64,000 nucleotides of DNA from Asterochloris sp. CNOR1 (lineage: Eukaryota > Chlorophyta > Trebouxiophyceae > Trebouxiales > Trebouxiaceae). Position numbers and translations under genes: made by a program. The stretch lies in the NCBI GenBank assembly GCA_963969365.1, contig OZ017750.1, positions 124,001 through 188,000 on the forward strand, given 5' to 3'. The number at the start of each line of letters is the position of its first letter. The first letter of the stretch is position 1. Below are positions 1 through 64,000 of this stretch, piece by piece. Below the pieces are notes generated by a model. It searched no databases and was not told where the DNA came from. It worked only from the letters and a program-made list of their open reading frames with translations.

Positions 1-110
1 GCCCAGGTCGCAAGCCCTGCTCCTCTTGAACAACTCATGGCTCCACCTGGCTCTGGTACGGCGGTCACAACCAACCTGAGTCTGACATTTCAATGTTGAA
101 CCTGCCTCAC

Positions 111-269
111 CTGCACATTGGCCAGACGTGGCTCCACAGACAGAGCAATTCGCAACATCTGGCTGCTGCCGCCATGCTGGCTGGCGTCGTCGGTGAGTGC
201 CTTAGGGTCTGGAGGGTCCAGTGGGATGCGCTGAGGAGCCTGCTTCCCGTATGACTCCTGCACCTCCAC
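111..269 (-). CDS. VPS13: VPS13 exon 73, last exon in window
   Basis: About residues 4053-4105, phase 0. VEVQESYGKQAPQRIPLDPP and MLRIALSVEPRLANVQ follow FAWD in the VAB domain. CAG|gtgagg shows the gene continues left of the window. A short alternative exon (ccctag|GTGCAG at 326) is possible but unsupported. Confidence 0.91.
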
Positions 270-3200
270 CTGCAGGGCAGCCAGAGGCAGGACGTCAGGC
301 GCTGCCTGCCGACCTGCACCTAGGGAGAAGAAGTGGCAGTCACCTAGAGCCAGAGAAACCATTGCAGGGCTGAGGCTCATATGTGCTGTAGCAGGAAGCT
401 CTACGGGGCAACTGTTGTTGCCACCGGCAAAATTCCCAGATCATTCTTAGACATGGCACAGGCTTGGGAACAAGAGAATTTGGTCAACAACCAGACTGGC
501 AGGTAACATCTGCCAGATGTCATGCTGCCAGTGCTGCAGTCACCAAGCTTGACAGATCACATCCCATCAGCACATCTGGGCAGCTGTAGCAGCGCAGTAC
601 CTGCATGGGTTACGGTAAAGATGCACAGTACTGCTCATGACAGGCCACACATGCATGTCCTTTTCTTCCAGAGCCATCTGTCAGTTGGAAGCTGGCACAG
701 CGATGGATCTGCTGCAGCCCAGAGGATGGAACAGCAGATGCCCGGCAGCTGCATGCCTTGCTGATGCTGGTCAGCTGTCTCCAGCAGGGTGCCCGCACTG
801 TTGCTGTGCACAATCTAAGCGCCCATGAATGCCAGACCATTCTCAGCGCCTGATCAGATGGTGCCTGCGTGCCTTTGAGCACATGTACAGGACAGCACCC
901 TGCGACAGGCAGCATGATCACGCTCACCGCTCGCCGAGCCCGGCCGTCCAGGTGCTGCCACGCAAACCCAGCTGCAGAGAAGGGCGGCAGTGCCTGGTAG
1001 GGCAGCTCCCCTGCACAGCAGACAGCCAGCTCTCAGGTCTCAAGCCCAACAGGCAGGCTGCAAGCTTACCATATAACACAACAGTCCGAAAGCTCTGGGC
1101 TGTGAAGTCCAGGAGTGCAGCTTCCATGCTTTTGGTACAGCAGTACCACAAGCGTGTCACAGCCAGTTCTTGGGATTGTCGGCAGCGCTGTCCTGCCAGC
1201 TCTGTTCTGTGCATCAGGCTCATCTGGCTGCACATGGCAGATGTCCAACAAGGTGGCCCAGTACCACTTGTGACACCATTCATGCCATTTGTCACCTTGC
1301 TGACCTGCACGATGGACCAAGAAGCAAGAATGATGATAAAGCATGTCCAGGCCCCCGCACCTTGCCGCATCGACTGGCGGTAGCGGAAGGGGTGAGCGGT
1401 GCGATTCTCAAGCAGGTAGGGCGGCTTGGGGGACACGCTCTCCAGCACGAAGTGCATGCACCCGGGGCTGCACAGCTCCAGGGAGAAGCGCAGGATCACC
1501 ATCTCCACCTCTGGGGAGCTGCCGCTGCCCTGCTGCTGCTGCTGGCTGTCCCCAAGCCTGCAGGGCATGCGGAAGAAATGAAGCATGGAATGGTGCACCT
1601 GAGGTGTGGATAATGCACTGCAGCCCAAGCCTGGAGGGATATTGGCAAAGCTGGAGCATGGACTTGTGCTGCCGTGCATGGCAAGCAGCCCCTGAGGTGT
1701 GCACCGGAGCCCCAAGCCTTCACAAAGCAAAATGGAAGGGTGGGAGTGTGGACTTGTGCTGCTGTGCCAGGAGAACAGCACCTGAGGTGTGCACAGTGCA
1801 CTGTGGCAGGCTGACAGCAGCACTGAGAGGTGCGCCTTGGCGACGTCTGTGCAGCTCAACTGCAGCGTTGCTGGCTCAGGCGCCCCCGATGTTCGTGGGC
1901 AACCAGCTGAGATTGGCATCGACACCATGCTGAGCACATCTACTTGGAGACCAAGCAGCCAAGCCACTATGCTGACAGGCAGCTGAGCTCACTAGTGGGC
2001 ATGGCACTGGTGTGATTGGGAGATGCGCTTGGCCACGTGCCATCCATGCCGTGCCACCGCTTTACTGACAGCCTTTGCTGACAGGCAGCTGTGCTCACTG
2101 GTGTGCATGGCAGATGCGCATGGTCGTGTGCCACGGCAAGCAATCTGTACGCTGGCAGGCACTATGCTCTCACTGGTGTGCATGGCGGATGCGCTTGGCC
2201 ACGCGTGGACCATGCAGCTCAAAAGCCGGCCCGGTGCCCGTCTGAAGAGTGCTGACAAGGCGCAGGTAACCCCCATCTCCGCCCTTGCCGTCACCTGCAT
2301 GCAGGCAAGTGCTGCTTGCCACAGGCTGAGGGATCGCAGTCAAAGGCAGCGCTGCCACCTGCGTGCAGGCAGGTGCTGCTTGCCACATGCTGAGGGACTG
2401 TACCAACAGGTTCTGCAGCAGATGCCATGGAACATTCTTGACAGGAGGACACATACACAACGCTGACTGATCTTGGACCCAACAGGGACATGTTCTTGTT
2501 TCAGGGTCTCTGTCTGTTGCCATTGATTCTGAAGGCTCAGGCTGGGATAGAGGCAAGTCAGCCTTACCCTGCTGATCCTTGCTTGGCACCCTCACAGGAA
2601 TGGCCACATGCTGGTCGGCCTTCCCGGCTTGGCCAACCTGCACCGAGTGGCTCCAGGGGGCCGACAGGTTGCTGCGGTCCTCGGGGGTGAAGCGTAGGCA
2701 CACTGCGCGCTTGTCGGTGTGCAGCGCCCAGTGGAGGGGGATGCCAGTGGCACCTGCATGATAGCTCCATGCATCACTGGTACGCACACGCATGCTACAC
2801 AGTTGGCACGCGCGACCTACCTTTCATCTCATCCTAAGGCAAGCAAACACAATCCCTACACCAGCACCTACTCCAGCTAGGGCAGATACTGTGCATCAAG
2901 CTCCAATGGTTTCTGCTCCATTTCACATAAGGCAGATGTCAGAAGCTCCGGCCAGTCCAGTCCCTGGCAGTCAGACCTGACACTGGACACAAGCTGTGCC
3001 AGTCAAGACTCTGACGGCCAGGCTTGCCTGAGGACACAATCCCTGAGACACAGCGGGGGACGTGGGGAGCTGCCAAACCCCGGATCCAGCCAGCTGCTTG
3101 CTGGTCAGGCGTCTTGTGGAAAGGCAGCATCACTACCTACCTACAGCCCAGCTACTGAAGGTAGCACTGTTGTATGCACACAATCCCCCGGTGGCAGCCA

Positions 3201-6200
3201 GGCTTGCCTGCAGGTAGCTCCAGGCTGGACTGCCAGTCCAGGCCGGTGTCAGGTAGGGCGGCCCGCAGCCCCGGGGCACTGGCTGTGGCTCGCACTGCTC
3301 CCTGCTGTCTTTCCCTGGCGGCTGGCAGGGTGCCAGCGGACTGCCTGCCCAGCTGGCGGGAGACGTCCTGTGTGCTGGCATGCATCAGCTGCAGGGGGAT
3401 GCCCGTACGGTTGGACACCACCGTGTGGTGAGCAATGCGCAGGGCCTGCAGCACAGGCACAGTGCTGGGGTGAGGGGCCACGGTCTTTGACAGAGCCTTG
3501 CTGCCAGGCCAGTCTTGTGGGGGTGGTACCTGGCCTGCACGTCACTGCACAAGCAGCAAAGTAGCTGGCAAGCAGGGGCACAGTGGCACACAGCAAGCCT
3601 GGCAGATGGGGTCATCTCAGGCACAGCTGAATAGCCTGTCAACACAGCACAGCCACCTGAAAGCATCACAATGCACCTCGGCATCCGTCCCAATGCTGGA
3701 CGTACGGCAATTGCACTGTTGCCAGCGCCAGGGCTGAGAAATAGTCGAGCCTCCAGTCGCCCCGAGAACTCACCAGGGTGCGCTCAAAGCCGCGCCCGAC
3801 CAGCTCGGTGCGAGCGACCACCTCGTGCACAGTGCCCCACTCGGGGATCTTGGCACGGATGAGAACGGGCTGCGTGTTGAAGTCCTCCACTTCCGAGCCC
3901 ACGCTGCCGTTCTCCAGGGGCAGTGGCCGCGTCCAGCCAGACTGCCCCACCTGCGGCACAAGGGCAGCACATCGAAATGCTCCGCACACTCCGAAGTGCG
4001 GCCACCTCTGCTGGTGGAAGAGCAGCCTGGGTCTGCCCATGAGGTAGGGAGGACTGAACTTATGAGCTGCCAGTGCAGGTGGCAGCCTGTGCATTGCTGA
4101 CAGACCGCAGGATGCCTGTGATGCCATACAGGCACCGCTGCCTGGAAACATGGTGACCATACACAGTGGCATCTGTCATGCAGCAGAGCAGGGCAAGCAG
4201 CCAGAGGGACATGGATAACTCTGAGCAGGCCCCAGGCCAACCTTGAGGCAGAGCCCAAAGTGCTGCTGACGCTCCCCCTGCTGCTTGAAGGCTGCCAGGC
4301 GCTGCATGGGGTAGGTCATCATGGACACCTGGCCAGCCTCCACTTGGCGGGCGCCTGGCGGCAGGTCCTCGGCCTGCTGCCTGCAGGTGCAGCAGAGCAT
4401 GGCTGCGCACTGTCCCGGCTTGGGTGTTGTTGGTTTTGGGGGGAGGGTGCATGTAGGTGCAGGTCTGGCCTGGGGCATTGTGGGCCTCAAGGGCACAGGG
4501 GCCCACCCCAGCTGTCTAGGTGCACACTGGGGGCCAGAGGGGCCTTCATGACACGCACAAAATCATCACCAACACTCTGTATCTTCTGCACCCCAACATC
4601 ATCCTAAACAAGCTCGGTGTCCCTTACAGCTGACTGGCATGACCTATGTTGTGAGTCACTGCACAAACCTGCCTGACAGCAGGATGACGCTTTGATCAGC
4701 TGACCACTCCAATGGCTCTTCCGGTCGCTTATCAGGAAAAAAGTGAGTTGGTCAAGCTTCCGCAGCCCTTCCCCTCACCTGGGTGCTGTGTCCATGATGC
4801 GCAGCTGAGCGCTGTCAGCTGCCTGCTGCAGGCCGCCCTGGGCACTGCCCTCCGCGGCCTCCTTGGGTCGGGGAGGGGGCTGCGTGGCCACCACCACCGC
4901 AGCCACCGGCAGGTTGGTTGCGTTGACCAGCCACAGGGGGACGAACATGCGCACCAGCAGGGGCGCCCCCATGGCCACAGCTGCCCCTGGGTCCAGCTGC
5001 TGCTGCTGCAGGGCAGCGCAGCGCAGGGTTGAGATCACTAGCAGGGGTATGATCAGTAGCAGAGGTATGATTGCCCATGATACAAGGTCGAGCTTGAGGC
5101 AGCCTCTGCCCAGTCAGTCAAGGGTGCAAGCAAAAAGAATGCAATTTGCGCAGCGGGCTATCAGGCGATGAAGCCACAGCAATTCACCCGCATGTGCAGG
5201 CAAACACGCACCCAGGCAGCAGCTTTCGGTGAAGTTCAACGCCTGAGCCAGAAGACGCGAGCTGTCTTGGGTCCAATCTGGTCACAGGCTGCCTGTGTGT
5301 GCATTGCATTGTTTGATCTATGAGCCCCCTCACCTTGTCGTTGCCCTCCAGCATCCAGGCGTCAAGGTCAATCTCCCGATCCAAGAAGATTTCCTGAGGC
5401 AGTTGCCCGCCAGTGGACACGTTGAACTTTTCGGGCAGCTGCTGCCGCCCAGAAGACACTCCAGCCTACAACAGGGATTAAAAGCATGTCGTGCCCTTCC
5501 CTGAGAGAGTGGCACCAGTCTTTGCAGATTTTGGGGGCCGCACTGGCTGGTCAGCAGGGCTGATGTGTATGACCTCCTGAAGAGTTCTTTTCCCTTGACC
5601 ACAGGGATATTGGTCTACCCTGCAAAGCACAGCACGCACAGCCAAGGCTGCATGCTCATCAGACCTATTTTTGTTCAGGCGGCACATGCATCCAGCAAGC
5701 CAAGCCTCTTTTTCCTTAGGTCAACCAGAGTCAGCTCTGTCCGCGCTCTGCCTGACCAGGGCTAGCCACAAAGAAATACACGAATGCCCACCCGATGGGA
5801 GGAGTAGCCCTCGCTGATCAGCACAGGGGCATCCTCCACCAGGTCGTAGCGGTCGGGGTAGAATTGCAGGGACACTGCACGACGGGTATCGGCCGAGTAG
5901 ATGTGGGCGCGGCGGCCGCTGTCCACAGTAGCGCTCTGCCGCAGCACCAGGTCCACACCATCCTGCAGGACAGTAAAGGAACCTGTTGGCAGGCGTAGGT
6001 CACATGGCAACTTGGAGGCCCCACCAGGGACGGTGTGCACAGGTCGGCTTCATGCTCTGTGAACACTTGCCATGCAGATGAGCTCAATTGACAAGCATCT
6101 CTTTGCCAATGCCTTGCTGCCTTGAGAGCATGTGCAGCAGAGGCAAATGAACACGGCGGCCACTAGAAACTTCTTCATCTTGGCAGCAATTGGAAGCATG

Positions 6201-9200
6201 CAGCACGCTTTTGCCAGGGATTTTGCCCCAACACCAAGCAGATGCCCGTACCAGGCCTCTGGCCACATCATGCAGCAACAGGCTGCAGTCAGGCAGGGAG
6301 GTGTCCACCTCCTTAAAGCTTGCCCCGCACACATGCAATGCAACTGGCCTGTATAATGCAGCAATTGAATTGCAGTCAGGCAGGCTGACACCTACCTTGG
6401 GCTTCTCCCAGACCAGGTAAGTGCCGGCCACCGGCAGCTGATTCTCCAGAACCAGGGGGGCAGCTGCCACTATTTTCCAGTCGGTCAGGGGGTCATACTC
6501 CTGGCTGCTGCTGGGGAAGGTGTCAGCGTCCACCGTCAGGCTGAGCCAGATAGGGCTGGCGGCCAGCTTGGAGGCCAGGGTCTTGTTGTCCTGGCTCACT
6601 GCGTCCTTGCCTGCAGAGCAGTGCTTTGGGTGAGGGTCAGTGGTACCCTCATAGCCTGCGGCAGTCAAATCAAATGCTTCGGGGGGCTTGGCCTGCCTTC
6701 TACAGGGCACAGCTGCAAGCCAAACAACCTGCCTTCTGCACGGCACAAGGCCCAGACCTGTGCTTATAGTTGGCCAAGGTTATTGCGTCTGAACACCACA
6801 TGCACAGCACACCACGGCCGACAGGCAGCCAGAATCACACTGTAGTCCCACATAAAGACTGCAGCCTGGCTCACAAGCTAGGCACCAGCAAAAGACAAGG
6901 AAAATTCTCGCGGAGGCTGGCTACAAGATGCATGCTAGCAGAGGGGTGGCACACTGAGACTGCTTTGCCATACATCCACTGAGTGGTCTTGAGCCCCGTT
7001 TGCATGCCACTCAGCCTCCTCAACACTCCCAGATGTGAAGCTGGGCCACCAGACCCTGCCTCCTTCACACTCCCCAGCCCAAAACTGTCTGCACTGCCCA
7101 CTCACCCTTGGAGGTGGCCTCAGCCGAGGGCGGGCAGGCCACCAGGCGCGTCATGCCCTCGTCCATTGCGTCCAGGCGGATTGTGTGGTCCCCCTCGCTG
7201 GCACCAATGCTCCAGCCGTGGGTGTCCGGGTTCTCGGAGTCCAGCACCGGGCGCACCTGCAGGGTCAGCAACCATGGGTGTCTGGGTTCTCTGAGCTCAG
7301 CACCTGTTTACTCAGCCGCAGGGCCCGGCCAGCTCGGCAGTCAAACCCTTGTCCAAGGTTGGCACAGGTGCAAGCTGCCAGGACAAGTGGTGCCGCAGCT
7401 GGTGGGCATCCCCACAAGACAAAGGCGCAGCACCTGACTGTGCAGGTCCTGCAGTGCAGCTATCAGCCACTGCCGTTCTGCAAGAGGAAAGGAGCTGTGG
7501 TCCCAGCTTGAAGTGCAGCGTGCAAACGAGACCTGTCCAGCTGGCATCAGGGGGCAACTGGCTTGCAGCCTCAGACACTTCAGATGCCAGGCCGCATGGC
7601 TGCTGCCATGGCATCGACCTGCAGCACTCGCGCAGCCAAGCAGGACACTACTGCACCAAGGGCATGGTGCACCAGATAAACTTACCTGCAGCTGCTTCCC
7701 TGCACTGCGCCAGCCATAAGGCACAGACAGGGACTCCCCCGGCTGCACAGTGCCCAGCACGATGCGCTTGCCAGGACGCTGCTGTGCAGCTGCAGCCATC
7801 GACCTGCAGCAGCAGACAACCGTGCCTTGGTGACATGGTCGGCTCAGTACAGCGGCTTGTGCAAATGCTGCTGGCAGACGAAAGACGTTGCAAAAGACCG
7901 TCCAGCATTTACAATTTGAAGTTCAAGCTTGCCACAGGGCAGCGTCTGTGCCCCGGCTGCATGAAGGCACTGCCTTTTCTTTTGATGCCCGAGGACCCAC
8001 CTGAGGGATGTGGTGCGGCGGCTGCTGTTCCCCTGCAGTTGAGCCGCGGGAGCGGGCCTTGCAGAGGACGGCGTCGGGGGTGCTGACCCAGCCAGGGACT
8101 CCCGTCGCCGGCGCAGCCACCGCCGCCGGCGCGTGAAGTCGCACAGCTGCTGCTTCTCTGCGCCCTGCAGGGGGCGGGGCATGAGAAGGGCACGTCAGAG
8201 AGCTGGGCACCAACACTGGATTCCCAGGCATGGCTGCACCCAGAGACAGAAAGCCCTGTATCACTCAAGTTTCACCCTTGGGTGGACCATGCCCACTTGG
8301 AACCTCAGGGTCACGATCGCTTTCTGGAAGGCCAAGGCAACAAATGTGTTCTCAACACCTCTTACCGGCAGGGGTGGCCAGTCCATAGCCCCAAAGTCGG
8401 GGGCGTACATCCACCCCTCCCTGTCCCTGTGAGGCCCCGTCTCCACTTGCCAGGGGCCTTCCCACTCCCAGCCTGATGGAAGGAAACCCGTACCAGTTGG
8501 TTGTTGATGGATGACCAGCACAGAGCTGGAAGTTGAAGCATTTGCTTTTGACAGTGCACTGTGGGTCGTTATCAGCACAGGTGTCATTGCGCTTGCGTGG
8601 CTGCATGCTGTCTCACATGGGCAGCGGCCCGCTTTGTTTGGCCACTGTCTCGACGCAGACAGGCAAGAATCTACATGCACAGAGCCGCCAGAAAGAAACC
8701 TCTGCCTCCGACCTTCTGGGGGGTCCACCTGCGGGAACTTGTGCTGGCTGCCAGACCCGTCCTCGTTGCGTGCAAAGCGCTTGCGCTCTGTGGGCAGCGT
8801 GCTGGTCCAGCCCCGCACCGGGAAGAAGCGCTGGTGCTCCCACACCTCCTCCTCGACAGCCTGGCCCCCGCTGGCCCGCTGCAGGGGAAGCAGAACGGGT
8901 GGGTGCAAAACAAGTCTGTGTGGGGAGTCTACATCCACAAGCAGGTGGGACAGCAGCAGCAATTTTATTCTGGAGGCATTCTGTTGACCCCGGGCTGACT
9001 CATGGGGTGAGCCAGGTTTGGAGCGTGGCAAGCACTGCACCCAAGCAGCGCCACTGTGATGTTGTGAGTGCACAGCAGTTTGACAACATCATTGGGCATC
9101 AAGCTGCCTATGTGTGTGACTTGCCTTCTGAACTGTCATGCTCCTGAAGCTCAAACTGAGCGTAGCTGTGCCCACACCATCCCATCCAAAGAAGCATCCG

Positions 9201-12200
9201 GGCAGAATGAGCAGCCCTCCTGCCTCAAGTCAGATTGTTGAAGCCCAGCATGATGCACAGCCCTGTTGCAATCTGTTTTCATTCTTGCCCAAGACATCAA
9301 CCAGTGCGCACACCTGCTGAACCTCAAGACAGCCTAGACAGACTTGTGAGGTCACTGCAGATTGCTGCCCAACAGAACGTCAGGCCTTGGCCAAGCGCTT
9401 TCGAGAAATTCGCTGAAGAGCCTGTCCAGGCGGTGCTGCTTGTACCAGGGACAACACATGCCCTTGTGTTGTCACTAGCACAAGCGGTCCCCCTGGCCAG
9501 GAACAGCAGCTGCCTGTGCCTGCACAGTCCTGGAGCATGCTGCCCCTGCGGACCGTTTGAGATGTCCAGCCATGCAGCCACCCTACCTGAGAGAGCTGGC
9601 GCTGCATCTGCAGCTGGTGGGATGACATCGAGCGCGCCTGGCGGGGCAGCATCTGCCAGTCCTCCTCCGGCTGCTCCATGATGCAGATCTGCACACAGGG
9701 CACAGGCAGGCCATCACGGACTGGATTAAGAGGAGCGAGGCAGGCCACACCCCCGCTGTCAATGCTCCTGTAACCCAGGATGGGTTATGCCGCAGGCAGC
9801 AGCGTGCTGCTTTCAAACTGCCACCCTGCTGTCAGGGGAACTCTGTTAGGTCTGCGCGTGCCTCGAGACAAGGCAGCAGCTTGAGTCCACTCAGCCTTGA
9901 GACTGCACAGCGCATTCTCTCGACAGCACAGGAGGATGGCACAGCCCACACAGAGGGAACATCTGCCCCCTGTCCAGGAATAGCAACCCATCGCCACCCC
10001 TTGCCCTGCCACCACGCTTAAGGGTGGTTGTGGCCATCCACTAGGAGCAGCTTGTTGAGCCCCGAGCGATACAAGAGTGCCCATTGCCATCCCAAGATTG
10101 CGGAGTGAGACCAAGGGCTTTGCACTAGGTGCCACCAGGCCTGACACCTTTGTTTGTGCTCATGAATTCCGGAGGCCTGCACAGAGCATGGCAGCCCACC
10201 CCTTGTCCTGCTGCTGATGAATGCAAAGAGCGAGCACAGAACGAGACAGCCCACCTCCCACCCCCTGCTTGGTGGCGTTGATCGGAAAGTTGCACACCTC
10301 CCCCTGCTACCCTGCTCATGATATCCCAGAAAGCATGCACAGAGCAAGCCAGCCCCTCAGCTTGCTGGCATCAATGGGAGAAGCAGCAACCCACTTCCAC
10401 CCCTTGCCCTGATGATGACCAATATATAAAACAATAGTAAACAAAGCGTGCACAGAGCGAGGCAGCCCACCTCCAGCGCCAGCTTGGTGGTGTTGACCAG
10501 CTGACACAGGGACCGCAGGACCTCGTGCTTGACCCCCTGCCGGAAGTTGCTCTCCAGGGCGACTCCGCCGTCCGCCAGGCGCACAGGGGTGACTGTAGCT
10601 GCGGTGGCCTTCTGCTGGCGAGAGCCCTTGAAGTGGGTGGCACAGGGCAGTCAGCACTCATAGTCAGGCTGCCCTTGCAATTGGAGTTGGTTATCTTCAA
10701 GGTCTCCAAAGTCAAGTTGCCCTAAACAGTTATGAGTGACTCCTGTACAGGTCAGTTGATGGCCCTGCCACTTGAATGACAACCAGCAATCTGGGCCCTG
10801 TACATAGCATCAGAGGCGTACCGCAGAGATCTTCTTCCCTGCCGCCTGCCCCCGCTGCAGACCCTGCTGCGAGAGCACCACCCAGCGGCCGTCAGGGTCC
10901 ACGCGCAGGGCGCGCTGCCCTGCCGTGCTGACGCGCTCGGTCCAGGCATCTGTGTGGATGGAGCGCTCATCCTCGTGCTGCAGCGCCAGGGTGTAGCGCA
11001 CAGACAGGGAGCCCCCAGCCTGGCCCTGCAGGCCAAGTGCAGAAATGATCAGCAGGGGCAAGAACTCCTCAAATAACTACCCTTGAAGGCAAAGCACTGG
11101 GGCCATCACTAGCAGAGCAGTTCTGCGACAAAGTTGATGTTTTGCTGATTGTTGCAGTGTTTGTGTAGGGCACCCGCGGCTCGAGACCATACGACTTCAA
11201 AACCACAGGACGATGCACGACACACAATGATGTATATACATGTTGACAGCCTGGGGACAATGGTAAATATGGCCAGGGTATCTTGGGCTACCCGGGAACC
11301 AGCAGCAGTCAAGGATGCTGCTGCAAACTTCTGCTGGCACACTGACATCAGGCCATGTGCATGCCAGGCTAATTTTCTATCAAAGACACCACCATCTTGA
11401 CCAAAGAATGCCACTGACCTTCTTGGCCTTCAGCTGGAGAGTGGCACCATAGGTGGCGTTGCTTTCCCAAGCCTGCATGTTGAGGTCTGCCTCTGTCTCG
11501 GCCAGCACAACGCCCCTGCCAGCCTCTGCAGCCGTGTCCAGGAGCTGCAGCTGCAGTGTGCCAGACGAGCCTGCAGGAAAAGGTGAACAGCAAATCCTGA
11601 CGCACGCTCCTTAAACACCCAGATGTTGCTCTGAGGACACATGACAGGTCCTTCATGCACAACTATTGTGGAGCCAGCCTGCCAGAGACAGGCAGCCAAA
11701 AGATGTCTGCACACTGCTACTGCAGCTGGCACATGCACAGGCCTTCCAAAGGCCGCATGGTGCGCTACAGTGGTCCTCAGGCAGAGACCACGCGTTGGCT
11801 GACCACGTGTGCACAATGTACTGCAGCTAGAGCATCCACAGGCATATGCTCCATACGCAGCATGCTGCCCTGTGTGTTGCCTCACCTGCAGCCCCTGGCA
11901 ACTGAGCAACAAGACGCTCCGCCCATACAGCCTCGCTGTTGTCGCCGACACGGACGGCCCTTGTGCGGATCCTTGAGGTCTCTGCAGGCACAGGTGGTCA
12001 TGCGCTGAAACACATTTGCGAAGGCCCACACCGGCCCTGATGTTGCGTGGTGCTGCAAATGTTGCTGAGAACAGCACCCTTAAACTCTTGAACACATCAG
12101 TGCATGGCATGGGCAAAGAATCAGGAAGTTCCCATTATTATGTGTTTTCAAAGCAATACTTTCCAACAACCATCATTGCAGCGCGCCCTGCACTGCAAAC

Positions 12201-15200
12201 CAAGACACCGTTCCTACCTGTGCAACTGCCTCAACCATTCAGATGTCTGTCCTTGAAAACTGTCTGCTCAGCATACAGGGCTCAGCCACATAGTGCTGAG
12301 CAGCCCTCACCTGAACCATCTTTGTTGCTGCTATCAGCCCACTGCAGGGAGCAGAGCAGCTCGTGGGGCGCCACAGCAGCGGTGCCGCGCCCCAGCAGGA
12401 CCTCGATGCCGGTGGCCGCCATCACATCGACCATCAGCAGCGCTGGTGGCTGCGCTTGGGGCTGGATGGCCTGCGGGAGGTCGACATGGAGCATGGTGAA
12501 GCACAGACCAGGACCAGATCTGAGCCATTGCAGCCTGTCCATGCCAGACAGGAGCCAGGCGTGGGATGCACAAGGCTTCCAGTGCCAGCAGCAACCAATG
12601 TGCTGACAGCACATTGCTGGTGTCCATGTAAATGTAATGAGCACAGAGCACAGAATGTCGGCGCCCTGGCAATCATTTTTGCTCATAAGTATGGCCCCTG
12701 TCCCACTCCAGATGGGCAGGTTCTTGCGCCAACTCCCCCTAGGAGAGGAGTTCAAAGCTCAACCTGGGTGTTTGTGTGGTTACATCATCCTGGACGTGTC
12801 AGTGTCAGGCGCACCTGCTGCTGAGAGTGGCGCATGGGAGGCCGCGTCATGGGCTGCAGGACGGGGGTGGCCTTGTCGATGTCCAGGTCAGCTGTCACCC
12901 TGAAGAAGGGAACCAGCACAAACGTCAGCTAAGCTCAGATCAGGTCAGATCGGGGAGGCAGTGCGGGGAGAGCCATGAGATTGGAGGGCAGCTCAGCAGA
13001 TTACTGATCTCTCCACCAGAAGCAGGCATCAATGCAGCTGCGCGAGCAGACCACTGCTCCACTGCCAGCTGTGCCTCCCCACTCAGAAGCTGGGCACAGT
13101 TGAAGAGACTGGTCAAGAAGTCACAGGCGGTTTGCACAGTCCAGCTCCAGCTGTGCCTTCCACTCAAAGGCCTATAAAAGTGAGAGGGACTGATCAAGAA
13201 CTCACAGGCGGTCCCCAAAGTCCAGCTCCAGCTGTGCCCCCACCCCCAGCCTGTTGTGCACCACGGTGTGCAAACTGGAGGCGTCTGCCGCCGCCAGCTG
13301 GCGCTTGTAGGTCTCCTTGCCCTGCACCGCGCGCAGGTCCTGCCACTCCTGGAGGGCGGCCACGAAGCTGCTGGCGGCGGCATAGGCCAGGGTCAGGTGC
13401 AGGGTCTCGCTGGTGCTCTTCACGGTGAGGTAGGTGCCTGGGGAGACGCCATGTGCAGCCTGCAGGTGGTGAAGGAAACTGCTGACGCTTCATTGAGAAT
13501 GAAAGCAACAACTCCTCCCCTGCAATCCCTGTGTGCAGGCAGGCATCTGCGGGCTGCCTGTGTCTGGGCATCAGGCTTTGCTCCCGCTGCAAACAGACAT
13601 CAGGATGCCACAGATCTGCATGCAGGCCAGAAGTAACCCACAATCATGTGGATTGCCAGCAAGTTGGCAGGCCACCATGCCTGAAAGCCAGGACACACTG
13701 TGACAAACCGTTCAGACCTTGCATTCTGCAGCAAGCCTTGCATGACAAACTCGTGCTCAGGTCATTTACTACATAGAGAGAAGGGCTGTGAGGCAGTGCC
13801 CACCAGTGAGCCTGGGTTCATGTCCAGCTTCACGATGAGGTCCCAGGGCTCCAGCACCGGCTCCCAGGCAGAGATGACGGAGTTATACGACCAGGCAGAC
13901 GTCTTGAAGCCCAGGTAGGCCTGCAGTCAGCAGCGCTCTGCCTGGCAGTCAACAGCACAAAAAAACCCGGAGCACAAAGGTGGCAGCTGATGGACCAGGC
14001 AGAGTACTGAAACCCCAGGCAGCTCTGGCAGGGGCCGTCTTGTGCCTGGACAAATGGCAAGTTCAACAGCAAAAAAAGAGAGATCTCCAAAGTGGGCATG
14101 GTAACATGTTCCGCAACACCATAGTGGAGGTGGTCTGTGGCGGCCCAGTCCCTGTCAGGTTGATGATTTGTGAAAGCGCTGCATTCAGAGCACCCCACCT
14201 GAAGGACGTTGCCGGACAGGCGCCGCAGCCCCGACTCGACCTCTCCCAGCTCCACTTCCAGAAGCGGGCGGCGCAGGGCGTCCCGCAGCAGCAGGCTTGT
14301 GTGCCCAGTCCTGACCACCACATTCAGGCTCTGCTCCTGCAGCGACAAGGGGAACCCTGAGGCAGATGTGCACAAAAGCATAATTTTGGAGTTTGTCTAG
14401 AAGTGCAGACTCCAAGTGTCAAGAGCAGTACAGCAGGCCATTACAAACCTTATAAGCCAAAACCTTGCTCTCAGCCACATCCAGGTCATACATGCAGTAC
14501 ATCAACCAGTGTGTATTGCCTAGCATGGCTGCAAGGGGTACAGCTGGCGGGCATCCGATGCCCTTCCCTGCTGCTGCCCTCTTCTTCACACCCCCTGTTC
14601 ACTCTGCAGCATGTCAAAGATTAGAGCTTGGCCAGACCCTTCACCTTCTGGGCCTGCTGGCGCTGCTCCCCGGTGCCCTCCCCGCCCTCGTCCAGCACCC
14701 TGAGCCGGTACATGTCCTCAGGCTGGGGTGGGGAGGTGGGCACCGCCGCCAGGAAGGTCCCCAGCCTGTCATCCCCCAGCCATGCCGCCAAGGGCGCCCT
14801 GTTGCGGTGAGCGGGCAGCAGCCAGTTGGCTCTGCCAGTGTAGCCTGGCTGCCGGCCCACAGCGTCGGCTCGCACGCAACGCATGACCTTGGTCGAGGGC
14901 ACCTTGCGGCCGGCCGTTGCCACGAAGCCCATCGCAACGTATCTGCAGAGTAGTGGCCTTGGGGTCAGAGCAGGCAGTAGAGGCAGCAAAGGGGCCAGCC
15001 CAGCATCAGACAGTCTGGAGGCAGGCATCGTGTGCACAGTCCCATGTCAAAGGCTGGCACAGTTGCAAGGCTTTGTTGGGCTGTGCAGCTCTGGCTGCTG
15101 AGATTGTTTTCCCCCCTGTGTGACAGACGGTGTGTGATAACGTGTGATGAGCAGCAAAGGCTCCAGAAGGCTCCTGTGAGTGCGCCACAGCCCCCAAGGA

Positions 15201-18200
15201 TGCTACAGCAAGCGTGCTCAAGGCTGACAACACCGCTGCACCGCAGGGTGTTGGGGTTGGGGGTTTAGGCTTTATGGTTTGACGCAGCCCCACCCTGGCA
15301 TGGGCACAGCCTTCCAGATGCACAGGCGCTGGTCTTCGCGGGTGTGCTCGTCCATCCACACAAAGGCAAACCCACGGGGCTGCGTCAGCAGAGGAGTGCC
15401 ATCTCGCTGCCCTGTGCCATCGGTCAGGTCGCTGTCCTGGATCACAGTGACCCCCTCGGGCGGGTCATAGCCTGTGACCAGGCAGTCGCCTGCAGAAACA
15501 AAACAAGTGTTCACGTGACAGCTCCCAAGACGGCAATGTGACAAGGCAGCCACCTGCAACAAAACAAAATGAAAGTGTGTGTGTCTCAGCTCACATGATG
15601 CACACCATGCACAGGCTGCTCTGGGGCTAAGTGACCTAATTGGCAGCACAACGGGAACTCTGTTACTGCTGTGCTGGTTCCTTTACAACCTGTGACCAGG
15701 CAGGCACCTGCAGAAACATGAGGCTTCTGTTGCTGTGTGCAACTCCCATGATAATGCACAGGCTGCTCTGGGGGTATCAGTGACCAGGCAGCCACCTGCA
15801 CCTAGAATGGCTTCTGCAGCTGATGTACAGAAGGCAGTCTGTCCCCTGGGTCTGTGTTTGGGCACTCTGCGGGACAACCGAGGGCGCGAAGCTTACAGGG
15901 ATTGATGATGTTGGCGCGAGATGTCCCTGTTGTCTTGAGCACCTGATAAACATATATTCCAACTGCAGCCAGCTCACTGTTCCTGCAGGAGATCCAACCT
16001 GGTGCAGGAACAGCCATTTCTGCACAAGGAGCTCTCCTACCAACTCTCGGTGAGCTGGCTGCTGTCGAACACATGTCAGTGTGAGTGCAGATGCCTCAGC
16101 CTTTTTGAGGCATGGGCCTCACTTGCGGCAAAGCTGGGGAGCACTGACTTGTGGTTTACTCACATGTTATGGAATCAGCTTGGGCAGTGTCCCTGCTCTC
16201 CTTCTGTGGTCTCAGCAACTAGCTGTGTCAATGCACTCTGCTGGCAGAGAACATCGCAAGTCGCCATGCAAGGGCTTGCAGGGCGAACTGCTGAAACCCC
16301 TGCCACTGGTGTGCCACGAGGCCATTTGAGGCAGACTGCTGCCAGTGCGCCCTGAAGCATGCAGGCAAACAGCACAGCAGCAGGGCATCAAACTCGCCAA
16401 CTGCAGTGGCAACTTCGGAGTGACTGCTGAACCCCAGCCAGTGGGTGGGCCCATCATTTGGACTGCATGTGACATCCAGTCCTGGTGTTGGGGCCGTCCC
16501 TCTGCGCCCTGCTGGGAAAGAAGAAAAAAACCCAGGCAGTGTGCACGAGGACAGGCCCAAGACCAGGGCGAAGATTGCATAAGCCTTACCAGGGCAGGGG
16601 GCAATAAGGACAGGCGGGTGGCACAAAAATGGCAGGGTGCACAAGGACAGATAGCCAGCACAGGTGCTTGGCTCCTCAGTGGCCAGCTGGCACATGCCTT
16701 AGGCAGGCAGGGTGCACAAGTACCCAACCTAAACCCCAGACCCTGCCCAGCTGCTCGGCTTTCCATGACATCATGGTCCCCAAGTGCTGGGTGCCAGCTC
16801 GCAGTAGCCAGCTGGCATCCAGCAGTGGACCACAATGCAATGGAGCATATGCTGCGGGTTGCACGACTGGTGTCCATATGTCGCAAAGGGTACTGTCTCA
16901 AGTGAGCAAACTTGCAATCAATGGGATCATTGAAATGAAAAGGAGTAGACCATGAGGCAGGTTTGTATCTTGGCTGGCCACTAGATCTCCAGAGGCCTGC
17001 TAGGCTCGCCTGGATTGTACTGGCCGCGTGTGGGTGCCTTACGACCTCCCAAGCCAGCCTAGAATGCCTTTGAATATCCAGTGGAAGCCAATAGCAAACT
17101 ACCACCGACATAGCCATGAAGCAAGAATTGCTTGTGCACTGTCCGCAATGTCAGAGCTAGACACATGTGACAGAATTGTCACATGTTGTGCCCAGCAGTC
17201 ACAGCAGCCGGCTGAACAGTAGTGGCTGGCAGGCCGCAGTCAATCTCGCGTCAGTTACTGCTGTTCAGCCGGCTGCTGAAGCCAGGTGTCAACAGTACGC
17301 GTATGCACAGGCACAATATGATGTGTGGCCTGCCATAACACGAGATGGGAAGTGCAGGGATGCTTGGAAGGGGCAACACAAAGCCCTTTTGGGGTCACCC
17401 CACCCAAGGGTATCATCAGTGGCACGTACTGCGGTGGTTGGCCCAGGCAGCACAGGCACTGGCCGGCCTGCCTGGAGCAGCCCACTATGACAAGTACCAG
17501 TCTGATACCATTGAGGAAGGCCAAGAGGTCCCCAGGCGCGTTCACACAGCGTCCAAGCAGTGCCCACAGACGCAGGGACTGCATGGCCTGCCATGGCACC
17601 ACATGGACTGCAGGGGATGCTTGCAGGGACAGAGACAAGAGCCTTTGGGGTCACCCCACTCAATGGTACCAGAACTGGTACACACTGCATTGCAGCAGCT
17701 TCAACCGCTTAGGCAGCCGGTGCCTGTGCTGCCTGGGCCAGCCGTGCGCTGCAGTCATACCCAGTCTGGTACCTTTGAGGAGGCCAGAGAGGTCCCAAGG
17801 CGCATCGGCTGAGCATGCCACCAATGGCCTCAGGCACATTGCAGTATATAGCCTGCCAAGACATGACACGACATGGACACCTTTTTACTCTATCCTGTAC
17901 ATGAAGCTGCACACTTACATCCGACTGACCCGACCTTTTGCACTGCTCTGGTGCAGGCTCCCACAATGTCGCCTGCAGAGCCCTTGCACACCGTCTTTCA
18001 GCAGCACCAGGATCCCCTGAGCAACCGTTCCCTGAATGCCTGCTGGCCAGGTAGCAGCAGTCATGCAGGGACATGCTGCTGAGGGTTTGCTGCTCGCAGA
18101 TAGCTGCCACAGATTGTGTCTGTGGATTCAAACATGACCGCACCTGCGTCCGAGACTCTCAGGCGCTGAGCACTCCTCGGCAGTTCAGAACGCGAAGGCT

Positions 18201-21200
18201 GAGGAGTGCTCAGCATCTGAGGATCCAGACGCCGTGGCAGCCACCTTCACCTCCACAGACACAGGAGTGGCGCAGGGCTGCGTGCAGGGGGCAACACAAG
18301 AGCCCTTTGGGGACACCGTACTCAACAGTATCATACCTGGGTACTTCGGGCAGTGCTGAGCCCAGGCGGCACAGGCATTGGCCTGCCTGGCACTTACCAC
18401 AGCCTTCAGCACCATCTTGCTACCTTTGAGGCACGCCGAAGAGGTCCCCAGGCGCGATGACTCAACCCTTTGGGGCCACCCCACACAGAGGCACCAGACT
18501 GAGTCAAAGTGTGGTGGTGGCACCAAGGAGCACAGGCATTGGCCTGCCAGGCACCCATGAGTGCCAGCAGGCACCCATGAGTGCCAGCTGGCACCAAGGC
18601 ATGTCAGCAAAGCCGGTCCCTGTGCTGCCTAGGACTAGCAGAATGCGGTGGTTCCAGGTGGCCACCTCTGAGGGGTGGGGCATGAAGAGGTCCCCAGGCG
18701 CACTGACTCGCATCCAAAGCAGTGTCCACAGGCACAACCTGACTCCATGGCCAGCCGTGACACGACATGGGAAACGCAGGGGAGCTTGCAAGACAAGAAT
18801 TGGGTTCTGGTCTTGCAAGGCCGCCTGCAGTTCCCATGGTTGGGGCCACCTCACTCAATGGTATCAGGAGGCTAGGGAAATTGGGGCAGTGGCTGGCCCA
18901 AGCAGCACAGGCACTGGCCTGCCTGGTACTTGTTGCATTGGCTGGTCCCATGCAGGCAGGCAATTGCCTGCATGGGACCTGCAAAAGGCAACACGTACCA
19001 GTTTGGTACCATTGAGGGAGACCGATGAGGTCCCCAGGCGCCCTGACTCAGCATCCAAGAAGTGACCACAGGCACATGTCGGATGTGTGGCCTGCTCTGA
19101 CAAGACATGGGAACTGCAGGGGCAAGGCAAGAGCCCTTTGGGGCCACCCCAACGACAATGGTATCATCAATAGGGGACATACTGCAGTGGCTGGCCCAGG
19201 CGCACAGGCACTGGCCGGCCTGCCTGGAGCAGGCCACTTCAACAAGCACCAACAGATACCAGAGGGAGGCCACAGAGGTCCCCAGGCCACTTTAGTAAGC
19301 ATCCCAGCAGGCAAACCTGAATGTGTGGCCTGCCATGACAAGACATGGGACTTGCAGGGATGCTTGCAAGGGCAAAACAAAAGCCCTTTGGGGCCACTCC
19401 AGTCAATGGTATGATGAAGATTGGCACGTACTGCGGTGGCTAGTACAGGCAGCACAGGCACTGGCCTGCCTGCCTGGACCAGCCAGCCTGCTGTGGTTAC
19501 TAGTTTGGTACCTTTGAGAGAGGTCAAGGTCCCCAGGCGCGTTGACTGAGCATCCAAGCAGTGACCGGAGGCACAACCTGAGTGTGTGGCCTGCCATGGC
19601 ACGCCATGGAGACTGCAGGGATGCTTGCAGGGGCAGCACAGGAGCCCTTGGGATCACCCCACCAACACTTAATGCAATGGTACCAACACTTGATACAAAA
19701 GGCGGACGTCAGCCATGGCAGCACAGGCACTGGCAGGCCAGCGCATGTGCTGCTGGGGCTGACCACATCCTGTTCACCACAGCCGCAAGCACCATGGTGA
19801 CACCTTTGAGGGAGGCCAGAGGGAGGTCCTGGGCACATCTGTTCAGCACTCGGCTTGTATCCAGGTCTAACAACAGGTAGGCAGGTCAGAGGCTGAAGTA
19901 GACTTGGGCCCGATCACTGAATGGGAGCACTTTGCCCTAGATACCGCGCCGCACCCAGAGCATCATCAAAAAGGATGACTGAGAGTTGTCCATACATGCA
20001 TACCAGCCTGCAGCGTCCTGCCTTGAGGTGCTGGCGGTACTTAGGACAAGACTTAGCAGTGGTCATCCATACGCAGCAGGCCTGCAGCTCCTGGCCAGCA
20101 GAGCGACAGCTCCTCAATACCCTTTGAGGTTCTTGATCCATTCATGAAGTGGCTCACCAGATGCACCCATGAGCGTCATAGATTGCGCGAGAGCAGGCTT
20201 ACCAAGAGAGACATAGCCCTGTGGGGGAACGGGGCGCCAGATGCCGGCCCCCTCCTTGGAGTTCCCCCGCACCGACTTGTCCCACCAGATGCGCCGGAAG
20301 TCCACAGCCGTGGCCTGCAGCCGCCGCTTGGACTGCGTGCGCAGCAGCTGGTGCCGCGTCTTGCGGAAGGAGCGGTAGCTGTCGAAGCCGACAGCCTTGG
20401 CGGGGGTGGCTCGTGGGGACAGGGCTCCCTGGGCCGCAGCGCCTGGCTGGGCCAGGGCTGCAGGCGTCATGCCCAGGGGGGAGCGCAGGTCCAGCATGGG
20501 GCCTGCAATAGGCAGCAGGGCATCCTAAAAAAAAAAAGTCAGAATGCTGCAGTTTCAGGTTTGAATGCTGCAGGCGTCATGCCCAGGGGGGAGCGCAGGT
20601 CCAGCAAGGGGCCTGCAAGCGGCAGCAGAGCATTCTTTTTCGACCAGATGAGTTAGAAAGCTGCAGTCGCTGATCTGAATGCTGCAGGCGTCATGCCCAG
20701 GGGGAAGCGTAGGTTCAGCATGGGGCCTGCAAGAGGCAGCAGGGCAACCTTGTTGAGAAAGATGAGTCAAAGTGCTGCAGGCACCGGTTTGAATGCAGCA
20801 GGCGCCATGCCCAGGAAGCACACTGGTTACTGGCGACTCTCTAGGTGGGTTGGAATCTCCTGCGCCTTCTGGGCAGCCAAGGCAGCTTGCCGCACAGCAG
20901 CAACACATCATGGGAACAGCATCGCCGACCAGATGCATACTGGAGCGTCCCCACTGGACCAACAGCTAACTTGCACGCATAGACCTGCCGTCAGAAGCAG
21001 CTTTGAGCCTGCTTGGCAGCAGCTTGACAGCAGCTACCAACAGAAGGAGGGGCCACCTGGGCAGAGCCACCTCAAAGGTTATGGGGCCCAGCTCCAGGCA
21101 AGAGCATGTCGGGTGGGGTGGCTTGGAAAGACCCACCTGCAGGCTCTCCATGATGCTCTGCTGAGCCCACCAGAAAGGTGGCGGCTGAGTTGTCGACGCA

Positions 21201-24200
21201 CCACAGCATTGAGTCAGCCAGCTTGCTCTCGCTCTCCTTCTGGGACGGCTGCTGCCGGCCGGCAGTGGTAGACAAGCTCTGCCCCAGAGCAGCCTGCAGA
21301 CAGGCAGCATGTGCCTTGAGATGTGAGTGTGCACAGGGAGCAATCAGTGTCGCACTCGCACAGCACACCAGCAAGCGCCAGCAAGGCAGGCTGCAGTGCA
21401 TCCAGGAGCAAGCATGGCTGGCTCCTTGGTACCTCACTTGTCACCCCTGCAAGCTGGAGCTGGCTCTGACTACCCAAAGCATCTGCTGCGCAGCATATGC
21501 ACAGGTCTCAGCAATGGCAAAGGGCTGCGACTCATGCCTCAGCTCACCTCGGTACCTGCTGCCTGGTGCAGGCAGACCATGGCAGTCAGCGAAGGGGGCC
21601 TCATCGCCGGGAGTGGCGATGCATCCCAGCCCCACATACTGGTCATGCGGCTTGGGCTGCCAGAGAGTCAGACCCCGGCCGCTCCATACCTGAGTGTACC
21701 CAGTCGGGTATGTCACCAGCCCACTGTTGACAGCCACTGCCAGAACCTGCACACAGTGACACAATAGATGAAATAGGTGGCACTGGCCTCGCCCATCTGA
21801 GCGCAGACCTGAGACATCATGCGAAATGTGGAGAGGTGGTCACAATTTTCATTCAGCATGCTGATGGGGCAAGCATGCTTCAGCTTCTTGCACAACTCAC
21901 ATCAGAGCAGGGGCGCAATGGTAGGAGGTGCCTTCAGCATCCAGTGTGCTTGCACCAAACTGCTGGTGGCTGGGGAATGCATGCTCAGGCGTGAGTGAAC
22001 ATGAAGAAGAGCCGCAAAGTGCCCCATTGCTCAAAGAGCAAAGTGCAGGACGAGGTGGTCAACAGGGAGAACAACGCTGCAGCACATATATGCCCACATT
22101 GAGCCAACCTTTGAGGGACAAGTTCTCCAGAACACTAAAGGCAGAACAGGAACAGAGTAGGAACTTCTTCAAGGGGCAGGGTGACCATGCCACATGATAC
22201 TTGTTAAAATGCACACACCTGGAAGGTGGGCTGTGAGCCCCCAGCGGTGATGCAGTCGCCCAGGATGGCATAGCCAATGGGGGCCTGGGGGGCGCCACAC
22301 GGTTATGCCCCGGTCGCTGCCCAGGACGTGGGCGTCTGTGCAGGCCGCCGCTGAGCTGCGGTGGTCCCGGCTGGTTGGTCCACAGCTGGGTGAAGCGAGT
22401 GCATTTTGCTACCGGCCTGCAGACAGGACACTTCATTTTTTATGTGGGCTGTGAGAGGGGGGGGGGGGGGGGGGGAGGGGGGGGGGGGGGGGGAGTGCAT
22501 GTTCTGCCGACGCATGATGTGCCAGTGCTAGATTTGGTGTCAGTCCCTGCCGGAGGGTTGCAAGCCAGAAGGCTGCAGGTGCGACCAGCCGCCTTGTGTA
22601 ACGCCTCTTCCAAACCCCCTTCTGTGGGCTGCCACACGAGCCAGGCCAAATATTCTTCTGTCAGAGGCATCTTGGTCTACACTGTCAAGATAGAGGCTTA
22701 GAGGGTCATGTGCCTGGCCAAGCTGGAATCCAAGCGTCAAAGAAGTCTGCGCCGCCGAAAGGACACAGAATTTTGAACCACTCACTGGTCGGGAGATGGC
22801 TGCACCAGAGGCTCCAGCACAGAGCTCTGCAGGCTGCCCACCAGCTCCAGGATGTCGGCTGACAGGTTCAGCCGCAGATCGCTGATGGAAAAGTTCAGGT
22901 CGCCCACAGGGCCAGGATTCCGCAGGGACATATCCACTGCGATGCGGCAGGGCTTCCAGGACGGAGCCGCGCACCTGGCTGGCACCCTGGTGGGCAGTCT
23001 GCACGGGCGAGGAAGGAAGCTTGTGTTCAGGCACATGGAACCACCGAGCAACAGCAAGGCATCTGCCCAGGATGGGCACCTTGCGCCCCAGGCCACGCAG
23101 CCGTACTTTTGGTGAATGCAGATGAACACTCAGCCCCTCTGGTAGCAGTGTCCCTGATAGGCAGGCAACATTCGCATTGACGCCCAAAATCCAAATCTCA
23201 GTGACAATCACCTCCTCAGCCTCAGAATGGGCCTGCGCCTCGCTCAGATTGATCTGGGTGGCCACCTTGAACCCCCGCAGCTCTGCATGGGCCGTCCTGC
23301 TCATCCCCCTCCACCCTGTAGCGGGCTGCCAGGTCCAGACTGGCCGCCAGCATGCGCACAGAGTGCTGCTCATGCTTGCGGCGCTCCTTGCTGACGGCTG
23401 CAGCCTGGCCCTTCAGGTCTGCCTTCAGCAGGTCAGCCTCCTGCAGCAGCAGGGCATCAGACCACTCATTGCAGTTGTCTCCAAAACTTGCAGCTCGGTG
23501 TGCGTCCAGCACATCAGCCTCCTGCAACAGCAGGGAATCAGGCTGCAAACTGCAGCTTTGTCAGCGGGATTGCAGCCTGGTCTGCCTTTCAGAGGGCAGA
23601 CCACTGCATGGTGCGCTGAGGCAACCTGCTCCCCTTGTGCGCTCTCCCCACCTGCTGAGCTGCCTCAATCTCCACAAAGCGGAGGCCCATGCCCACCGCC
23701 TCCACCTCCAGCAGCAGGGTTTTGGACTGCAAGGTCTGAGCAGCTGCGGCCGTCACAGCGCTGCGGGCGTCCTCCACCAGGTCCGGGGCCACAGCTCTGC
23801 CGCGGCCGCCCCCTCTGGGCATGCCAGACATGGACTTGCGCAGGCCTGCCGCTCCGCCGCTCACGGCGCGGATTGTCCTGCAGGGGGCACAGTAGTGCGG
23901 TGGTCTAGAAAAGTGGAGATGGTTGCTTGTTGAGAGGTTGTCTGTCTAATGTCTGCTGGTGTGCTGTCCAAGCTGTCCAGAATGTTGAGGGGGCCCAAGG
24001 ACGCAGTGAGATCCGGCGAGGTCACCAGCACCAGCACTCATCGCTCACTGGACCACACGACACACTAACATGAACACGTGCCACTCAATGGCAATGCACG
24101 ACGATGTGGACATGTGCCTTGCAAATGACGGAGCACCACACCGGCCAGGTCATACAAGATGCTGTCCCCAGTGTGGCTTGGACTCAGCTCTCCCATGTCT

Positions 24201-27200
24201 TGTAGATGATCTCCCAGGCATATCCGCAAGAGGCAACTGGCCTCCAGCCTTGAGTTCACTTTGCACATGCTGCCATGGCAGACCACCAGCATCTGGTGCC
24301 CACCTGCTCATACCAGCCCCAGACTTCAATGTGGAAGCCAGGTGTCCCAGCGCTCTGCCATCCTCTGACTCATCTGGGTCCGCACCCTCAATGCGCTCAA
24401 CATTGTCTCCAGGGTGGGCGATGAGCTGGGCGCCTACACACTGGCCACAGGACCATCAGCTGAGCCAACTACACACCTGGCCAGAGGCGGCAGGGCTGAG
24501 CAAAGTGAGACGAAGACATGACCCAAGACGACAGCTGATGAGCTCCAAAAGTGCCACCTTGCTTTGATGTCTCCTGATGGCCCCCAGGGCATGCACTGCT
24601 GATGCTGCACATGCAACACAGGCTGGTTGACTGAGGCACTCACCTGCTGCCAGCTGGAGGCACGCTGACAGGGATGCGGCGTACACGACCTTCACATTGC
24701 GCAGCTGCAGGGTGCGCCCGCTGCCAATGAGAATCAGAGGCAGAGGGTCGCTGGCGACCAAGTCCTGCAGCAGGAGGGCTTTGCAGGTTGTCAACGCGTC
24801 AAAGCCTGCTGTCACTGAGGCAGAACAGAGCAGCAACAGCAGCGCTGCTGCTCAGTTCTGCCTGGCACCACAATGACCAAGTATTGGGTCCAGTTGCATG
24901 GCTCACAGCCTTTTAAAACTGTTTGCAGCTGAACACAGGAGCAGCACATGCCAAGCTCAGGTGGCTTGTTACTGCAGCTGCTCACAGCGCCACTTTGCGC
25001 AAACAGCTGCAGTCAGGTCACACCTGTGGCAGGATGATGCGGTGCCCCTGCCCATCATAGACCAGATCCTCGGGGCTGCCTGGGGCATCTGCCAGCAGCC
25101 GAGACTCGGGGGACAGCCACATGTCGCCCTCCGCCCGGTGCACCTTCCCTGCAGGCCATGCTTAAACAAGCTGCAGTATGGCAGGCAGTGCAGCTTGTAG
25201 GCACCTGAACTTAGTTTTGGTCGGTCTGCTGCATCACGGGAGATGGTCAGCTCTGCAACCCATTCGTGACCTGGCTCTTCGGAAGGTCTGTTGCTTGCAT
25301 ACTGACGGTGCTCTGCCTATGTGTGAAGTTGAAAGCCACTGGATCGGTCATGTGACTGGCTACGGTCCAGCAGCAGAAAGGGCTTCTCAAAACATCGCTG
25401 GCCACTTACGACAGTCCAGCAGCCGAAGAGAAACCCATGGAATGCAGGCCTGTAGACTCGTGTGAGTCTGTCCATGCAGCCCAGCCCTGCTTCTGCAACA
25501 GACTTTGTTGAGCCACCAGCAAAGCAGTAAGCTGGTCAGCCCACCTTGCAGCAGGAGGTCGCTGCTGGTGAAGGGGATGGGGGTCACGCCGCTCATGGCA
25601 AAGCCTGGCACAAAGAACTTGGTGACCGCCAGCATGAAGCTGACCTCAGCCACCACTGTGGGGCGTTGCAGACGCAGCGTCAGCTTCTGCTGAGCGGCGC
25701 GGGGCTGAGCCTGCAGGCACAGGAGAGGGCGCTCGGAACACAGCTGGCCAGAGCCCTTCAGCATGGGCAGCAAGGCTAGTGGAACCCTGGTGTGAGACCC
25801 TGGCAAGGGACTTCGGCACGCTGAGACAACAGGTGGGCCTCAGAGCATCATGCATTGACGCACTGTGGGAGAGAACATTTCTTTGTGGGTCAGGTTCCTG
25901 GCCCTGGCATGCATGTGTCGCACAGCCCTGCTTTACTGCAGCATACAGCGGCCACACACCTGCATCTCCAGGGTCAGGAAGGAGGGCTTCATGAGGTGGG
26001 CAGGCAGATCGGCTGCGGGCGGCCACTCCGCCTTGTCGTCAGCCTCTGCATACCCGTCTGGGTTTATGTGGGCACTGGAGATGACGAGGGCATGCTCTGG
26101 GGGTACCCAGGGGCGCATGTCTAGAGCCTCCACCTAAAAAGATTTGCAGGGGGGCATCGTCAAGTTTTTCATGAAGAATGCTCATGGCATCAAACACTAG
26201 CGGCTCAGGAGGATGACGGGAGCTTCTGCAAACTCAACATATGGTGTTACAGCTGGAAAGCAGCCTTCCAGCCTGTAAGCCATTGCGCAAGCAGACATTG
26301 TCAGGCAGTAGCACTCAACATAACATGCATACATGACCTATGCAACGAGACAAGAAAGTAGAAAATGCCGCACACCTTGGGCAGGGACAGGGAGAGGAAC
26401 ATCTCCCCTCCATAGGTGGTGCGGTAGGTCAGCCACAGGCCGCCGATCTGGAAGCGCGCCAGAGGGGCTGAGACGGAGTCGTCCCCCTCCACCGAGCGCA
26501 GCAGCTCCACCTCGGCCAGCCCCACCGTCAACTGCAGGGGAGGTCCTGTTCAGCATTTGGGGCCATCCGTCTGGACACTGTGGGACTTGACAAGTGGAGG
26601 CGCTGACACATCTACGGGGCGAGGCAGACAGGCTGAATGGCCAAGTCAGACGACTGCCCTGTTGCTGAGGTGGCCAATTGATGCATGGCCCCAACTCCCT
26701 GTCAACAGAACCAGTCTGTGGACCAAAGCACACTCCCCACAGGTATCTCCATTGCCTTGCAGGAGGCAGGTGTTGCAGCCAGCAGCCCTGCTGCTCTGGC
26801 ACCTACCATCACGGGGTATGCCACCACACAGCACATCAGTCCCAGGACTGCCACCACACATGATTCCTTCCTGCGGCTTGCAGCTGCCACTCCCAGATAG
26901 AGTAGTCTGCATTTCCAGGAAAGGCCTGCCTGTCCAGTGCATTGGGGTCATCTCATACAGCTTGCAGCTTTGGGCCCCGTTACCCACTCCAGCCTGCTTT
27001 GGAGCCAGGCAGATGCTCGCAGGCCAGCCCGCAATGGCGGGGAGGCCCCAGCTATCGGATGATGTTCCCAGCTGCAGACCAAGCCTTTTCCAGGATGAAA
27101 CCACTGACAGTCCCAGAAAATACATCTCTCTTCCACTTCTTCGATTTGCGGGGGATCAAATGTATGCATTACCCACCTGGAGTCGCAGGCTGCTCTTCTG

Positions 27201-30200
27201 AGAGTCTGCGCTGAGCGGAGCCCCCTGGTCCCCTGTGCTGCGCGTGCTGGCCGCCCGCTGGAACTGCTGCTGCTTGGTCAGCTGCTGCTCCCCCTCCTGC
27301 TGCCTGCCTGCACCCTCCTGAGGCTCCTCCTCTGCGCCCTCACCGTCCTCTGGTGAGGCGGCCTCAGCCTCAGGCTGCGGGCGATAGTACCTGCAGGAGA
27401 GCAGCGTTGCATTGCGTCTGACAGCGCGCTGGCCATGGCGGCCCACACGGTACATGGCTCAGGGCCAGGCAGGTGCTGCAGCTGCCTCCTGGGAACCTGC
27501 AGGGGGCCGTGCAGACAAGCCTACTTCTGCAGGTGCGTAATTAACCTACAAACCTGTACTTTGCATCCGCAAACACTCAGAGCACCAATCGTCACGCTGC
27601 CTCTCTGAAACCCAAGATCTCAACCCGCTGTGCAGCCACTGCAGCACCTGGGGCCCATCGAGGATGTCGTTCATAGCAGCCTAGCAGGCAGCCGCCCAAA
27701 GCTTGCCAGACACACCCATGCCCTTTGTAACCCCTCTGCACAAATGTCCTGCTGCAGAGCCCCTCAGCGCTGCCATCAGCCTACCTCTGCAGCCACCGCG
27801 CGGCCTGGGGCATGCGCTGCGCCTCTGAGAAGTTCTCCCCAGCCATGGAAGTAATGAGGCCATACTCCGCCTCTGACAGGCTCGTCTTGACTGAGGGCAC
27901 GTCGATCCCCACATCCACCGCAGGGATGTTGTGCTGAGGGTCATACACTGCGCGCTACAGCAGCAGAGATAGTGGTTTGTCAACACACTGTGCTTCTGGT
28001 GCAGACCAGAGCAGAGCAGAGCAGAGCAAGCCATGCCAGTGGTAGCAGCCAGCATGGGAGCCCAAAGAAGCCTCCTGGTGCTGCGCTGAGCAGCGACCAC
28101 AAGAATGACGCTGGGCACTCAGAAGTCAGTGTTGCAACAGGGCTTGGCTTGACTGCAGCGCTGCTGATGCCAGCCAGCAGACATGGTGTAGGGCAAACAG
28201 GCGCCCTGCAACTTTGCAGACTAATCAAGCAGCAAGCAGTGCAGAAGCAAGCAACACTATGCAACCAGCAAAGACCCCACCTGCAGGGTGATGGCCATGC
28301 CGTGGTCATACTGGCGGATCAGGTTGTCGCCGCGGCGGCCGTCGCAGACAATGACTGCGCTTAGGTCTTTGAGGGACAGCAAGTCCTGCTCCAGCAGAAC
28401 CGCCTGCAGCAGACCGGCAGAGAAGGGTGTCGCCGGCTTGGCAGAGGTTTGCGGCAGCTGCTTTTGCTGGTGTGCACAAAAGGCTCCCCAAGAACAAGAG
28501 GCACACATTACTGCTGTTTGCTTCTCCTGTCTTGGCCCCAGGATCTGCTTTCAGATTGTTTTGGTGATCAGTAATCTATCAGGTAGAAGCAAGGGTCTTA
28601 CACTAGTTGAGTTGTCAAACACATGGCTTAAATGCTGGTGCAGGTGCTGAAGGCTTGCAGGTAACATCATGGCCGCAGCCTGCCAGGCTGTCAGGGTGCA
28701 GTGCAGGCAAGGCAGCACACAGTGGACGCCAACCCTGTACCCATCCCAGGGACTGCCATGTCACTGGCAACAGAGCTGCACCCTGGCAGCGGCACTTCAA
28801 CAAGCCGAGGCCGCAACATGCTGGCTTGGGTCACCCAATGCGGGCTGCACAATGGTTTGTAGCCATTGCAGCCAAGCCAGGCCTGTGAGGCGCCACCCAC
28901 TTCCTCACCTGTGGGTCCTGGCTGCCCGTCCCATTGGCCCACTCCAGGCGGTTGTGCAGCGTGAAGGACCCCAAGTCCACCTGCAGGCGGCGGCGTGCTT
29001 GCCCACTTGAAATCTGAGGGGGTGCAAGGGGGTAATGGTGCCCCCTTCAGCAGTGCTCTGCAAAGATCCAGAAGGCACAGACGCTGAAGTCACACAGCGG
29101 GTTTCCAGCCTCATTGTGACACTGATCTGCTGCAGGAAGTGCTGCAGGAGGTGCTAGGATGTGCTGTCAGATCTGCAGAGGGCGACACTCTGAGCAAGAA
29201 GCTGCCCAGAGCGTGGTCCTGCCCTGCCAAGACGTCTTGGACTCTCACTGCAGATGAGTCAGACAGGACAGGAACCTGGCGCCGACCCTTCACAGCGCAG
29301 AGCTTCAATCCCAAAAGCCCACCTGCAGACTGTCAGAGCTGTCTGAGTTGCGGGGCATAGTGATGACGGGCGCCTCCATGTCGATGTCTAGCTGCAGGAT
29401 CATCCCCATCTCCTTTTGCTGATCATCCAGCTGATCCTGCTGGCCGCTGCCAGCTTTGCCGCTGCTGACACCTGCACGGCTGCCGCTGCCAGCAGCCTCC
29501 TTGGTGGGTGCCTTCTTGACGCCGGCGGGGTGCTGCGCGTCGTGGGCCACGGCCACTGCTGCGGACTGTGTGATCTTGTTCTCCTGCTGGTGGGCCCACT
29601 GTTCCTCCAGGGGCAGTGGGCGCAGCGCCAGCAGCACCGAGATGTAGGCCAGCAGCTCCTGCAGGCAGAGTTGAGAGTGCAGGAGGTCAGCGGGGGGGGC
29701 TTGAGATGTTTCTGCCAGACACACCCCTGCAACATTGCGCATGCACATGCACACGTTCTGATCCAGTCAAGTCGCTGTTCAGCACCAGTTCAGTGTGGGA
29801 GGCGAGCACTGGTGTCGGCTGCAGCTCATGGCGGGCAGGCAGCTGTCAGATTCCTTGGGGGAGAGGGTGACATGGGTGAGGAGTGCCATGGCATTCAAGA
29901 GCTCAGTGTGAGGACAATCGCATGCTGTGTCCTCGACGCTGTCTCCACACTTGCCAGACGGCTTCCCCATCTGACTTTTGTACAGAATGGGTTGAACTGG
30001 CAATCGCTGGCCATGTTTGTAGCCGCTCTTATGTACACCCACTGAGCTGTGGGTGTGTCTGCTGCAGACTTGCTGCCTCTATCACGGTGCTGTACTGGGG
30101 CTGCAGCCCCACCTGGATGAACCTGTTGAGGAAGATAAAGTCCAGCTCGGACAGCTTGGCCTGCAGGGTGGCGAACTCGTAGCCTGAGGGGACGCGCTCG

Positions 30201-33200
30201 TTCCCCTCAGCCTCTTCCCTGGTGTGGGTGGCGTACTCCACGGTGACCAGGGACGTGGCTGCCCCCTTGCGGAGGTCGCACCAGGTGCGGTAGGAGTGCC
30301 CCTGCAGGGGCACAGGTTGGGGGGCGTGACTCGGGGCACAGCCTGGCTGGTCAGCAGGGTGAGGGTGTAGGGCGCATGCAAGGTTTGCACACCGGCTGCA
30401 GTCAGCTTTAAGCTAATGTGCTAAATGAGGAGGCTATGCAGAGGTACCTGTCAGTGCTTCAATAAATCAAGTTGAACAGCATCAGCATTTGGTACAACAT
30501 GCCATGTGCAAAGCTCTCTGCAAACATTGCAGTCCTGCATTGGCTCTGTGTGCAGATGATTTACCCAGGGGTCCAGAACATGGCACACCTTTTCCTACAG
30601 CATTCCTCTAGGAGTGGGCCAGACCCAGACAGTTGGGGACTATTGCAGGTATGAAACAGCTGTAAACACCAGCCATCTGGGTTGGGGCCTGGGACAAGCT
30701 ACGCTAGTGGTTGCAGCGCAGCTTGCTGTGCTGTAAACGCTGGCGTACCTAGTCGATGGCCCAAACTTCATGGCTTGGGGTATTTGCAGCTCCCCACAGC
30801 TGTACCATCCAGACCAACCCGATGTTGTTGGTTGGTTACTCATGCAGCAAGGCTGCAGTCAGATGCTGTAGCATCGCAAGCGTCAAATCACAATCAGCCT
30901 TGAAAGAGGCGTTTCCAAGCCAGATGGCCCCATTTGGTGCATGGCCTCAGGCCTTTGTCTCAATGCAGTCAGGAACAGCCCTGTAAGAACAGGTCTGCCT
31001 CCAGCCACGAGCTTCTGCTGACTCAGCCAGCACATTGCTCTGTAGGCACCAAACCCAAGCAGAGGACAGAGGCATATTAGCGAACGGCTGTGGAAGTGTG
31101 ACTCCTGTCACACTTCATCAGCGCTGAGGCTAGCATGCCTCCTGGCCTCATCCATAGCCTAGCAAGTCTTGCGCCCACAGTGGCTGTCATTGGCTGTGTG
31201 ACCAGCCAGCTCAAGCTGGCAATAGCTCATAGCAACTCACCATCAAGAGGGCCAGAGGGCCACAGCTTGAGCTGGCTGTGGCCCTCTGGACTCTGAAGTG
31301 CTGTCAGAAAGCTATGTGGACGCAGCAGTGGCAGCCAGTGTCACGACATCTGCGTGGGCAGTCAGGGCTACGCATGTGCTGCAGAGCTTCCAGCAGATGT
31401 GCTTTCTGGCCAGTTACGCCACGGACTGTTAGGGTGCCAACAGAAGCTGCTCTGGGCGCAGCAGTGCCAAGGGATAAGCATGCATGCACATGATCACAGC
31501 TATGCATGTGCTGCAAGTGTCTCTGAAACAGTTCCAGGCTCATTGTGTCATGAACTGCTTGCTGTCAGGAAGCTGCCCTGGATGCGGTAATTTCAAAGAC
31601 ATACATAGATGCACATTGCCAGAGCCATGCATGTGCCGCCAATGAGCCTTCAGGCTGTTCTGAGTGGGTGATGTGGGGGCCATTTGGTACAGTGTGTTGA
31701 GCTTTGCAACACAGGCATGCCTGAGTCAACAAGCATGTCAACAGCACAGCAAGCTGCTCTCAATTTGCAGCGCCTAGGACTGGGAAACGTGAGTGGGTAA
31801 TTGATGACCTGGCTGCAGATCTCAGCAGGATGTCGCACCTGCGAGACACGGCATGAAGCAGTAGGCTGGGTATAGCATTGCAGAAGGCTTGATGCTACTC
31901 ATGGCAGCCGCACTGCCTCAAGAAACCCCCAGGCCAGCAGTTCGAGGGACGGTAGAGCCTCAAGCAGCCGAGCATCGCTCTGACATATGCCAGCCAGTGC
32001 TGGTGCCGCAGCTGGTGAGTGCTGCGGTGGTCCTGCAGTGTTGTGCCTCCAAACTTGTTGGCGGCACATGACAGTGGACCATCGCAGCCCTGGACAGCTG
32101 CTGTACCAGGTCTGCCTGAGGGCACATCAGTGCGGCAGCATCCCGACGCAGCAGCATGACTAGGGGAGGTGTTGCTCCTCACCAGCTCTCAGACACAGAA
32201 GACCAAGCCTGCCAGACTTCAATGCCAGCCTTACATCCGTGCAGACCATGGCTCCAGGGCGTGCCTGTACGAGCTCAGCATGTTCATGGCACCTGTGAAT
32301 GCTAGTGAGTATGGCACCTGTTCTACAATGCCTAAACCGTAATGCTGATGACTTGCAACTATTACGCATACACAACAGCTGGGGTCGGCACGGCCGTGGC
32401 TCAATAGGCCATTTGAGACAGCCTGGGCAGATCCAAAGTGCATTGCTTGCTGGCATTGGACCATATACAAGCACTCAAAGCAATGCTTTGCTTTGGGGCT
32501 TCAGACGTGGTGCGCACCCAGCATGTGATGCACATCGTCAGCGTGCACTGGCAGTTGCCATGCAATCACAGGGCTGAGCTGGTCCCTGGCATGTCCCAAC
32601 ATGCACACAGGTGGTACCATTGAGTGGCTGTCAAGCCTGCACGCATGGCTTGATAGCCACCTTGTGGTACCACCTGTGTGCATACTTGCACGCATAGGGC
32701 TTCAGACCCTGCCGGTGCATCACTCGTGCAGGCATCTTGCCATGCACCAACACATGGAAGGCCCCACACACCACCAAGCCTGCCATTTCAGGACTCAGCA
32801 TTGACAGGGACACGGCTGTGGCAGTGCACTCCTCAGAGTAATCGTGCTGCGCTGGAAGCTGTCTCCCATTTGCAGCAGGACTCGTCTGCAGGGGTGCGGG
32901 GAGCACCAGCTGCCATACAATCAGGCCATGTCCCTCAACTTGTGCTCAGCGCAGACTGCACGGGCGCACTTGCGAGCTCGGTGCAGGGAGCCTCACAGCC
33001 ACCCAGCTGGCTTTTATGTGACACAATGCATGGCTGCAGTTGCTGACATAGGCAGAGCCCACCAGGTATACTGACAGGACCATGACTGTCTAAAGCCGGC
33101 TTGAGGTAGGCCCAGGCAGTATATGCTGCCGAAGCTTGCCAAACTGCAGATCCACAGGTGCACAGCCACAGCACCCAAGACTCTGGGCTCCTGCTGGTGC

Positions 33201-36200
33201 CGGAGAAGAACCAAGTTCAGCTGGCAGGTGAGCAGCAAAAAGCATTGCAGCACTGGTATGAGCTGGTTGCAACTGCATTACAACCAGATCATACAGATGC
33301 TGCATGACCTGAAGCCCCCCCCCCACCCCCGATGGATTCAAGGTCTGGGCATAGCTGGTGTGAGCTGGTCGTGGTATATTCTGAAGGCTGTGGGTTTATT
33401 GGCACCTGCAGGAGTTTAGGGCCTTGTGTTCTGTGGCGACATGTTGTTACAGCAGCCTGAAAGCCATGTGATGCCACCTCCTGCTTCTAGCAGCAGGGTC
33501 TTTTGTTACTGCGAAGCTGGTGCTGGCACCTTGCATGGTAATAAGTTTTTCAGAATGCCGCCGCATCACAAAGACACACCACCATGCAGGTTGCTACCCC
33601 TGGCTCCACAACAACAAGAGGCCTTGCTGGAAGCAGCAGTGGATGGCAGTTGGTATAGCTGTCCAGCCGCTGCAACACACCGTCACAGCACACACAGCCT
33701 CAGGCCTCTGCGTGGTGCTGAGCACTTCCTAGTTTCAGGTGGCAGGCAGAATTGGAAGCGCTGGTGGGAGCTGGTTGCAACTGCATCACAACCAGATCGT
33801 CACCCGTGCGGCCAAGCCTGTAGCCCCACGCACTTGCCAGCTGATGCGGTATCTGCATAACGCAGTACCATGCACGATGCCATCCCCAGCTTCACAGCAA
33901 CAAGAGACCTTGCTGCTCAAAGCAAGGATTGGCAGTTGCACATGGCTGTCATGCTGCTGCAACACCTTGCCACGGCACACAAGGCCCCAGCCTCCTGCTA
34001 GTGCTAGAAGACCCTCTCATTTCAGCTGGCAGGTGGGCGCCTATAGGTCTGCAGCACTTGTGAAGAAACTGGTTATAATGCAGTTGCAACTGCACTGCAA
34101 TCAGCTCACACTGATGCTGCCAAACCTGAAGGGGCTCCCACCTGCCAGCTGATCCAGCATCTGAAAGACTCACTGCCATGCACATTGCCTTTCTCTGCTT
34201 CTGGCAGCAAGACCGTAAGAAGCAGAGAAAGCCACAGCATGCATGGCAGTCCAGCTTCTAGAACACGTTGTCGCAGCACACAGGGCCCTGGGCTCCTGCT
34301 GATGCTGAGCACCCCCCAATTGCGCACTGTACCACCATTAGGTCCCACCTGAAGTCACCCAACCCTGCCAGCTGGTGTGGCACATGCAGAGCTCACCACC
34401 ATGCATGATGTTGTTTACCTTCACAGCAACAAGAGGCCTGGCGCTAGAAGCCAATCCAAAAACAGCATGGCTCACTTGCTGCAACAAGTTGCCACAGCAC
34501 ACAAGGCCCCAGGCTCTTACTGGTGCTGGCAACTCTCCAAATTTCATAAGGGACTGCAAGCAGCTCTCGTCGATGCTGCCAGACCTGAAAGGCCCTCCTC
34601 AGCCCTGCCAGCTGATGCGGCACCTGCAAGACTCCCCAGCTCCACAGCAACAACACGCCTTGCTGCCGTGGCTGGCATTCGGCATGGCTGTCACGCTGTC
34701 GTGATACGTTGCCACGGCAAGGCCCTGGGCTCCTGCTGGTGGTGATTAAGCCCTAATCTCAGCTGGCAGGTGGGGTGCAATAGGTTTGGCAGCACCGTGG
34801 GAGCTGTTTGCAATTGCATTGCAACCAGAGCGCCACCAGTGATGCTTCGCCTGAAGCCCTCCCCATCTTCCAGTGGATGCGGCATCTTGACCACTCATTG
34901 CCATTGCATGATGCCGTCCCTAGGTCCCACAGCAACAAGAGGCCCTGCTGCTAGCACTCGATGATGACGCGCAACATGGCTGTCAAGCTGCTACAGCACG
35001 CCGCTGCAAAGCACAAGGCCCCAAGCTGCTGCTGAGGCTGAGCAACCCGACGATGCCACCTTGTACTGCAACCAGCTCCCGCCAGTGCTGCGTAGGGCCG
35101 CCCACCTGCCAGCTGCTGCAGCATCTGAAAGACTCACCACCATGCAGGATGCCATTCCCAGCTCCACAGTAACACAAGCCTTGCTGCTGGAAGCAAGGAA
35201 CGCTCAATTGGCATGGCAGCGGATTTGGCTTCTGAGAGACTCACCACCAAGCACAACGCCATCCCCCAGAGACAGATGCTTCACAGCAAGAAGAGGCTTT
35301 TCTGCTAGGAACAGAACACCACATCCGAGAGAGTTACCATCATGCAGGCCAAAGTTCACAGCCATAAGAGGCCCTGCTCGTAAGAGCGGAGAAACACAGC
35401 CAGCTGAACATGTCAACTGCACAACTCACTGCCATGCACGATGCCAGCTTTCCACACACAGCAAGACACTTGTTGGGTCAGAGTTGTCTGGCATATTGTG
35501 TCCTGGCGATCCGGCATCGTGTTGCAACAGCTTCACGGCCATGGTCATGAGGCCAGCCCCAGCTCACACGAACAAGAGGCCTTGCTGCCAGAAGCAGTGC
35601 ATGGCATTTGCGCATGGTTGTCCAGTTGCTGCGACACGTCGCGGCGGCACACAAGGCACCAGGCTCCTGCTGATGCTTGGAAGCCCACAACTCAACCTTG
35701 TACTTCATGTAGCTCCCACCAGGGGCCCCCACCTGCTAGCTGATGCAGCATCTGAGGGACTCACCGCCATGCACGATGCCCTTTCTCTGCTTCTAGCAGC
35801 AAGACCTCTAAGAGTAGAGAAAAACAGCGCCGCTCATGGCTTTCAAGCTTTTCCAACAAGTTGTCACAGCATACAAGGCCCTGGCTCCTGCTGGTGGTGA
35901 ACAACCCCCCATCGCACACTGTGCCACGACGAGCTCCCATCAGTGCTGCCAACCCTGAACCCCTCTCCCCAATCTCCCAGCTGATGCTGCAGCTCATGCT
36001 GCATCTGAAAGACCCACCACCATGCAGGATGCCATCCCCAGCTCCACAGCAGCAAGAGGCCTTGCTGCTAGAAGCCAGGGCTGCCATGGCTGCATGAAGA
36101 TGTCTCCAAAGCAGACAAGGCCTCGGGCTCCTCGTGGTCCTGAATAGCCAGCTTAGGATTAGCAGCACTGGTAGAACTTGGTCACATTGCATTGCAACCA

Positions 36201-39200
36201 ATCTCAACCTGTGCAGCCAAATATAACAATCCCGACCTGCAAGCTGATGCAGCACCTTCAGGACTCACCACCATGCACGATGCCATCCACAGCTCCACAG
36301 CAACAAGAGGCCTTGGTGCTAGAAGCATGTGGCAGCCATTCACATGGCTGTCACGCCGCAACACAATGCCAGGCTGCAAGGGACGGCGTGGACGTGCAAT
36401 CTGCCAGACATGTGCTGAGCCTTTTGCTATGTGCAAAAACAACAACTGTGAGAGCTTGCAGTTTGGCAGGGCACGACTGCTCAAACAGGGCTCAGACCTT
36501 ACTGATGCAGAACGGGTGCTCTAAGGAGTCTCAGATCCATGTCATATCACTCACGGCCCCCCTCCTGTCGAAGCTGGGAAGGCACCGCAGCCACAGCCTC
36601 AATGAGGCAAGGTCAGGAAGCCTGAAGGGCAACCTTGATGACATCCTTGCAGCGCCACATCATGACACTCTGCATTCTGGAGGGGTCCACTCAATGTATA
36701 CATTTGCACTGACACAACTATATCAGTGCAGATGTGTTCTTCAAGTGGAGCTTCCATCTGCAGGCTGGATGCTGCGCAGAGGCACCACTCAGAGTGCTCC
36801 TCCCGGTGCCAAGCTGCGCTCAGGAAAGCCACAGAACAGCTTCAAGCCATGACTCAGACTGCCTCTGCGAGCCTGCTCACAACACAAACCAACCCAAGCT
36901 CTGCCACTGTCGGTAGGCACTGGACGATCTGGGGTTCAAAAGTGCAGGCTTGACACGTGCACAGCCCTGGATGGAGAGTCAAGCCAGCCAGCATTCAGGG
37001 CTGGCTTGACTGTCTATACAGGGCTGTGCTCGTGAGCATGTATCACTTGACCAATTGCACTCTGTACCTCTGCATGTTGTAAGCCAAGACACCGCAACTG
37101 ATTGTTGACCCAGGAGGATTGACTCAGCACCAAGCCCTTGCATATTCAGCCCTTGCTTGTTCAGAGATGTCGTCACCAGTAAACGCTTCCCAGCACATAA
37201 TCCTTCCAGGGCTGATAACAACCCTCGAATGAAAACCCACCTCCTGCATGTGCCCACCTCCCTGAGCCCTCCATACCCGCCACAGACGACATGCCCAAAT
37301 GTGCCCAATCAAATTCCTGTGCCCACAGCTGGTAGCTGCCTGTACAACCTGCACAGGCCACAGGCTGCCCATCCTGCGACATGCAAAACCCTCTCAGACC
37401 CTTCCCCCAGACCCCTCACCTCCGGCAGCTGCCCATCCTGCCCTCGCAGGTTTCCCAGGCTGGCGGTCAGCTTCATGGTGGAGGGGTGGATGGCCAAGTC
37501 AAAGTGCACCGCCTCCATGGACAGCAGGGCTAACGGGGCCGCCTCTGCAGCCTCGTAGTCCATGCGCGCCTCCAGCTTGCTCAGCTTGACGGACATCTTG
37601 AAGACTGTGCGCTGGGTGCCGCCCTCTCGCATGAGGCCAGCTGCAGCAGAGACTTGAAAAATGTAAACCCTGGGGTGATCAGAAGAGAAGAACAAATGTT
37701 GAAAAAGGACAGGGTTCCCTCTGCCAGCATCATCAAAGGGTGTCAGAGTTTCTGTGTGTCAGTACCATTGTGACAGCACCTGCAGCAGAGCACAGGCATG
37801 GATGCACACGAAGTCAACGCTGGACTGCCACTCAAGCTCTGAAGAATTGTAAGCAGCAGTGAGTCTTGCTGTTGAGGACGGCCGCACAGCAAAAGAAGTG
37901 TGGAGTCCTCACTGGCTGAAGCACAGAAAGCAAAGTTGACTCTCCAAAGATGTGCAGCTGCATGGCAATTGTGAGCATATCAAAATTGATGACTGTGGTT
38001 GCCACTCTGATGCAGCAGCAAGATCAAGAGCAGTCCTAACAGGTCAGCTCAAACAATGTGTGCCTTCCAGCGCCACCTGCTGTTGCATCAGGGCACAGCA
38101 CAGCATGTTGCTACCCGCAGCTCAAGCCAGCGCAGACACAGCATGCACATCCTTTTGTCAACCAAAGGACTGAGAGAGCAAGGCATGACTTGGCAGCTCA
38201 GGTGCCTGCAGGCCCCCAACTCAGCAGCCTGATGCACAGCAGGCTTCTGCCTGGCCCGCAAGCAGCCACAAAGGACCGGTCATCCATCAGAGCCCCAAGG
38301 CTGACCTGCACCAGGCTGCGCAGACGGAGCCTTGCTCAGCTCGGATGCCTGCAGGTCTCTCTGCTCGCCAGGCTCTTCCCCTCCCTCATCGCCCCCCGTC
38401 TCAGTTCCCACCGAGGCTGCAGGGGCATCCACCGGCTTGCGTGCCAGCGCGGCGGAGAGGTCTGTGCCTATGCCCATGAGGGCCCCAATGGTGGGGCGGT
38501 TGCAGAAGAAGTACAGCGTCGTCAGCTGCATGTTCAGCTCCCCATCCACGCTCGTGTACCTGAAGGCCACATCAGTTGCATTGCAGGGAGGGTGTGTGGC
38601 GCAGGCGCAGTTTACTAAATGGCCTACCATCACTGTGCAAAACACAGACAAGTCCAGCTGTGCCTCCTGTTGCCTGGATGTGAAGCTAAAGCATATATAA
38701 GCTGTTCTGCGTCAATGCAAGCAAACCAGGTCCAGGGCCTGGCCACCAGTAATACATTCGCACAGCATGCTACACAAAAGCATTTCAGAGGAGCCAGCAG
38801 TGCCCTGCCACCCACTCAACCACAATTGATGCCACGGCCTCCTGTCACAAGCAAGCCTGGCGCACTCACTGGGGGGACTCCGGCTTGAGCGCAGCATACT
38901 GGATGGTCCAGGCGTGCTGGAACTGGCCCCTGCGCTGCTGCAGCTTCCTGCGCTCCTCAGTGTGCTTCACGCGGGTCTGACGGTCCACCTCGGGGATCTC
39001 GTCAGGGCCCTCCGCATCCTCGAAGCGGTCCGCGCCCGAGGGGGTGCGGCTCAGGCGCCCGCTGCAGCAGGGGCCAGGGGTTCAGGCTGTTGTCTGGGAG
39101 GCAGGGATGGTGATTGAGAGGCAGGGGCAGTACCCCAGGAGAAGGGCTCAATACAGTTTTTGAGGCACAGGATGGTGTTGGGGAAGCCAAGGTGGTGGTT

Positions 39201-42200
39201 GAGGATGGTGGCTGAGAGGCAGGGTGGTGTGACACTAGCAGCAGGAGGGTGAGCTCAGGGGACTGCAAGCAAGCTGTTTCCAGCCTTTGTCTGCTGCTGT
39301 CGGTGCAGGCAGAGGGCCTCTGCATGAGATGGCAGCCCCACAACCACAAATCTGCTCATGAGGCACAGCTGCATGTTTGGCAGTGGCGCCTGTGGCTGCA
39401 GGGTGCACACCCACAACTATAATGAGATTTGAGATGCAGGCTGCTCTGACCTGGAGTCGACGGAGCCTCCCCTCTGCAGATCAGCCTCTGGCGCAAAGAA
39501 TTCATCCCCTCCCACAACGGCCGGGGCCTCAGTGGAGCGTGCCAGGTACCCATGCTCGGGGCACACGGTGCCCACCAGCAAATCGGCAATTTCAAAATTG
39601 CCCACCGCCACGTCCACCTGCACGGGGCCAGGCGGCATCTGATTGGAGGCAGGAGCAGCCTGACTGTGTGGCTCACAGCACAAATCACTTGCTGTGCTTC
39701 CTGCCATCAGTGGCAGGCACTGCCAACAGCCAGGCCTCACAAAAGCATGCAGAGTGAGAGGGTGTCCCTGGACTGCTGGCCTTGAAGCAGCAGGCTGCAC
39801 CAACGGCCCTGAAGCACAGGGCTGCACCCCACACTCCACAGTCTGGACACACAGTGTTCAGGCAATGCAAAGGACTGTGGTTCCAGAATCCATGCATAGC
39901 AAGCTATGCGTCTTGATGAAACGGTTGAGCAGTTGATTGTTACAGTGTCCCCATAGCATCTCCAATTTCCCATATCTAGGCGAGAGAAATGCATGTGGAC
40001 CTGATGTTTGTCTGCTGGCCATATGCAGCACAGCAGCATGATGCAGCCAAGCAAGATGGCGGCTCACCTTCATGCTGCCTGGCCCCATGACGAGGGTTGT
40101 GCTGCCAGCAGAGGCACGCACAGCCACCAGCGTCTGCTCGCCATCCACATTCACAATGCCGCTGCTGCCGTCAGGCGCCTTGCGCAGGGCAGCGCTGGTG
40201 GCCGCCCCCTCAGCCTCTGGCCCATCCAGGCCCTGCAGGGCAGGGATGCAGCAACCAGTCTACAGTTACCAACTTTAAAGGTTCCTTGTGCATACTGCAA
40301 GGCACTATGAGCACAGACACGCTGCTAATGCGTCAGCATTGATGCAAAAGTAGAGGCAGCTAGGCCCAACATCAGCAAGCAATCAAGCACTCTTTGACAA
40401 TTTTTGTCTCAACACCACATCTGGCATAAACACAGAGGCAGTGGTGGCAGGCAGTGCAGAAACGCAGCAGGCCACATCAGGAGACCTGGTGCAGCCCCAC
40501 GGACTTGGCACACAGGATGCGTGGCAGGCCGTACAAGCCTGACAGACCCCAGCAAAGCACGCCTCTCAGCAAACAGTGCACTGAGGCCACAGGTGACCAC
40601 ATGGGCGCTGGTGGCAGGCAGAGCAGAAGTGTAACACCCTTCCCGTCAGCATCCCGCAGAAGCCCACCTCAGGCGGCCACCAGACATCTGTCGGGCGCCC
40701 GCTGACGATGATGGCCAGCTCACCCAGCTCAGCGCTCAGGTCCAGCGTGATTGCAGGCTGCTTGGCTGCAGGGTGAACAACCCGTTGTCAGTGAGTCAGT
40801 CAGATGTTCGGGAGGAGGGTTGTGCACACTGCAGGGCTGAGTCAAGAATGTGCAGGTTGAGTCCCGCATAGCAACCTAGAGCTTGATGAGATGGTTGGGT
40901 TGAGGGGCGTGCACACTGAGGGGTGAGTCAAGGGCTAGCACAAGTCCCACAGAGCTGTCTCGAGCAGACCCTCAGTTCTTGTGACGTTGTGCATGGCCAG
41001 GCTTGAGGCTACTCATGGCAGCCTCACTGCCTCAAGAAACCCCCAGGCCGGCAGTCTATGGGATGGTAGAGCCATTTGCAGCTGAGCATGGCTCTGTTAC
41101 CTGCCAGCTGGTGCTACTATTGCAGCTGTTGAGGGCTACGGTGGTCTACCGCCATGTGTCTGCAAACTCTTTGCAGACAGATGACAGTTGATTGCCCTCG
41201 AAAGCGCCAAGCACCAGCAGAGAGCAAATGGGAAAGTGTGTGGGCCTGGCTACAGATCCCAGCAGGGTTTTGCACCTCTCAGACATGGCTTGATGCAGCA
41301 TGCTGGGTACGGCATCTGCAGAAGGCTTGAGGCTACTCATGGCAGCCTCACTGCCTCAAGGAACCCAGCAGTTCCAAGGTTAGCAGAGCCACATGCAGCC
41401 CAGCACGACTCTGACATCTGCCAGCTAGTGTTGGCAGTGCAGCTGTTGAGGGCTGCGATGGACCACTGTCATGGGTCTGCAACCTGTTTGCAGACACAGG
41501 ACTGTTGACCACCGTAGCCCTCAACACCTGCAACACCAGGTCTTACATGAGGCATATCACTGCAGGAGCATCCCAGCGCAGCAATATGACTGGGGGAGAC
41601 GTTGTTCCCCACCAGCACAGAACTGCCATGATTGGTCTTCTGTGCTGATGAGAAACAACGCTTCCCTTCACTAAGAGCCAGCTTTAGGTCCATACAGATC
41701 ATGGCACCAGGGCGCGCCTGGACCAGCTCAGCATGTCGATGGCGCCTCTGTATGCTAGTGAGAGCAGCACCTCACCCGCAACGCCTGGATCATCATGCTG
41801 ATAGCATCAGCATGTATGGCAACCACTATGCACACAGGAAAGCTGGGTTTAGCACGACCATGGCCCTTGAGGTCCAGGCCATTTCAGACAGCCTGCATCT
41901 CCTGGGGCATGGCTGTGCCGACCCCAGCTGTCCAAAATGCACTGCTTGCTGGGTGCAGACCAAGTACAAACACGCAAAGCAATATTGTGCTTTGGGTTTT
42001 ACACGTGGTGCGCGCCCAGCATGGGATGCAGTTCTAGCATGCCCTGGCAGTTGCCATGCAACCACAGGGGGTTGAGCTGGTCCCTGGCATGTCCCAACAT
42101 GCACACAGGTGGTACCATAGAGTGGCTGTCAAGCCTGCACGCATGGCTTGATAGCCACCTTGTGGTACCACCTATGTGCATGTCTGCTCGCAAAGGGCTG

Positions 42201-45200
42201 TAGACCCTGCCGCTGCATCTCTGTTTGCAGCATTTTGCCATGCACAAGCGCGCAGAAGACCCTATGATCACCAAGCCTGCCATCAAAGGACTCTGCATTG
42301 ACAGGGACATGGCTGTGGCATTGCACCTATGGAGTTGTCTGTGCTGCAAAGGCGAGATGTGCCCCGCTTGCAGCACACGATGTCTCAAGAAGTGCTGAGA
42401 GCAACAGCTGCGGTATAAAATATGCCGTGACTCTCAACTAGTGCTCAGAACCTTTGGTGCACTTTTGGGCTCTGTGCATGGAGTCATTGGCAACTGTGAA
42501 CACCAGGAGCCTTGCAGCCACGCGGGTGCACAGCCACAGCAAACAAGGCCCCAGGGTCATGCGGGTGTTGGCAAGCCCCACGAATCTGCATCGCCAGCAA
42601 GCAGCTCCAACCAGTGCTGCCAAGCCTAAGCCCCCCACCTGCGAGCTGATGCGGTGCTTGGTTACTCATACTCACCATCACGCACAATGCCATCCCCGGC
42701 TCACAGCAACTAGAGACCTTGCTGCCAGAAGCCTTGCAAGACATGTGCATGGCTGTCAAGCTGCAGCAACAAGTTGCCACAGCTCCCAGGGTCCTGCTGG
42801 TGTTGGGTGATTGCCAACTGCCAAGTCTGGAGGCGTCCCAGCCACCCAGCTATATGTCATGCAACATGCATGGCTGGATCTGCTGGCGGACTTCCTGGCA
42901 AAGGTACAGCCCATCAGGGGTACAGCACCTGAGCAACACCTTGTCCAGGGACGTACAGGTCAAGGCTGGGGGCAATCTGCGATCTGACGTAGTCCTTGAG
43001 GATCCACTGCCTCAGTCATGGCAGTGTATCCTGAAGGACTGCAATCAGATCGCAGATTCACAGGTGCGCACACCCACAGCACACATGGCCCCAGGCTTCT
43101 GCTGTTGCTGAGAAACCTGATTGAGTTCTAAAGCATTGAGGAAGCTGGTTACATTGCATTGCAACCAATTTCCACCGGTGCTGCCAAACCTAAAGCCCCC
43201 CCACAAGCCAGCTAGTGCGGCACAGGCAAGGCTCACCACCATACAGGATGTTGTCCAGCTTCACAGCAACAAGAGGCCTTGCTGCTAGAAGCAATGAAAC
43301 ATCCCGGACGGGTATCAAACTGCTGCAACATGTCGCCACAGCACGCACGGCCTCAGGCTCCTGCTGCTGCTGAATGAACCCACGAGTTCACACTGCACTG
43401 TAACCAGCTCCCGCCATGCTGCCAAAGCTAAAGGCCTCCTCTGCCAGCTGATGCAGCATCTGCAAAAATCACCGCTATGTACGATGTGTTTCTCTGCCTC
43501 TGGCAGCAAGGCTGCTAGAAGCAGGGATGGACACGGCATGCATGGCTTTCAAGCTGCTGCAAAATGTTGCAACAGAAACATAAGGCCTCATACTCCTGCT
43601 GGTGCATGACTTCACGCTGTACAACAAGCAGGTTCCAGCAGTGCTGCCAAACCTTAAGGCCCCCACCCACCAGCTCATGCGGCCTCTACAACACCCACCA
43701 CCCTGCAGGATGCCATCCCCAGCCCCACAGCAGCAAGAGGCCTTGCTGCTAGAAGCAGTGGATGGCATTTGGCATGGCTTTCCAGCTGCTACAACATGCC
43801 GCCACAGCACACAAGCCGGGGGCTCCTACTGGTGCTGAACACTCTGGCCGATTTTCAGCTGGCAGGTGGGGTGGAATTGGCAGCGCTGGTGGGAGCTGGG
43901 CGCAACTGCATCACAAACAGACTGTCACCAGTGCTGCATCGCCTGCACCCCCTCCCCCCCCCCCCCCCCCTCATCCCAAACCTGCCAGATCATGTGGCAT
44001 CTGAAACACTCACCACCACGCACGATGCCGTCCCCAGCTTCACAGCAACAAGAGGTCTTGCTGCTAGAAGCTGAGGAACAGACGAGGAGCGTAGCTGTCA
44101 AACTGCTGCAACAAGTTGCCACAGCACACAGGGCCCCGTCCTGCTGCTGATGCCAACAAGGCTCTCTTCCACCTGATGTTGCCAGTGCCTCACCTGCAGT
44201 ATGTGCAGCTGCTGCCTGGGGGTCTTCCCTTGATTCAGCACCTGCAGAAGGACATGAGGCAAGTGAAGACAATCTCGTTGCCCAATGGGCTGGCTCCTCC
44301 CAACACTTTCAAGATGCGGATATTGAATATCGCGCCGAGCACAGACGGCAGAGCCAGAGAAGACAAGGCTTGACACCCAGTGAGGGAGGGCTCTGCATGC
44401 AGCTTCGCTGCTGGGTTGGCCACAGCAGTGACAAATCTCCACAGGACAGATTGTGACTTGCACTGCAGCATGCTTGCTCCCGGAGCACTGAGAAGCAACA
44501 CACCAGTGCAGCACAGCTGGCCACCTTGCCTGAGGTCATGGAAGGGAGCATAAGCAATCGACAACCCGGTGCACCACAGCTGGCCAGCGTACCTGAGGTC
44601 ATGGAGGATCCCTCGTCCCACTCCGCCATGTCCAGTGGGGAGGTGGGGTCCCGGTCCTCCGTCAGGTCCTGCATCGTCTGCTGGGAGCGCAGCAGGGAGG
44701 CTGTCCACTCCACTGCCTGCAGCACAACCAAGAGGGTTGCAGGCCACAGCCCGACAGCTGCAGAGTGTGACATTGAGGGCAGCAGGGTGGCTGCCCACTC
44801 CACTGCCTGCAGCACAACCTACAGGGTTGCAGGCCACAGCCCGAGGGCTGCAGGGTATGGCATGGAGGGCAGCAAGGAGGCTGCCCACTCCACTGCCTGC
44901 AAGATAGCATGTTGGACCGTGGGCTGGCAACAAGATGGGGGCAACGTGCCAGCCGTCAGCAGGCTGGGTGTCCATTCAGCTGCACTGCAGCAAGGCAGCA
45001 GCTGCGACACGCATGGCCCTGCAGACCAGAGAATGCAGCCACTGCCGCCGCTGGCGATAGTAGGCAGGCCGCAAAGTACACATTGGTGTCACCAACATGA
45101 AATCTTCTGGTTGCAGGATTGCTGCAGGAGCCCCCTCTGCACGCCAGCCCACCTCATCAGCTTCCTGGAACCTAAGAAGCACAGCGTCCCGGTCCTCTGC

Positions 45201-48200
45201 CACCCTGTCCATGTCCAGCTGAGGGGGCAGCAGCCCGACTGCATTAGCCACGCCACCCACCACGTCTGGGGGCAGCTTTACAATGCGCCTGCAGGGGGAC
45301 ACTAAAGCATTTGTCAGCAGCCTGTCGCAGACCTGCACCAGTGGGTTGCCCAGGTCGTGACTGGGCCGCATGCAGCCAGCAGGGCCTGGCGGCAGCAAAG
45401 ACCGCCAAGCAGGAGATTGCGAGCTGATGGTGATCTGCGAGCGGGGGCCAAGCCTGGCTGGTCAGGCAGGTTTGGGTTTAGGGCTTACGTCTAGGACTCA
45501 TGCTGGGCACCAGCTGCGGTCAGCTTTTGGCTGACGTGCTGAACAACTAGATTGTGCAGAGGTGACTGTCAGTTTCTTGCACAAATGAATGTTGCAACTG
45601 GTCAGTGTTTCAAGCCATGTGCACAGCAGAGAGTCCCAGCACCGCAGTCCTTCATTGGCTCTTGATCCAGACAGTTCACCCAAGTGCCAAGATGTGGCAT
45701 TGCCAGCCATCTGGGACAGAATTGGTGTCCGCAGCACAGCGCAACATGCTGTGCTGCAAGCACCAATCCCAACCCAGAAACAAGATGTTGGCACCAGCCA
45801 CGCCCTGTCCATGGCCCCCAACTTCATGGCTTGGGGTGTGTAGAGGCCCCCGGAGCTGTACAATCTAGACAAGCCTGACACTGCTACTCACTGATGCAGC
45901 AAGGCTGCAGTCAGATGCTCTGGCGGCACCGGCGTCAAACCAAGGTCAGCCTCTATAGAGGCATGTCCAAGCCAAACCCATCCCATTTTTGTGCACGGCC
46001 TCAAGCCTTTGTCTTAACGCAGTCAGGGTCACAGCCCTGTAAGAACAGGTCTGCCTCCAGCCACAGCTGCTTCTCACTCAGCTAGCACGATGCTGTGTAG
46101 GCACCAGCCCCAGGCAGAGGAATGAGGCGCAATTGTGCAACAGCTGTGGAAGCGTGACGCGCACAATTCGCACCGTCGACGTGAAAGCGCGACTCCTGTC
46201 ACCCTTTGTCGGCTATGGTGCAATCGCGCCTCCTGGTCCAGAGCCTTGCAAGCCTTGGGCCAATGTGGCTATCATTGGCTGTGTGGCCAGCTGGCTCAGG
46301 CTGCCAGTCCAGAGGTGCTCTGTGGGCACCAACCCCAGGCAGAGGAATGAGGCACGCTTGGGCACAACACCATGGAAACCTGACTCCTGTCACACGTCCA
46401 CAGCGGTTGCGCAGGTATGCCTCCTGGTCCAGAGCCTTGCAAGGCTCAGGCCAACTGTGGCTGTCATTGGCTGTGTAACAAGGCAGCCCAAGCTGGCAAT
46501 TGCTCCTGGCAATTCACAGTCAAGCGATGTTCTGCAGGCATCAAGCCCAAGCAGGGGGATGAGGCACACTTGCGCCACCGCTGTGAAACTGTGACAGGAC
46601 TCCCACCTCATGAGCTGGGGCGCAAGTGCGCCTCCTGGTCCAGAGCCTTGCAAGTCTTGCGTTCACAGTGGCTGTTGTTGGTGTGTAGGCAGCCAGCTCA
46701 AGCTGGCAGCTGCTCATAGCAACTCACAATCCAGAGATGCTCTGCAGGCACCAACCCCAGGCAGAGGTAAGAGGGACCCTTACCCAACAGCAGTGGAGGC
46801 CTGACTCCTGTCAAACCTCCACGGCGGTTGCGCAAGTGTGCCTCCTGATTCAGAGCCTTGCAAGCCTTGGCGCCATTGTGGCTATCATTGGCTGTGTAAT
46901 CAGCTGGCTCAAGCTGGCAACTGCTCATAGCAGTTGACGGTCCAGAGATGCTCTGTGGGCACCATCCTCAGGCAGAGGAATAAGACATGCTTGCACGACA
47001 CTTTGGAATGCAACTCCTGTCACATTTCCACAGCAATTGCGCAAAAGTGCCTCCTGGTTCAGAGCCTTGCTTGGGCCCACTAAGGCTATGATTGGCTGTG
47101 AAATCAGCCAGCTCAAGCTAACAATTGCTCATAGCAAGTCACAGTCCAGAGATGCTCTGTAGGCACCAGCCCCATGCAGAGGAAAGAGGTACACTTGAAC
47201 ACAAAAAAGGATATGTGCCTATGTGCCTCCTGTCTTACTCAGTCAGCTGTGCCGCCAGTGTGCCTCCTGATTCAAAGGCTTGCACGCCCTGATGGCTCTG
47301 ATACCTGCCAGCTGGTGCTAATACTGCAGCCGTTGAGGGCCGCACAGCCCAGAGTCCTGTGTCTGCCATGAGTTTGCAGACACATGACTTTGGATCACCG
47401 CAGCCCTCGACAGCTGCAGTACAAAGTCTACCTGAGGGCAGATCACTGCAGGAGCATCCCACTGCAGCAGGATGACTGGGGAGGTGTCCTCCTTACCAGC
47501 TCTCGAGCCTGATGCCCTTGCACGCATGGATTGACAACCACTTTCTGCCACCATCTGTGTGCGCGATGACCATGCCAGGAACCAGCTCGATCCTCTAGTT
47601 GCATGGCTGCCAACCTCAGCTTCACAGAAACAAAAGGTCCTGCTCTCAGCAGCAAGGAACCCGCCATCTGCAAGAGCCACCACCATGCGTCAGGCCGTCC
47701 CCAGCTTCACAGCAACAAGAGAGCTTCCTGCTAGAAGCTCAGGCACAGGCTGCAGCACGGCTGTCAAACTGCTGCAACACATCGCCACAGCACACAAGGC
47801 CCCAGGCTCCTGCTGGTGCTCAATGGACCCATGACTTCACAATGCAATGCACACCAGCTCCAGCCAGTGCTGCCAAACCTATTGCACCCCACGTGCCAGC
47901 TGCCAGCGGAGTTTTATATCATGTAATTAGAAAATTTGGCCAGTCGAACACAAGGTCCAGGCCATTGCAGACAGACTGGCTCTCCTAAGGCATGGTTGTG
48001 CTGACCCCAGCTGTCCACAATGCATTGCTTGCTGGGTGAACACCAAGTACAAACATGCAAAGCAATGCTGTGCTTGCGGTTTTCACATGTGGTGCGCACC
48101 CAGCATGTGATGCACCCTTGGTGTGTCCTGGCAGTTGCCATGCAACCACAGAGGGTCGAGCTGGTCCCTGGCATGTCCCAACATGCACACAGGCGGTACC

Positions 48201-51200
48201 ATAGGTTGGCTGTCAAGCCTGCATGCATGATTAGCCACCTTGTGGTACCACCTGTGTGCATATTTGCACGCATAGGGTTTCAGACCCTGCTGGTGCATCA
48301 CTCTTGCAAGCATCTTGCCATGCGCCAACACATCGATGGCCCCACCACCACAAAGCCTGCCATCACAGGGCTCAGCATTGACAGGGACATGGCTGTGGCA
48401 TTGCACTCCTCAGAGTAATCATGCTGCAACTCAAAGATGTCTCCCAGATGCAGCACAGTGCGCTGCGAGAGGTGCTTGGGTGCAACAGCAGCCACACAAA
48501 TAGGCCACAACTCTCGACTTGTGCTCAGCGCAGACTGCACAGGTGCAATGGCAGGCTCTGTGCATGGAACTGCGGGATGCCATGTCCAGAAGCCTTGCAG
48601 CCACCCTGCTGGTGGTCACGGGGACGATACACGGCTGGACTTGCTGCTAGAAGCAGGAGACGACCTCATATGGCTGTCGAGCTGCTGCAGCACACCGCCG
48701 GAGCGCACACAGCCCCAATCTCCTGCCGGTGCTGAACAGCCCCTAAGCTCAGCTGGCAGGTGGGGCCCAACAGATTTGGCTGCGCTGGTGGGAGCTGGTT
48801 GCAACTACATCACAACCAGATCCTCGCCCACGCTGTCAAGCCTGGAGCCCTAACCACCTGCCAGCTGATGCGGCTTCTGTAACCATGCGCCACCATGCAC
48901 AATGCCATTCCCAGCTTACAGCAACAAGAGGTCTTGCTGCTAGAAGCGATCGACGACATTCTTGCATGAAGGCGTCTCCACAGCACACAAGGCCTTAGGT
49001 TACTGCTGGTGCTGAAAAGCTAACCAAGCTTTAGCAGCCCTGGTGGAACTTAGCCGCATTTCATTGCAACCAAGTTCCACCTGTGCAGCCATGGCCCCAA
49101 CCTGCCAGCTGATGCGGCACCTTCAAGACTCACCACCATGCAGGAAGTCACTCCCAGCTCCAGAGCAACAGAAGGCCTTGCTGCTAGAAGCACTGGATGA
49201 CTTTAGGCACGGCTGTCAAGCCGCAGCACAGTGCCAGCTTGCAAGGGACGCCGTGAACCTGCCAAACAGTTGCTGAGTCTGCTTGCTGTGTGGAACAGCA
49301 ACATTGCAGAGGCCTTGCAGATCGGCAGGGCAGGGCACGATTTGCACAAACAGGGACAACCCTGGGCCTCGCTCATGCTGAAGGGGTGATCTTGACACTC
49401 TCAGACTCATGTCAGTACCAGCCTGGCCCTGCTGGTGTTAGCATGCGCCAGACGGTCTGCCAGGTGTTGGCAAGTGCAGCCTGCCATTGTCACACAGCTG
49501 GTTTGCTAAGCATTCAAGGCCTCCATGTCACACGAACAACCAGAACTCTCATGCATCTGAGCAACCAGACACGGCCTAGAATGACTGCGGCGACAGGTCT
49601 GTCACCTGCTGAAGAATCCCACATTGCTGAAGGATAAAGGAGACCTGCCAACACGATGCCTTCCCTAATATGCAGCCCAGAGAGGGGTGTCTGCTGCACA
49701 GAGATCCGAGTTGCCCTCATGCCCATTGACATCAACTGTGGGTGCCTTGCTGGTAGTCTGACAGGGGTGTCCAGCAACCGACTGCTAACCCTCAACACCA
49801 GCTGCTGACTTCTGGCTCCTGCTACATTGACAGTGGATCCAGAGCAGCCCAGCCCACAGGTGGGTCACATTGCCCACATCATCACCGCTGCTGACAGCGC
49901 GAAGGCCAGCCTGCACAGCAGTCCACCCTCTAGAGTCCCCACCCACCTGTTGCTCCAGGCGTTGACCGTGCGCGCCACACTAGCAGCCCCCTCCCGCTCC
50001 TGCAGGTAGAGCTTGCCGCGGTAGAGGGAGGCAAAGTAGCGCTGCCACTGGGCAGTGGAGTACCCGATGCCCCCCCAGGTCAGAATGCGAAGGGAGCCCG
50101 TCCTCTCAGGGCGCAGGCGCCAGGCCTCCAGGCTGGCCGGCTGCTCCTGCTGCCCCTGGGCGCCCTCCTCAGCAGCTGCAGGGCAGGCAGCTGGGGGTGT
50201 GAGTTTTTGGGGCAAAGGGTTCAGGGTTTAGGGATTCTTGGGGCGCAATTGCCAGACGTCCAGGCTGGCTGGCTGCTCCTGCTGCCCTGCTGGACAGCTG
50301 CAAAAGCAGGCAGCCAGAGCTTCCAGCCTGTTTGGGCAATTCACATGTTCCTTGGCTGTGGGTACCCGTGCAGAGCAGTAGGGTCATGGATGCCTGCGTC
50401 TTGCGTGAAAAGCTGTCCTTGCCAACCGTACATGCAAAGTAAGTGTGGGTGGTGGGCTGGACTGGGAGGGCAATATGGTGGTGAGTTATGAGCAGACTGG
50501 CGGCCGCTGCATTACAGGCTGTGATGCAAGTGTTGATCTCTATACTGGAAGATGAACAACACTGTGCAGAAGCAGCCAGCAACAAGCAGAGTGCAACTTA
50601 GACTGAGACCTTGGCAAACAGGCTGAACAGTGACATTGGGGGTGTGCATGCAACTGAGTTCAGGCAAACTTTGCGCAGTGATCGCCCACCTGGCATAACT
50701 GCTTCAATGGCCCTCATGACACGCCCGATGCGGGCAGGACTGAAGTAGAAGCGCAGTTGGGGGACTTGCAGCTGCAGGCGAATGGGTGGCAGGGTGGGAT
50801 GCGGGAATCTGGCAGCCTGCAGGGCTGCTGAGGTGCCGCAGCGCTCCAGCAGGGGGATGAAGACAGCCGAGCCGCCCAATGCCACGCCATCGGCCTCAGC
50901 GACAGCCTGCAGGGCACAACCGTGACAGCTCCTGACTTGGACTCCGTATTGGGCAGGTGAGTCTGCAGCCTGCAGGGGCATGATCCTGGATGCGCTGCTA
51001 AGGGAGAAACGCTTTGGTAAGGCCAAGCCTTCCCACCAAGCGGCAAGACTGTGTGGACAGGAACCCCAGCAGCAGTCCGAGTCAAGCTGCAGCGCTGTAC
51101 TCCATAGACCCCGCCCAAAGTTCACAAACACAGCACAACTGCATCCCACTCCATGTTGTTTGACAGGACACCCACCTGGCCATTGGCCTCACTGACGCTG

Positions 51201-54200
51201 ATATGCCAGCAGGGTAACAAGTGTTTGCTCATTGGCTCCATGCAGCGCAACCCCTTCAACACCTCACCTGGCCAATCGCCTCGCTGACGGCTGACCCCTC
51301 GGCAGGGTCAGCTGTCTGCTGCTTGGCAGCCTGCTCCTCCAGGGCAGCGAAGGTGAAGTCGCCGTCCACCACGTATGCTGAGATGTCACGCCCCTTGAGG
51401 GTCAGGCACTCATACACTGAGGCCTCCTCCACTGGCAGGGTGGCTGCCAGGCCGGTGTCGCTCTTCAGCACAAAGCGTCCGAAGTCAGCCACCAGCATCA
51501 GCTTGCCTGCAAACAGCCAGGCATCTGTAAGTGAGGCAGCAGATTCTGTGCAGGCAGATGGTTTTCGAGAGGATCCACAAGCGACGCGCACATGGCCAGC
51601 ACCTGCAGCGGATTGCATTGCTGCAGCAAAGCTGTGTCCTACTGCCTGTTGATCAGTGTCTGGCAAGCTGTGCTGTTGTTGCAAAGCCACGGCTGTGGCT
51701 CAAAAGACATGGCGTCTGCGCAAGGACAAATGGACGTCTCCTGGGCCACAATGGGGTGGTAGATGGCGACAACAGCAGAAGCCAGGCATGGAGCAGGACT
51801 CAAGACCTGTCACCAGACTGACAGGTGCCATGTAGCATATTTGTTGGGGCAGCAGTGCTCCGCCCACACGGCCCCTCAACACAGCCCTGCAACCAGCACC
51901 AGCTCCAGGCATCTGGACCCCTCTTCCGTCATTGCTGGCTGCCGGCGGAGCACAGCACTCTTCACCGGAGCCCAGATGCGCAGCCAGCAGCCCCAACAAG
52001 CAGCACCATCAACCCTCTCTGCACAGCTCACCTCGTCCATCGACGGTGGCCGGTACAGGGATGGCGATCTTGGGCGCGTCCAGCTCGAGGGACAGGTCCA
52101 GCCGGGGCTTTTGGCGGATGGCAGCCGCCAGCTGCTCCGCTGCAGCCTTGCGGGCACGCTCCACCTGAGCAAGGGCCTGAGCACCCAGCGCTGACAGATC
52201 CACTGCCTGCAGTGGACGGCGAGGGGCTGGGTCTAGTCATGCTGAATCAAGCACTTTTGCCAGGGTGCACTGCTCAAAAAGCCAGGGCCTCAGCATGCAT
52301 TGCTGATGGCTCCACTGCCTCGCAGCACCTGAGGAAATGCTGGAGTTACAAACGGAGACTGAGTATCCTTGGAGGTAGAAGGGGAGTTGAGGAGGGGGAA
52401 ATGCTGTGCAGCATGCTGGAAGCCACAAGGGGGAGTGAGCCCTGGCACACAGCTGGGCTATGCTCAAGAGACAGACAAGGGCTGAGAGGTTCCTTTCCTG
52501 GGCATCCAGCTTTGAGAGGCCCACAGCCTGCAGGGCAGGGATGGGGCTTGACATGACTCCTAGCTGCGCAGTGAGGGGTGCATGAGGGCATGCTAGGGGC
52601 AGCGTGCAGGCGGTGGGTTTTGTCACGGAAGTGAGGTCCCCTGCCTGGAGGAGGAAGGTCATGTGCAAGTAAATAATGTCAACCTGTACAGAGCGGCTCT
52701 GCTATGATCAGCCATTCAGGCTCAGCTGGCTTTGCAAAGGGGCTGCAGGAGGAGACGCGTGCAGCGCCACTGCGACACGTGCACCCTGCGGCAAAGCATG
52801 CTGCTGATCAGCTCAGCCTGGACACAGTAGGTACAGGAGTGGCTGACTGGCATGGCCCCCACTTGCACTGGCCTCAAGATTGCGGAGCACGGGTGGCCTC
52901 ACCTGCCCCGTTTTGAAGAAGGCTGAGACCTTCTGGATGGTGCTGGCGTTGTAGGTGACATAGCTGGGGCTCAGCCCTGCCCGGATGACGGTGTCCGCGC
53001 TGCCATCCTGGGGTTTCTGAGTGTACCGCACAGTCAGTGCCTGGCCGCTGGCGGCAATGCCCTCCATGTCGGTGCCTGCAGGAGCAGCAGGGACATCAAG
53101 TCTGAGCAGTCTCCTCCTGGTGGAGTCATGTCACGACTGGCAAGGAGGACCCTGTTGAGCAGGTCATGAAGACATGCAGCAGGTGCTCATCTGGGCAGCA
53201 CATGGGACCAGAGCTGAGGCTGCTGCTCAGCACGCAGCGTGGATGGGCGGCACCACACCCTGGCCAGACTTGTGAAGGCGCTGCACGCAGCTCGCCTGAC
53301 CTTTCAGCAGCTCATCTGGCCGCGTCACACAACCAATCCCAGGGAATAAAGCAAAGATAGAATGTAAGTGGCTGGAGGGCACAATCTGAAGCGCATTTGG
53401 CCCTGACAGGCATCGACACTGTTTTACTTATGCCAGACCTTACACCCTTCAAGCAAGAAAGAATCCCAGGGCACCCACCTTCCAAGGCCTTGGCGCTGAC
53501 AGACCGCTGCATGGACACACGCCGCAGGTCGGTCCCGGTGCGGATGAGCGTCCCCTCGGGGGTCACGCAGCCCATGGCCTGCACCGCCGCCACCACCTCC
53601 AGGGTGGAGGGGAAGACTTTGACTGCGGACTTCAGGTCGTCCAGGGCAGCCCGCAGGATCTGCTGTCCCTGAGGGTCGGTCAGCACCAGGGCGGCAGAGC
53701 CTACGTTGACGTTGAGCTTTGTACGCAGGTTATAGGGCGTCTCCTTGCCTGCAGAACCAGAGTGGGATGTGTGAGACCATCACAAATTTGGGATGTTAGC
53801 CTGAGACACACGATGTGGCAGGCTCTGAATGCTTTACAACGGCCAGTACACTGCAGGTGAAGGCAGTCTTCGCCTGCACAACATGAAGCTGTCAAAGCAT
53901 GTATCAGAGGGCTGCGCTGTAGCAGCAGGCAACAGCTCCAAGGCTGTCAGGCACACCCCATCACTGCTCAAGCTGCTGGATGGAGACTCCCTGCCGGCTG
54001 TAGGCAGCCTCTAGGGGCCCCGGCAGGGTTCACCACGCGACTCACCAGCCTGGATGGCTGCCTCCTGCTCGTCCACCAGCTCCTGAAGCTTGGCGTAGTC
54101 CTGCTCACTCAGATCACCCTTCAGCTCAGGGTCCTGGTCCGGGTCGCCCTCCTGTCCACCCTGCAGGGTTTGCAGGGCTGTGAGTCAGCTGCTTCACAGC

Positions 54201-57200
54201 ACAGTGTTGTGGGCCACCGTCTGCTGTACTGTGAGGCAACCCCATTGACAGAGACAACCTCCAAGGGATCAGCTGGGGATGACAGCACAACATGATGGGG
54301 CCCTGACAGCAGGAAGCATGCAAGTAGCTTCCCCTATCCACCCTGCAGAGCATAGGGGGGGACACTGCTGGTAATGCATGTAAGGGAACACTGATGGTAA
54401 TGCATGTAAGGGAACACTGATGGTGGTAATGCCTGGGGGTGGTGGCAGGGCCTGTCAACATGTAGGAGCCACATGGGGAAGGACAAAGTCAGCATTCAGC
54501 CTCCATGGCTGAAGGGTGCATGGTGCCACAGCGCGAACCACGTGCCAGCCCTGCAGAGCTTTGCAGGGCTGGGAGCCAGCTGCCCTAGACCCACAGTCTT
54601 GTGGACCATCATCTGCTGTACTGTGAGGCTGTACTGTCAGGCACCCAATGAACTCAAAACACCTCCAAAGATGATCTGGGGATAACAGCACAACATGAGG
54701 GGGGCCTGACTGTAGGGAAGCATGCAAGTAGCTTCCCCTGTCGGGCTGCATGTGTGGCATGACATGGAGCTGTGCTGTGCCCAAAACGCTCTGCTAGCAA
54801 GGGCAGTATTAGGTTCAGCAGGCTGCCCTGGGTTTTGCTGAGTCACTCAGCTGATGGCTCATGCCAACAGATACATTGAAGTGCATGGCAGGGACTGTAC
54901 AAATTCTGCATTTTTGGTGGACGCTGCCCAGGCACCCTGCGGGGCCGACCTTGTTGCCCCCGCCAGTGAGCCAGCCAAACCATCCAGATCCCTGCTGGGC
55001 ACGCTTCTCAGCCGCTGCTGCAGCCGCCTTCTTCTTGTTCTCTCGCTCCACCTGCATGACACAGACGCAGAGTGAGGGGCGCACACAATAATAGCTGCAC
55101 ACTTATGGAATTCGTGAAGTGCCTTGCGTACAAATCTTCATTTGCACGAACCGGAAGCCATCAGTGCTGACAGCAATTGCATGACGTGAAGTGAAGCAAG
55201 TCAAACAGCTTCCAGGGATGGGACATTGTGGCCGTGACGCTATTCAATAAAACTTTGGTTGCTGCTGACTGGCATAGGAAGGCTGCTGACTGGCTTAGGA
55301 ATCTCAGACAAGTTGGCAACTCCCTTGGCCTCAGCATCAGGTAATGCTGAACACTCTTGGCACCCGCTGCTGAAGACATGTGGAGCCTCAAGATGTACTT
55401 GTCTACAGGTGCTGCTGCCATAGAGTTGCCATCATGTCTGAGATGCAGGCAGCACTCTTAAGCCATCTTCTGGGCTATAACTGGAGTGGTCATCTCAGCA
55501 GTGATGGCAGCCCTAACATTGTCTGTCTGTTGGCCATTGTTACTGGCTGGTTACATGTCCTCAGGAGACCACAGTGCAGAGACCTGCATTGTCAACGGCT
55601 GGTCACCTGACCTCAGGAGTACAGTGTGCAGAGCACTTTGAAACTGTTGATTGGTCACCTGGCCCCTCTGAATGACACCGTGCAGATACCAGTCTGGGCA
55701 CCAGCTAGGTGTGGATAAGCTGGCCAGCACCGACACAGTCCAAGTGGGACACCCAGAACCACTGAGGCAGACCTCCCAGTGGTGCTGGGTGTCCCAGTAA
55801 AAACTGTGTCAGCACTGCCAGCTTGTGAGCGACACGCACTTGCTCACGATTGCTGACTTGCAGGACAGCTGCTCCACTGGATGTACTTGTCAAGCAACAT
55901 TGATGGAAGAAACGTCCAGCAAATACAAAGACAACCATTTTAAATGTGTATCTTAGACGTTCTTCCATCAATGCACCTCAAGGTCTGAATCCAGGCACAG
56001 TATGGTCTGGGCTGGATGCAGCAACGGCAACAGGTAGATGCGCCGTCGTCATGAACACCAGGGACAACTTAGTTGGAGGGATGAGCACACGGATGTTGCA
56101 GCACCGCACTGTAATCTTGCGCAGTAACTTCTGCTTGTGCTGATGCCCTCTGCCTGACTTGAGTGCTCTGCACAGGCTTCTTAAATCCATGGTATGTCTT
56201 GCTGTATGCCCCAGAACCCGTAGAAGAAGGCAGGGGCTTGACTCTCTCAGCCGAACTCAGTCAGCGGCAACTGGGAGCCATGACGGTGAGTTTGCATTAG
56301 GTCATGCAACCTCACATGTATGACCTCTAGTTGCTGCTGAGTCAAGTCAGCATGCATGTGAGGTTGCACATGATGGCTGTAGCGATGTTGCCATAGTGAC
56401 TGATCTGGTCAGCCTTGTGACGACTAATAGTTTCTGGGACCACATCCCTGTGTGGCCATCTGTGCCACCTCACATGCATGCTGAACTGACTCACAGCGCA
56501 GTTGCTGTAGTAACAGGGCTGTGTGGCCTTGTGACAATCGCTGCACTCATGGGACCACAGTGTTGCCCTCTGCTGCCACCTCCTCAAAACAAGCAGACAC
56601 CTGGACTTACTGCCTGCAGCAGCGCCACGCAGGTCCAGGGGCTATTACAGGCGCCAGACATGTGCCACAAGAAAGAAGCCAGCACTGCAGAGACTGATCT
56701 CATCTCAAAGACGACCACACTACTCATTGAGGTGTATGCAACAGAACTTACTCACTACCCCAATCACAGTATGCAGGTGCCAGCATGCACGCGGCCTTGG
56801 CCACTGAAGCCCCCAGCTGTGGTATATTAGTAGCGGACCTTTGTACAAGACAAAGTGCTCAAAAAATGGTGCCCGACCTGAAGGGCTGCTCGCCAGTCTG
56901 CCAGCTGTGCACCTAGTGGCGGTGCAACAGCTGTCAGCAGGCCTGGCTGACATGCAGAGACTGCTGCCCTCAGCATCTGCAGGCCAGGATCAATCCCCAC
57001 TGCGTGTCTGCACTACCCTCAGGATGCCCAGCCACAGCCAAGATGCAATGCTCATCCAGGGGTGCATGCCAGCCCTATCACCCAGAGGCTGAGCTGGTCA
57101 GCCTTGCACATCACAGCAGCGCAGACATGCAATGCCAAAGAGCTGCAAGTGCCACAGAAATTGACCTCTGGTCCCATGGCAATTGCACCACCTGGAACCC

Positions 57201-60200
57201 CTGTCTGCACCGCCACTTTTGGTGGTCATTGAGAGCACTATATTGGCCTGTGCATGGTGCCAAAGCAGCTTAGACCGCAAAGTGCACCCAGAACATGCCT
57301 GCAGGCCGCCGGATGACGCAGCTGATACCAAAAATCACTCAGGCTGCAGAGGCTGACTTTGCATTTCACCCTGCACAACCCCAACACAACAATCTGTTGC
57401 CACCTTTCTGATGAGGTGGCACTGAGCGGGGCTCCAGATGTCGCAAGCTCCAGCATTCAGACTGCAGAAGCTCACGGTGCGCTCAGCCTTCACAAAGTTA
57501 AACACAGCATTGTATTGCTACCTGTCTGCTGTGTCAAGAGCCATCTTGGTGAAGCTTGATGTGACCTTGACCCTACCATAGCCCAAGCACCAATTTCCAT
57601 GCTTGCCTCCAAAAGTGGCGACAGACTTGGCTTGGTGCAATCACACAACTTTTGCCTTTCCTTAGATGACTGCATGAAACCTAGTGTCTCCTGACAGAAG
57701 CCAGCCAGCCGTCTTGCTGGCCCTAATGTGCAGGTCAGTCACAGCCATGCTTCCCATGGGCACACCCCAGCATCCCTGCCAGCATCCCAAACCCTATATC
57801 CAAACCCTAGGCACCTTGAGCTCGGTATCCCCCTGGTAGCCCTGCCTTGAACGCAGCTAAGCAGCTTGGATTCTCCCTGTAGGTCTCCTCAGGCTATTCC
57901 ACTCACTTTGGAAGCATGATGTCCCAGCTACATGACGCGGCGTGGCTTGTGGCGCGCATTCCATGATGCAGAACCAAACAGACAGCGCAGTTCTGCAACA
58001 ATGGATGTGCCGGTGGAGGTCCTAGCCAATGCAAGCCTTGCAATGGAACAGAAGCTGCTTGCCACCCACACCCACCTTTGCATGCGCCAGCCGTCGGAAG
58101 AGCAGGATCGTGGACTCCGGCAGGTCGCGGTCCATGGCCGCAATCTCGTCGTCGCCGCCCATCTTGTCCTCCTGGAGGCACCTGCAGGCAGGAACAGTGC
58201 CAAGCAGGTTGCACACGTCTAGTAAAGAGGCACCTGCAGGCAGGAACAGTGCCAAGCAGTTTGTGCACAGATTGCGAGCTACAGTCAAGCAGGACCAGGC
58301 CCTACAAGATGTGCTCACCACTGCCTCCCAACACCCCACCTACTTGAAACAGGGGACGCACTTACGCCGCGGCTTCGCTCACCAGCATTGCAGCTGGATT
58401 GTGCTCATGCAGAACCTCTGTCTCTGGGCTGGCCCCTGGCACGGCAAGCTAGCCCCATCTGATACGGAGAAGCAGTGTACTTGCCATGACTTTCCCATCA
58501 AGGTGGCACCTGGACCATATGCATGGTCTTAATCCCTGGGCGGGCACCTGGCACTTTATGCCAGTCCCACCTGGTGTAGAGACAGACGTGTTGTTGCCAT
58601 GACTTGCCCATTGAAGTTGCAGCTGGACATGCCCATGTAAGACCAGGGGTGGCACCTGGCATTGTGAGTCAAGCTCACCTGATGTACAGGGGGATGTACT
58701 CCCGCCGCAGCTTGCACACAGTCTCCAGCTGCTTCCAGTTGAGGCTGCGCCCCTGCCTGGAGCGCGTGACGGCTGCCGCCGCATAGTGCCACCAGTGCAC
58801 AGCGCTCCTTCCAGGGCGCACGCGCCCCACAGGGCGCAGCATGCGGTTGGGTGCGCGGGCAGCGTAAGAGGAGAATTCATCCAGCAGGGCCTGGAAGCTC
58901 TGGTACTGAGGCTCTGCAGGCATGGCAGGGCCCAGGGCATATGCATGATGCCAGCTGGTCACAGCAGGGCCTTAAACAGCTTTACAGCAATGACCGTGCA
59001 GGCAGGGCAGGGTTCGTCACAGGAGGGCCTTACAAGCTCAAAAGCTGGGACACTACAGGCAGGGCAGGATAGCACTGGTCACAGCAGGGCCGTGACAGCT
59101 CTGGAGCTGGGACACTGCAGGCAGGGCAGGATACACTGGGTACAGCAGGGTCATGACGTTTTCAAGGCTGGAACCCTGCAGCAAGGTCAGGGTACCACTG
59201 GTCACAGCAGGGCCGTGACAGCTCTGGAGCTGGGACTCTGCAGGCAGCGCAGGCTACTACTGGGCACAGCAGGGCCATGATAGCTCTGGAGCTGGGACAC
59301 TGCAGGCAGGACAGGGTAGAGAGTGGGAGCTCTGCTGTTTGAGTCCAGCGTGGCTTACTGTCTCAGCAATGGCCATGGCGCTGATCTTCAGAGGCAGCAG
59401 CGGCATGTGTGCTTTTTGGGGGTTTGCTACGCACAGGCACCTGCACGCCTCTCCATAGGGCACACCGTCCTGTAGGACACTCTGATGCAGTGCCTTTGAA
59501 CTTGGGTACTGAAATCTTATCACAGGCAGGTAGGGACAAGCAAACTCAGCGTGCATGACTGGCTGATTTGGGACTTTGCAGCAGAGCGCTGCTGCAGGAT
59601 GCATGCTGCGGCAGCACTGGCTGGAACATGCCAGTAACACAGGCGTCCATTGCACCCTGCCACTTTGCCCTCGCAATCCATGCAGCTCCCCCGCTCATGG
59701 CTGCATGCCACACAGGCAGGCAGGCACGGAGCCAGGCAGGCGCCCTTTGCAGACTCACTCGAAAGCTGCAGGGAGATGCCCTGCAGGTACAGGTCGGCCT
59801 GCTGGATCGCGTCGGACTCGTCCCGGCGCACATTCTTGCCGCGCCGTACGTAGGTCAGCTTCCCGTCGATGGGCTTCAGGATGTAGGCCCGCTCCGGCTC
59901 AGGCAGCTTGCCTGCATGGAAGACTGGCAGAGTCATCTTTGAGGTTGGCCAGCTCGTTTAGGAGTTGGCCGCTCCATGTATTGCTCAGCACCTTGAGGGG
60001 GGCCCAGGCAACTTACAGCACAAACGCGAGGTACTTTCTGGTGTACACACTCATGCTGGCTGAAGATGCAGGCTCACCCCCAGCTCAGGCACCTTGCATG
60101 CAAGATACACAAGCCATGCAGCTGCATGCACTGGCTGGCAATGTGGGCTTGGCAGCTTACAGTGCCAAGAGGTCTGCAGCGGTGGCTAGCAACCAGCAGG

Positions 60201-63200
60201 CACATGCACCCTGGGGCTGGCCTGAAGCAAGCAGAGAGCATCTGCGCAATGCCAGTACAAGAGTAGCTGCTTCAGGATTGTGAAGGGGCATAGTGGGGCT
60301 GGCAGTGGGCTGTTGATACCTCCCTGCAGGCTGCCATATGCAGATGTGACACAGTGTTGCAGGCTAATGGAACAGGCCAGCCCATGAGTCAGCACACAAG
60401 GCAGGCGCTGGTACTGACTCTTTGTAACCCAGACTGTGTGGCACAGACCCACCTTCCTTGTACTTGGGCGTCTCTGCGGCCTCAGCAGCAGCAATGCCTG
60501 GCTTAAAGAGGACGTCCCAATCGTAGGCCAGCATATCTGACCACTCCTTCTTGGGCTTCCAGAGCTCGCCACCCACATCAAAGTACAGGGCAAAGCGGCG
60601 CAGGTGGGAGGCCTGTAGGTCAACCATGGGCAGGAACTAAGCATGCTCTGTGAGTGACAAGCGGGTACAGGAAATCCTGGCACAGCCCCTCGCGGAGCTG
60701 GGGTTTGTGGGCTGGGGACCAGCGATGGACAGACAGATGTTTGAATCGGGGAGACTGATGTTCAGTTACCCGCATGTGATGTTATGATGGCAGGCAGGAC
60801 AGAGAGCCCAGGGGGTGGGATATCGAGGACTCCCAGGTGGGTTGGGGAATGCTCATGTGCAGAGCTAAGGCATAAATGGCAGCACTGTGCAGGTGGGCTA
60901 CAAGAGAGATCAAGAAGGTGGCTGTTCTCACCTTGCGCAGCATCTCGAGGGGGTTGTCCTTGACGAAGGCGGGCTTGCCAGCCTCGTCCACCGTGTGGGC
61001 GCTGAGCTGCTCCAGGGTGAGCCCGCAGGCAAAGGGCATCTCAGGGTTGCTGGTGTCATCCTGCAGGGGCAGCGGCCTCCAGGCTCAGCAGGGGTGAAGG
61101 AGCAGCACGTGTCATCAAGTCCACTGAGGCAGAGCCCCACTGCTGTGTGTAACTGTGGACACCTGATGCTCAAGCAGGGTAGGGGGCTGCCCACCAGGTA
61201 CGCAAGGGGGCTCCGCAGCTTTTGCTCAATAGCTGTGCAGGCTATTGGCCGCAGGCGTAGTAGCACTCATCGAGTGGTACAATGCAGACCCTCTGTATTG
61301 ATGCAGAGTTTTTCTTTTGGGGTGCCTGCACCATCATCTGCAGGTTCCCACAATTCCCCAGCTGTCCACCTCGGAGCAGACCTTGATGCATGGTGGTTTG
61401 ACAGAGCAGGTGAGACGATTTGACTCCTGGCTGCTGGCAGCAGCAGACTCATACTGGACTCAATTGCCCTTCTCAGAAGCATCAAAGCAGCACAATACAT
61501 TTCTGGGTTTGCCAAGTGACACCAGTAGACCCTCAAAGACCATTGCAGGGCCTGCATCCTAGCTTGCCGCTGCTGACAGCAGTGCAACACGAAAGCCTTG
61601 CCAGCATGCGACACCACATGGCTCAACTTGCCTGCGGCGAAACAAACAGCGATTAGAGCCCAGCCCACCTCGTAGCGGATGTGGATGTTGGTGATGGACA
61701 GCTGCAGGTTGCCGATCACAGTGTCGATGATGGCCTTCAAGCGCCCGCCGCTGGGCCCACCCTCAGCCTGCTTCTCCAGCTTCAGGTGGTTCTGCAGAAC
61801 ATTGCAGCACTGTGGGTCCGACAGTAAAGGCGTCCACTGGATGGGCAGGTGAAAGACAGCTTCTCAAGTTTAAGGTGGTGCCGCATTGGCAGGCAGCGCA
61901 GAGCAGTTGGGTCATGCGGGGCAGATACTTATGTGGAGTACACGCGGACATAGCCCCAGGCAGGGATTGGCTGAGCATGCCGCAGCGATGTGGGGTTTTC
62001 TGCTCTGCAGCTTTGGGGAGCGGAGTGCTGGTATGCAGGCAGCGGGACGAAGGTGACTTGGAGAGAGCAGACCCACCTGGACGCTGGTCAGCTCTGCATT
62101 GGCGATGCGCTTGCGCTTGGCTGCCAGCTCAGCCTCAGCAAAGTCCTGCAGGCAGGAAGCTAAGTGTGGGCCTCCTATGCTGTAGAGGGTTTTCCCAGCA
62201 AGCCCATGCAGTCGAGCTCAGTGGGCTGCAACAGCCCGACTCAGCAGACAACACACCCCAGCTGCTGGGCAGGCAAAATTGCTGCAGGCCCACCAGGCCC
62301 AAGAGGATGCCCATGAGATGCATGCTGTTGCAGGCATCAGCGTGGAGCAGGTGATCCCAATGAGGAGGTGCAGACCCACAGAGGGACCTGAGATGCAACA
62401 GCCCGACTCAGCAGACAACACACCCCAGCTGCTGGGCAGGCAAGATTTGCTGCAGGCCCACCAGGCCCAAAGAGGATGCCCATGAGATGCATGCTGTTAC
62501 AGGCATCAGCGTGGAGCAGGTGATCCCATTGAGGAGGTGCAGACCCACAAAGGAACCTGAGCTGCAACAGCCCAACTCAGCAGACCACACTCCCAGCTGC
62601 TGGGCACGCAAGAACGCTGCAGGCCCACTTGGCGAAAAGAGGACGCTCAGGCTGGTACAGGCATCAGCGTGCAGCGCATGAGCCCGATCAGGAGGTGCAG
62701 ACCCACAAAGGAGCCTGAGCCACCACCCAAGGAGCATGGCATGCATATCTGTGCAGGGGGATGCAGCATGGCAGGATGTGGGCATTGTCAGCAGTCACCT
62801 GGTTCTCATCAGACTCTGGCCCCTCAGTCTCGACGCGTGGGCCTGCCAGGACATACAGGCGGTCCATTTCCACGATGACAGGGGCCCGCCCCAAGGAAGC
62901 CCATGGCACCTGCAGCAGGGGGCGGGCAGCGGAGTGCATGAGTCTAGTGGTGTCTTCTGCAGGTGGGAGGTTACCCACTTGCCCTTAGCTGCCGAGCCAG
63001 ATGGGCTGCCGTGCCAATGTGGAAATGTGAGCTCATACAGAGTACGAACAGACCAGCATGGCAATTACTGCACAGGCAGAGGCATCAAGCACCACAGCCC
63101 AGGTGCACCTGTGCAGATGCCTGCCCTTGGCTGCAGGGCCAGATGGGCTGTTGTGACAGTGTGGACATGTGAGATCACACAGGTGCAAACAGCATGGCAA

Positions 63201-63590
63201 TCACTGCAGAGGCAGTGGCGTTGGGAACCCCAGCCCAGTAGCACCTTTGCAATTGCCTGCAAGCAGAGGCAGGCAAGCCCACCCCAGCAAGATGCAAATT
63301 CCCGGGGAGCCCAACTAGCCTGAGCAGCCCACAAGCAATATGAGCAGATTGGCAGCTCATTAATCAGGCAACACGTGGGCAAGGCTGACCTTCAGCGTGA
63401 GCTTGCCCAGCAGCCCAGACTTGACAGTGATGGGCAGGTTAAGATCGGCAAGTGCCTCTGGTTTGAGCTGCAGGTTCCTGAGCTCCACATCGCCCTTGAA
63501 GACCGAGATTTTCAGAGACTGGGGATCCAGGCCATAGCAGTACTTGCCCAAGTACTTATTGAGGTAGAAGGCCACCTGCCCCTCGAGCAT
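111..63590 (-). CDS. VPS13: VPS13 bridge-like lipid-transfer protein, 73 exons, 3' end beyond window
   Basis: VPS13 proteins are rod-like lipid channels at membrane contact sites that move phospholipids between organelles; that role is family knowledge. Seen here: a chorein_N start (exon 1, LGKYCYGLDPQSLKISVFKG), IGNLQLSITNIHIRYE in exon 4, ASHLRRFALYFDVG in exon 6, GWFGWL in exon 10, a PH-like segment in exons 17-18, WRP/GDC repeats in exons 41-46, a DysF-like module in exons 57-59, and VAB/SHR-BD repeats from exon 60. Splicing uses GT-AG except a GC donor at exon 68. About 4,105 residues are encoded in the window, already the length of complete plant VPS13 proteins, and the C-terminus is still missing. 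Phases agree at all junctions except within exon 41 and between exons 42 and 43. Intron retention or alternative splicing cannot be judged without RNA. Confidence 0.96.
928..1010 (-). CDS. VPS13: VPS13 exon 72, VAB
   Basis: About residues 4025-4052, phase 1 to 0. LPPFSAAGFAWQHLDGRARR matches VAB L.P....FAWD.......R. Boundaries are gtgcag|GG and GCG|gtgagc. Confidence 0.94.
1361..1557 (-). CDS. VPS13: VPS13 exon 71, VAB
   Basis: About residues 3959-4024, phase 2 to 1. After a Gln run, PKPPYLLENRTAHPFRYRQS is the strongly conserved VAB PPY...N.....I.YRQ. Boundaries are ctgcag|G and CAAG|gtgcgg. Confidence 0.94.
1551..2215 (-). repeat. Repeats of the exon 71 acceptor and exon 70 donor, intron 70
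   Basis: cccaagcct starts units at 1552, 1626 and 1712, each ending acctgaggtgtg; the first contains the exon 71 acceptor. Separately ctcact(a/g)gtg.gcatggc starts units at 1988, 2096 and 2169; the last is the exon 70 donor. Confidence 0.85.
2174..2294 (-). CDS. VPS13: VPS13 exon 70, VAB
   Basis: About residues 3919-3958, phase 1 to 2. GYLRLVSTLQTGTGPAFEL. The donor CACCA|gtgaga pairs in phase with exon 71. Two more copies of this exon end lie downstream in the intron. Confidence 0.85.
2568..2753 (-). CDS. VPS13: VPS13 exon 69, VAB
   Basis: About residues 3857-3918, phase 1 to 1. GIPLHWALHTDKRAVCLRF then APWSHSVQV. The donor is CAGG|gtaagg; an earlier AGG|gtgcca (2590) was discarded because it breaks phase. 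Confidence 0.92.
3208..3445 (-). CDS. VPS13: VPS13 exon 68, VAB, GC donor
   Basis: About residues 3778-3856, phase 0 to 1. HHTVVSNRTGIPLQLMHAST matches VAB ..YV..N.T..PL.... . The downstream intron starts gcaagc instead of gt; CTGCAG|gcaagc is a strong GC-AG donor and gives perfect phase with exon 69. Confidence 0.92.
3774..3950 (-). CDS. VPS13: VPS13 exon 67, VAB
   Basis: About residues 3719-3777, phase 0. VGQSGWTRPLPLENGSVGS equals the VAB ..S.WS.PF.L...G..G element. Confidence 0.95.
4242..4380 (-). CDS. VPS13: VPS13 exon 66, VAB
   Basis: About residues 3672-3718, phase 2 to 0. SMMTYPMQRLAAFKQQG then HFGLCLK; links to S.WS.PF in exon 67. The donor is AAG|gttggc. Confidence 0.9.
4779..5005 (-). 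CDS. VPS13: VPS13 exon 65, VAB
   Basis: About residues 3597-3671, phase 0 to 2. LLVRMFVPLWLVNATNLPVA is the V.LWLVN.TGLP VAB hallmark. A CAG run gives alternative acceptors one or more codons apart. Confidence 0.95.
5334..5465 (-). CDS. VPS13: VPS13 exon 64
   Basis: About residues 3553-3596, phase 0. Variable loop with PQEIFLDREIDLDAWMLEG. The acceptor is ttgtag|GCT. Confidence 0.9.
5792..5962 (-). CDS. VPS13: VPS13 exon 63, VAB
   Basis: About residues 3496-3552, phase 0. IYSADTRRAVSLQFYPDRYD matches VAB ..SAD....V.L......... Boundaries are ctgcag|GAT and CGG|gtgggc. Confidence 0.94.
6396..6610 (-). CDS. VPS13: VPS13 exon 62, VAB
   Basis: About residues 3424-3495, phase 1 to 0. TDWKIVAAAPLVLENQLPVA then YLVWEKPK is the classic VAB W.I....P....N.LP....Y.V.E. 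Confidence 0.95.
7106..7256 (-). CDS. VPS13: VPS13 exon 61
   Basis: About residues 3374-3423, phase 0 to 1. VRPVLDSENPDTHGWSIGAS. A partial copy of the exon's 5' end with an AG lies 54 bp upstream, but a TGA makes it unusable in frame. Confidence 0.91.
7686..7803 (-). CDS. VPS13: VPS13 exon 60, VAB start
   Basis: About residues 3334-3373, phase 2 to 0. VLGTVQPGESLSVPYGWRSA matches the SHR-BD/VAB ..G.I.PG....LP. element. Confidence 0.92.
8001..8164 (-). CDS. VPS13: VPS13 exon 59, DysF C part
   Basis: About residues 3280-3333, phase 0 to 2. CDFTRRRRWLRRRRES matches the DysFC ..VRRRRWVR.R ending, followed by a Ser/Pro linker. Confidence 0.93.
8366..8472 (-). CDS. VPS13: VPS13 exon 58, DysF core
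   Basis: About residues 3244-3279, phase 1 to 0. PPEGWEWEGPWQVET across the junction with exon 57, then EGWMYAPDF, matching DysF LP.GWEW...W..D.......GW.Y..DF. Confidence 0.94.
8713..8878 (-). CDS. VPS13: VPS13 exon 57, DysF N part
   Basis: About residues 3189-3243, phase 0 to 1. VEEEVWEHQRFFPVRGWTST has the dysferlin/peroxin (DysF) N signature (VYENQR..P..GW). Splicing after CCAGAAG joins PPEG-W in exon 58. Confidence 0.93.
9587..9688 (-). CDS. VPS13: VPS13 exon 56
   Basis: About residues 3155-3188, phase 0. Linker MEQPEEDWQMLPRQARSM. Placed by phase and splice sites (gtgcag|ATC, CAG|gtaggg). Confidence 0.86.
10471..10626 (-). CDS. VPS13: VPS13 exon 55
   Basis: About residues 3103-3154, phase 0. 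VLRSLCQLVNTTKLALE resembles the ...... VN.T...L.V strand before an adaptor-binding region. The acceptor is cttcaag|GGC; the donor side recurs several times downstream. Confidence 0.89.
10822..11025 (-). CDS. VPS13: VPS13 exon 54
   Basis: About residues 3035-3102, phase 0. GSLSVRYTLALQHEDERS and VDPDGRWVVLSQQG. Boundaries are ctgcag|GGC and GCG|gtacgc. Confidence 0.9.
11419..11570 (-). CDS. VPS13: VPS13 exon 53, beta-rich (C2-like?)
   Basis: About residues 2984-3034, phase 1 to 0. TLQLQLLDTAAEAGRGVVLA then ATYGATLQLKAKK. A C2-type strand order is possible but not proven. Confidence 0.89.
11886..11981 (-). CDS. VPS13: VPS13 exon 52
   Basis: About residues 2952-2983, phase 1 to 1. RTRAVRVGDNSEAVWAERLV. 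Supported by frame continuity with exons 51 and 53; no family motif recognised. Confidence 0.87.
12311..12470 (-). CDS. VPS13: VPS13 exon 51
   Basis: About residues 2899-2951, phase 0 to 1. PALLMVDVMAATGIEVLLGR resembles a C2-like or other beta element; the family is not certain from sequence alone. Boundaries are ccgcag|GCC and TTCAG|gtgagg. Confidence 0.88.
12815..12899 (-). CDS. VPS13: VPS13 exon 50
   Basis: About residues 2871-2898, phase 2 to 0. Short segment VTADLDIDKATPVLQPM. Boundaries are cttcag|G and CAG|gtgcgc. Confidence 0.88.
13206..13459 (-). CDS. VPS13: VPS13 exon 49
   Basis: About residues 2786-2870, phase 0 to 2. TYLTVKSTSETLHLTLAYAA then VVHNRLGVGAQLELDFGD, like the ....LN.T.....L and ..N..G.P......D block. 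The donor side is copied 81 bp downstream. Confidence 0.93.
13804..13920 (-). CDS. VPS13: VPS13 exon 48, WEP segment
   Basis: About residues 2747-2785, phase 0. SAWEPVLEPWDLIVKLDMNP is the canonical VPS13 ..WEPL.EPW... element. The donor CTG|gtgggc pairs in phase with the exon 49 acceptor ctgcag|GCT. Confidence 0.95.
14199..14336 (-). CDS. VPS13: VPS13 exon 47
   Basis: About residues 2701-2746, phase 0. SLNVVVRTGHTSLLLRDALR and strand pattern through SGLRRLSGNVLQ. Boundaries are ctgcag|GAG and CAG|gtgggg. Confidence 0.9.
14645..14942 (-). CDS. VPS13: VPS13 exon 46, WRP repeat 4
   Basis: About residues 2602-2700, phase 2 to 0. YVAMGFVATAGRKVP continues the P.GYV.MG.VA... repeat and is followed by a variable linker. 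The donor is AAG|gtgaag. Confidence 0.92.
15294..15489 (-). CDS. VPS13: VPS13 exon 45, WRP repeat 3-4
   Basis: About residues 2537-2601, phase 1 to 2. DCLVTGYDPPEGVTVIQDSD completes GDCLV.GY.PP; FVWMDEHTREDQRLCIWKAV begins the next repeat. Boundaries are ctgcag|GC and CCAGG|gtgggg. The frame is intact across the 4.7-kb intron. Confidence 0.94.
15478..15805 (-). repeat. Repeated exon 45 acceptor region, four copies
   Basis: ccaggcagtcgcctgcagaa (exon 45 boundary, 15479) recurs as ggcagccacctgcaacaa (15546), ccaggcaggcacctgcagaa (15697) and ccaggcagccacctgcacct (15785). Confidence 0.85.
16774..16833. repeat. Inverted repeat, about 25-bp arms, intron 44
   Basis: tgctgggtgccagct (16785-16799) against agctggcatccagca (16810-16824), extended outward by tggtcc/ggacca. 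Confidence 0.85.
17202..17278. repeat. Inverted repeat, 18-bp perfect arms, intron 44
   Basis: cagcagccggctgaacag at 17202-17219 and its exact reverse complement at 17261-17278, with partial pairing inside. Confidence 0.93.
17300..19850. repeat. Approximately 250-bp satellite, 8-9 copies, intron 44
   Basis: Landmarks: aggtccccaggcgc at about 17526, 18443, 18690, 19028, 19276 and 19529, and tgtggcctgccatgacacga-like at 17325, 17586, 19088, 19324 and 19586. Units also share gagccctttggggtcacccc and ggcagcacaggcactggcct. Periods are 238-340 bp. Confidence 0.9.
18146..18233. repeat. Inverted repeat, about 33-bp arms, intron 44
   Basis: 18146-18178 against 18201-18233; innermost 14 bp perfect (gctgagcactcctc), 22-nt loop. 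Confidence 0.88.
20203..20502 (-). CDS. VPS13: VPS13 exon 44, WRP repeat 3
   Basis: About residues 2437-2536, phase 1 to 1. VDFRRIWWDKSVRGNSKEGA followed by GIWRPVPPQGYVSLG is a textbook VPS13 motif (F..IWWDKG...ISIWRP..P.GYV.LGD). Three degenerate copies of its 5' end and acceptor are stacked upstream. Confidence 0.95.
20458..20815 (-). repeat. 110-114-bp tandem repeat carrying the exon 44 acceptor, four copies
   Basis: caggcgtcatgcccaggggg occurs at 20461 (in exon 44), 20571, 20685 and, degenerate, 20799. Each unit also has ggggcctgcaa, the acceptor region. Confidence 0.95.
21137..21293 (-). CDS. VPS13: VPS13 exon 43
   Basis: About residues 2384-2436, ends phase 1. SKLADSMLWCVDNSAATFLV matches the W.V.N...TF. 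element between repeats. A GGGG run five codons in may hold the extra base that breaks phase with exon 42. Confidence 0.85.
21548..21746 (-). CDS. VPS13: VPS13 exon 42, WRP-like repeat 2
   Basis: About residues 2318-2383, phase 0 to 1. VWSGRGLTLWQPKPHDQYVG and LGCIATPGDEAP form a second W.P..P..Y..LGC unit. The donor may be CGAG|gtgagc (21548) or AGCAG|gtaccg (21556). Neither leaves the phase exon 43 needs, so one base is in excess here or at the start of exon 43. Confidence 0.85.
22219..22416 (-). CDS. VPS13: VPS13 exon 41, WRP repeat 1, two apparent frame breaks
   Basis: About residues 2253-2317. Reading starts in frame (CTRFTQLWTNQ), continues one base over (HVLGSDRGITVWRP) and again one base over (APIGYAILGDCITAGGS). 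All three parts match consecutive pieces of the plant-type VPS13/DUF946 repeat (F..W ... WRP.AP.GY..LGDC). One break falls in a six-C run. Total surplus is two bases, restoring phase 0 at TTCCAG|gtgtgt. Confidence 0.8.
22457..22493. repeat. G19-A-G17 homopolymer tract, intron 40
   Basis: A 37-base near-pure G run on the plus strand, so a C tract in the pre-mRNA about 40-75 nt upstream of the exon 41 acceptor. Confidence 0.97.
22786..22978 (-). CDS. VPS13: VPS13 exon 40, 5' boundary uncertain
   Basis: Residues 2188-2252, phase 1 to 2. APSWKPCRIAVDMSLRNPG then LNFSISDLRLNLSADILELV match the VPS13 WEP....V.......LN..IS..LN..L. block. The acceptor was placed at gtgccag|CC to keep frame; gtgcag|A at 22998/22999 follows a better pyrimidine tract but leaves the phase off by one. 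Confidence 0.75.
23266..23440 (-). CDS. VPS13: VPS13 exon 39, boundaries uncertain
   Basis: Residues 2130-2187, phase 0 to 1. Coiled segment EADLLKADLKGQ then LAASLDLAARYRVEG. The CAAG|gtggcc donor keeps the frame with exon 40. A stronger-looking coding run in the +1 frame (ELRGFKVATQINLSEAQ) extends to GAG|gtgatt at 23212 and would require an extra-base frame break. A second acceptor 81 bp upstream (23521) would add 27 codons in frame. Confidence 0.65.
23652..23877 (-). CDS. VPS13: VPS13 exon 38
   Basis: Residues 2054-2129, phase 2 to 0. Gly/Arg-rich linker, then LLLEVEAVGMGLRFVEIEAA, a groove strand (..L......L.F....). Confidence 0.9.
24304..24433 (-). CDS. VPS13: VPS13 exon 37, acidic linker
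   Basis: Residues 2011-2053, phase 1 to 2. Acidic linker (EGADPDESEDGR). Supported by open frame, acceptor gtgtag|GC, donor AGCAG|gtgggc and matching phases; weak conservation. Confidence 0.78.
24644..24764 (-). CDS. VPS13: VPS13 exon 36
   Basis: Residues 1971-2010, phase 0 to 1. LPLILIGSGRTLQLRNVKVV matches the family P.I.IG.G..L.F.NV.V strand. Confidence 0.94.
25024..25148 (-). CDS. VPS13: VPS13 exon 35
   Basis: Residues 1929-1970, phase 1 to 0. GDMWLSPESRLLADAPGSPE and DLVYDGQGHRIIL match the conserved D..L.........P....E...Y.G......L of VPS13. Confidence 0.95.
25545..25710 (-). CDS. VPS13: VPS13 exon 34
   Basis: Residues 1874-1928, phase 0 to 1. LRLQRPTVVAEVSFMLAVTK then FFVPGF is a clear VPS13 match (..RP.I...DF.L.V.E.F.P). 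Confidence 0.95.
25960..26133 (-). CDS. VPS13: VPS13 exon 33
   Basis: Residues 1816-1873, phase 0. VEALDMRPWVPPEHALVIS starts with the family ....D.RP segment; it ends PSFLTLEMQ. The acceptor is tttttag|GTG, one of the few not reading tgcag. Confidence 0.93.
26376..26531 (-). CDS. VPS13: VPS13 exon 32
   Basis: Residues 1764-1815, phase 0. FQIGGLWLTYRTTYGGEMFL matches VPS13 ...I.GLW..Y.....G...L..S.P. Boundaries are ctgcag|TTG and AAG|gtgtgc. Confidence 0.95.
27177..27390 (-). CDS. VPS13: VPS13 exon 31, low-complexity linker
   Basis: Residues 1692-1763, phase 2 to 0. Glu/Gln/Ala-rich disordered linker. Coding status rests on a preserved frame at both ends and good splice sites, not on conservation. 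Confidence 0.82.
27785..27954 (-). CDS. VPS13: VPS13 exon 30
   Basis: Residues 1636-1691, phase 0 to 2. IPAVDVGIDVPSVKTSLSEA then EYGLITSMAGENF, equivalent to the VPS13 ..P...V.......LS...Y..L....  segment. Confidence 0.93.
28281..28403 (-). CDS. VPS13: VPS13 exon 29
   Basis: Residues 1595-1635, phase 0. LLSLKDLSAVIVCDGRRGDN has the strand pattern of the groove. Boundaries are ctgcag|GCG and CAG|gtgggg. Confidence 0.92.
28909..28980 (-). CDS. VPS13: VPS13 exon 28
   Basis: Residues 1571-1594, phase 0. VDLGSFTLHNRLEWANGTG continues directly from the PR.S.S.D.L motif (..LG...V.N...W). Confidence 0.94.
29323..29658 (-). CDS. VPS13: VPS13 exon 27
   Basis: Residues 1459-1570, phase 0, the longest exon. 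A low-complexity linker follows ELLAYISVLLAL; it ends MEAPVITMPRNSDSSDSLQ, the family (K/E)AP.I..PR.S.S.D.L motif. Confidence 0.95.
30113..30301 (-). CDS. VPS13: VPS13 exon 26
   Basis: Residues 1396-1458, phase 0. TWCDLRKGAATSLVTVEYAT then LDFIFLNRFIQ correspond to W.CD.R.......... and ..IVFL.RF.QE in the family. It is joined to exon 25 over a 7.1-kb intron with matching phase. Confidence 0.95.
31252..31289. repeat. Short perfect inverted repeat, intron 25
   Basis: ccagagggccacagc and gctgtggccctctgg, 15-bp arms, 8-nt loop. Confidence 0.9.
32601..32683. repeat. 37-bp-arm foldback in intron 25 (copy 1 of 3)
   Basis: Left arm 32601-32637, loop tgcacgcat, right arm 32647-32683; five mismatched positions. 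Homologous foldbacks are at 42099-42181 and 48183-48261. Confidence 0.92.
33100..36350. repeat. 220-300-bp degenerate tandem array, about 12 copies
   Basis: The landmark agcaacaagaggccttgctg recurs, with changes, near 33608, 33899, 34426, 34646, 34930, 35165, 35570, 36049 and 36298. Between landmarks come gcacacaaggccccaggctc, tcagctggcaggtggg and gagctggttgcaactgca. No open frame survives across units. Confidence 0.88.
36955..37034. repeat. Inverted repeat, about 35-bp arms, intron 25
   Basis: gcacagccctg plus gtcaagccagcc on the left pair with ggctggcttgac plus cagggctgtgc on the right; loop agcattca at 36990-36997. Confidence 0.9.
37420..37640 (-). CDS. VPS13: VPS13 exon 25
   Basis: Residues 1322-1395, phase 1 to 0. 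VHFDLAIHPSTMKLTASLGN matches the VPS13 ...D...HP.S....G.LGN block. Boundaries are ctgcag|CT and GAG|gtgagg. Confidence 0.95.
38306..38559 (-). CDS. VPS13: VPS13 exon 24
   Basis: Residues 1237-1321, phase 2 to 1. DGELNMQLTTLYFFCNRPTI is a highly conserved VPS13 signature (ELNM.L..L.F.CNRPT). The rest is an acidic Glu/Gly linker. Confidence 0.95.
38870..39061 (-). CDS. VPS13: VPS13 exon 23
   Basis: Residues 1173-1236, phase 2 to 2. Charged linker DEIPEVDRQTRVKHTEERRK then AWTIQYAALKPESP. Boundaries are ctgcag|C and CCA|gtgagt. Confidence 0.91.
39451..39638 (-). CDS. VPS13: VPS13 exon 22
   Basis: Residues 1111-1172, phase 0 to 2. VDVAVGNFEIADLLVGTVCP matches the VPS13 ...G..EV.D strand. The start uses aatcag|ATG; an alternative in-frame acceptor gtgcag|GTG 21 bp downstream would drop seven residues. 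Confidence 0.88.
40068..40232 (-). CDS. VPS13: VPS13 exon 21
   Basis: Residues 1056-1110, phase 0. Contains EQTLVAVRASAGSTTLVMGP, alternating hydrophobic strand pattern. Boundaries are ctgcag|GGC and AAG|gtgagc. Confidence 0.9.
40668..40765 (-). CDS. VPS13: VPS13 exon 20
   Basis: Residues 1023-1055, phase 1 to 0. ITLDLSAELGELAIIVSGRP is a pair of groove strands. Boundaries are ctgcag|CC and GAG|gtgggc; the frame is preserved across the 3.8-kb intron. Confidence 0.9.
42099..42181. repeat. 37-bp-arm foldback in intron 19 (copy 2 of 3)
   Basis: Left arm 42099-42135, the same nine-base loop, right arm 42145-42181; differs from copy 1 at a handful of positions. Confidence 0.92.
42974..43058. repeat. 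38-bp-arm foldback, 8-nt loop, intron 19
   Basis: Left arm 42974-43011, loop tcagtcat, right arm 43020-43058. Only about six mismatches or bulges. Confidence 0.92.
44593..44716 (-). CDS. VPS13: VPS13 exon 19
   Basis: Residues 982-1022, phase 0 to 1. AVEWTASLLRSQQTMQDL closes the PH-like helix (W...L). Two further copies of its acceptor and first codons stand 90 and 180 bp upstream; the nearest could add 30 codons in frame. Confidence 0.9.
44701..44910 (-). repeat. 90-bp tandem repeat carrying the exon 19 acceptor, three copies
   Basis: ccactccactgcctgcag starts at 44704, 44794 and 44884 (third with one change). Each copy reads on the minus strand as an acceptor plus the codons AVEW(T/A)A(S/T)LL. 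Confidence 0.95.
45153..45288 (-). CDS. VPS13: VPS13 exon 18, PH-like insert
   Basis: Residues 936-981, phase 2 to 0. RIVKLPPDVVGGVANAV followed by AVLLRFQEADE completes the PH-like strands. Family context supports joining across the 4.7-kb intron, and the split Arg codon restores the frame exactly. Confidence 0.9.
46050..47290. repeat. 210-bp tandem array, six copies, intron 17
   Basis: cctcctgg(t)(c/t)cagagccttgc recurs at 46229, 46420, 46631, 46841, 47050 and 47262, spacing 191-212 bp. Each unit includes tggctgtgt and gctctg(c/t)aggcacca. One related unit occurs in intron 25 near 31137. Confidence 0.9.
48183..48261. repeat. Foldback in intron 17 (copy 3 of 3), shortened right arm
   Basis: Left arm 48183-48219 intact; the right arm has lost a few bases beside the loop but keeps tagccaccttgtggtaccac. 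Confidence 0.88.
49947..50175 (-). CDS. VPS13: VPS13 exon 17, PH-like insert
   Basis: Residues 860-935, phase 1 to 2. TWGGIGYSTAQWQRYFASL and RGKLYLQEREGA read like beta 1-3 of a pleckstrin-homology fold, an insert known in plant-type VPS13. The 5' 60-70 bp of this exon with its splice site is copied in the upstream intron at 50250-50312. Confidence 0.92.
50690..50906 (-). CDS. VPS13: VPS13 exon 16
   Basis: Residues 788-859, phase 0 to 1. RLQLQVPQLRFYFSPARIGR resembles VPS13 ...LP.....S......I. Boundaries are ctgcag|GCT and CCAG|gtgggc. Confidence 0.92.
51268..51506 (-). CDS. VPS13: VPS13 exon 15
   Basis: Residues 708-787, phase 1 to 0. LMLVADFGRFVLKSDT is the conserved L..DLG.... strand following AP.I.IP. 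The last 20-odd bases, including the GT donor, are echoed in the downstream intron at 51176-51202. Confidence 0.94.
52032..52206 (-). CDS. VPS13: VPS13 exon 14
   Basis: Residues 650-707, phase 0 to 1. Amphipathic helix followed by RLDLSLELDAPKIAIPVPAT, equivalent to the VPS13 ...D...AP.I.IP strand that immediately follows FF in the family. Confidence 0.94.
52903..53075 (-). CDS. VPS13: VPS13 exon 13
   Basis: Residues 592-649, phase 1 to 0. YVTYNASTIQKVSAFFKTGQ matches the VPS13 V.YN...I..V..FF segment. Boundaries are ctgcag|GC and CAG|gtgagg. Confidence 0.94.
53479..53748 (-). CDS. VPS13: VPS13 exon 12
   Basis: Residues 502-591, phase 1 to 1. Long beta-strand exon with TKLNVNVGSAALVLTD and FPSTLEVVAAVQAMGC. 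Boundaries are ctgcag|GC and GGAAG|gtgggt. Confidence 0.92.
54046..54160 (-). CDS. VPS13: VPS13 exon 11
   Basis: Residues 464-501, phase 0 to 1. Acidic linker with LSEQDYAKLQELVDEQEAA, like the L...E...L......E segment before the next groove strands. Confidence 0.9.
54163..54745. repeat. Two-copy repeat, about 385 bp apart, intron 10
   Basis: Blocks 54163-54345 and 54548-54745 share gcagggctg(t/g)gag, ctgctgtactgtgaggc, cagcacaacatga and gcatgcaagtagcttcccct in order. Both units carry a ccctgcag similar to the exon 11 acceptor at 54161. Confidence 0.8.
54950..55051 (-). CDS. VPS13: VPS13 exon 10
   Basis: Residues 430-463, phase 0. An alanine/lysine helix followed by SGWFGWLTGGG, the GW(F/W)GW motif typical of VPS13 after the chorein region. 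Boundaries are atgcag|GTG and AAG|gtcggc. Confidence 0.94.
55717..55824. repeat. About 45-bp-arm inverted repeat, intron 9
   Basis: Left arm 55717-55764, loop aggcagacctcc, right arm 55777-55824, with one internal bulge (ccaagt against gtaaaa). Confidence 0.9.
55898..55973. repeat. 18-bp-arm inverted repeat, intron 9
   Basis: cattgatggaagaaacgtc at 55898-55916 against gacgttcttccatcaatg at 55956-55973; perfect but for one extra A; 39-nt spacer. Confidence 0.9.
58076..58181 (-). CDS. VPS13: VPS13 exon 9
   Basis: Residues 394-429, phase 2 to 0. Acidic DLPESTILLFRRLAHAK matches VPS13 LE....DI.LFR.LA. The acceptor tgcag|GTGCC has a second copy 53 bp upstream. Confidence 0.92.
58679..58913 (-). 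CDS. VPS13: VPS13 exon 8
   Basis: Residues 316-393, phase 1 to 2. Contains YQSFQALLDEFSSYA and HWWHYAAAAV, the family signature Y..LL.....A..WW.YA. Boundaries are ctgcag|AG and ATCAG|gtgagc. A degenerate copy of the donor side lies downstream near 58606-58570. Confidence 0.95.
58940..59330. repeat. Approximately 60-bp minisatellite, about six copies, intron 7
   Basis: Unit core: gtcacagcagggccgtgaca then gctctggagctgggacactg and caggcagggcagg. Units resemble the exon 8 acceptor neighbourhood (ctctgcaggcatggcaggg at 58911-58929), suggesting it seeded the array. Confidence 0.85.
59759..59911 (-). CDS. VPS13: VPS13 exon 7
   Basis: Residues 265-315, phase 1 to 1. YILKPIDGKLTYVRRGK followed by DLYLQGISLQLSS corresponds to the IL.P..G...... 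and L..I.L.LS strands of the family. Boundaries are atgcag|GC and TCGA|gtgagt. Confidence 0.93.
60453..60612 (-). CDS. VPS13: VPS13 exon 6
   Basis: Residues 212-264, phase 0 to 1. ASHLRRFALYFDVGGELW fits the A.L..L.VY.D strand of VPS13. The acceptor is ctacag|GCC; an in-frame ATG a few codons upstream belongs to the intron. Confidence 0.93.
60932..61060 (-). CDS. VPS13: VPS13 exon 5, chorein_N
   Basis: Residues 169-211, phase 0. PFACGLTLEQLSAHTVDE matches the family F..G.TL..LS..T.DE block that closes the N-terminal chorein region. Boundaries are tgcag|GAT and AAG|gtgaga. Confidence 0.96.
61669..61791 (-). CDS. VPS13: VPS13 exon 4, chorein_N
   Basis: Residues 128-168, phase 0. Contains IIDTVIGNLQLSITNIHIRY, among the best conserved VPS13/ATG2 segments (NLQ..I..IH.RYE). 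Boundaries are ctgcag|AAC and GAG|gtgggc. Confidence 0.96.
62077..62145 (-). CDS. VPS13: VPS13 exon 3
   Basis: Residues 105-127, phase 0 to 0. Charged helix AELAAKRKRIANAELTSVQ, matching the Lys/Arg-rich helix that follows the first chorein strands in VPS13. Boundaries are tgcag|GAC and CAG|gtgggt. Confidence 0.93.
62222..62725. repeat. 167-169-bp tandem repeat, three copies plus a partial, intron 2
   Basis: Copies begin aacagcccgactcagcagac at 62230, 62397 and 62566; a fragment of a fourth (gaggtgcagacccacaaagg) sits near 62692. Identity is high between copies 1 and 2 and lower in copy 3. Confidence 0.88.
62799..62909 (-). CDS. VPS13: VPS13 exon 2, chorein_N
   Basis: Residues 68-104, phase 0 to 0. 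VPWASLGRAPVIVEMDRLYV continues the chorein fold; the family usually shows PW..L...PV.V.I...Y at this point. Boundaries are tgcag|GTG and CAG|gtgac. Confidence 0.95.
62986..63240. repeat. Two-copy 140-bp direct repeat in intron 1
   Basis: The phrase starting agctgccgagccagatgggc at about 62986 recurs with about 80% identity at about 63126 and the following 110 bp stay alignable. Intron 1 spans 62910-63389 and holds nothing else recognised. Confidence 0.7.
63390..63590 (-). CDS. VPS13: VPS13 exon 1, start codon and chorein_N
   Basis: Residues 1-67, ending in phase 0 at AAG|gtcagc. The ATG has a cacc context. It begins MLEGQVAFYLNKYLGKYCYG and continues with KGDVELRNLQLKPEAL and VKSGLLGKLTLK, which closely follow the N-terminal chorein consensus (hydrophobic entry helix, then first strands of the groove). 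Confidence 0.96.
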
Positions 63591-63749
63591 GGTGCCGGGT
63601 GGTGGCTGGCAGAGCCGTCAGACAGGTCGCTACACTGGATCAGGTCTCAAGTGGGGATGGAGCTGCGAAGCAACAGCTCCCAATTGCTGCAAGGGCATCG
63701 AGCTGATGATCTGAGGCTCCGGGCATGCATCGCTTTGGCAGAATCAATA

Positions 63750-63802
63750 TGTGTGTGAATGCTTCTTTAGGCAGAGGCTCATGTTTTTATATTCCAATAG
63801 GT
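63750..63802 (-). promoter_or_regulatory. Possible core promoter of VPS13 (TATA-like, CCAAT-like)
   Basis: On the minus strand this reads ctattggaatataaaaacatg around 63801-63781, so a TATAAAAA-like element lies about 195 bp upstream of the ATG with a CCAAT-type motif just before it. A start site near 63755 would leave a 5' UTR of about 165 nt. This is motif inference only; no transcript data are available. Confidence 0.3.
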
Positions 63803-64000
63803 GACAACCTAAGTTACTAGTGCAGCTTGCCTCAACAACAGGCTTTTACCATGTTGGCAATTGATGTAGCACCTGGCCATCAAGATCCTATAGAGAAAGG
63901 TAAACAGGTCTGGCTATTTTGTCTTTTATAGAGCTTCTCAGGAGCTCTGTTGGCTCCCATATGTGCCCTCAGAGGAGCCAGGCGGGCTATTGAAAAAGCC

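Follow-up and report, generated by a model that had tools for sequence, protein, structure and literature searches.

Decayed copies of exon-intron junctions in the introns of a VPS13-like gene of Asterochloris look mainly like by-products of local duplication

The introns of a VPS13-like gene of the green alga Asterochloris sp. CNOR1 contain decayed extra copies of the neighboring exon-intron junctions. As the original prediction had claimed, self-comparison of the locus revealed direct local duplications across junctions, e.g., at both ends of the exons at 58679-58913 and 44593-44716. In the main, these copies seem incidental to ordinary short local duplications falling nearly anywhere in introns, and a junction-specific reading is unnecessary. 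According to our own gene prediction, the window, i.e., the whole stretch of 64,000 nucleotides that was analyzed, corresponds approximately to this single minus-strand gene. Its product matches Pfam VPS13_N (E = 2.2e-60), with a further match to VPS13_VAB (E = 0.00025) that lies under its cut-off. The gene model is a prediction from a home-made, self-trained gene finder. No Rfam match was found in the window.

Each junction, represented by 60 exon and 60 intron bases, was compared with its own intron, with p values calibrated on other introns. In the window, 12 of 121 junctions, in 11 introns, were copied in the same orientation within their own intron at p < 0.01, and 18 at p < 0.05; with the intron reverse complemented, the counts were 3 and 4 of 121, respectively. 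Four regions were sampled, the window region and three control regions on three other contigs, and junction copying was present in all three of the latter, showing that it also occurs in other genes. About 7 to 9% of the junctions in the four regions were copied at p < 0.01, namely 33 of 474 in the main template scan (introns of 150 to 2500 bases, exon flanks of at least 20 bases) and 31 of 334 in a second scan (introns of 300 to 2500 bases, exon flanks of at least 50 bases). Predicted exons scoring at least 8 were counted (at least 5 in the window self-comparison by blast pairs). The same 334 junctions yielded three copies in another intron, three in the reverse complement and none in the reversed intron. 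Both boundary types were copied at p < 0.01 (donors, 15/237; acceptors, 18/237; reverse complement, 3 and 2), and the distance between copy and source had a median of 127 bases for the 33 copies (upper quartile, 196; range, 73 to 430). The claim that copies adjoin their source in the same orientation, on donor and acceptor sides alike, thus holds as a strong tendency, where the original wording had "always".

Fifteen exons had been named as sources of such copies. Their numbers fit the predicted gene model if eight predicted exons, mostly low-scoring, are dropped, a mapping that we infer. Copies were recovered for 11 of them (8, 11, 15, 17, 19, 44, 45, 49, 55, 70 and 71; Table 1), for exon 11 only at p = 0.0109 and with little exon in the copy, for exon 17 in a copy that no longer has its splice site, and for exon 45 by a blast pair alone. 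Two were borne out in part: at exon 39 (23266-23521) the donor gave p = 0.044 and the blast pair matches the junction to sequence inside the exon, so that the copy lies within the exon, and at exon 61 (7106-7256) the acceptor gave p = 0.038, the same as its reverse complement, alongside a wholly exonic copy of 36 bases. No copy was found at the acceptor of exon 9 (p = 1.0), and exon 62 (6396-6610) was absent among the junctions under p = 0.05.

Table 1. The predicted gene and individual junction copies in the window
Feature	Coordinates	Strand	Remarks
VPS13-like gene	111..63575	minus	81 predicted exons within window, some low-scoring; extends past low end of window
Donor junction of exon 58679-58913 and tandem copy (shift 112)	58421..58689	minus	70.4% over 162 columns; p = 0.0022; GT kept in copy
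Acceptor junction of exon 58679-58913 (58882-58929) and three intronic copies (59082-59130, 59205-59253, 59267-59316)	58882..59316	minus	80-82% identity; p = 0.0118
Intron end at acceptor of exon 54046-54160 and copy 54549-54742	54159..54742	minus	76%; p = 0.0109; AG kept in copy; hardly any exon in blast pair
Donor junction of exon 51268-51506 and copy 51168-51236	51168..51327	minus	74.6%; p = 0.0015
Start of exon 49947-50175 and copy 50241-50287	50109..50303	minus	87.2% over 47, source wholly exonic; p = 0.0068; copy without splice site
Donor junction of exon 44593-44716 and abutting copy 44482-44542	44482..44605	minus	80.6%, shift 63
Acceptor junction of exon 44593-44716, 2.4 copies of 90 bases	44685..44901	minus	89.8%; p = 0.0019
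Acceptor junction of exon 20158-20502, 3.2 copies of ~110 bases	20457..20815	minus	80-84%; p = 0.0029
Acceptor junction of exon 15294-15489 and copy 15689-15718	15471..15718	minus	93% over 30
Acceptor junction of exon 13804-13920 and copy, breakpoint at 14024	13804..14024	minus	p = 0.0011
Donor junction of exon 13206-13459 and tandem copy 13065-13157	13065..13238	minus	78.5%, shift 82; p = 0.0012
Donor junction of exon 10471-10611 (10445-10496) and copy 10229-10281	10229..10496	minus	84.9%; p = 0.0036
Donor junction of exon 2174-2294 and copy 2077-2123	2077..2198	minus	85.7%; p = 0.0084
Acceptor junction of exon 1361-1557 and copy, breakpoint at 1630	1361..1630	minus	p = 0.0084
Same-anatomy local duplications spanning no junction by 10 bases (1653-1794, 1967-2112, 2292-2397)	1653..2397	minus	83-93% identity

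Local pairs of at least 30 bits were predominantly direct, with 178 direct versus 42 inverted pairs in the window plus flanks and 38 versus 2, 46 versus 1, and 39 versus 0 in the control regions. The high density of local duplications in the VPS13-like gene is not accounted for by a model of random local duplication. Among clusters of at most three pairs, which were also the basis of the exonic-source check, the spacers of 36 gapped pairs resembled their flanks (mean z, 1.63 and 1.37; controls, 0.01 for far, -0.17 for reversed and 0.50 for reverse-complemented sequence), and a z of at least 3 on either side was seen for 9 of the 36 versus 2 of 36 for controls. Coverage of the spacing was below 0.4 for 11 and at least 0.8 for 5 of the 24 best pairs (identity of at least 84%). 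The idea drawn from these coverages, that the copies are short separated patches and not tandem units, was weakened by the residual spacer-flank likeness, and the 24 pairs had been chosen for high identity. Nothing supported the idea that the long intron arrays derive from transposons: 16 open frames were listed in one intron, and the five of them compared with Pfam had no match at E 0.1.

The original prediction held that introns grow by duplication of their junctions; on this reading, junctions would be preferred sites via breaks, nicks or slippage linked to splice motifs or transcription. Introns do lengthen by local same-strand duplication, some of it including junctions, but at stricter cut-offs junctions were duplicated at about the rate of intronic points, a near-random placement. 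Thus, in introns of at least 260 bases, the template scan found 15 of 185 donors, 18 of 185 acceptors and 74 of 925 intronic points copied at p < 0.01, a net junction/intronic ratio of 1.13 (CI, 0.65 to 2.04). The comparison with random placement, proposed along with the claim, gave no clear excess when random points in the same introns were used: duplications spanned 12 junctions versus 12.5 expected at 40 bits and 16 versus 19.8 at 30 bits. A modest excess appeared elsewhere and argues for preferred junctions. Outside the window alone, 20/240 junctions versus 37/600 intronic points were copied at p < 0.01. The junction/intronic ratio rose to 1.97 (CI, 1.13 to 4.26) at p < 0.05 and was 1.75 (1.07 to 3.31) at that cut-off in the scan of 334 junctions, both exceeding the 1.19 obtained by simulating slower exonic decay. 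When clusters were shuffled within their own introns, 12 of 40 spanned a junction versus 7.8 expected (SD, 2.3), and a second shuffle set gave 16 versus 10.7 (SD, 2.8), the pair and cluster tests covering introns of up to 2500 bases. Anchors were copied in 36 of 210 cases at 20 bases inside the exon, 24 of 210 at the junction and 89 of 1050 at intronic offsets of 40 to 200 (introns of at least 400 bases, exon flanks of at least 40 bases). On the other side, 28 of the 40 clusters share the same duplication anatomy and span no junction, and a simulation of slower exonic decay alone, assuming that exons evolve at 0.2 of the neutral rate, already produced a 1.19- to 1.38-fold junction excess, so that most of the excess needs no targeting. 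We consider the proposed preference unlikely. Given the 1.97-fold ratio at p < 0.05, a mild enrichment at junctions is compatible with these results; similarly unlikely as the proposed preference is a true favoring of junctions for short tandem duplication in this lineage, at most ~2-fold beyond slower exon decay, in which junction-linked breaks or repair would lengthen introns and supply spare splice sites. Exon centers were copied in 3/208 cases versus 2/208 for the reverse complement at p < 0.01, which favors random duplication with selection, and in 15/208 versus 6/208 at p < 0.05, which speaks against it. With random placement over the whole region in place of introns, 9 junctions of the window were spanned at 40 bits versus 20.9 expected (SD, 5.6), a deficit such as selection against duplications hitting exons would give.

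The three bases before AG were 0.91 identical in the 18 acceptor copies versus 0.74 at intronic anchors, a difference that may count against passive copying and decay. Many copies of the p < 0.01 set keep the splice dinucleotide (donor copies with GT, 10 of 15; acceptor copies with AG, 12 of 18), as would be expected if they were alternative or mutually exclusive exons in present use, a reading made very improbable by their decay. Mismatches between exonic and non-exonic copies numbered 63, 68 and 99 at codon positions 1, 2 and 3 (of 434, 434 and 431; 32 pairs), which suggests to us that the source is constrained whereas the copy is free to change; the copies appear to decay like non-coding DNA, and no coding constraint of the kind found in mutually exclusive exons was detected in the codon-position mismatches of these 32 pairs. 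If the inner site were used, 3 of 33 copies would extend the exon in frame and without a stop, a count without a usable control. Local tandem duplication is plainly active in the sampled regions, as the Rogers model of intron creation by duplication of an exonic AGGT segment would require, but the donor-acceptor likeness that it predicts was no higher within one intron than between introns (250 introns; score of at least 12, 6 observed versus 5.71 expected; score of at least 16, 0 versus 0.55), and we regard this origin as extremely unlikely. Just as hard to credit is an origin from dispersed intron-making elements (introners). Three long introns of the VPS13-like gene do share collinear sequence, but the junction copies are local, with 3/334 found in another intron, and among the matches listed three array segments had none outside the locus and a fourth had none outside its own intron.

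Random short local duplication combined with selection probably explains the junction copies. Short same-strand duplications, with the copy mostly 60 to 200 bases from its source and best seen as decayed head-to-tail tandem duplications, occur in all four sampled regions and would be retained mainly where least harmful, in introns above all. Where a breakpoint fell by chance just inside an exon, a piece of that exon would be copied together with the splice site. The outer, original site is presumably still used, which would leave the mRNA the same and the intron longer, while the inner copy would decay as non-coding DNA. The duplications themselves may arise through break repair or slippage.

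The closest precedent is the "mirages" of amphioxus, where the pattern has already been described as tandem repeats spanning an exon-intron boundary, 5′ or 3′ (PMC3902484). Mirage units measure ~10 to 160 bases, in some cases with several copies, and many but not all copies carry AG/GT; identity is 81 to 100% in the globin example, copies are also imperfect in amphioxus PGBD5, and the report describes undisturbed normal splicing and a length that is unstable between haplotypes (PMC3902484). The copies described here similarly cross donor and acceptor boundaries, are present several times at some junctions and keep the splice dinucleotides in many but not all cases. Of the copy-source distances, at least half fit the mirage unit size and others exceed it. 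Unlike the globin mirage, most copied junctions here have a single old copy at ~62 to 90% identity, and they are known from the sequence of one assembly. In the potato RdRp gene, an intron was gained by tandem duplication across an intron-exon boundary, the copy becoming a new intron and exon, with RNA reads as proof (PMC4974935). Local duplication over the boundary and the carrying along of splice signals are common to both cases; unlike in potato, the copies here appear to remain within the old intron. Rogers-type gain, by duplication of an AGGT-containing exonic segment (PMC4974935; PMC2891723), likewise involves local tandem duplication with splice motifs; the donor-acceptor likeness is what sets it apart. 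Small tandem duplications have been shown to result from repair of induced breaks with 3′ overhangs (PMC8355091), and the duplications seen here are likewise short and in tandem.

Mirage-type, boundary-spanning tandem duplications are thus documented with controls in a genome of a kind for which no earlier report was found in the literature searched. Random local duplication with selection, which largely explains their placement, provides a null model against which proposals that introns grow through their junctions can be judged, and the copies represent a natural set of spare splice sites for studying splice-site choice.

Several local duplications in the window span exon-intron junctions. 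We scanned each junction against its own intron with a template of 60 exon and 60 intron bases, forcing the score through the junction and calibrating it on other introns, a design aimed at old copies. Of the 121 junctions in the window, 12 had a copy in their own intron at p<0.01 and 18 at p<0.05, versus 3 and 4, respectively, in the reverse-complement control. Across four regions, i.e., the window with its flanks (84 kb) and three control regions of the same assembly (167 introns, 334 junctions), 31 junctions had such a copy at p<0.01, compared with 3 for another intron, 3 for the reverse complement, and none for the reversed intron. The original prediction had listed 15 exons with junction copies in the adjoining introns; 11 were supported, 2 partly so, and 2 were not found, the exon numbering being mapped by inference.

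The assembly holding the window comprises 56.4 Mb in 21 contigs. The gene model comes from a home-written, self-training gene finder. Its training set was the window plus two regions of 100 kb each from the same assembly, with the window flanks and a 60-kb region added later. In this model, the window is a single minus-strand gene that has 81 predicted exons and is open at each end; prediction with 10-kb flanks extends it about 8 kb beyond the low end, and upstream of 63.6 kb the predictor may have fused in exons of another gene. The predicted protein matches Pfam VPS13_N in its N-terminal part (E=2.2e-60) and, weakly and under the cut-off, VPS13_VAB in its later part (E=0.00025). The splice consensus of the model is MAG|GTGAG for donors and TGCAG|G for acceptors. 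In the window with flanks and the control regions, CTGCAG occurs at 3.35 to 4.12 per kb versus 0.31 expected from base composition, and TGCAG|G is at the same time the acceptor consensus. A run of about 37 bases, almost all G, is found within the gene at 22457-22493.

The density of direct local duplications in this gene is several times that of three other regions of the assembly. With a cut-off of 40 bits, we counted 115 direct versus 16 inverted local pairs in the window with flanks; the controls gave 16 versus 0 (100 kb), 22 versus 0 (100 kb), and 16 versus 0 (60 kb). Local duplications cover 17.7% of intron sequence in the window, flanks included, versus 1.4 to 3.6% in controls. Part of this coverage is accounted for by three very long introns that have a collinear, internally repeated sequence in common, mostly at 65 to 83% identity, which starts and stops inside the introns; introns of 400 to 700 bases are also richer in this gene (11% versus 0 to 4.5%). 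Among the best candidates scored, three segments of the long-intron sequence had no match elsewhere in the assembly, and a 575-base segment of a large decayed array had none outside that array. No Pfam match was obtained for the 5 of 16 open frames searched from the first of the long introns.

Repeated sequence within introns of the gene
Feature	Position	Setting
Very long intron with common sequence	30333-36544	same gene
Very long intron with common sequence	40999-44153	same gene
Very long intron with common sequence	45444-49414	same gene
Large decayed array	17306-19742	single intron

The proposal that introns grow by duplication of their own junctions held only in part, as intronic points were copied nearly as often. 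In introns of at least 260 bases, 15/185 donors, 18/185 acceptors, and 74/925 random intronic points were copied at p<0.01, a net junction/intronic ratio of 1.13 (0.65-2.04), with an excess of 1.97 (1.13-4.26) at p<0.05. Beyond the window, the counts at p<0.01 were 20/240 junctions and 37/600 intronic points. Duplications detected by BLAST spanned 12 junctions, where random points in the same introns predict 12.5; when weaker pairs were added, 16 were spanned versus 19.8 expected. When clusters were shifted randomly inside their own intron, 7.8 (sd 2.3) junction-spanning clusters were expected and 12 observed for 40 independent clusters, and 10.7 (sd 2.8) and 16 for 86 clusters. A profile over introns of 400 to 2500 bases gave 36/210 copied anchors at 20 bases into the exon, 24/210 at the junction, and 89/1050 at intronic offsets 40-200. 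In a second profile, ratios were 1.55 (0.91-2.93) at p<0.01 and 1.67 (1.03-3.07) at p<0.05 for 25 bases into the exon, and 1.17 (0.67-2.23) and 1.75 (1.07-3.31) for the junction.

Because an exonic source is under selection, pairs that include one should stay recognizable for longer. A decay simulation assuming an exon rate of 0.2 of the neutral rate predicted ratios of 1.25 (junction) and 1.38 (20 bases into the exon) at p<0.01, and 1.19 and 1.35 at p<0.05; thus, most of the junction excess can be retention of exonic copies. Beyond retention, there may be junction targeting of up to about 2-fold. Exon centers were hardly copied into neighboring introns (3/208 versus 2/208 for the reverse complement at p<0.01; 15/208 versus 6/208 at p<0.05), as expected if copies stem from duplications overlapping an exon end.

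In 32 exonic/non-exonic pairs, mismatches numbered 63/434, 68/434, and 99/431 at codon positions 1, 2, and 3 (p=0.006 against evenness), a pattern that we read as suggesting that the source is under constraint and the copy free of it. GT was retained in 10/15 donor copies and AG in 12/18 acceptor copies; dinucleotide identity was 0.80-0.81 versus 0.72-0.74 at intronic anchors, and the three bases preceding AG in acceptor copies reached 0.91. If the copied splice site were used, the resulting extension would be in frame and open in 3/33 cases. Copy and source lay 60 to 160 bases apart in 44/66 clusters (median, 113). Clean tandem repeats are seen in some pairs (shifts of 63, 82, 90, 110, and 112), and many others show nothing beyond a short similar patch. 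Since the spacers of the patchy pairs resemble their flanks (z of 1.63 and 1.37 in 36 pairs) above the far (0.01) and reverse-complement (0.50) controls, decayed tandem duplication appears the likeliest common origin of clean and patchy pairs. Within an intron, the donor region resembled the acceptor region no more than expected by chance, so the introns were not visibly born by tandem duplication of an exonic AGGT segment (the Rogers route).

A new potato intron was made by a duplication crossing an intron-exon boundary (PMC4974935), and small tandem duplications are a possible product of break repair (PMC8355091). Amphioxus mirages are tandem repeats spanning the exon-intron boundary, 5' or 3' (PMC3902484). 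Set against that description, the mirage unit length fits at least half of the present copies, and, of the four features compared, the copies have three in common with mirages: they span the boundary, occur on both sides, and often keep the splice dinucleotides.
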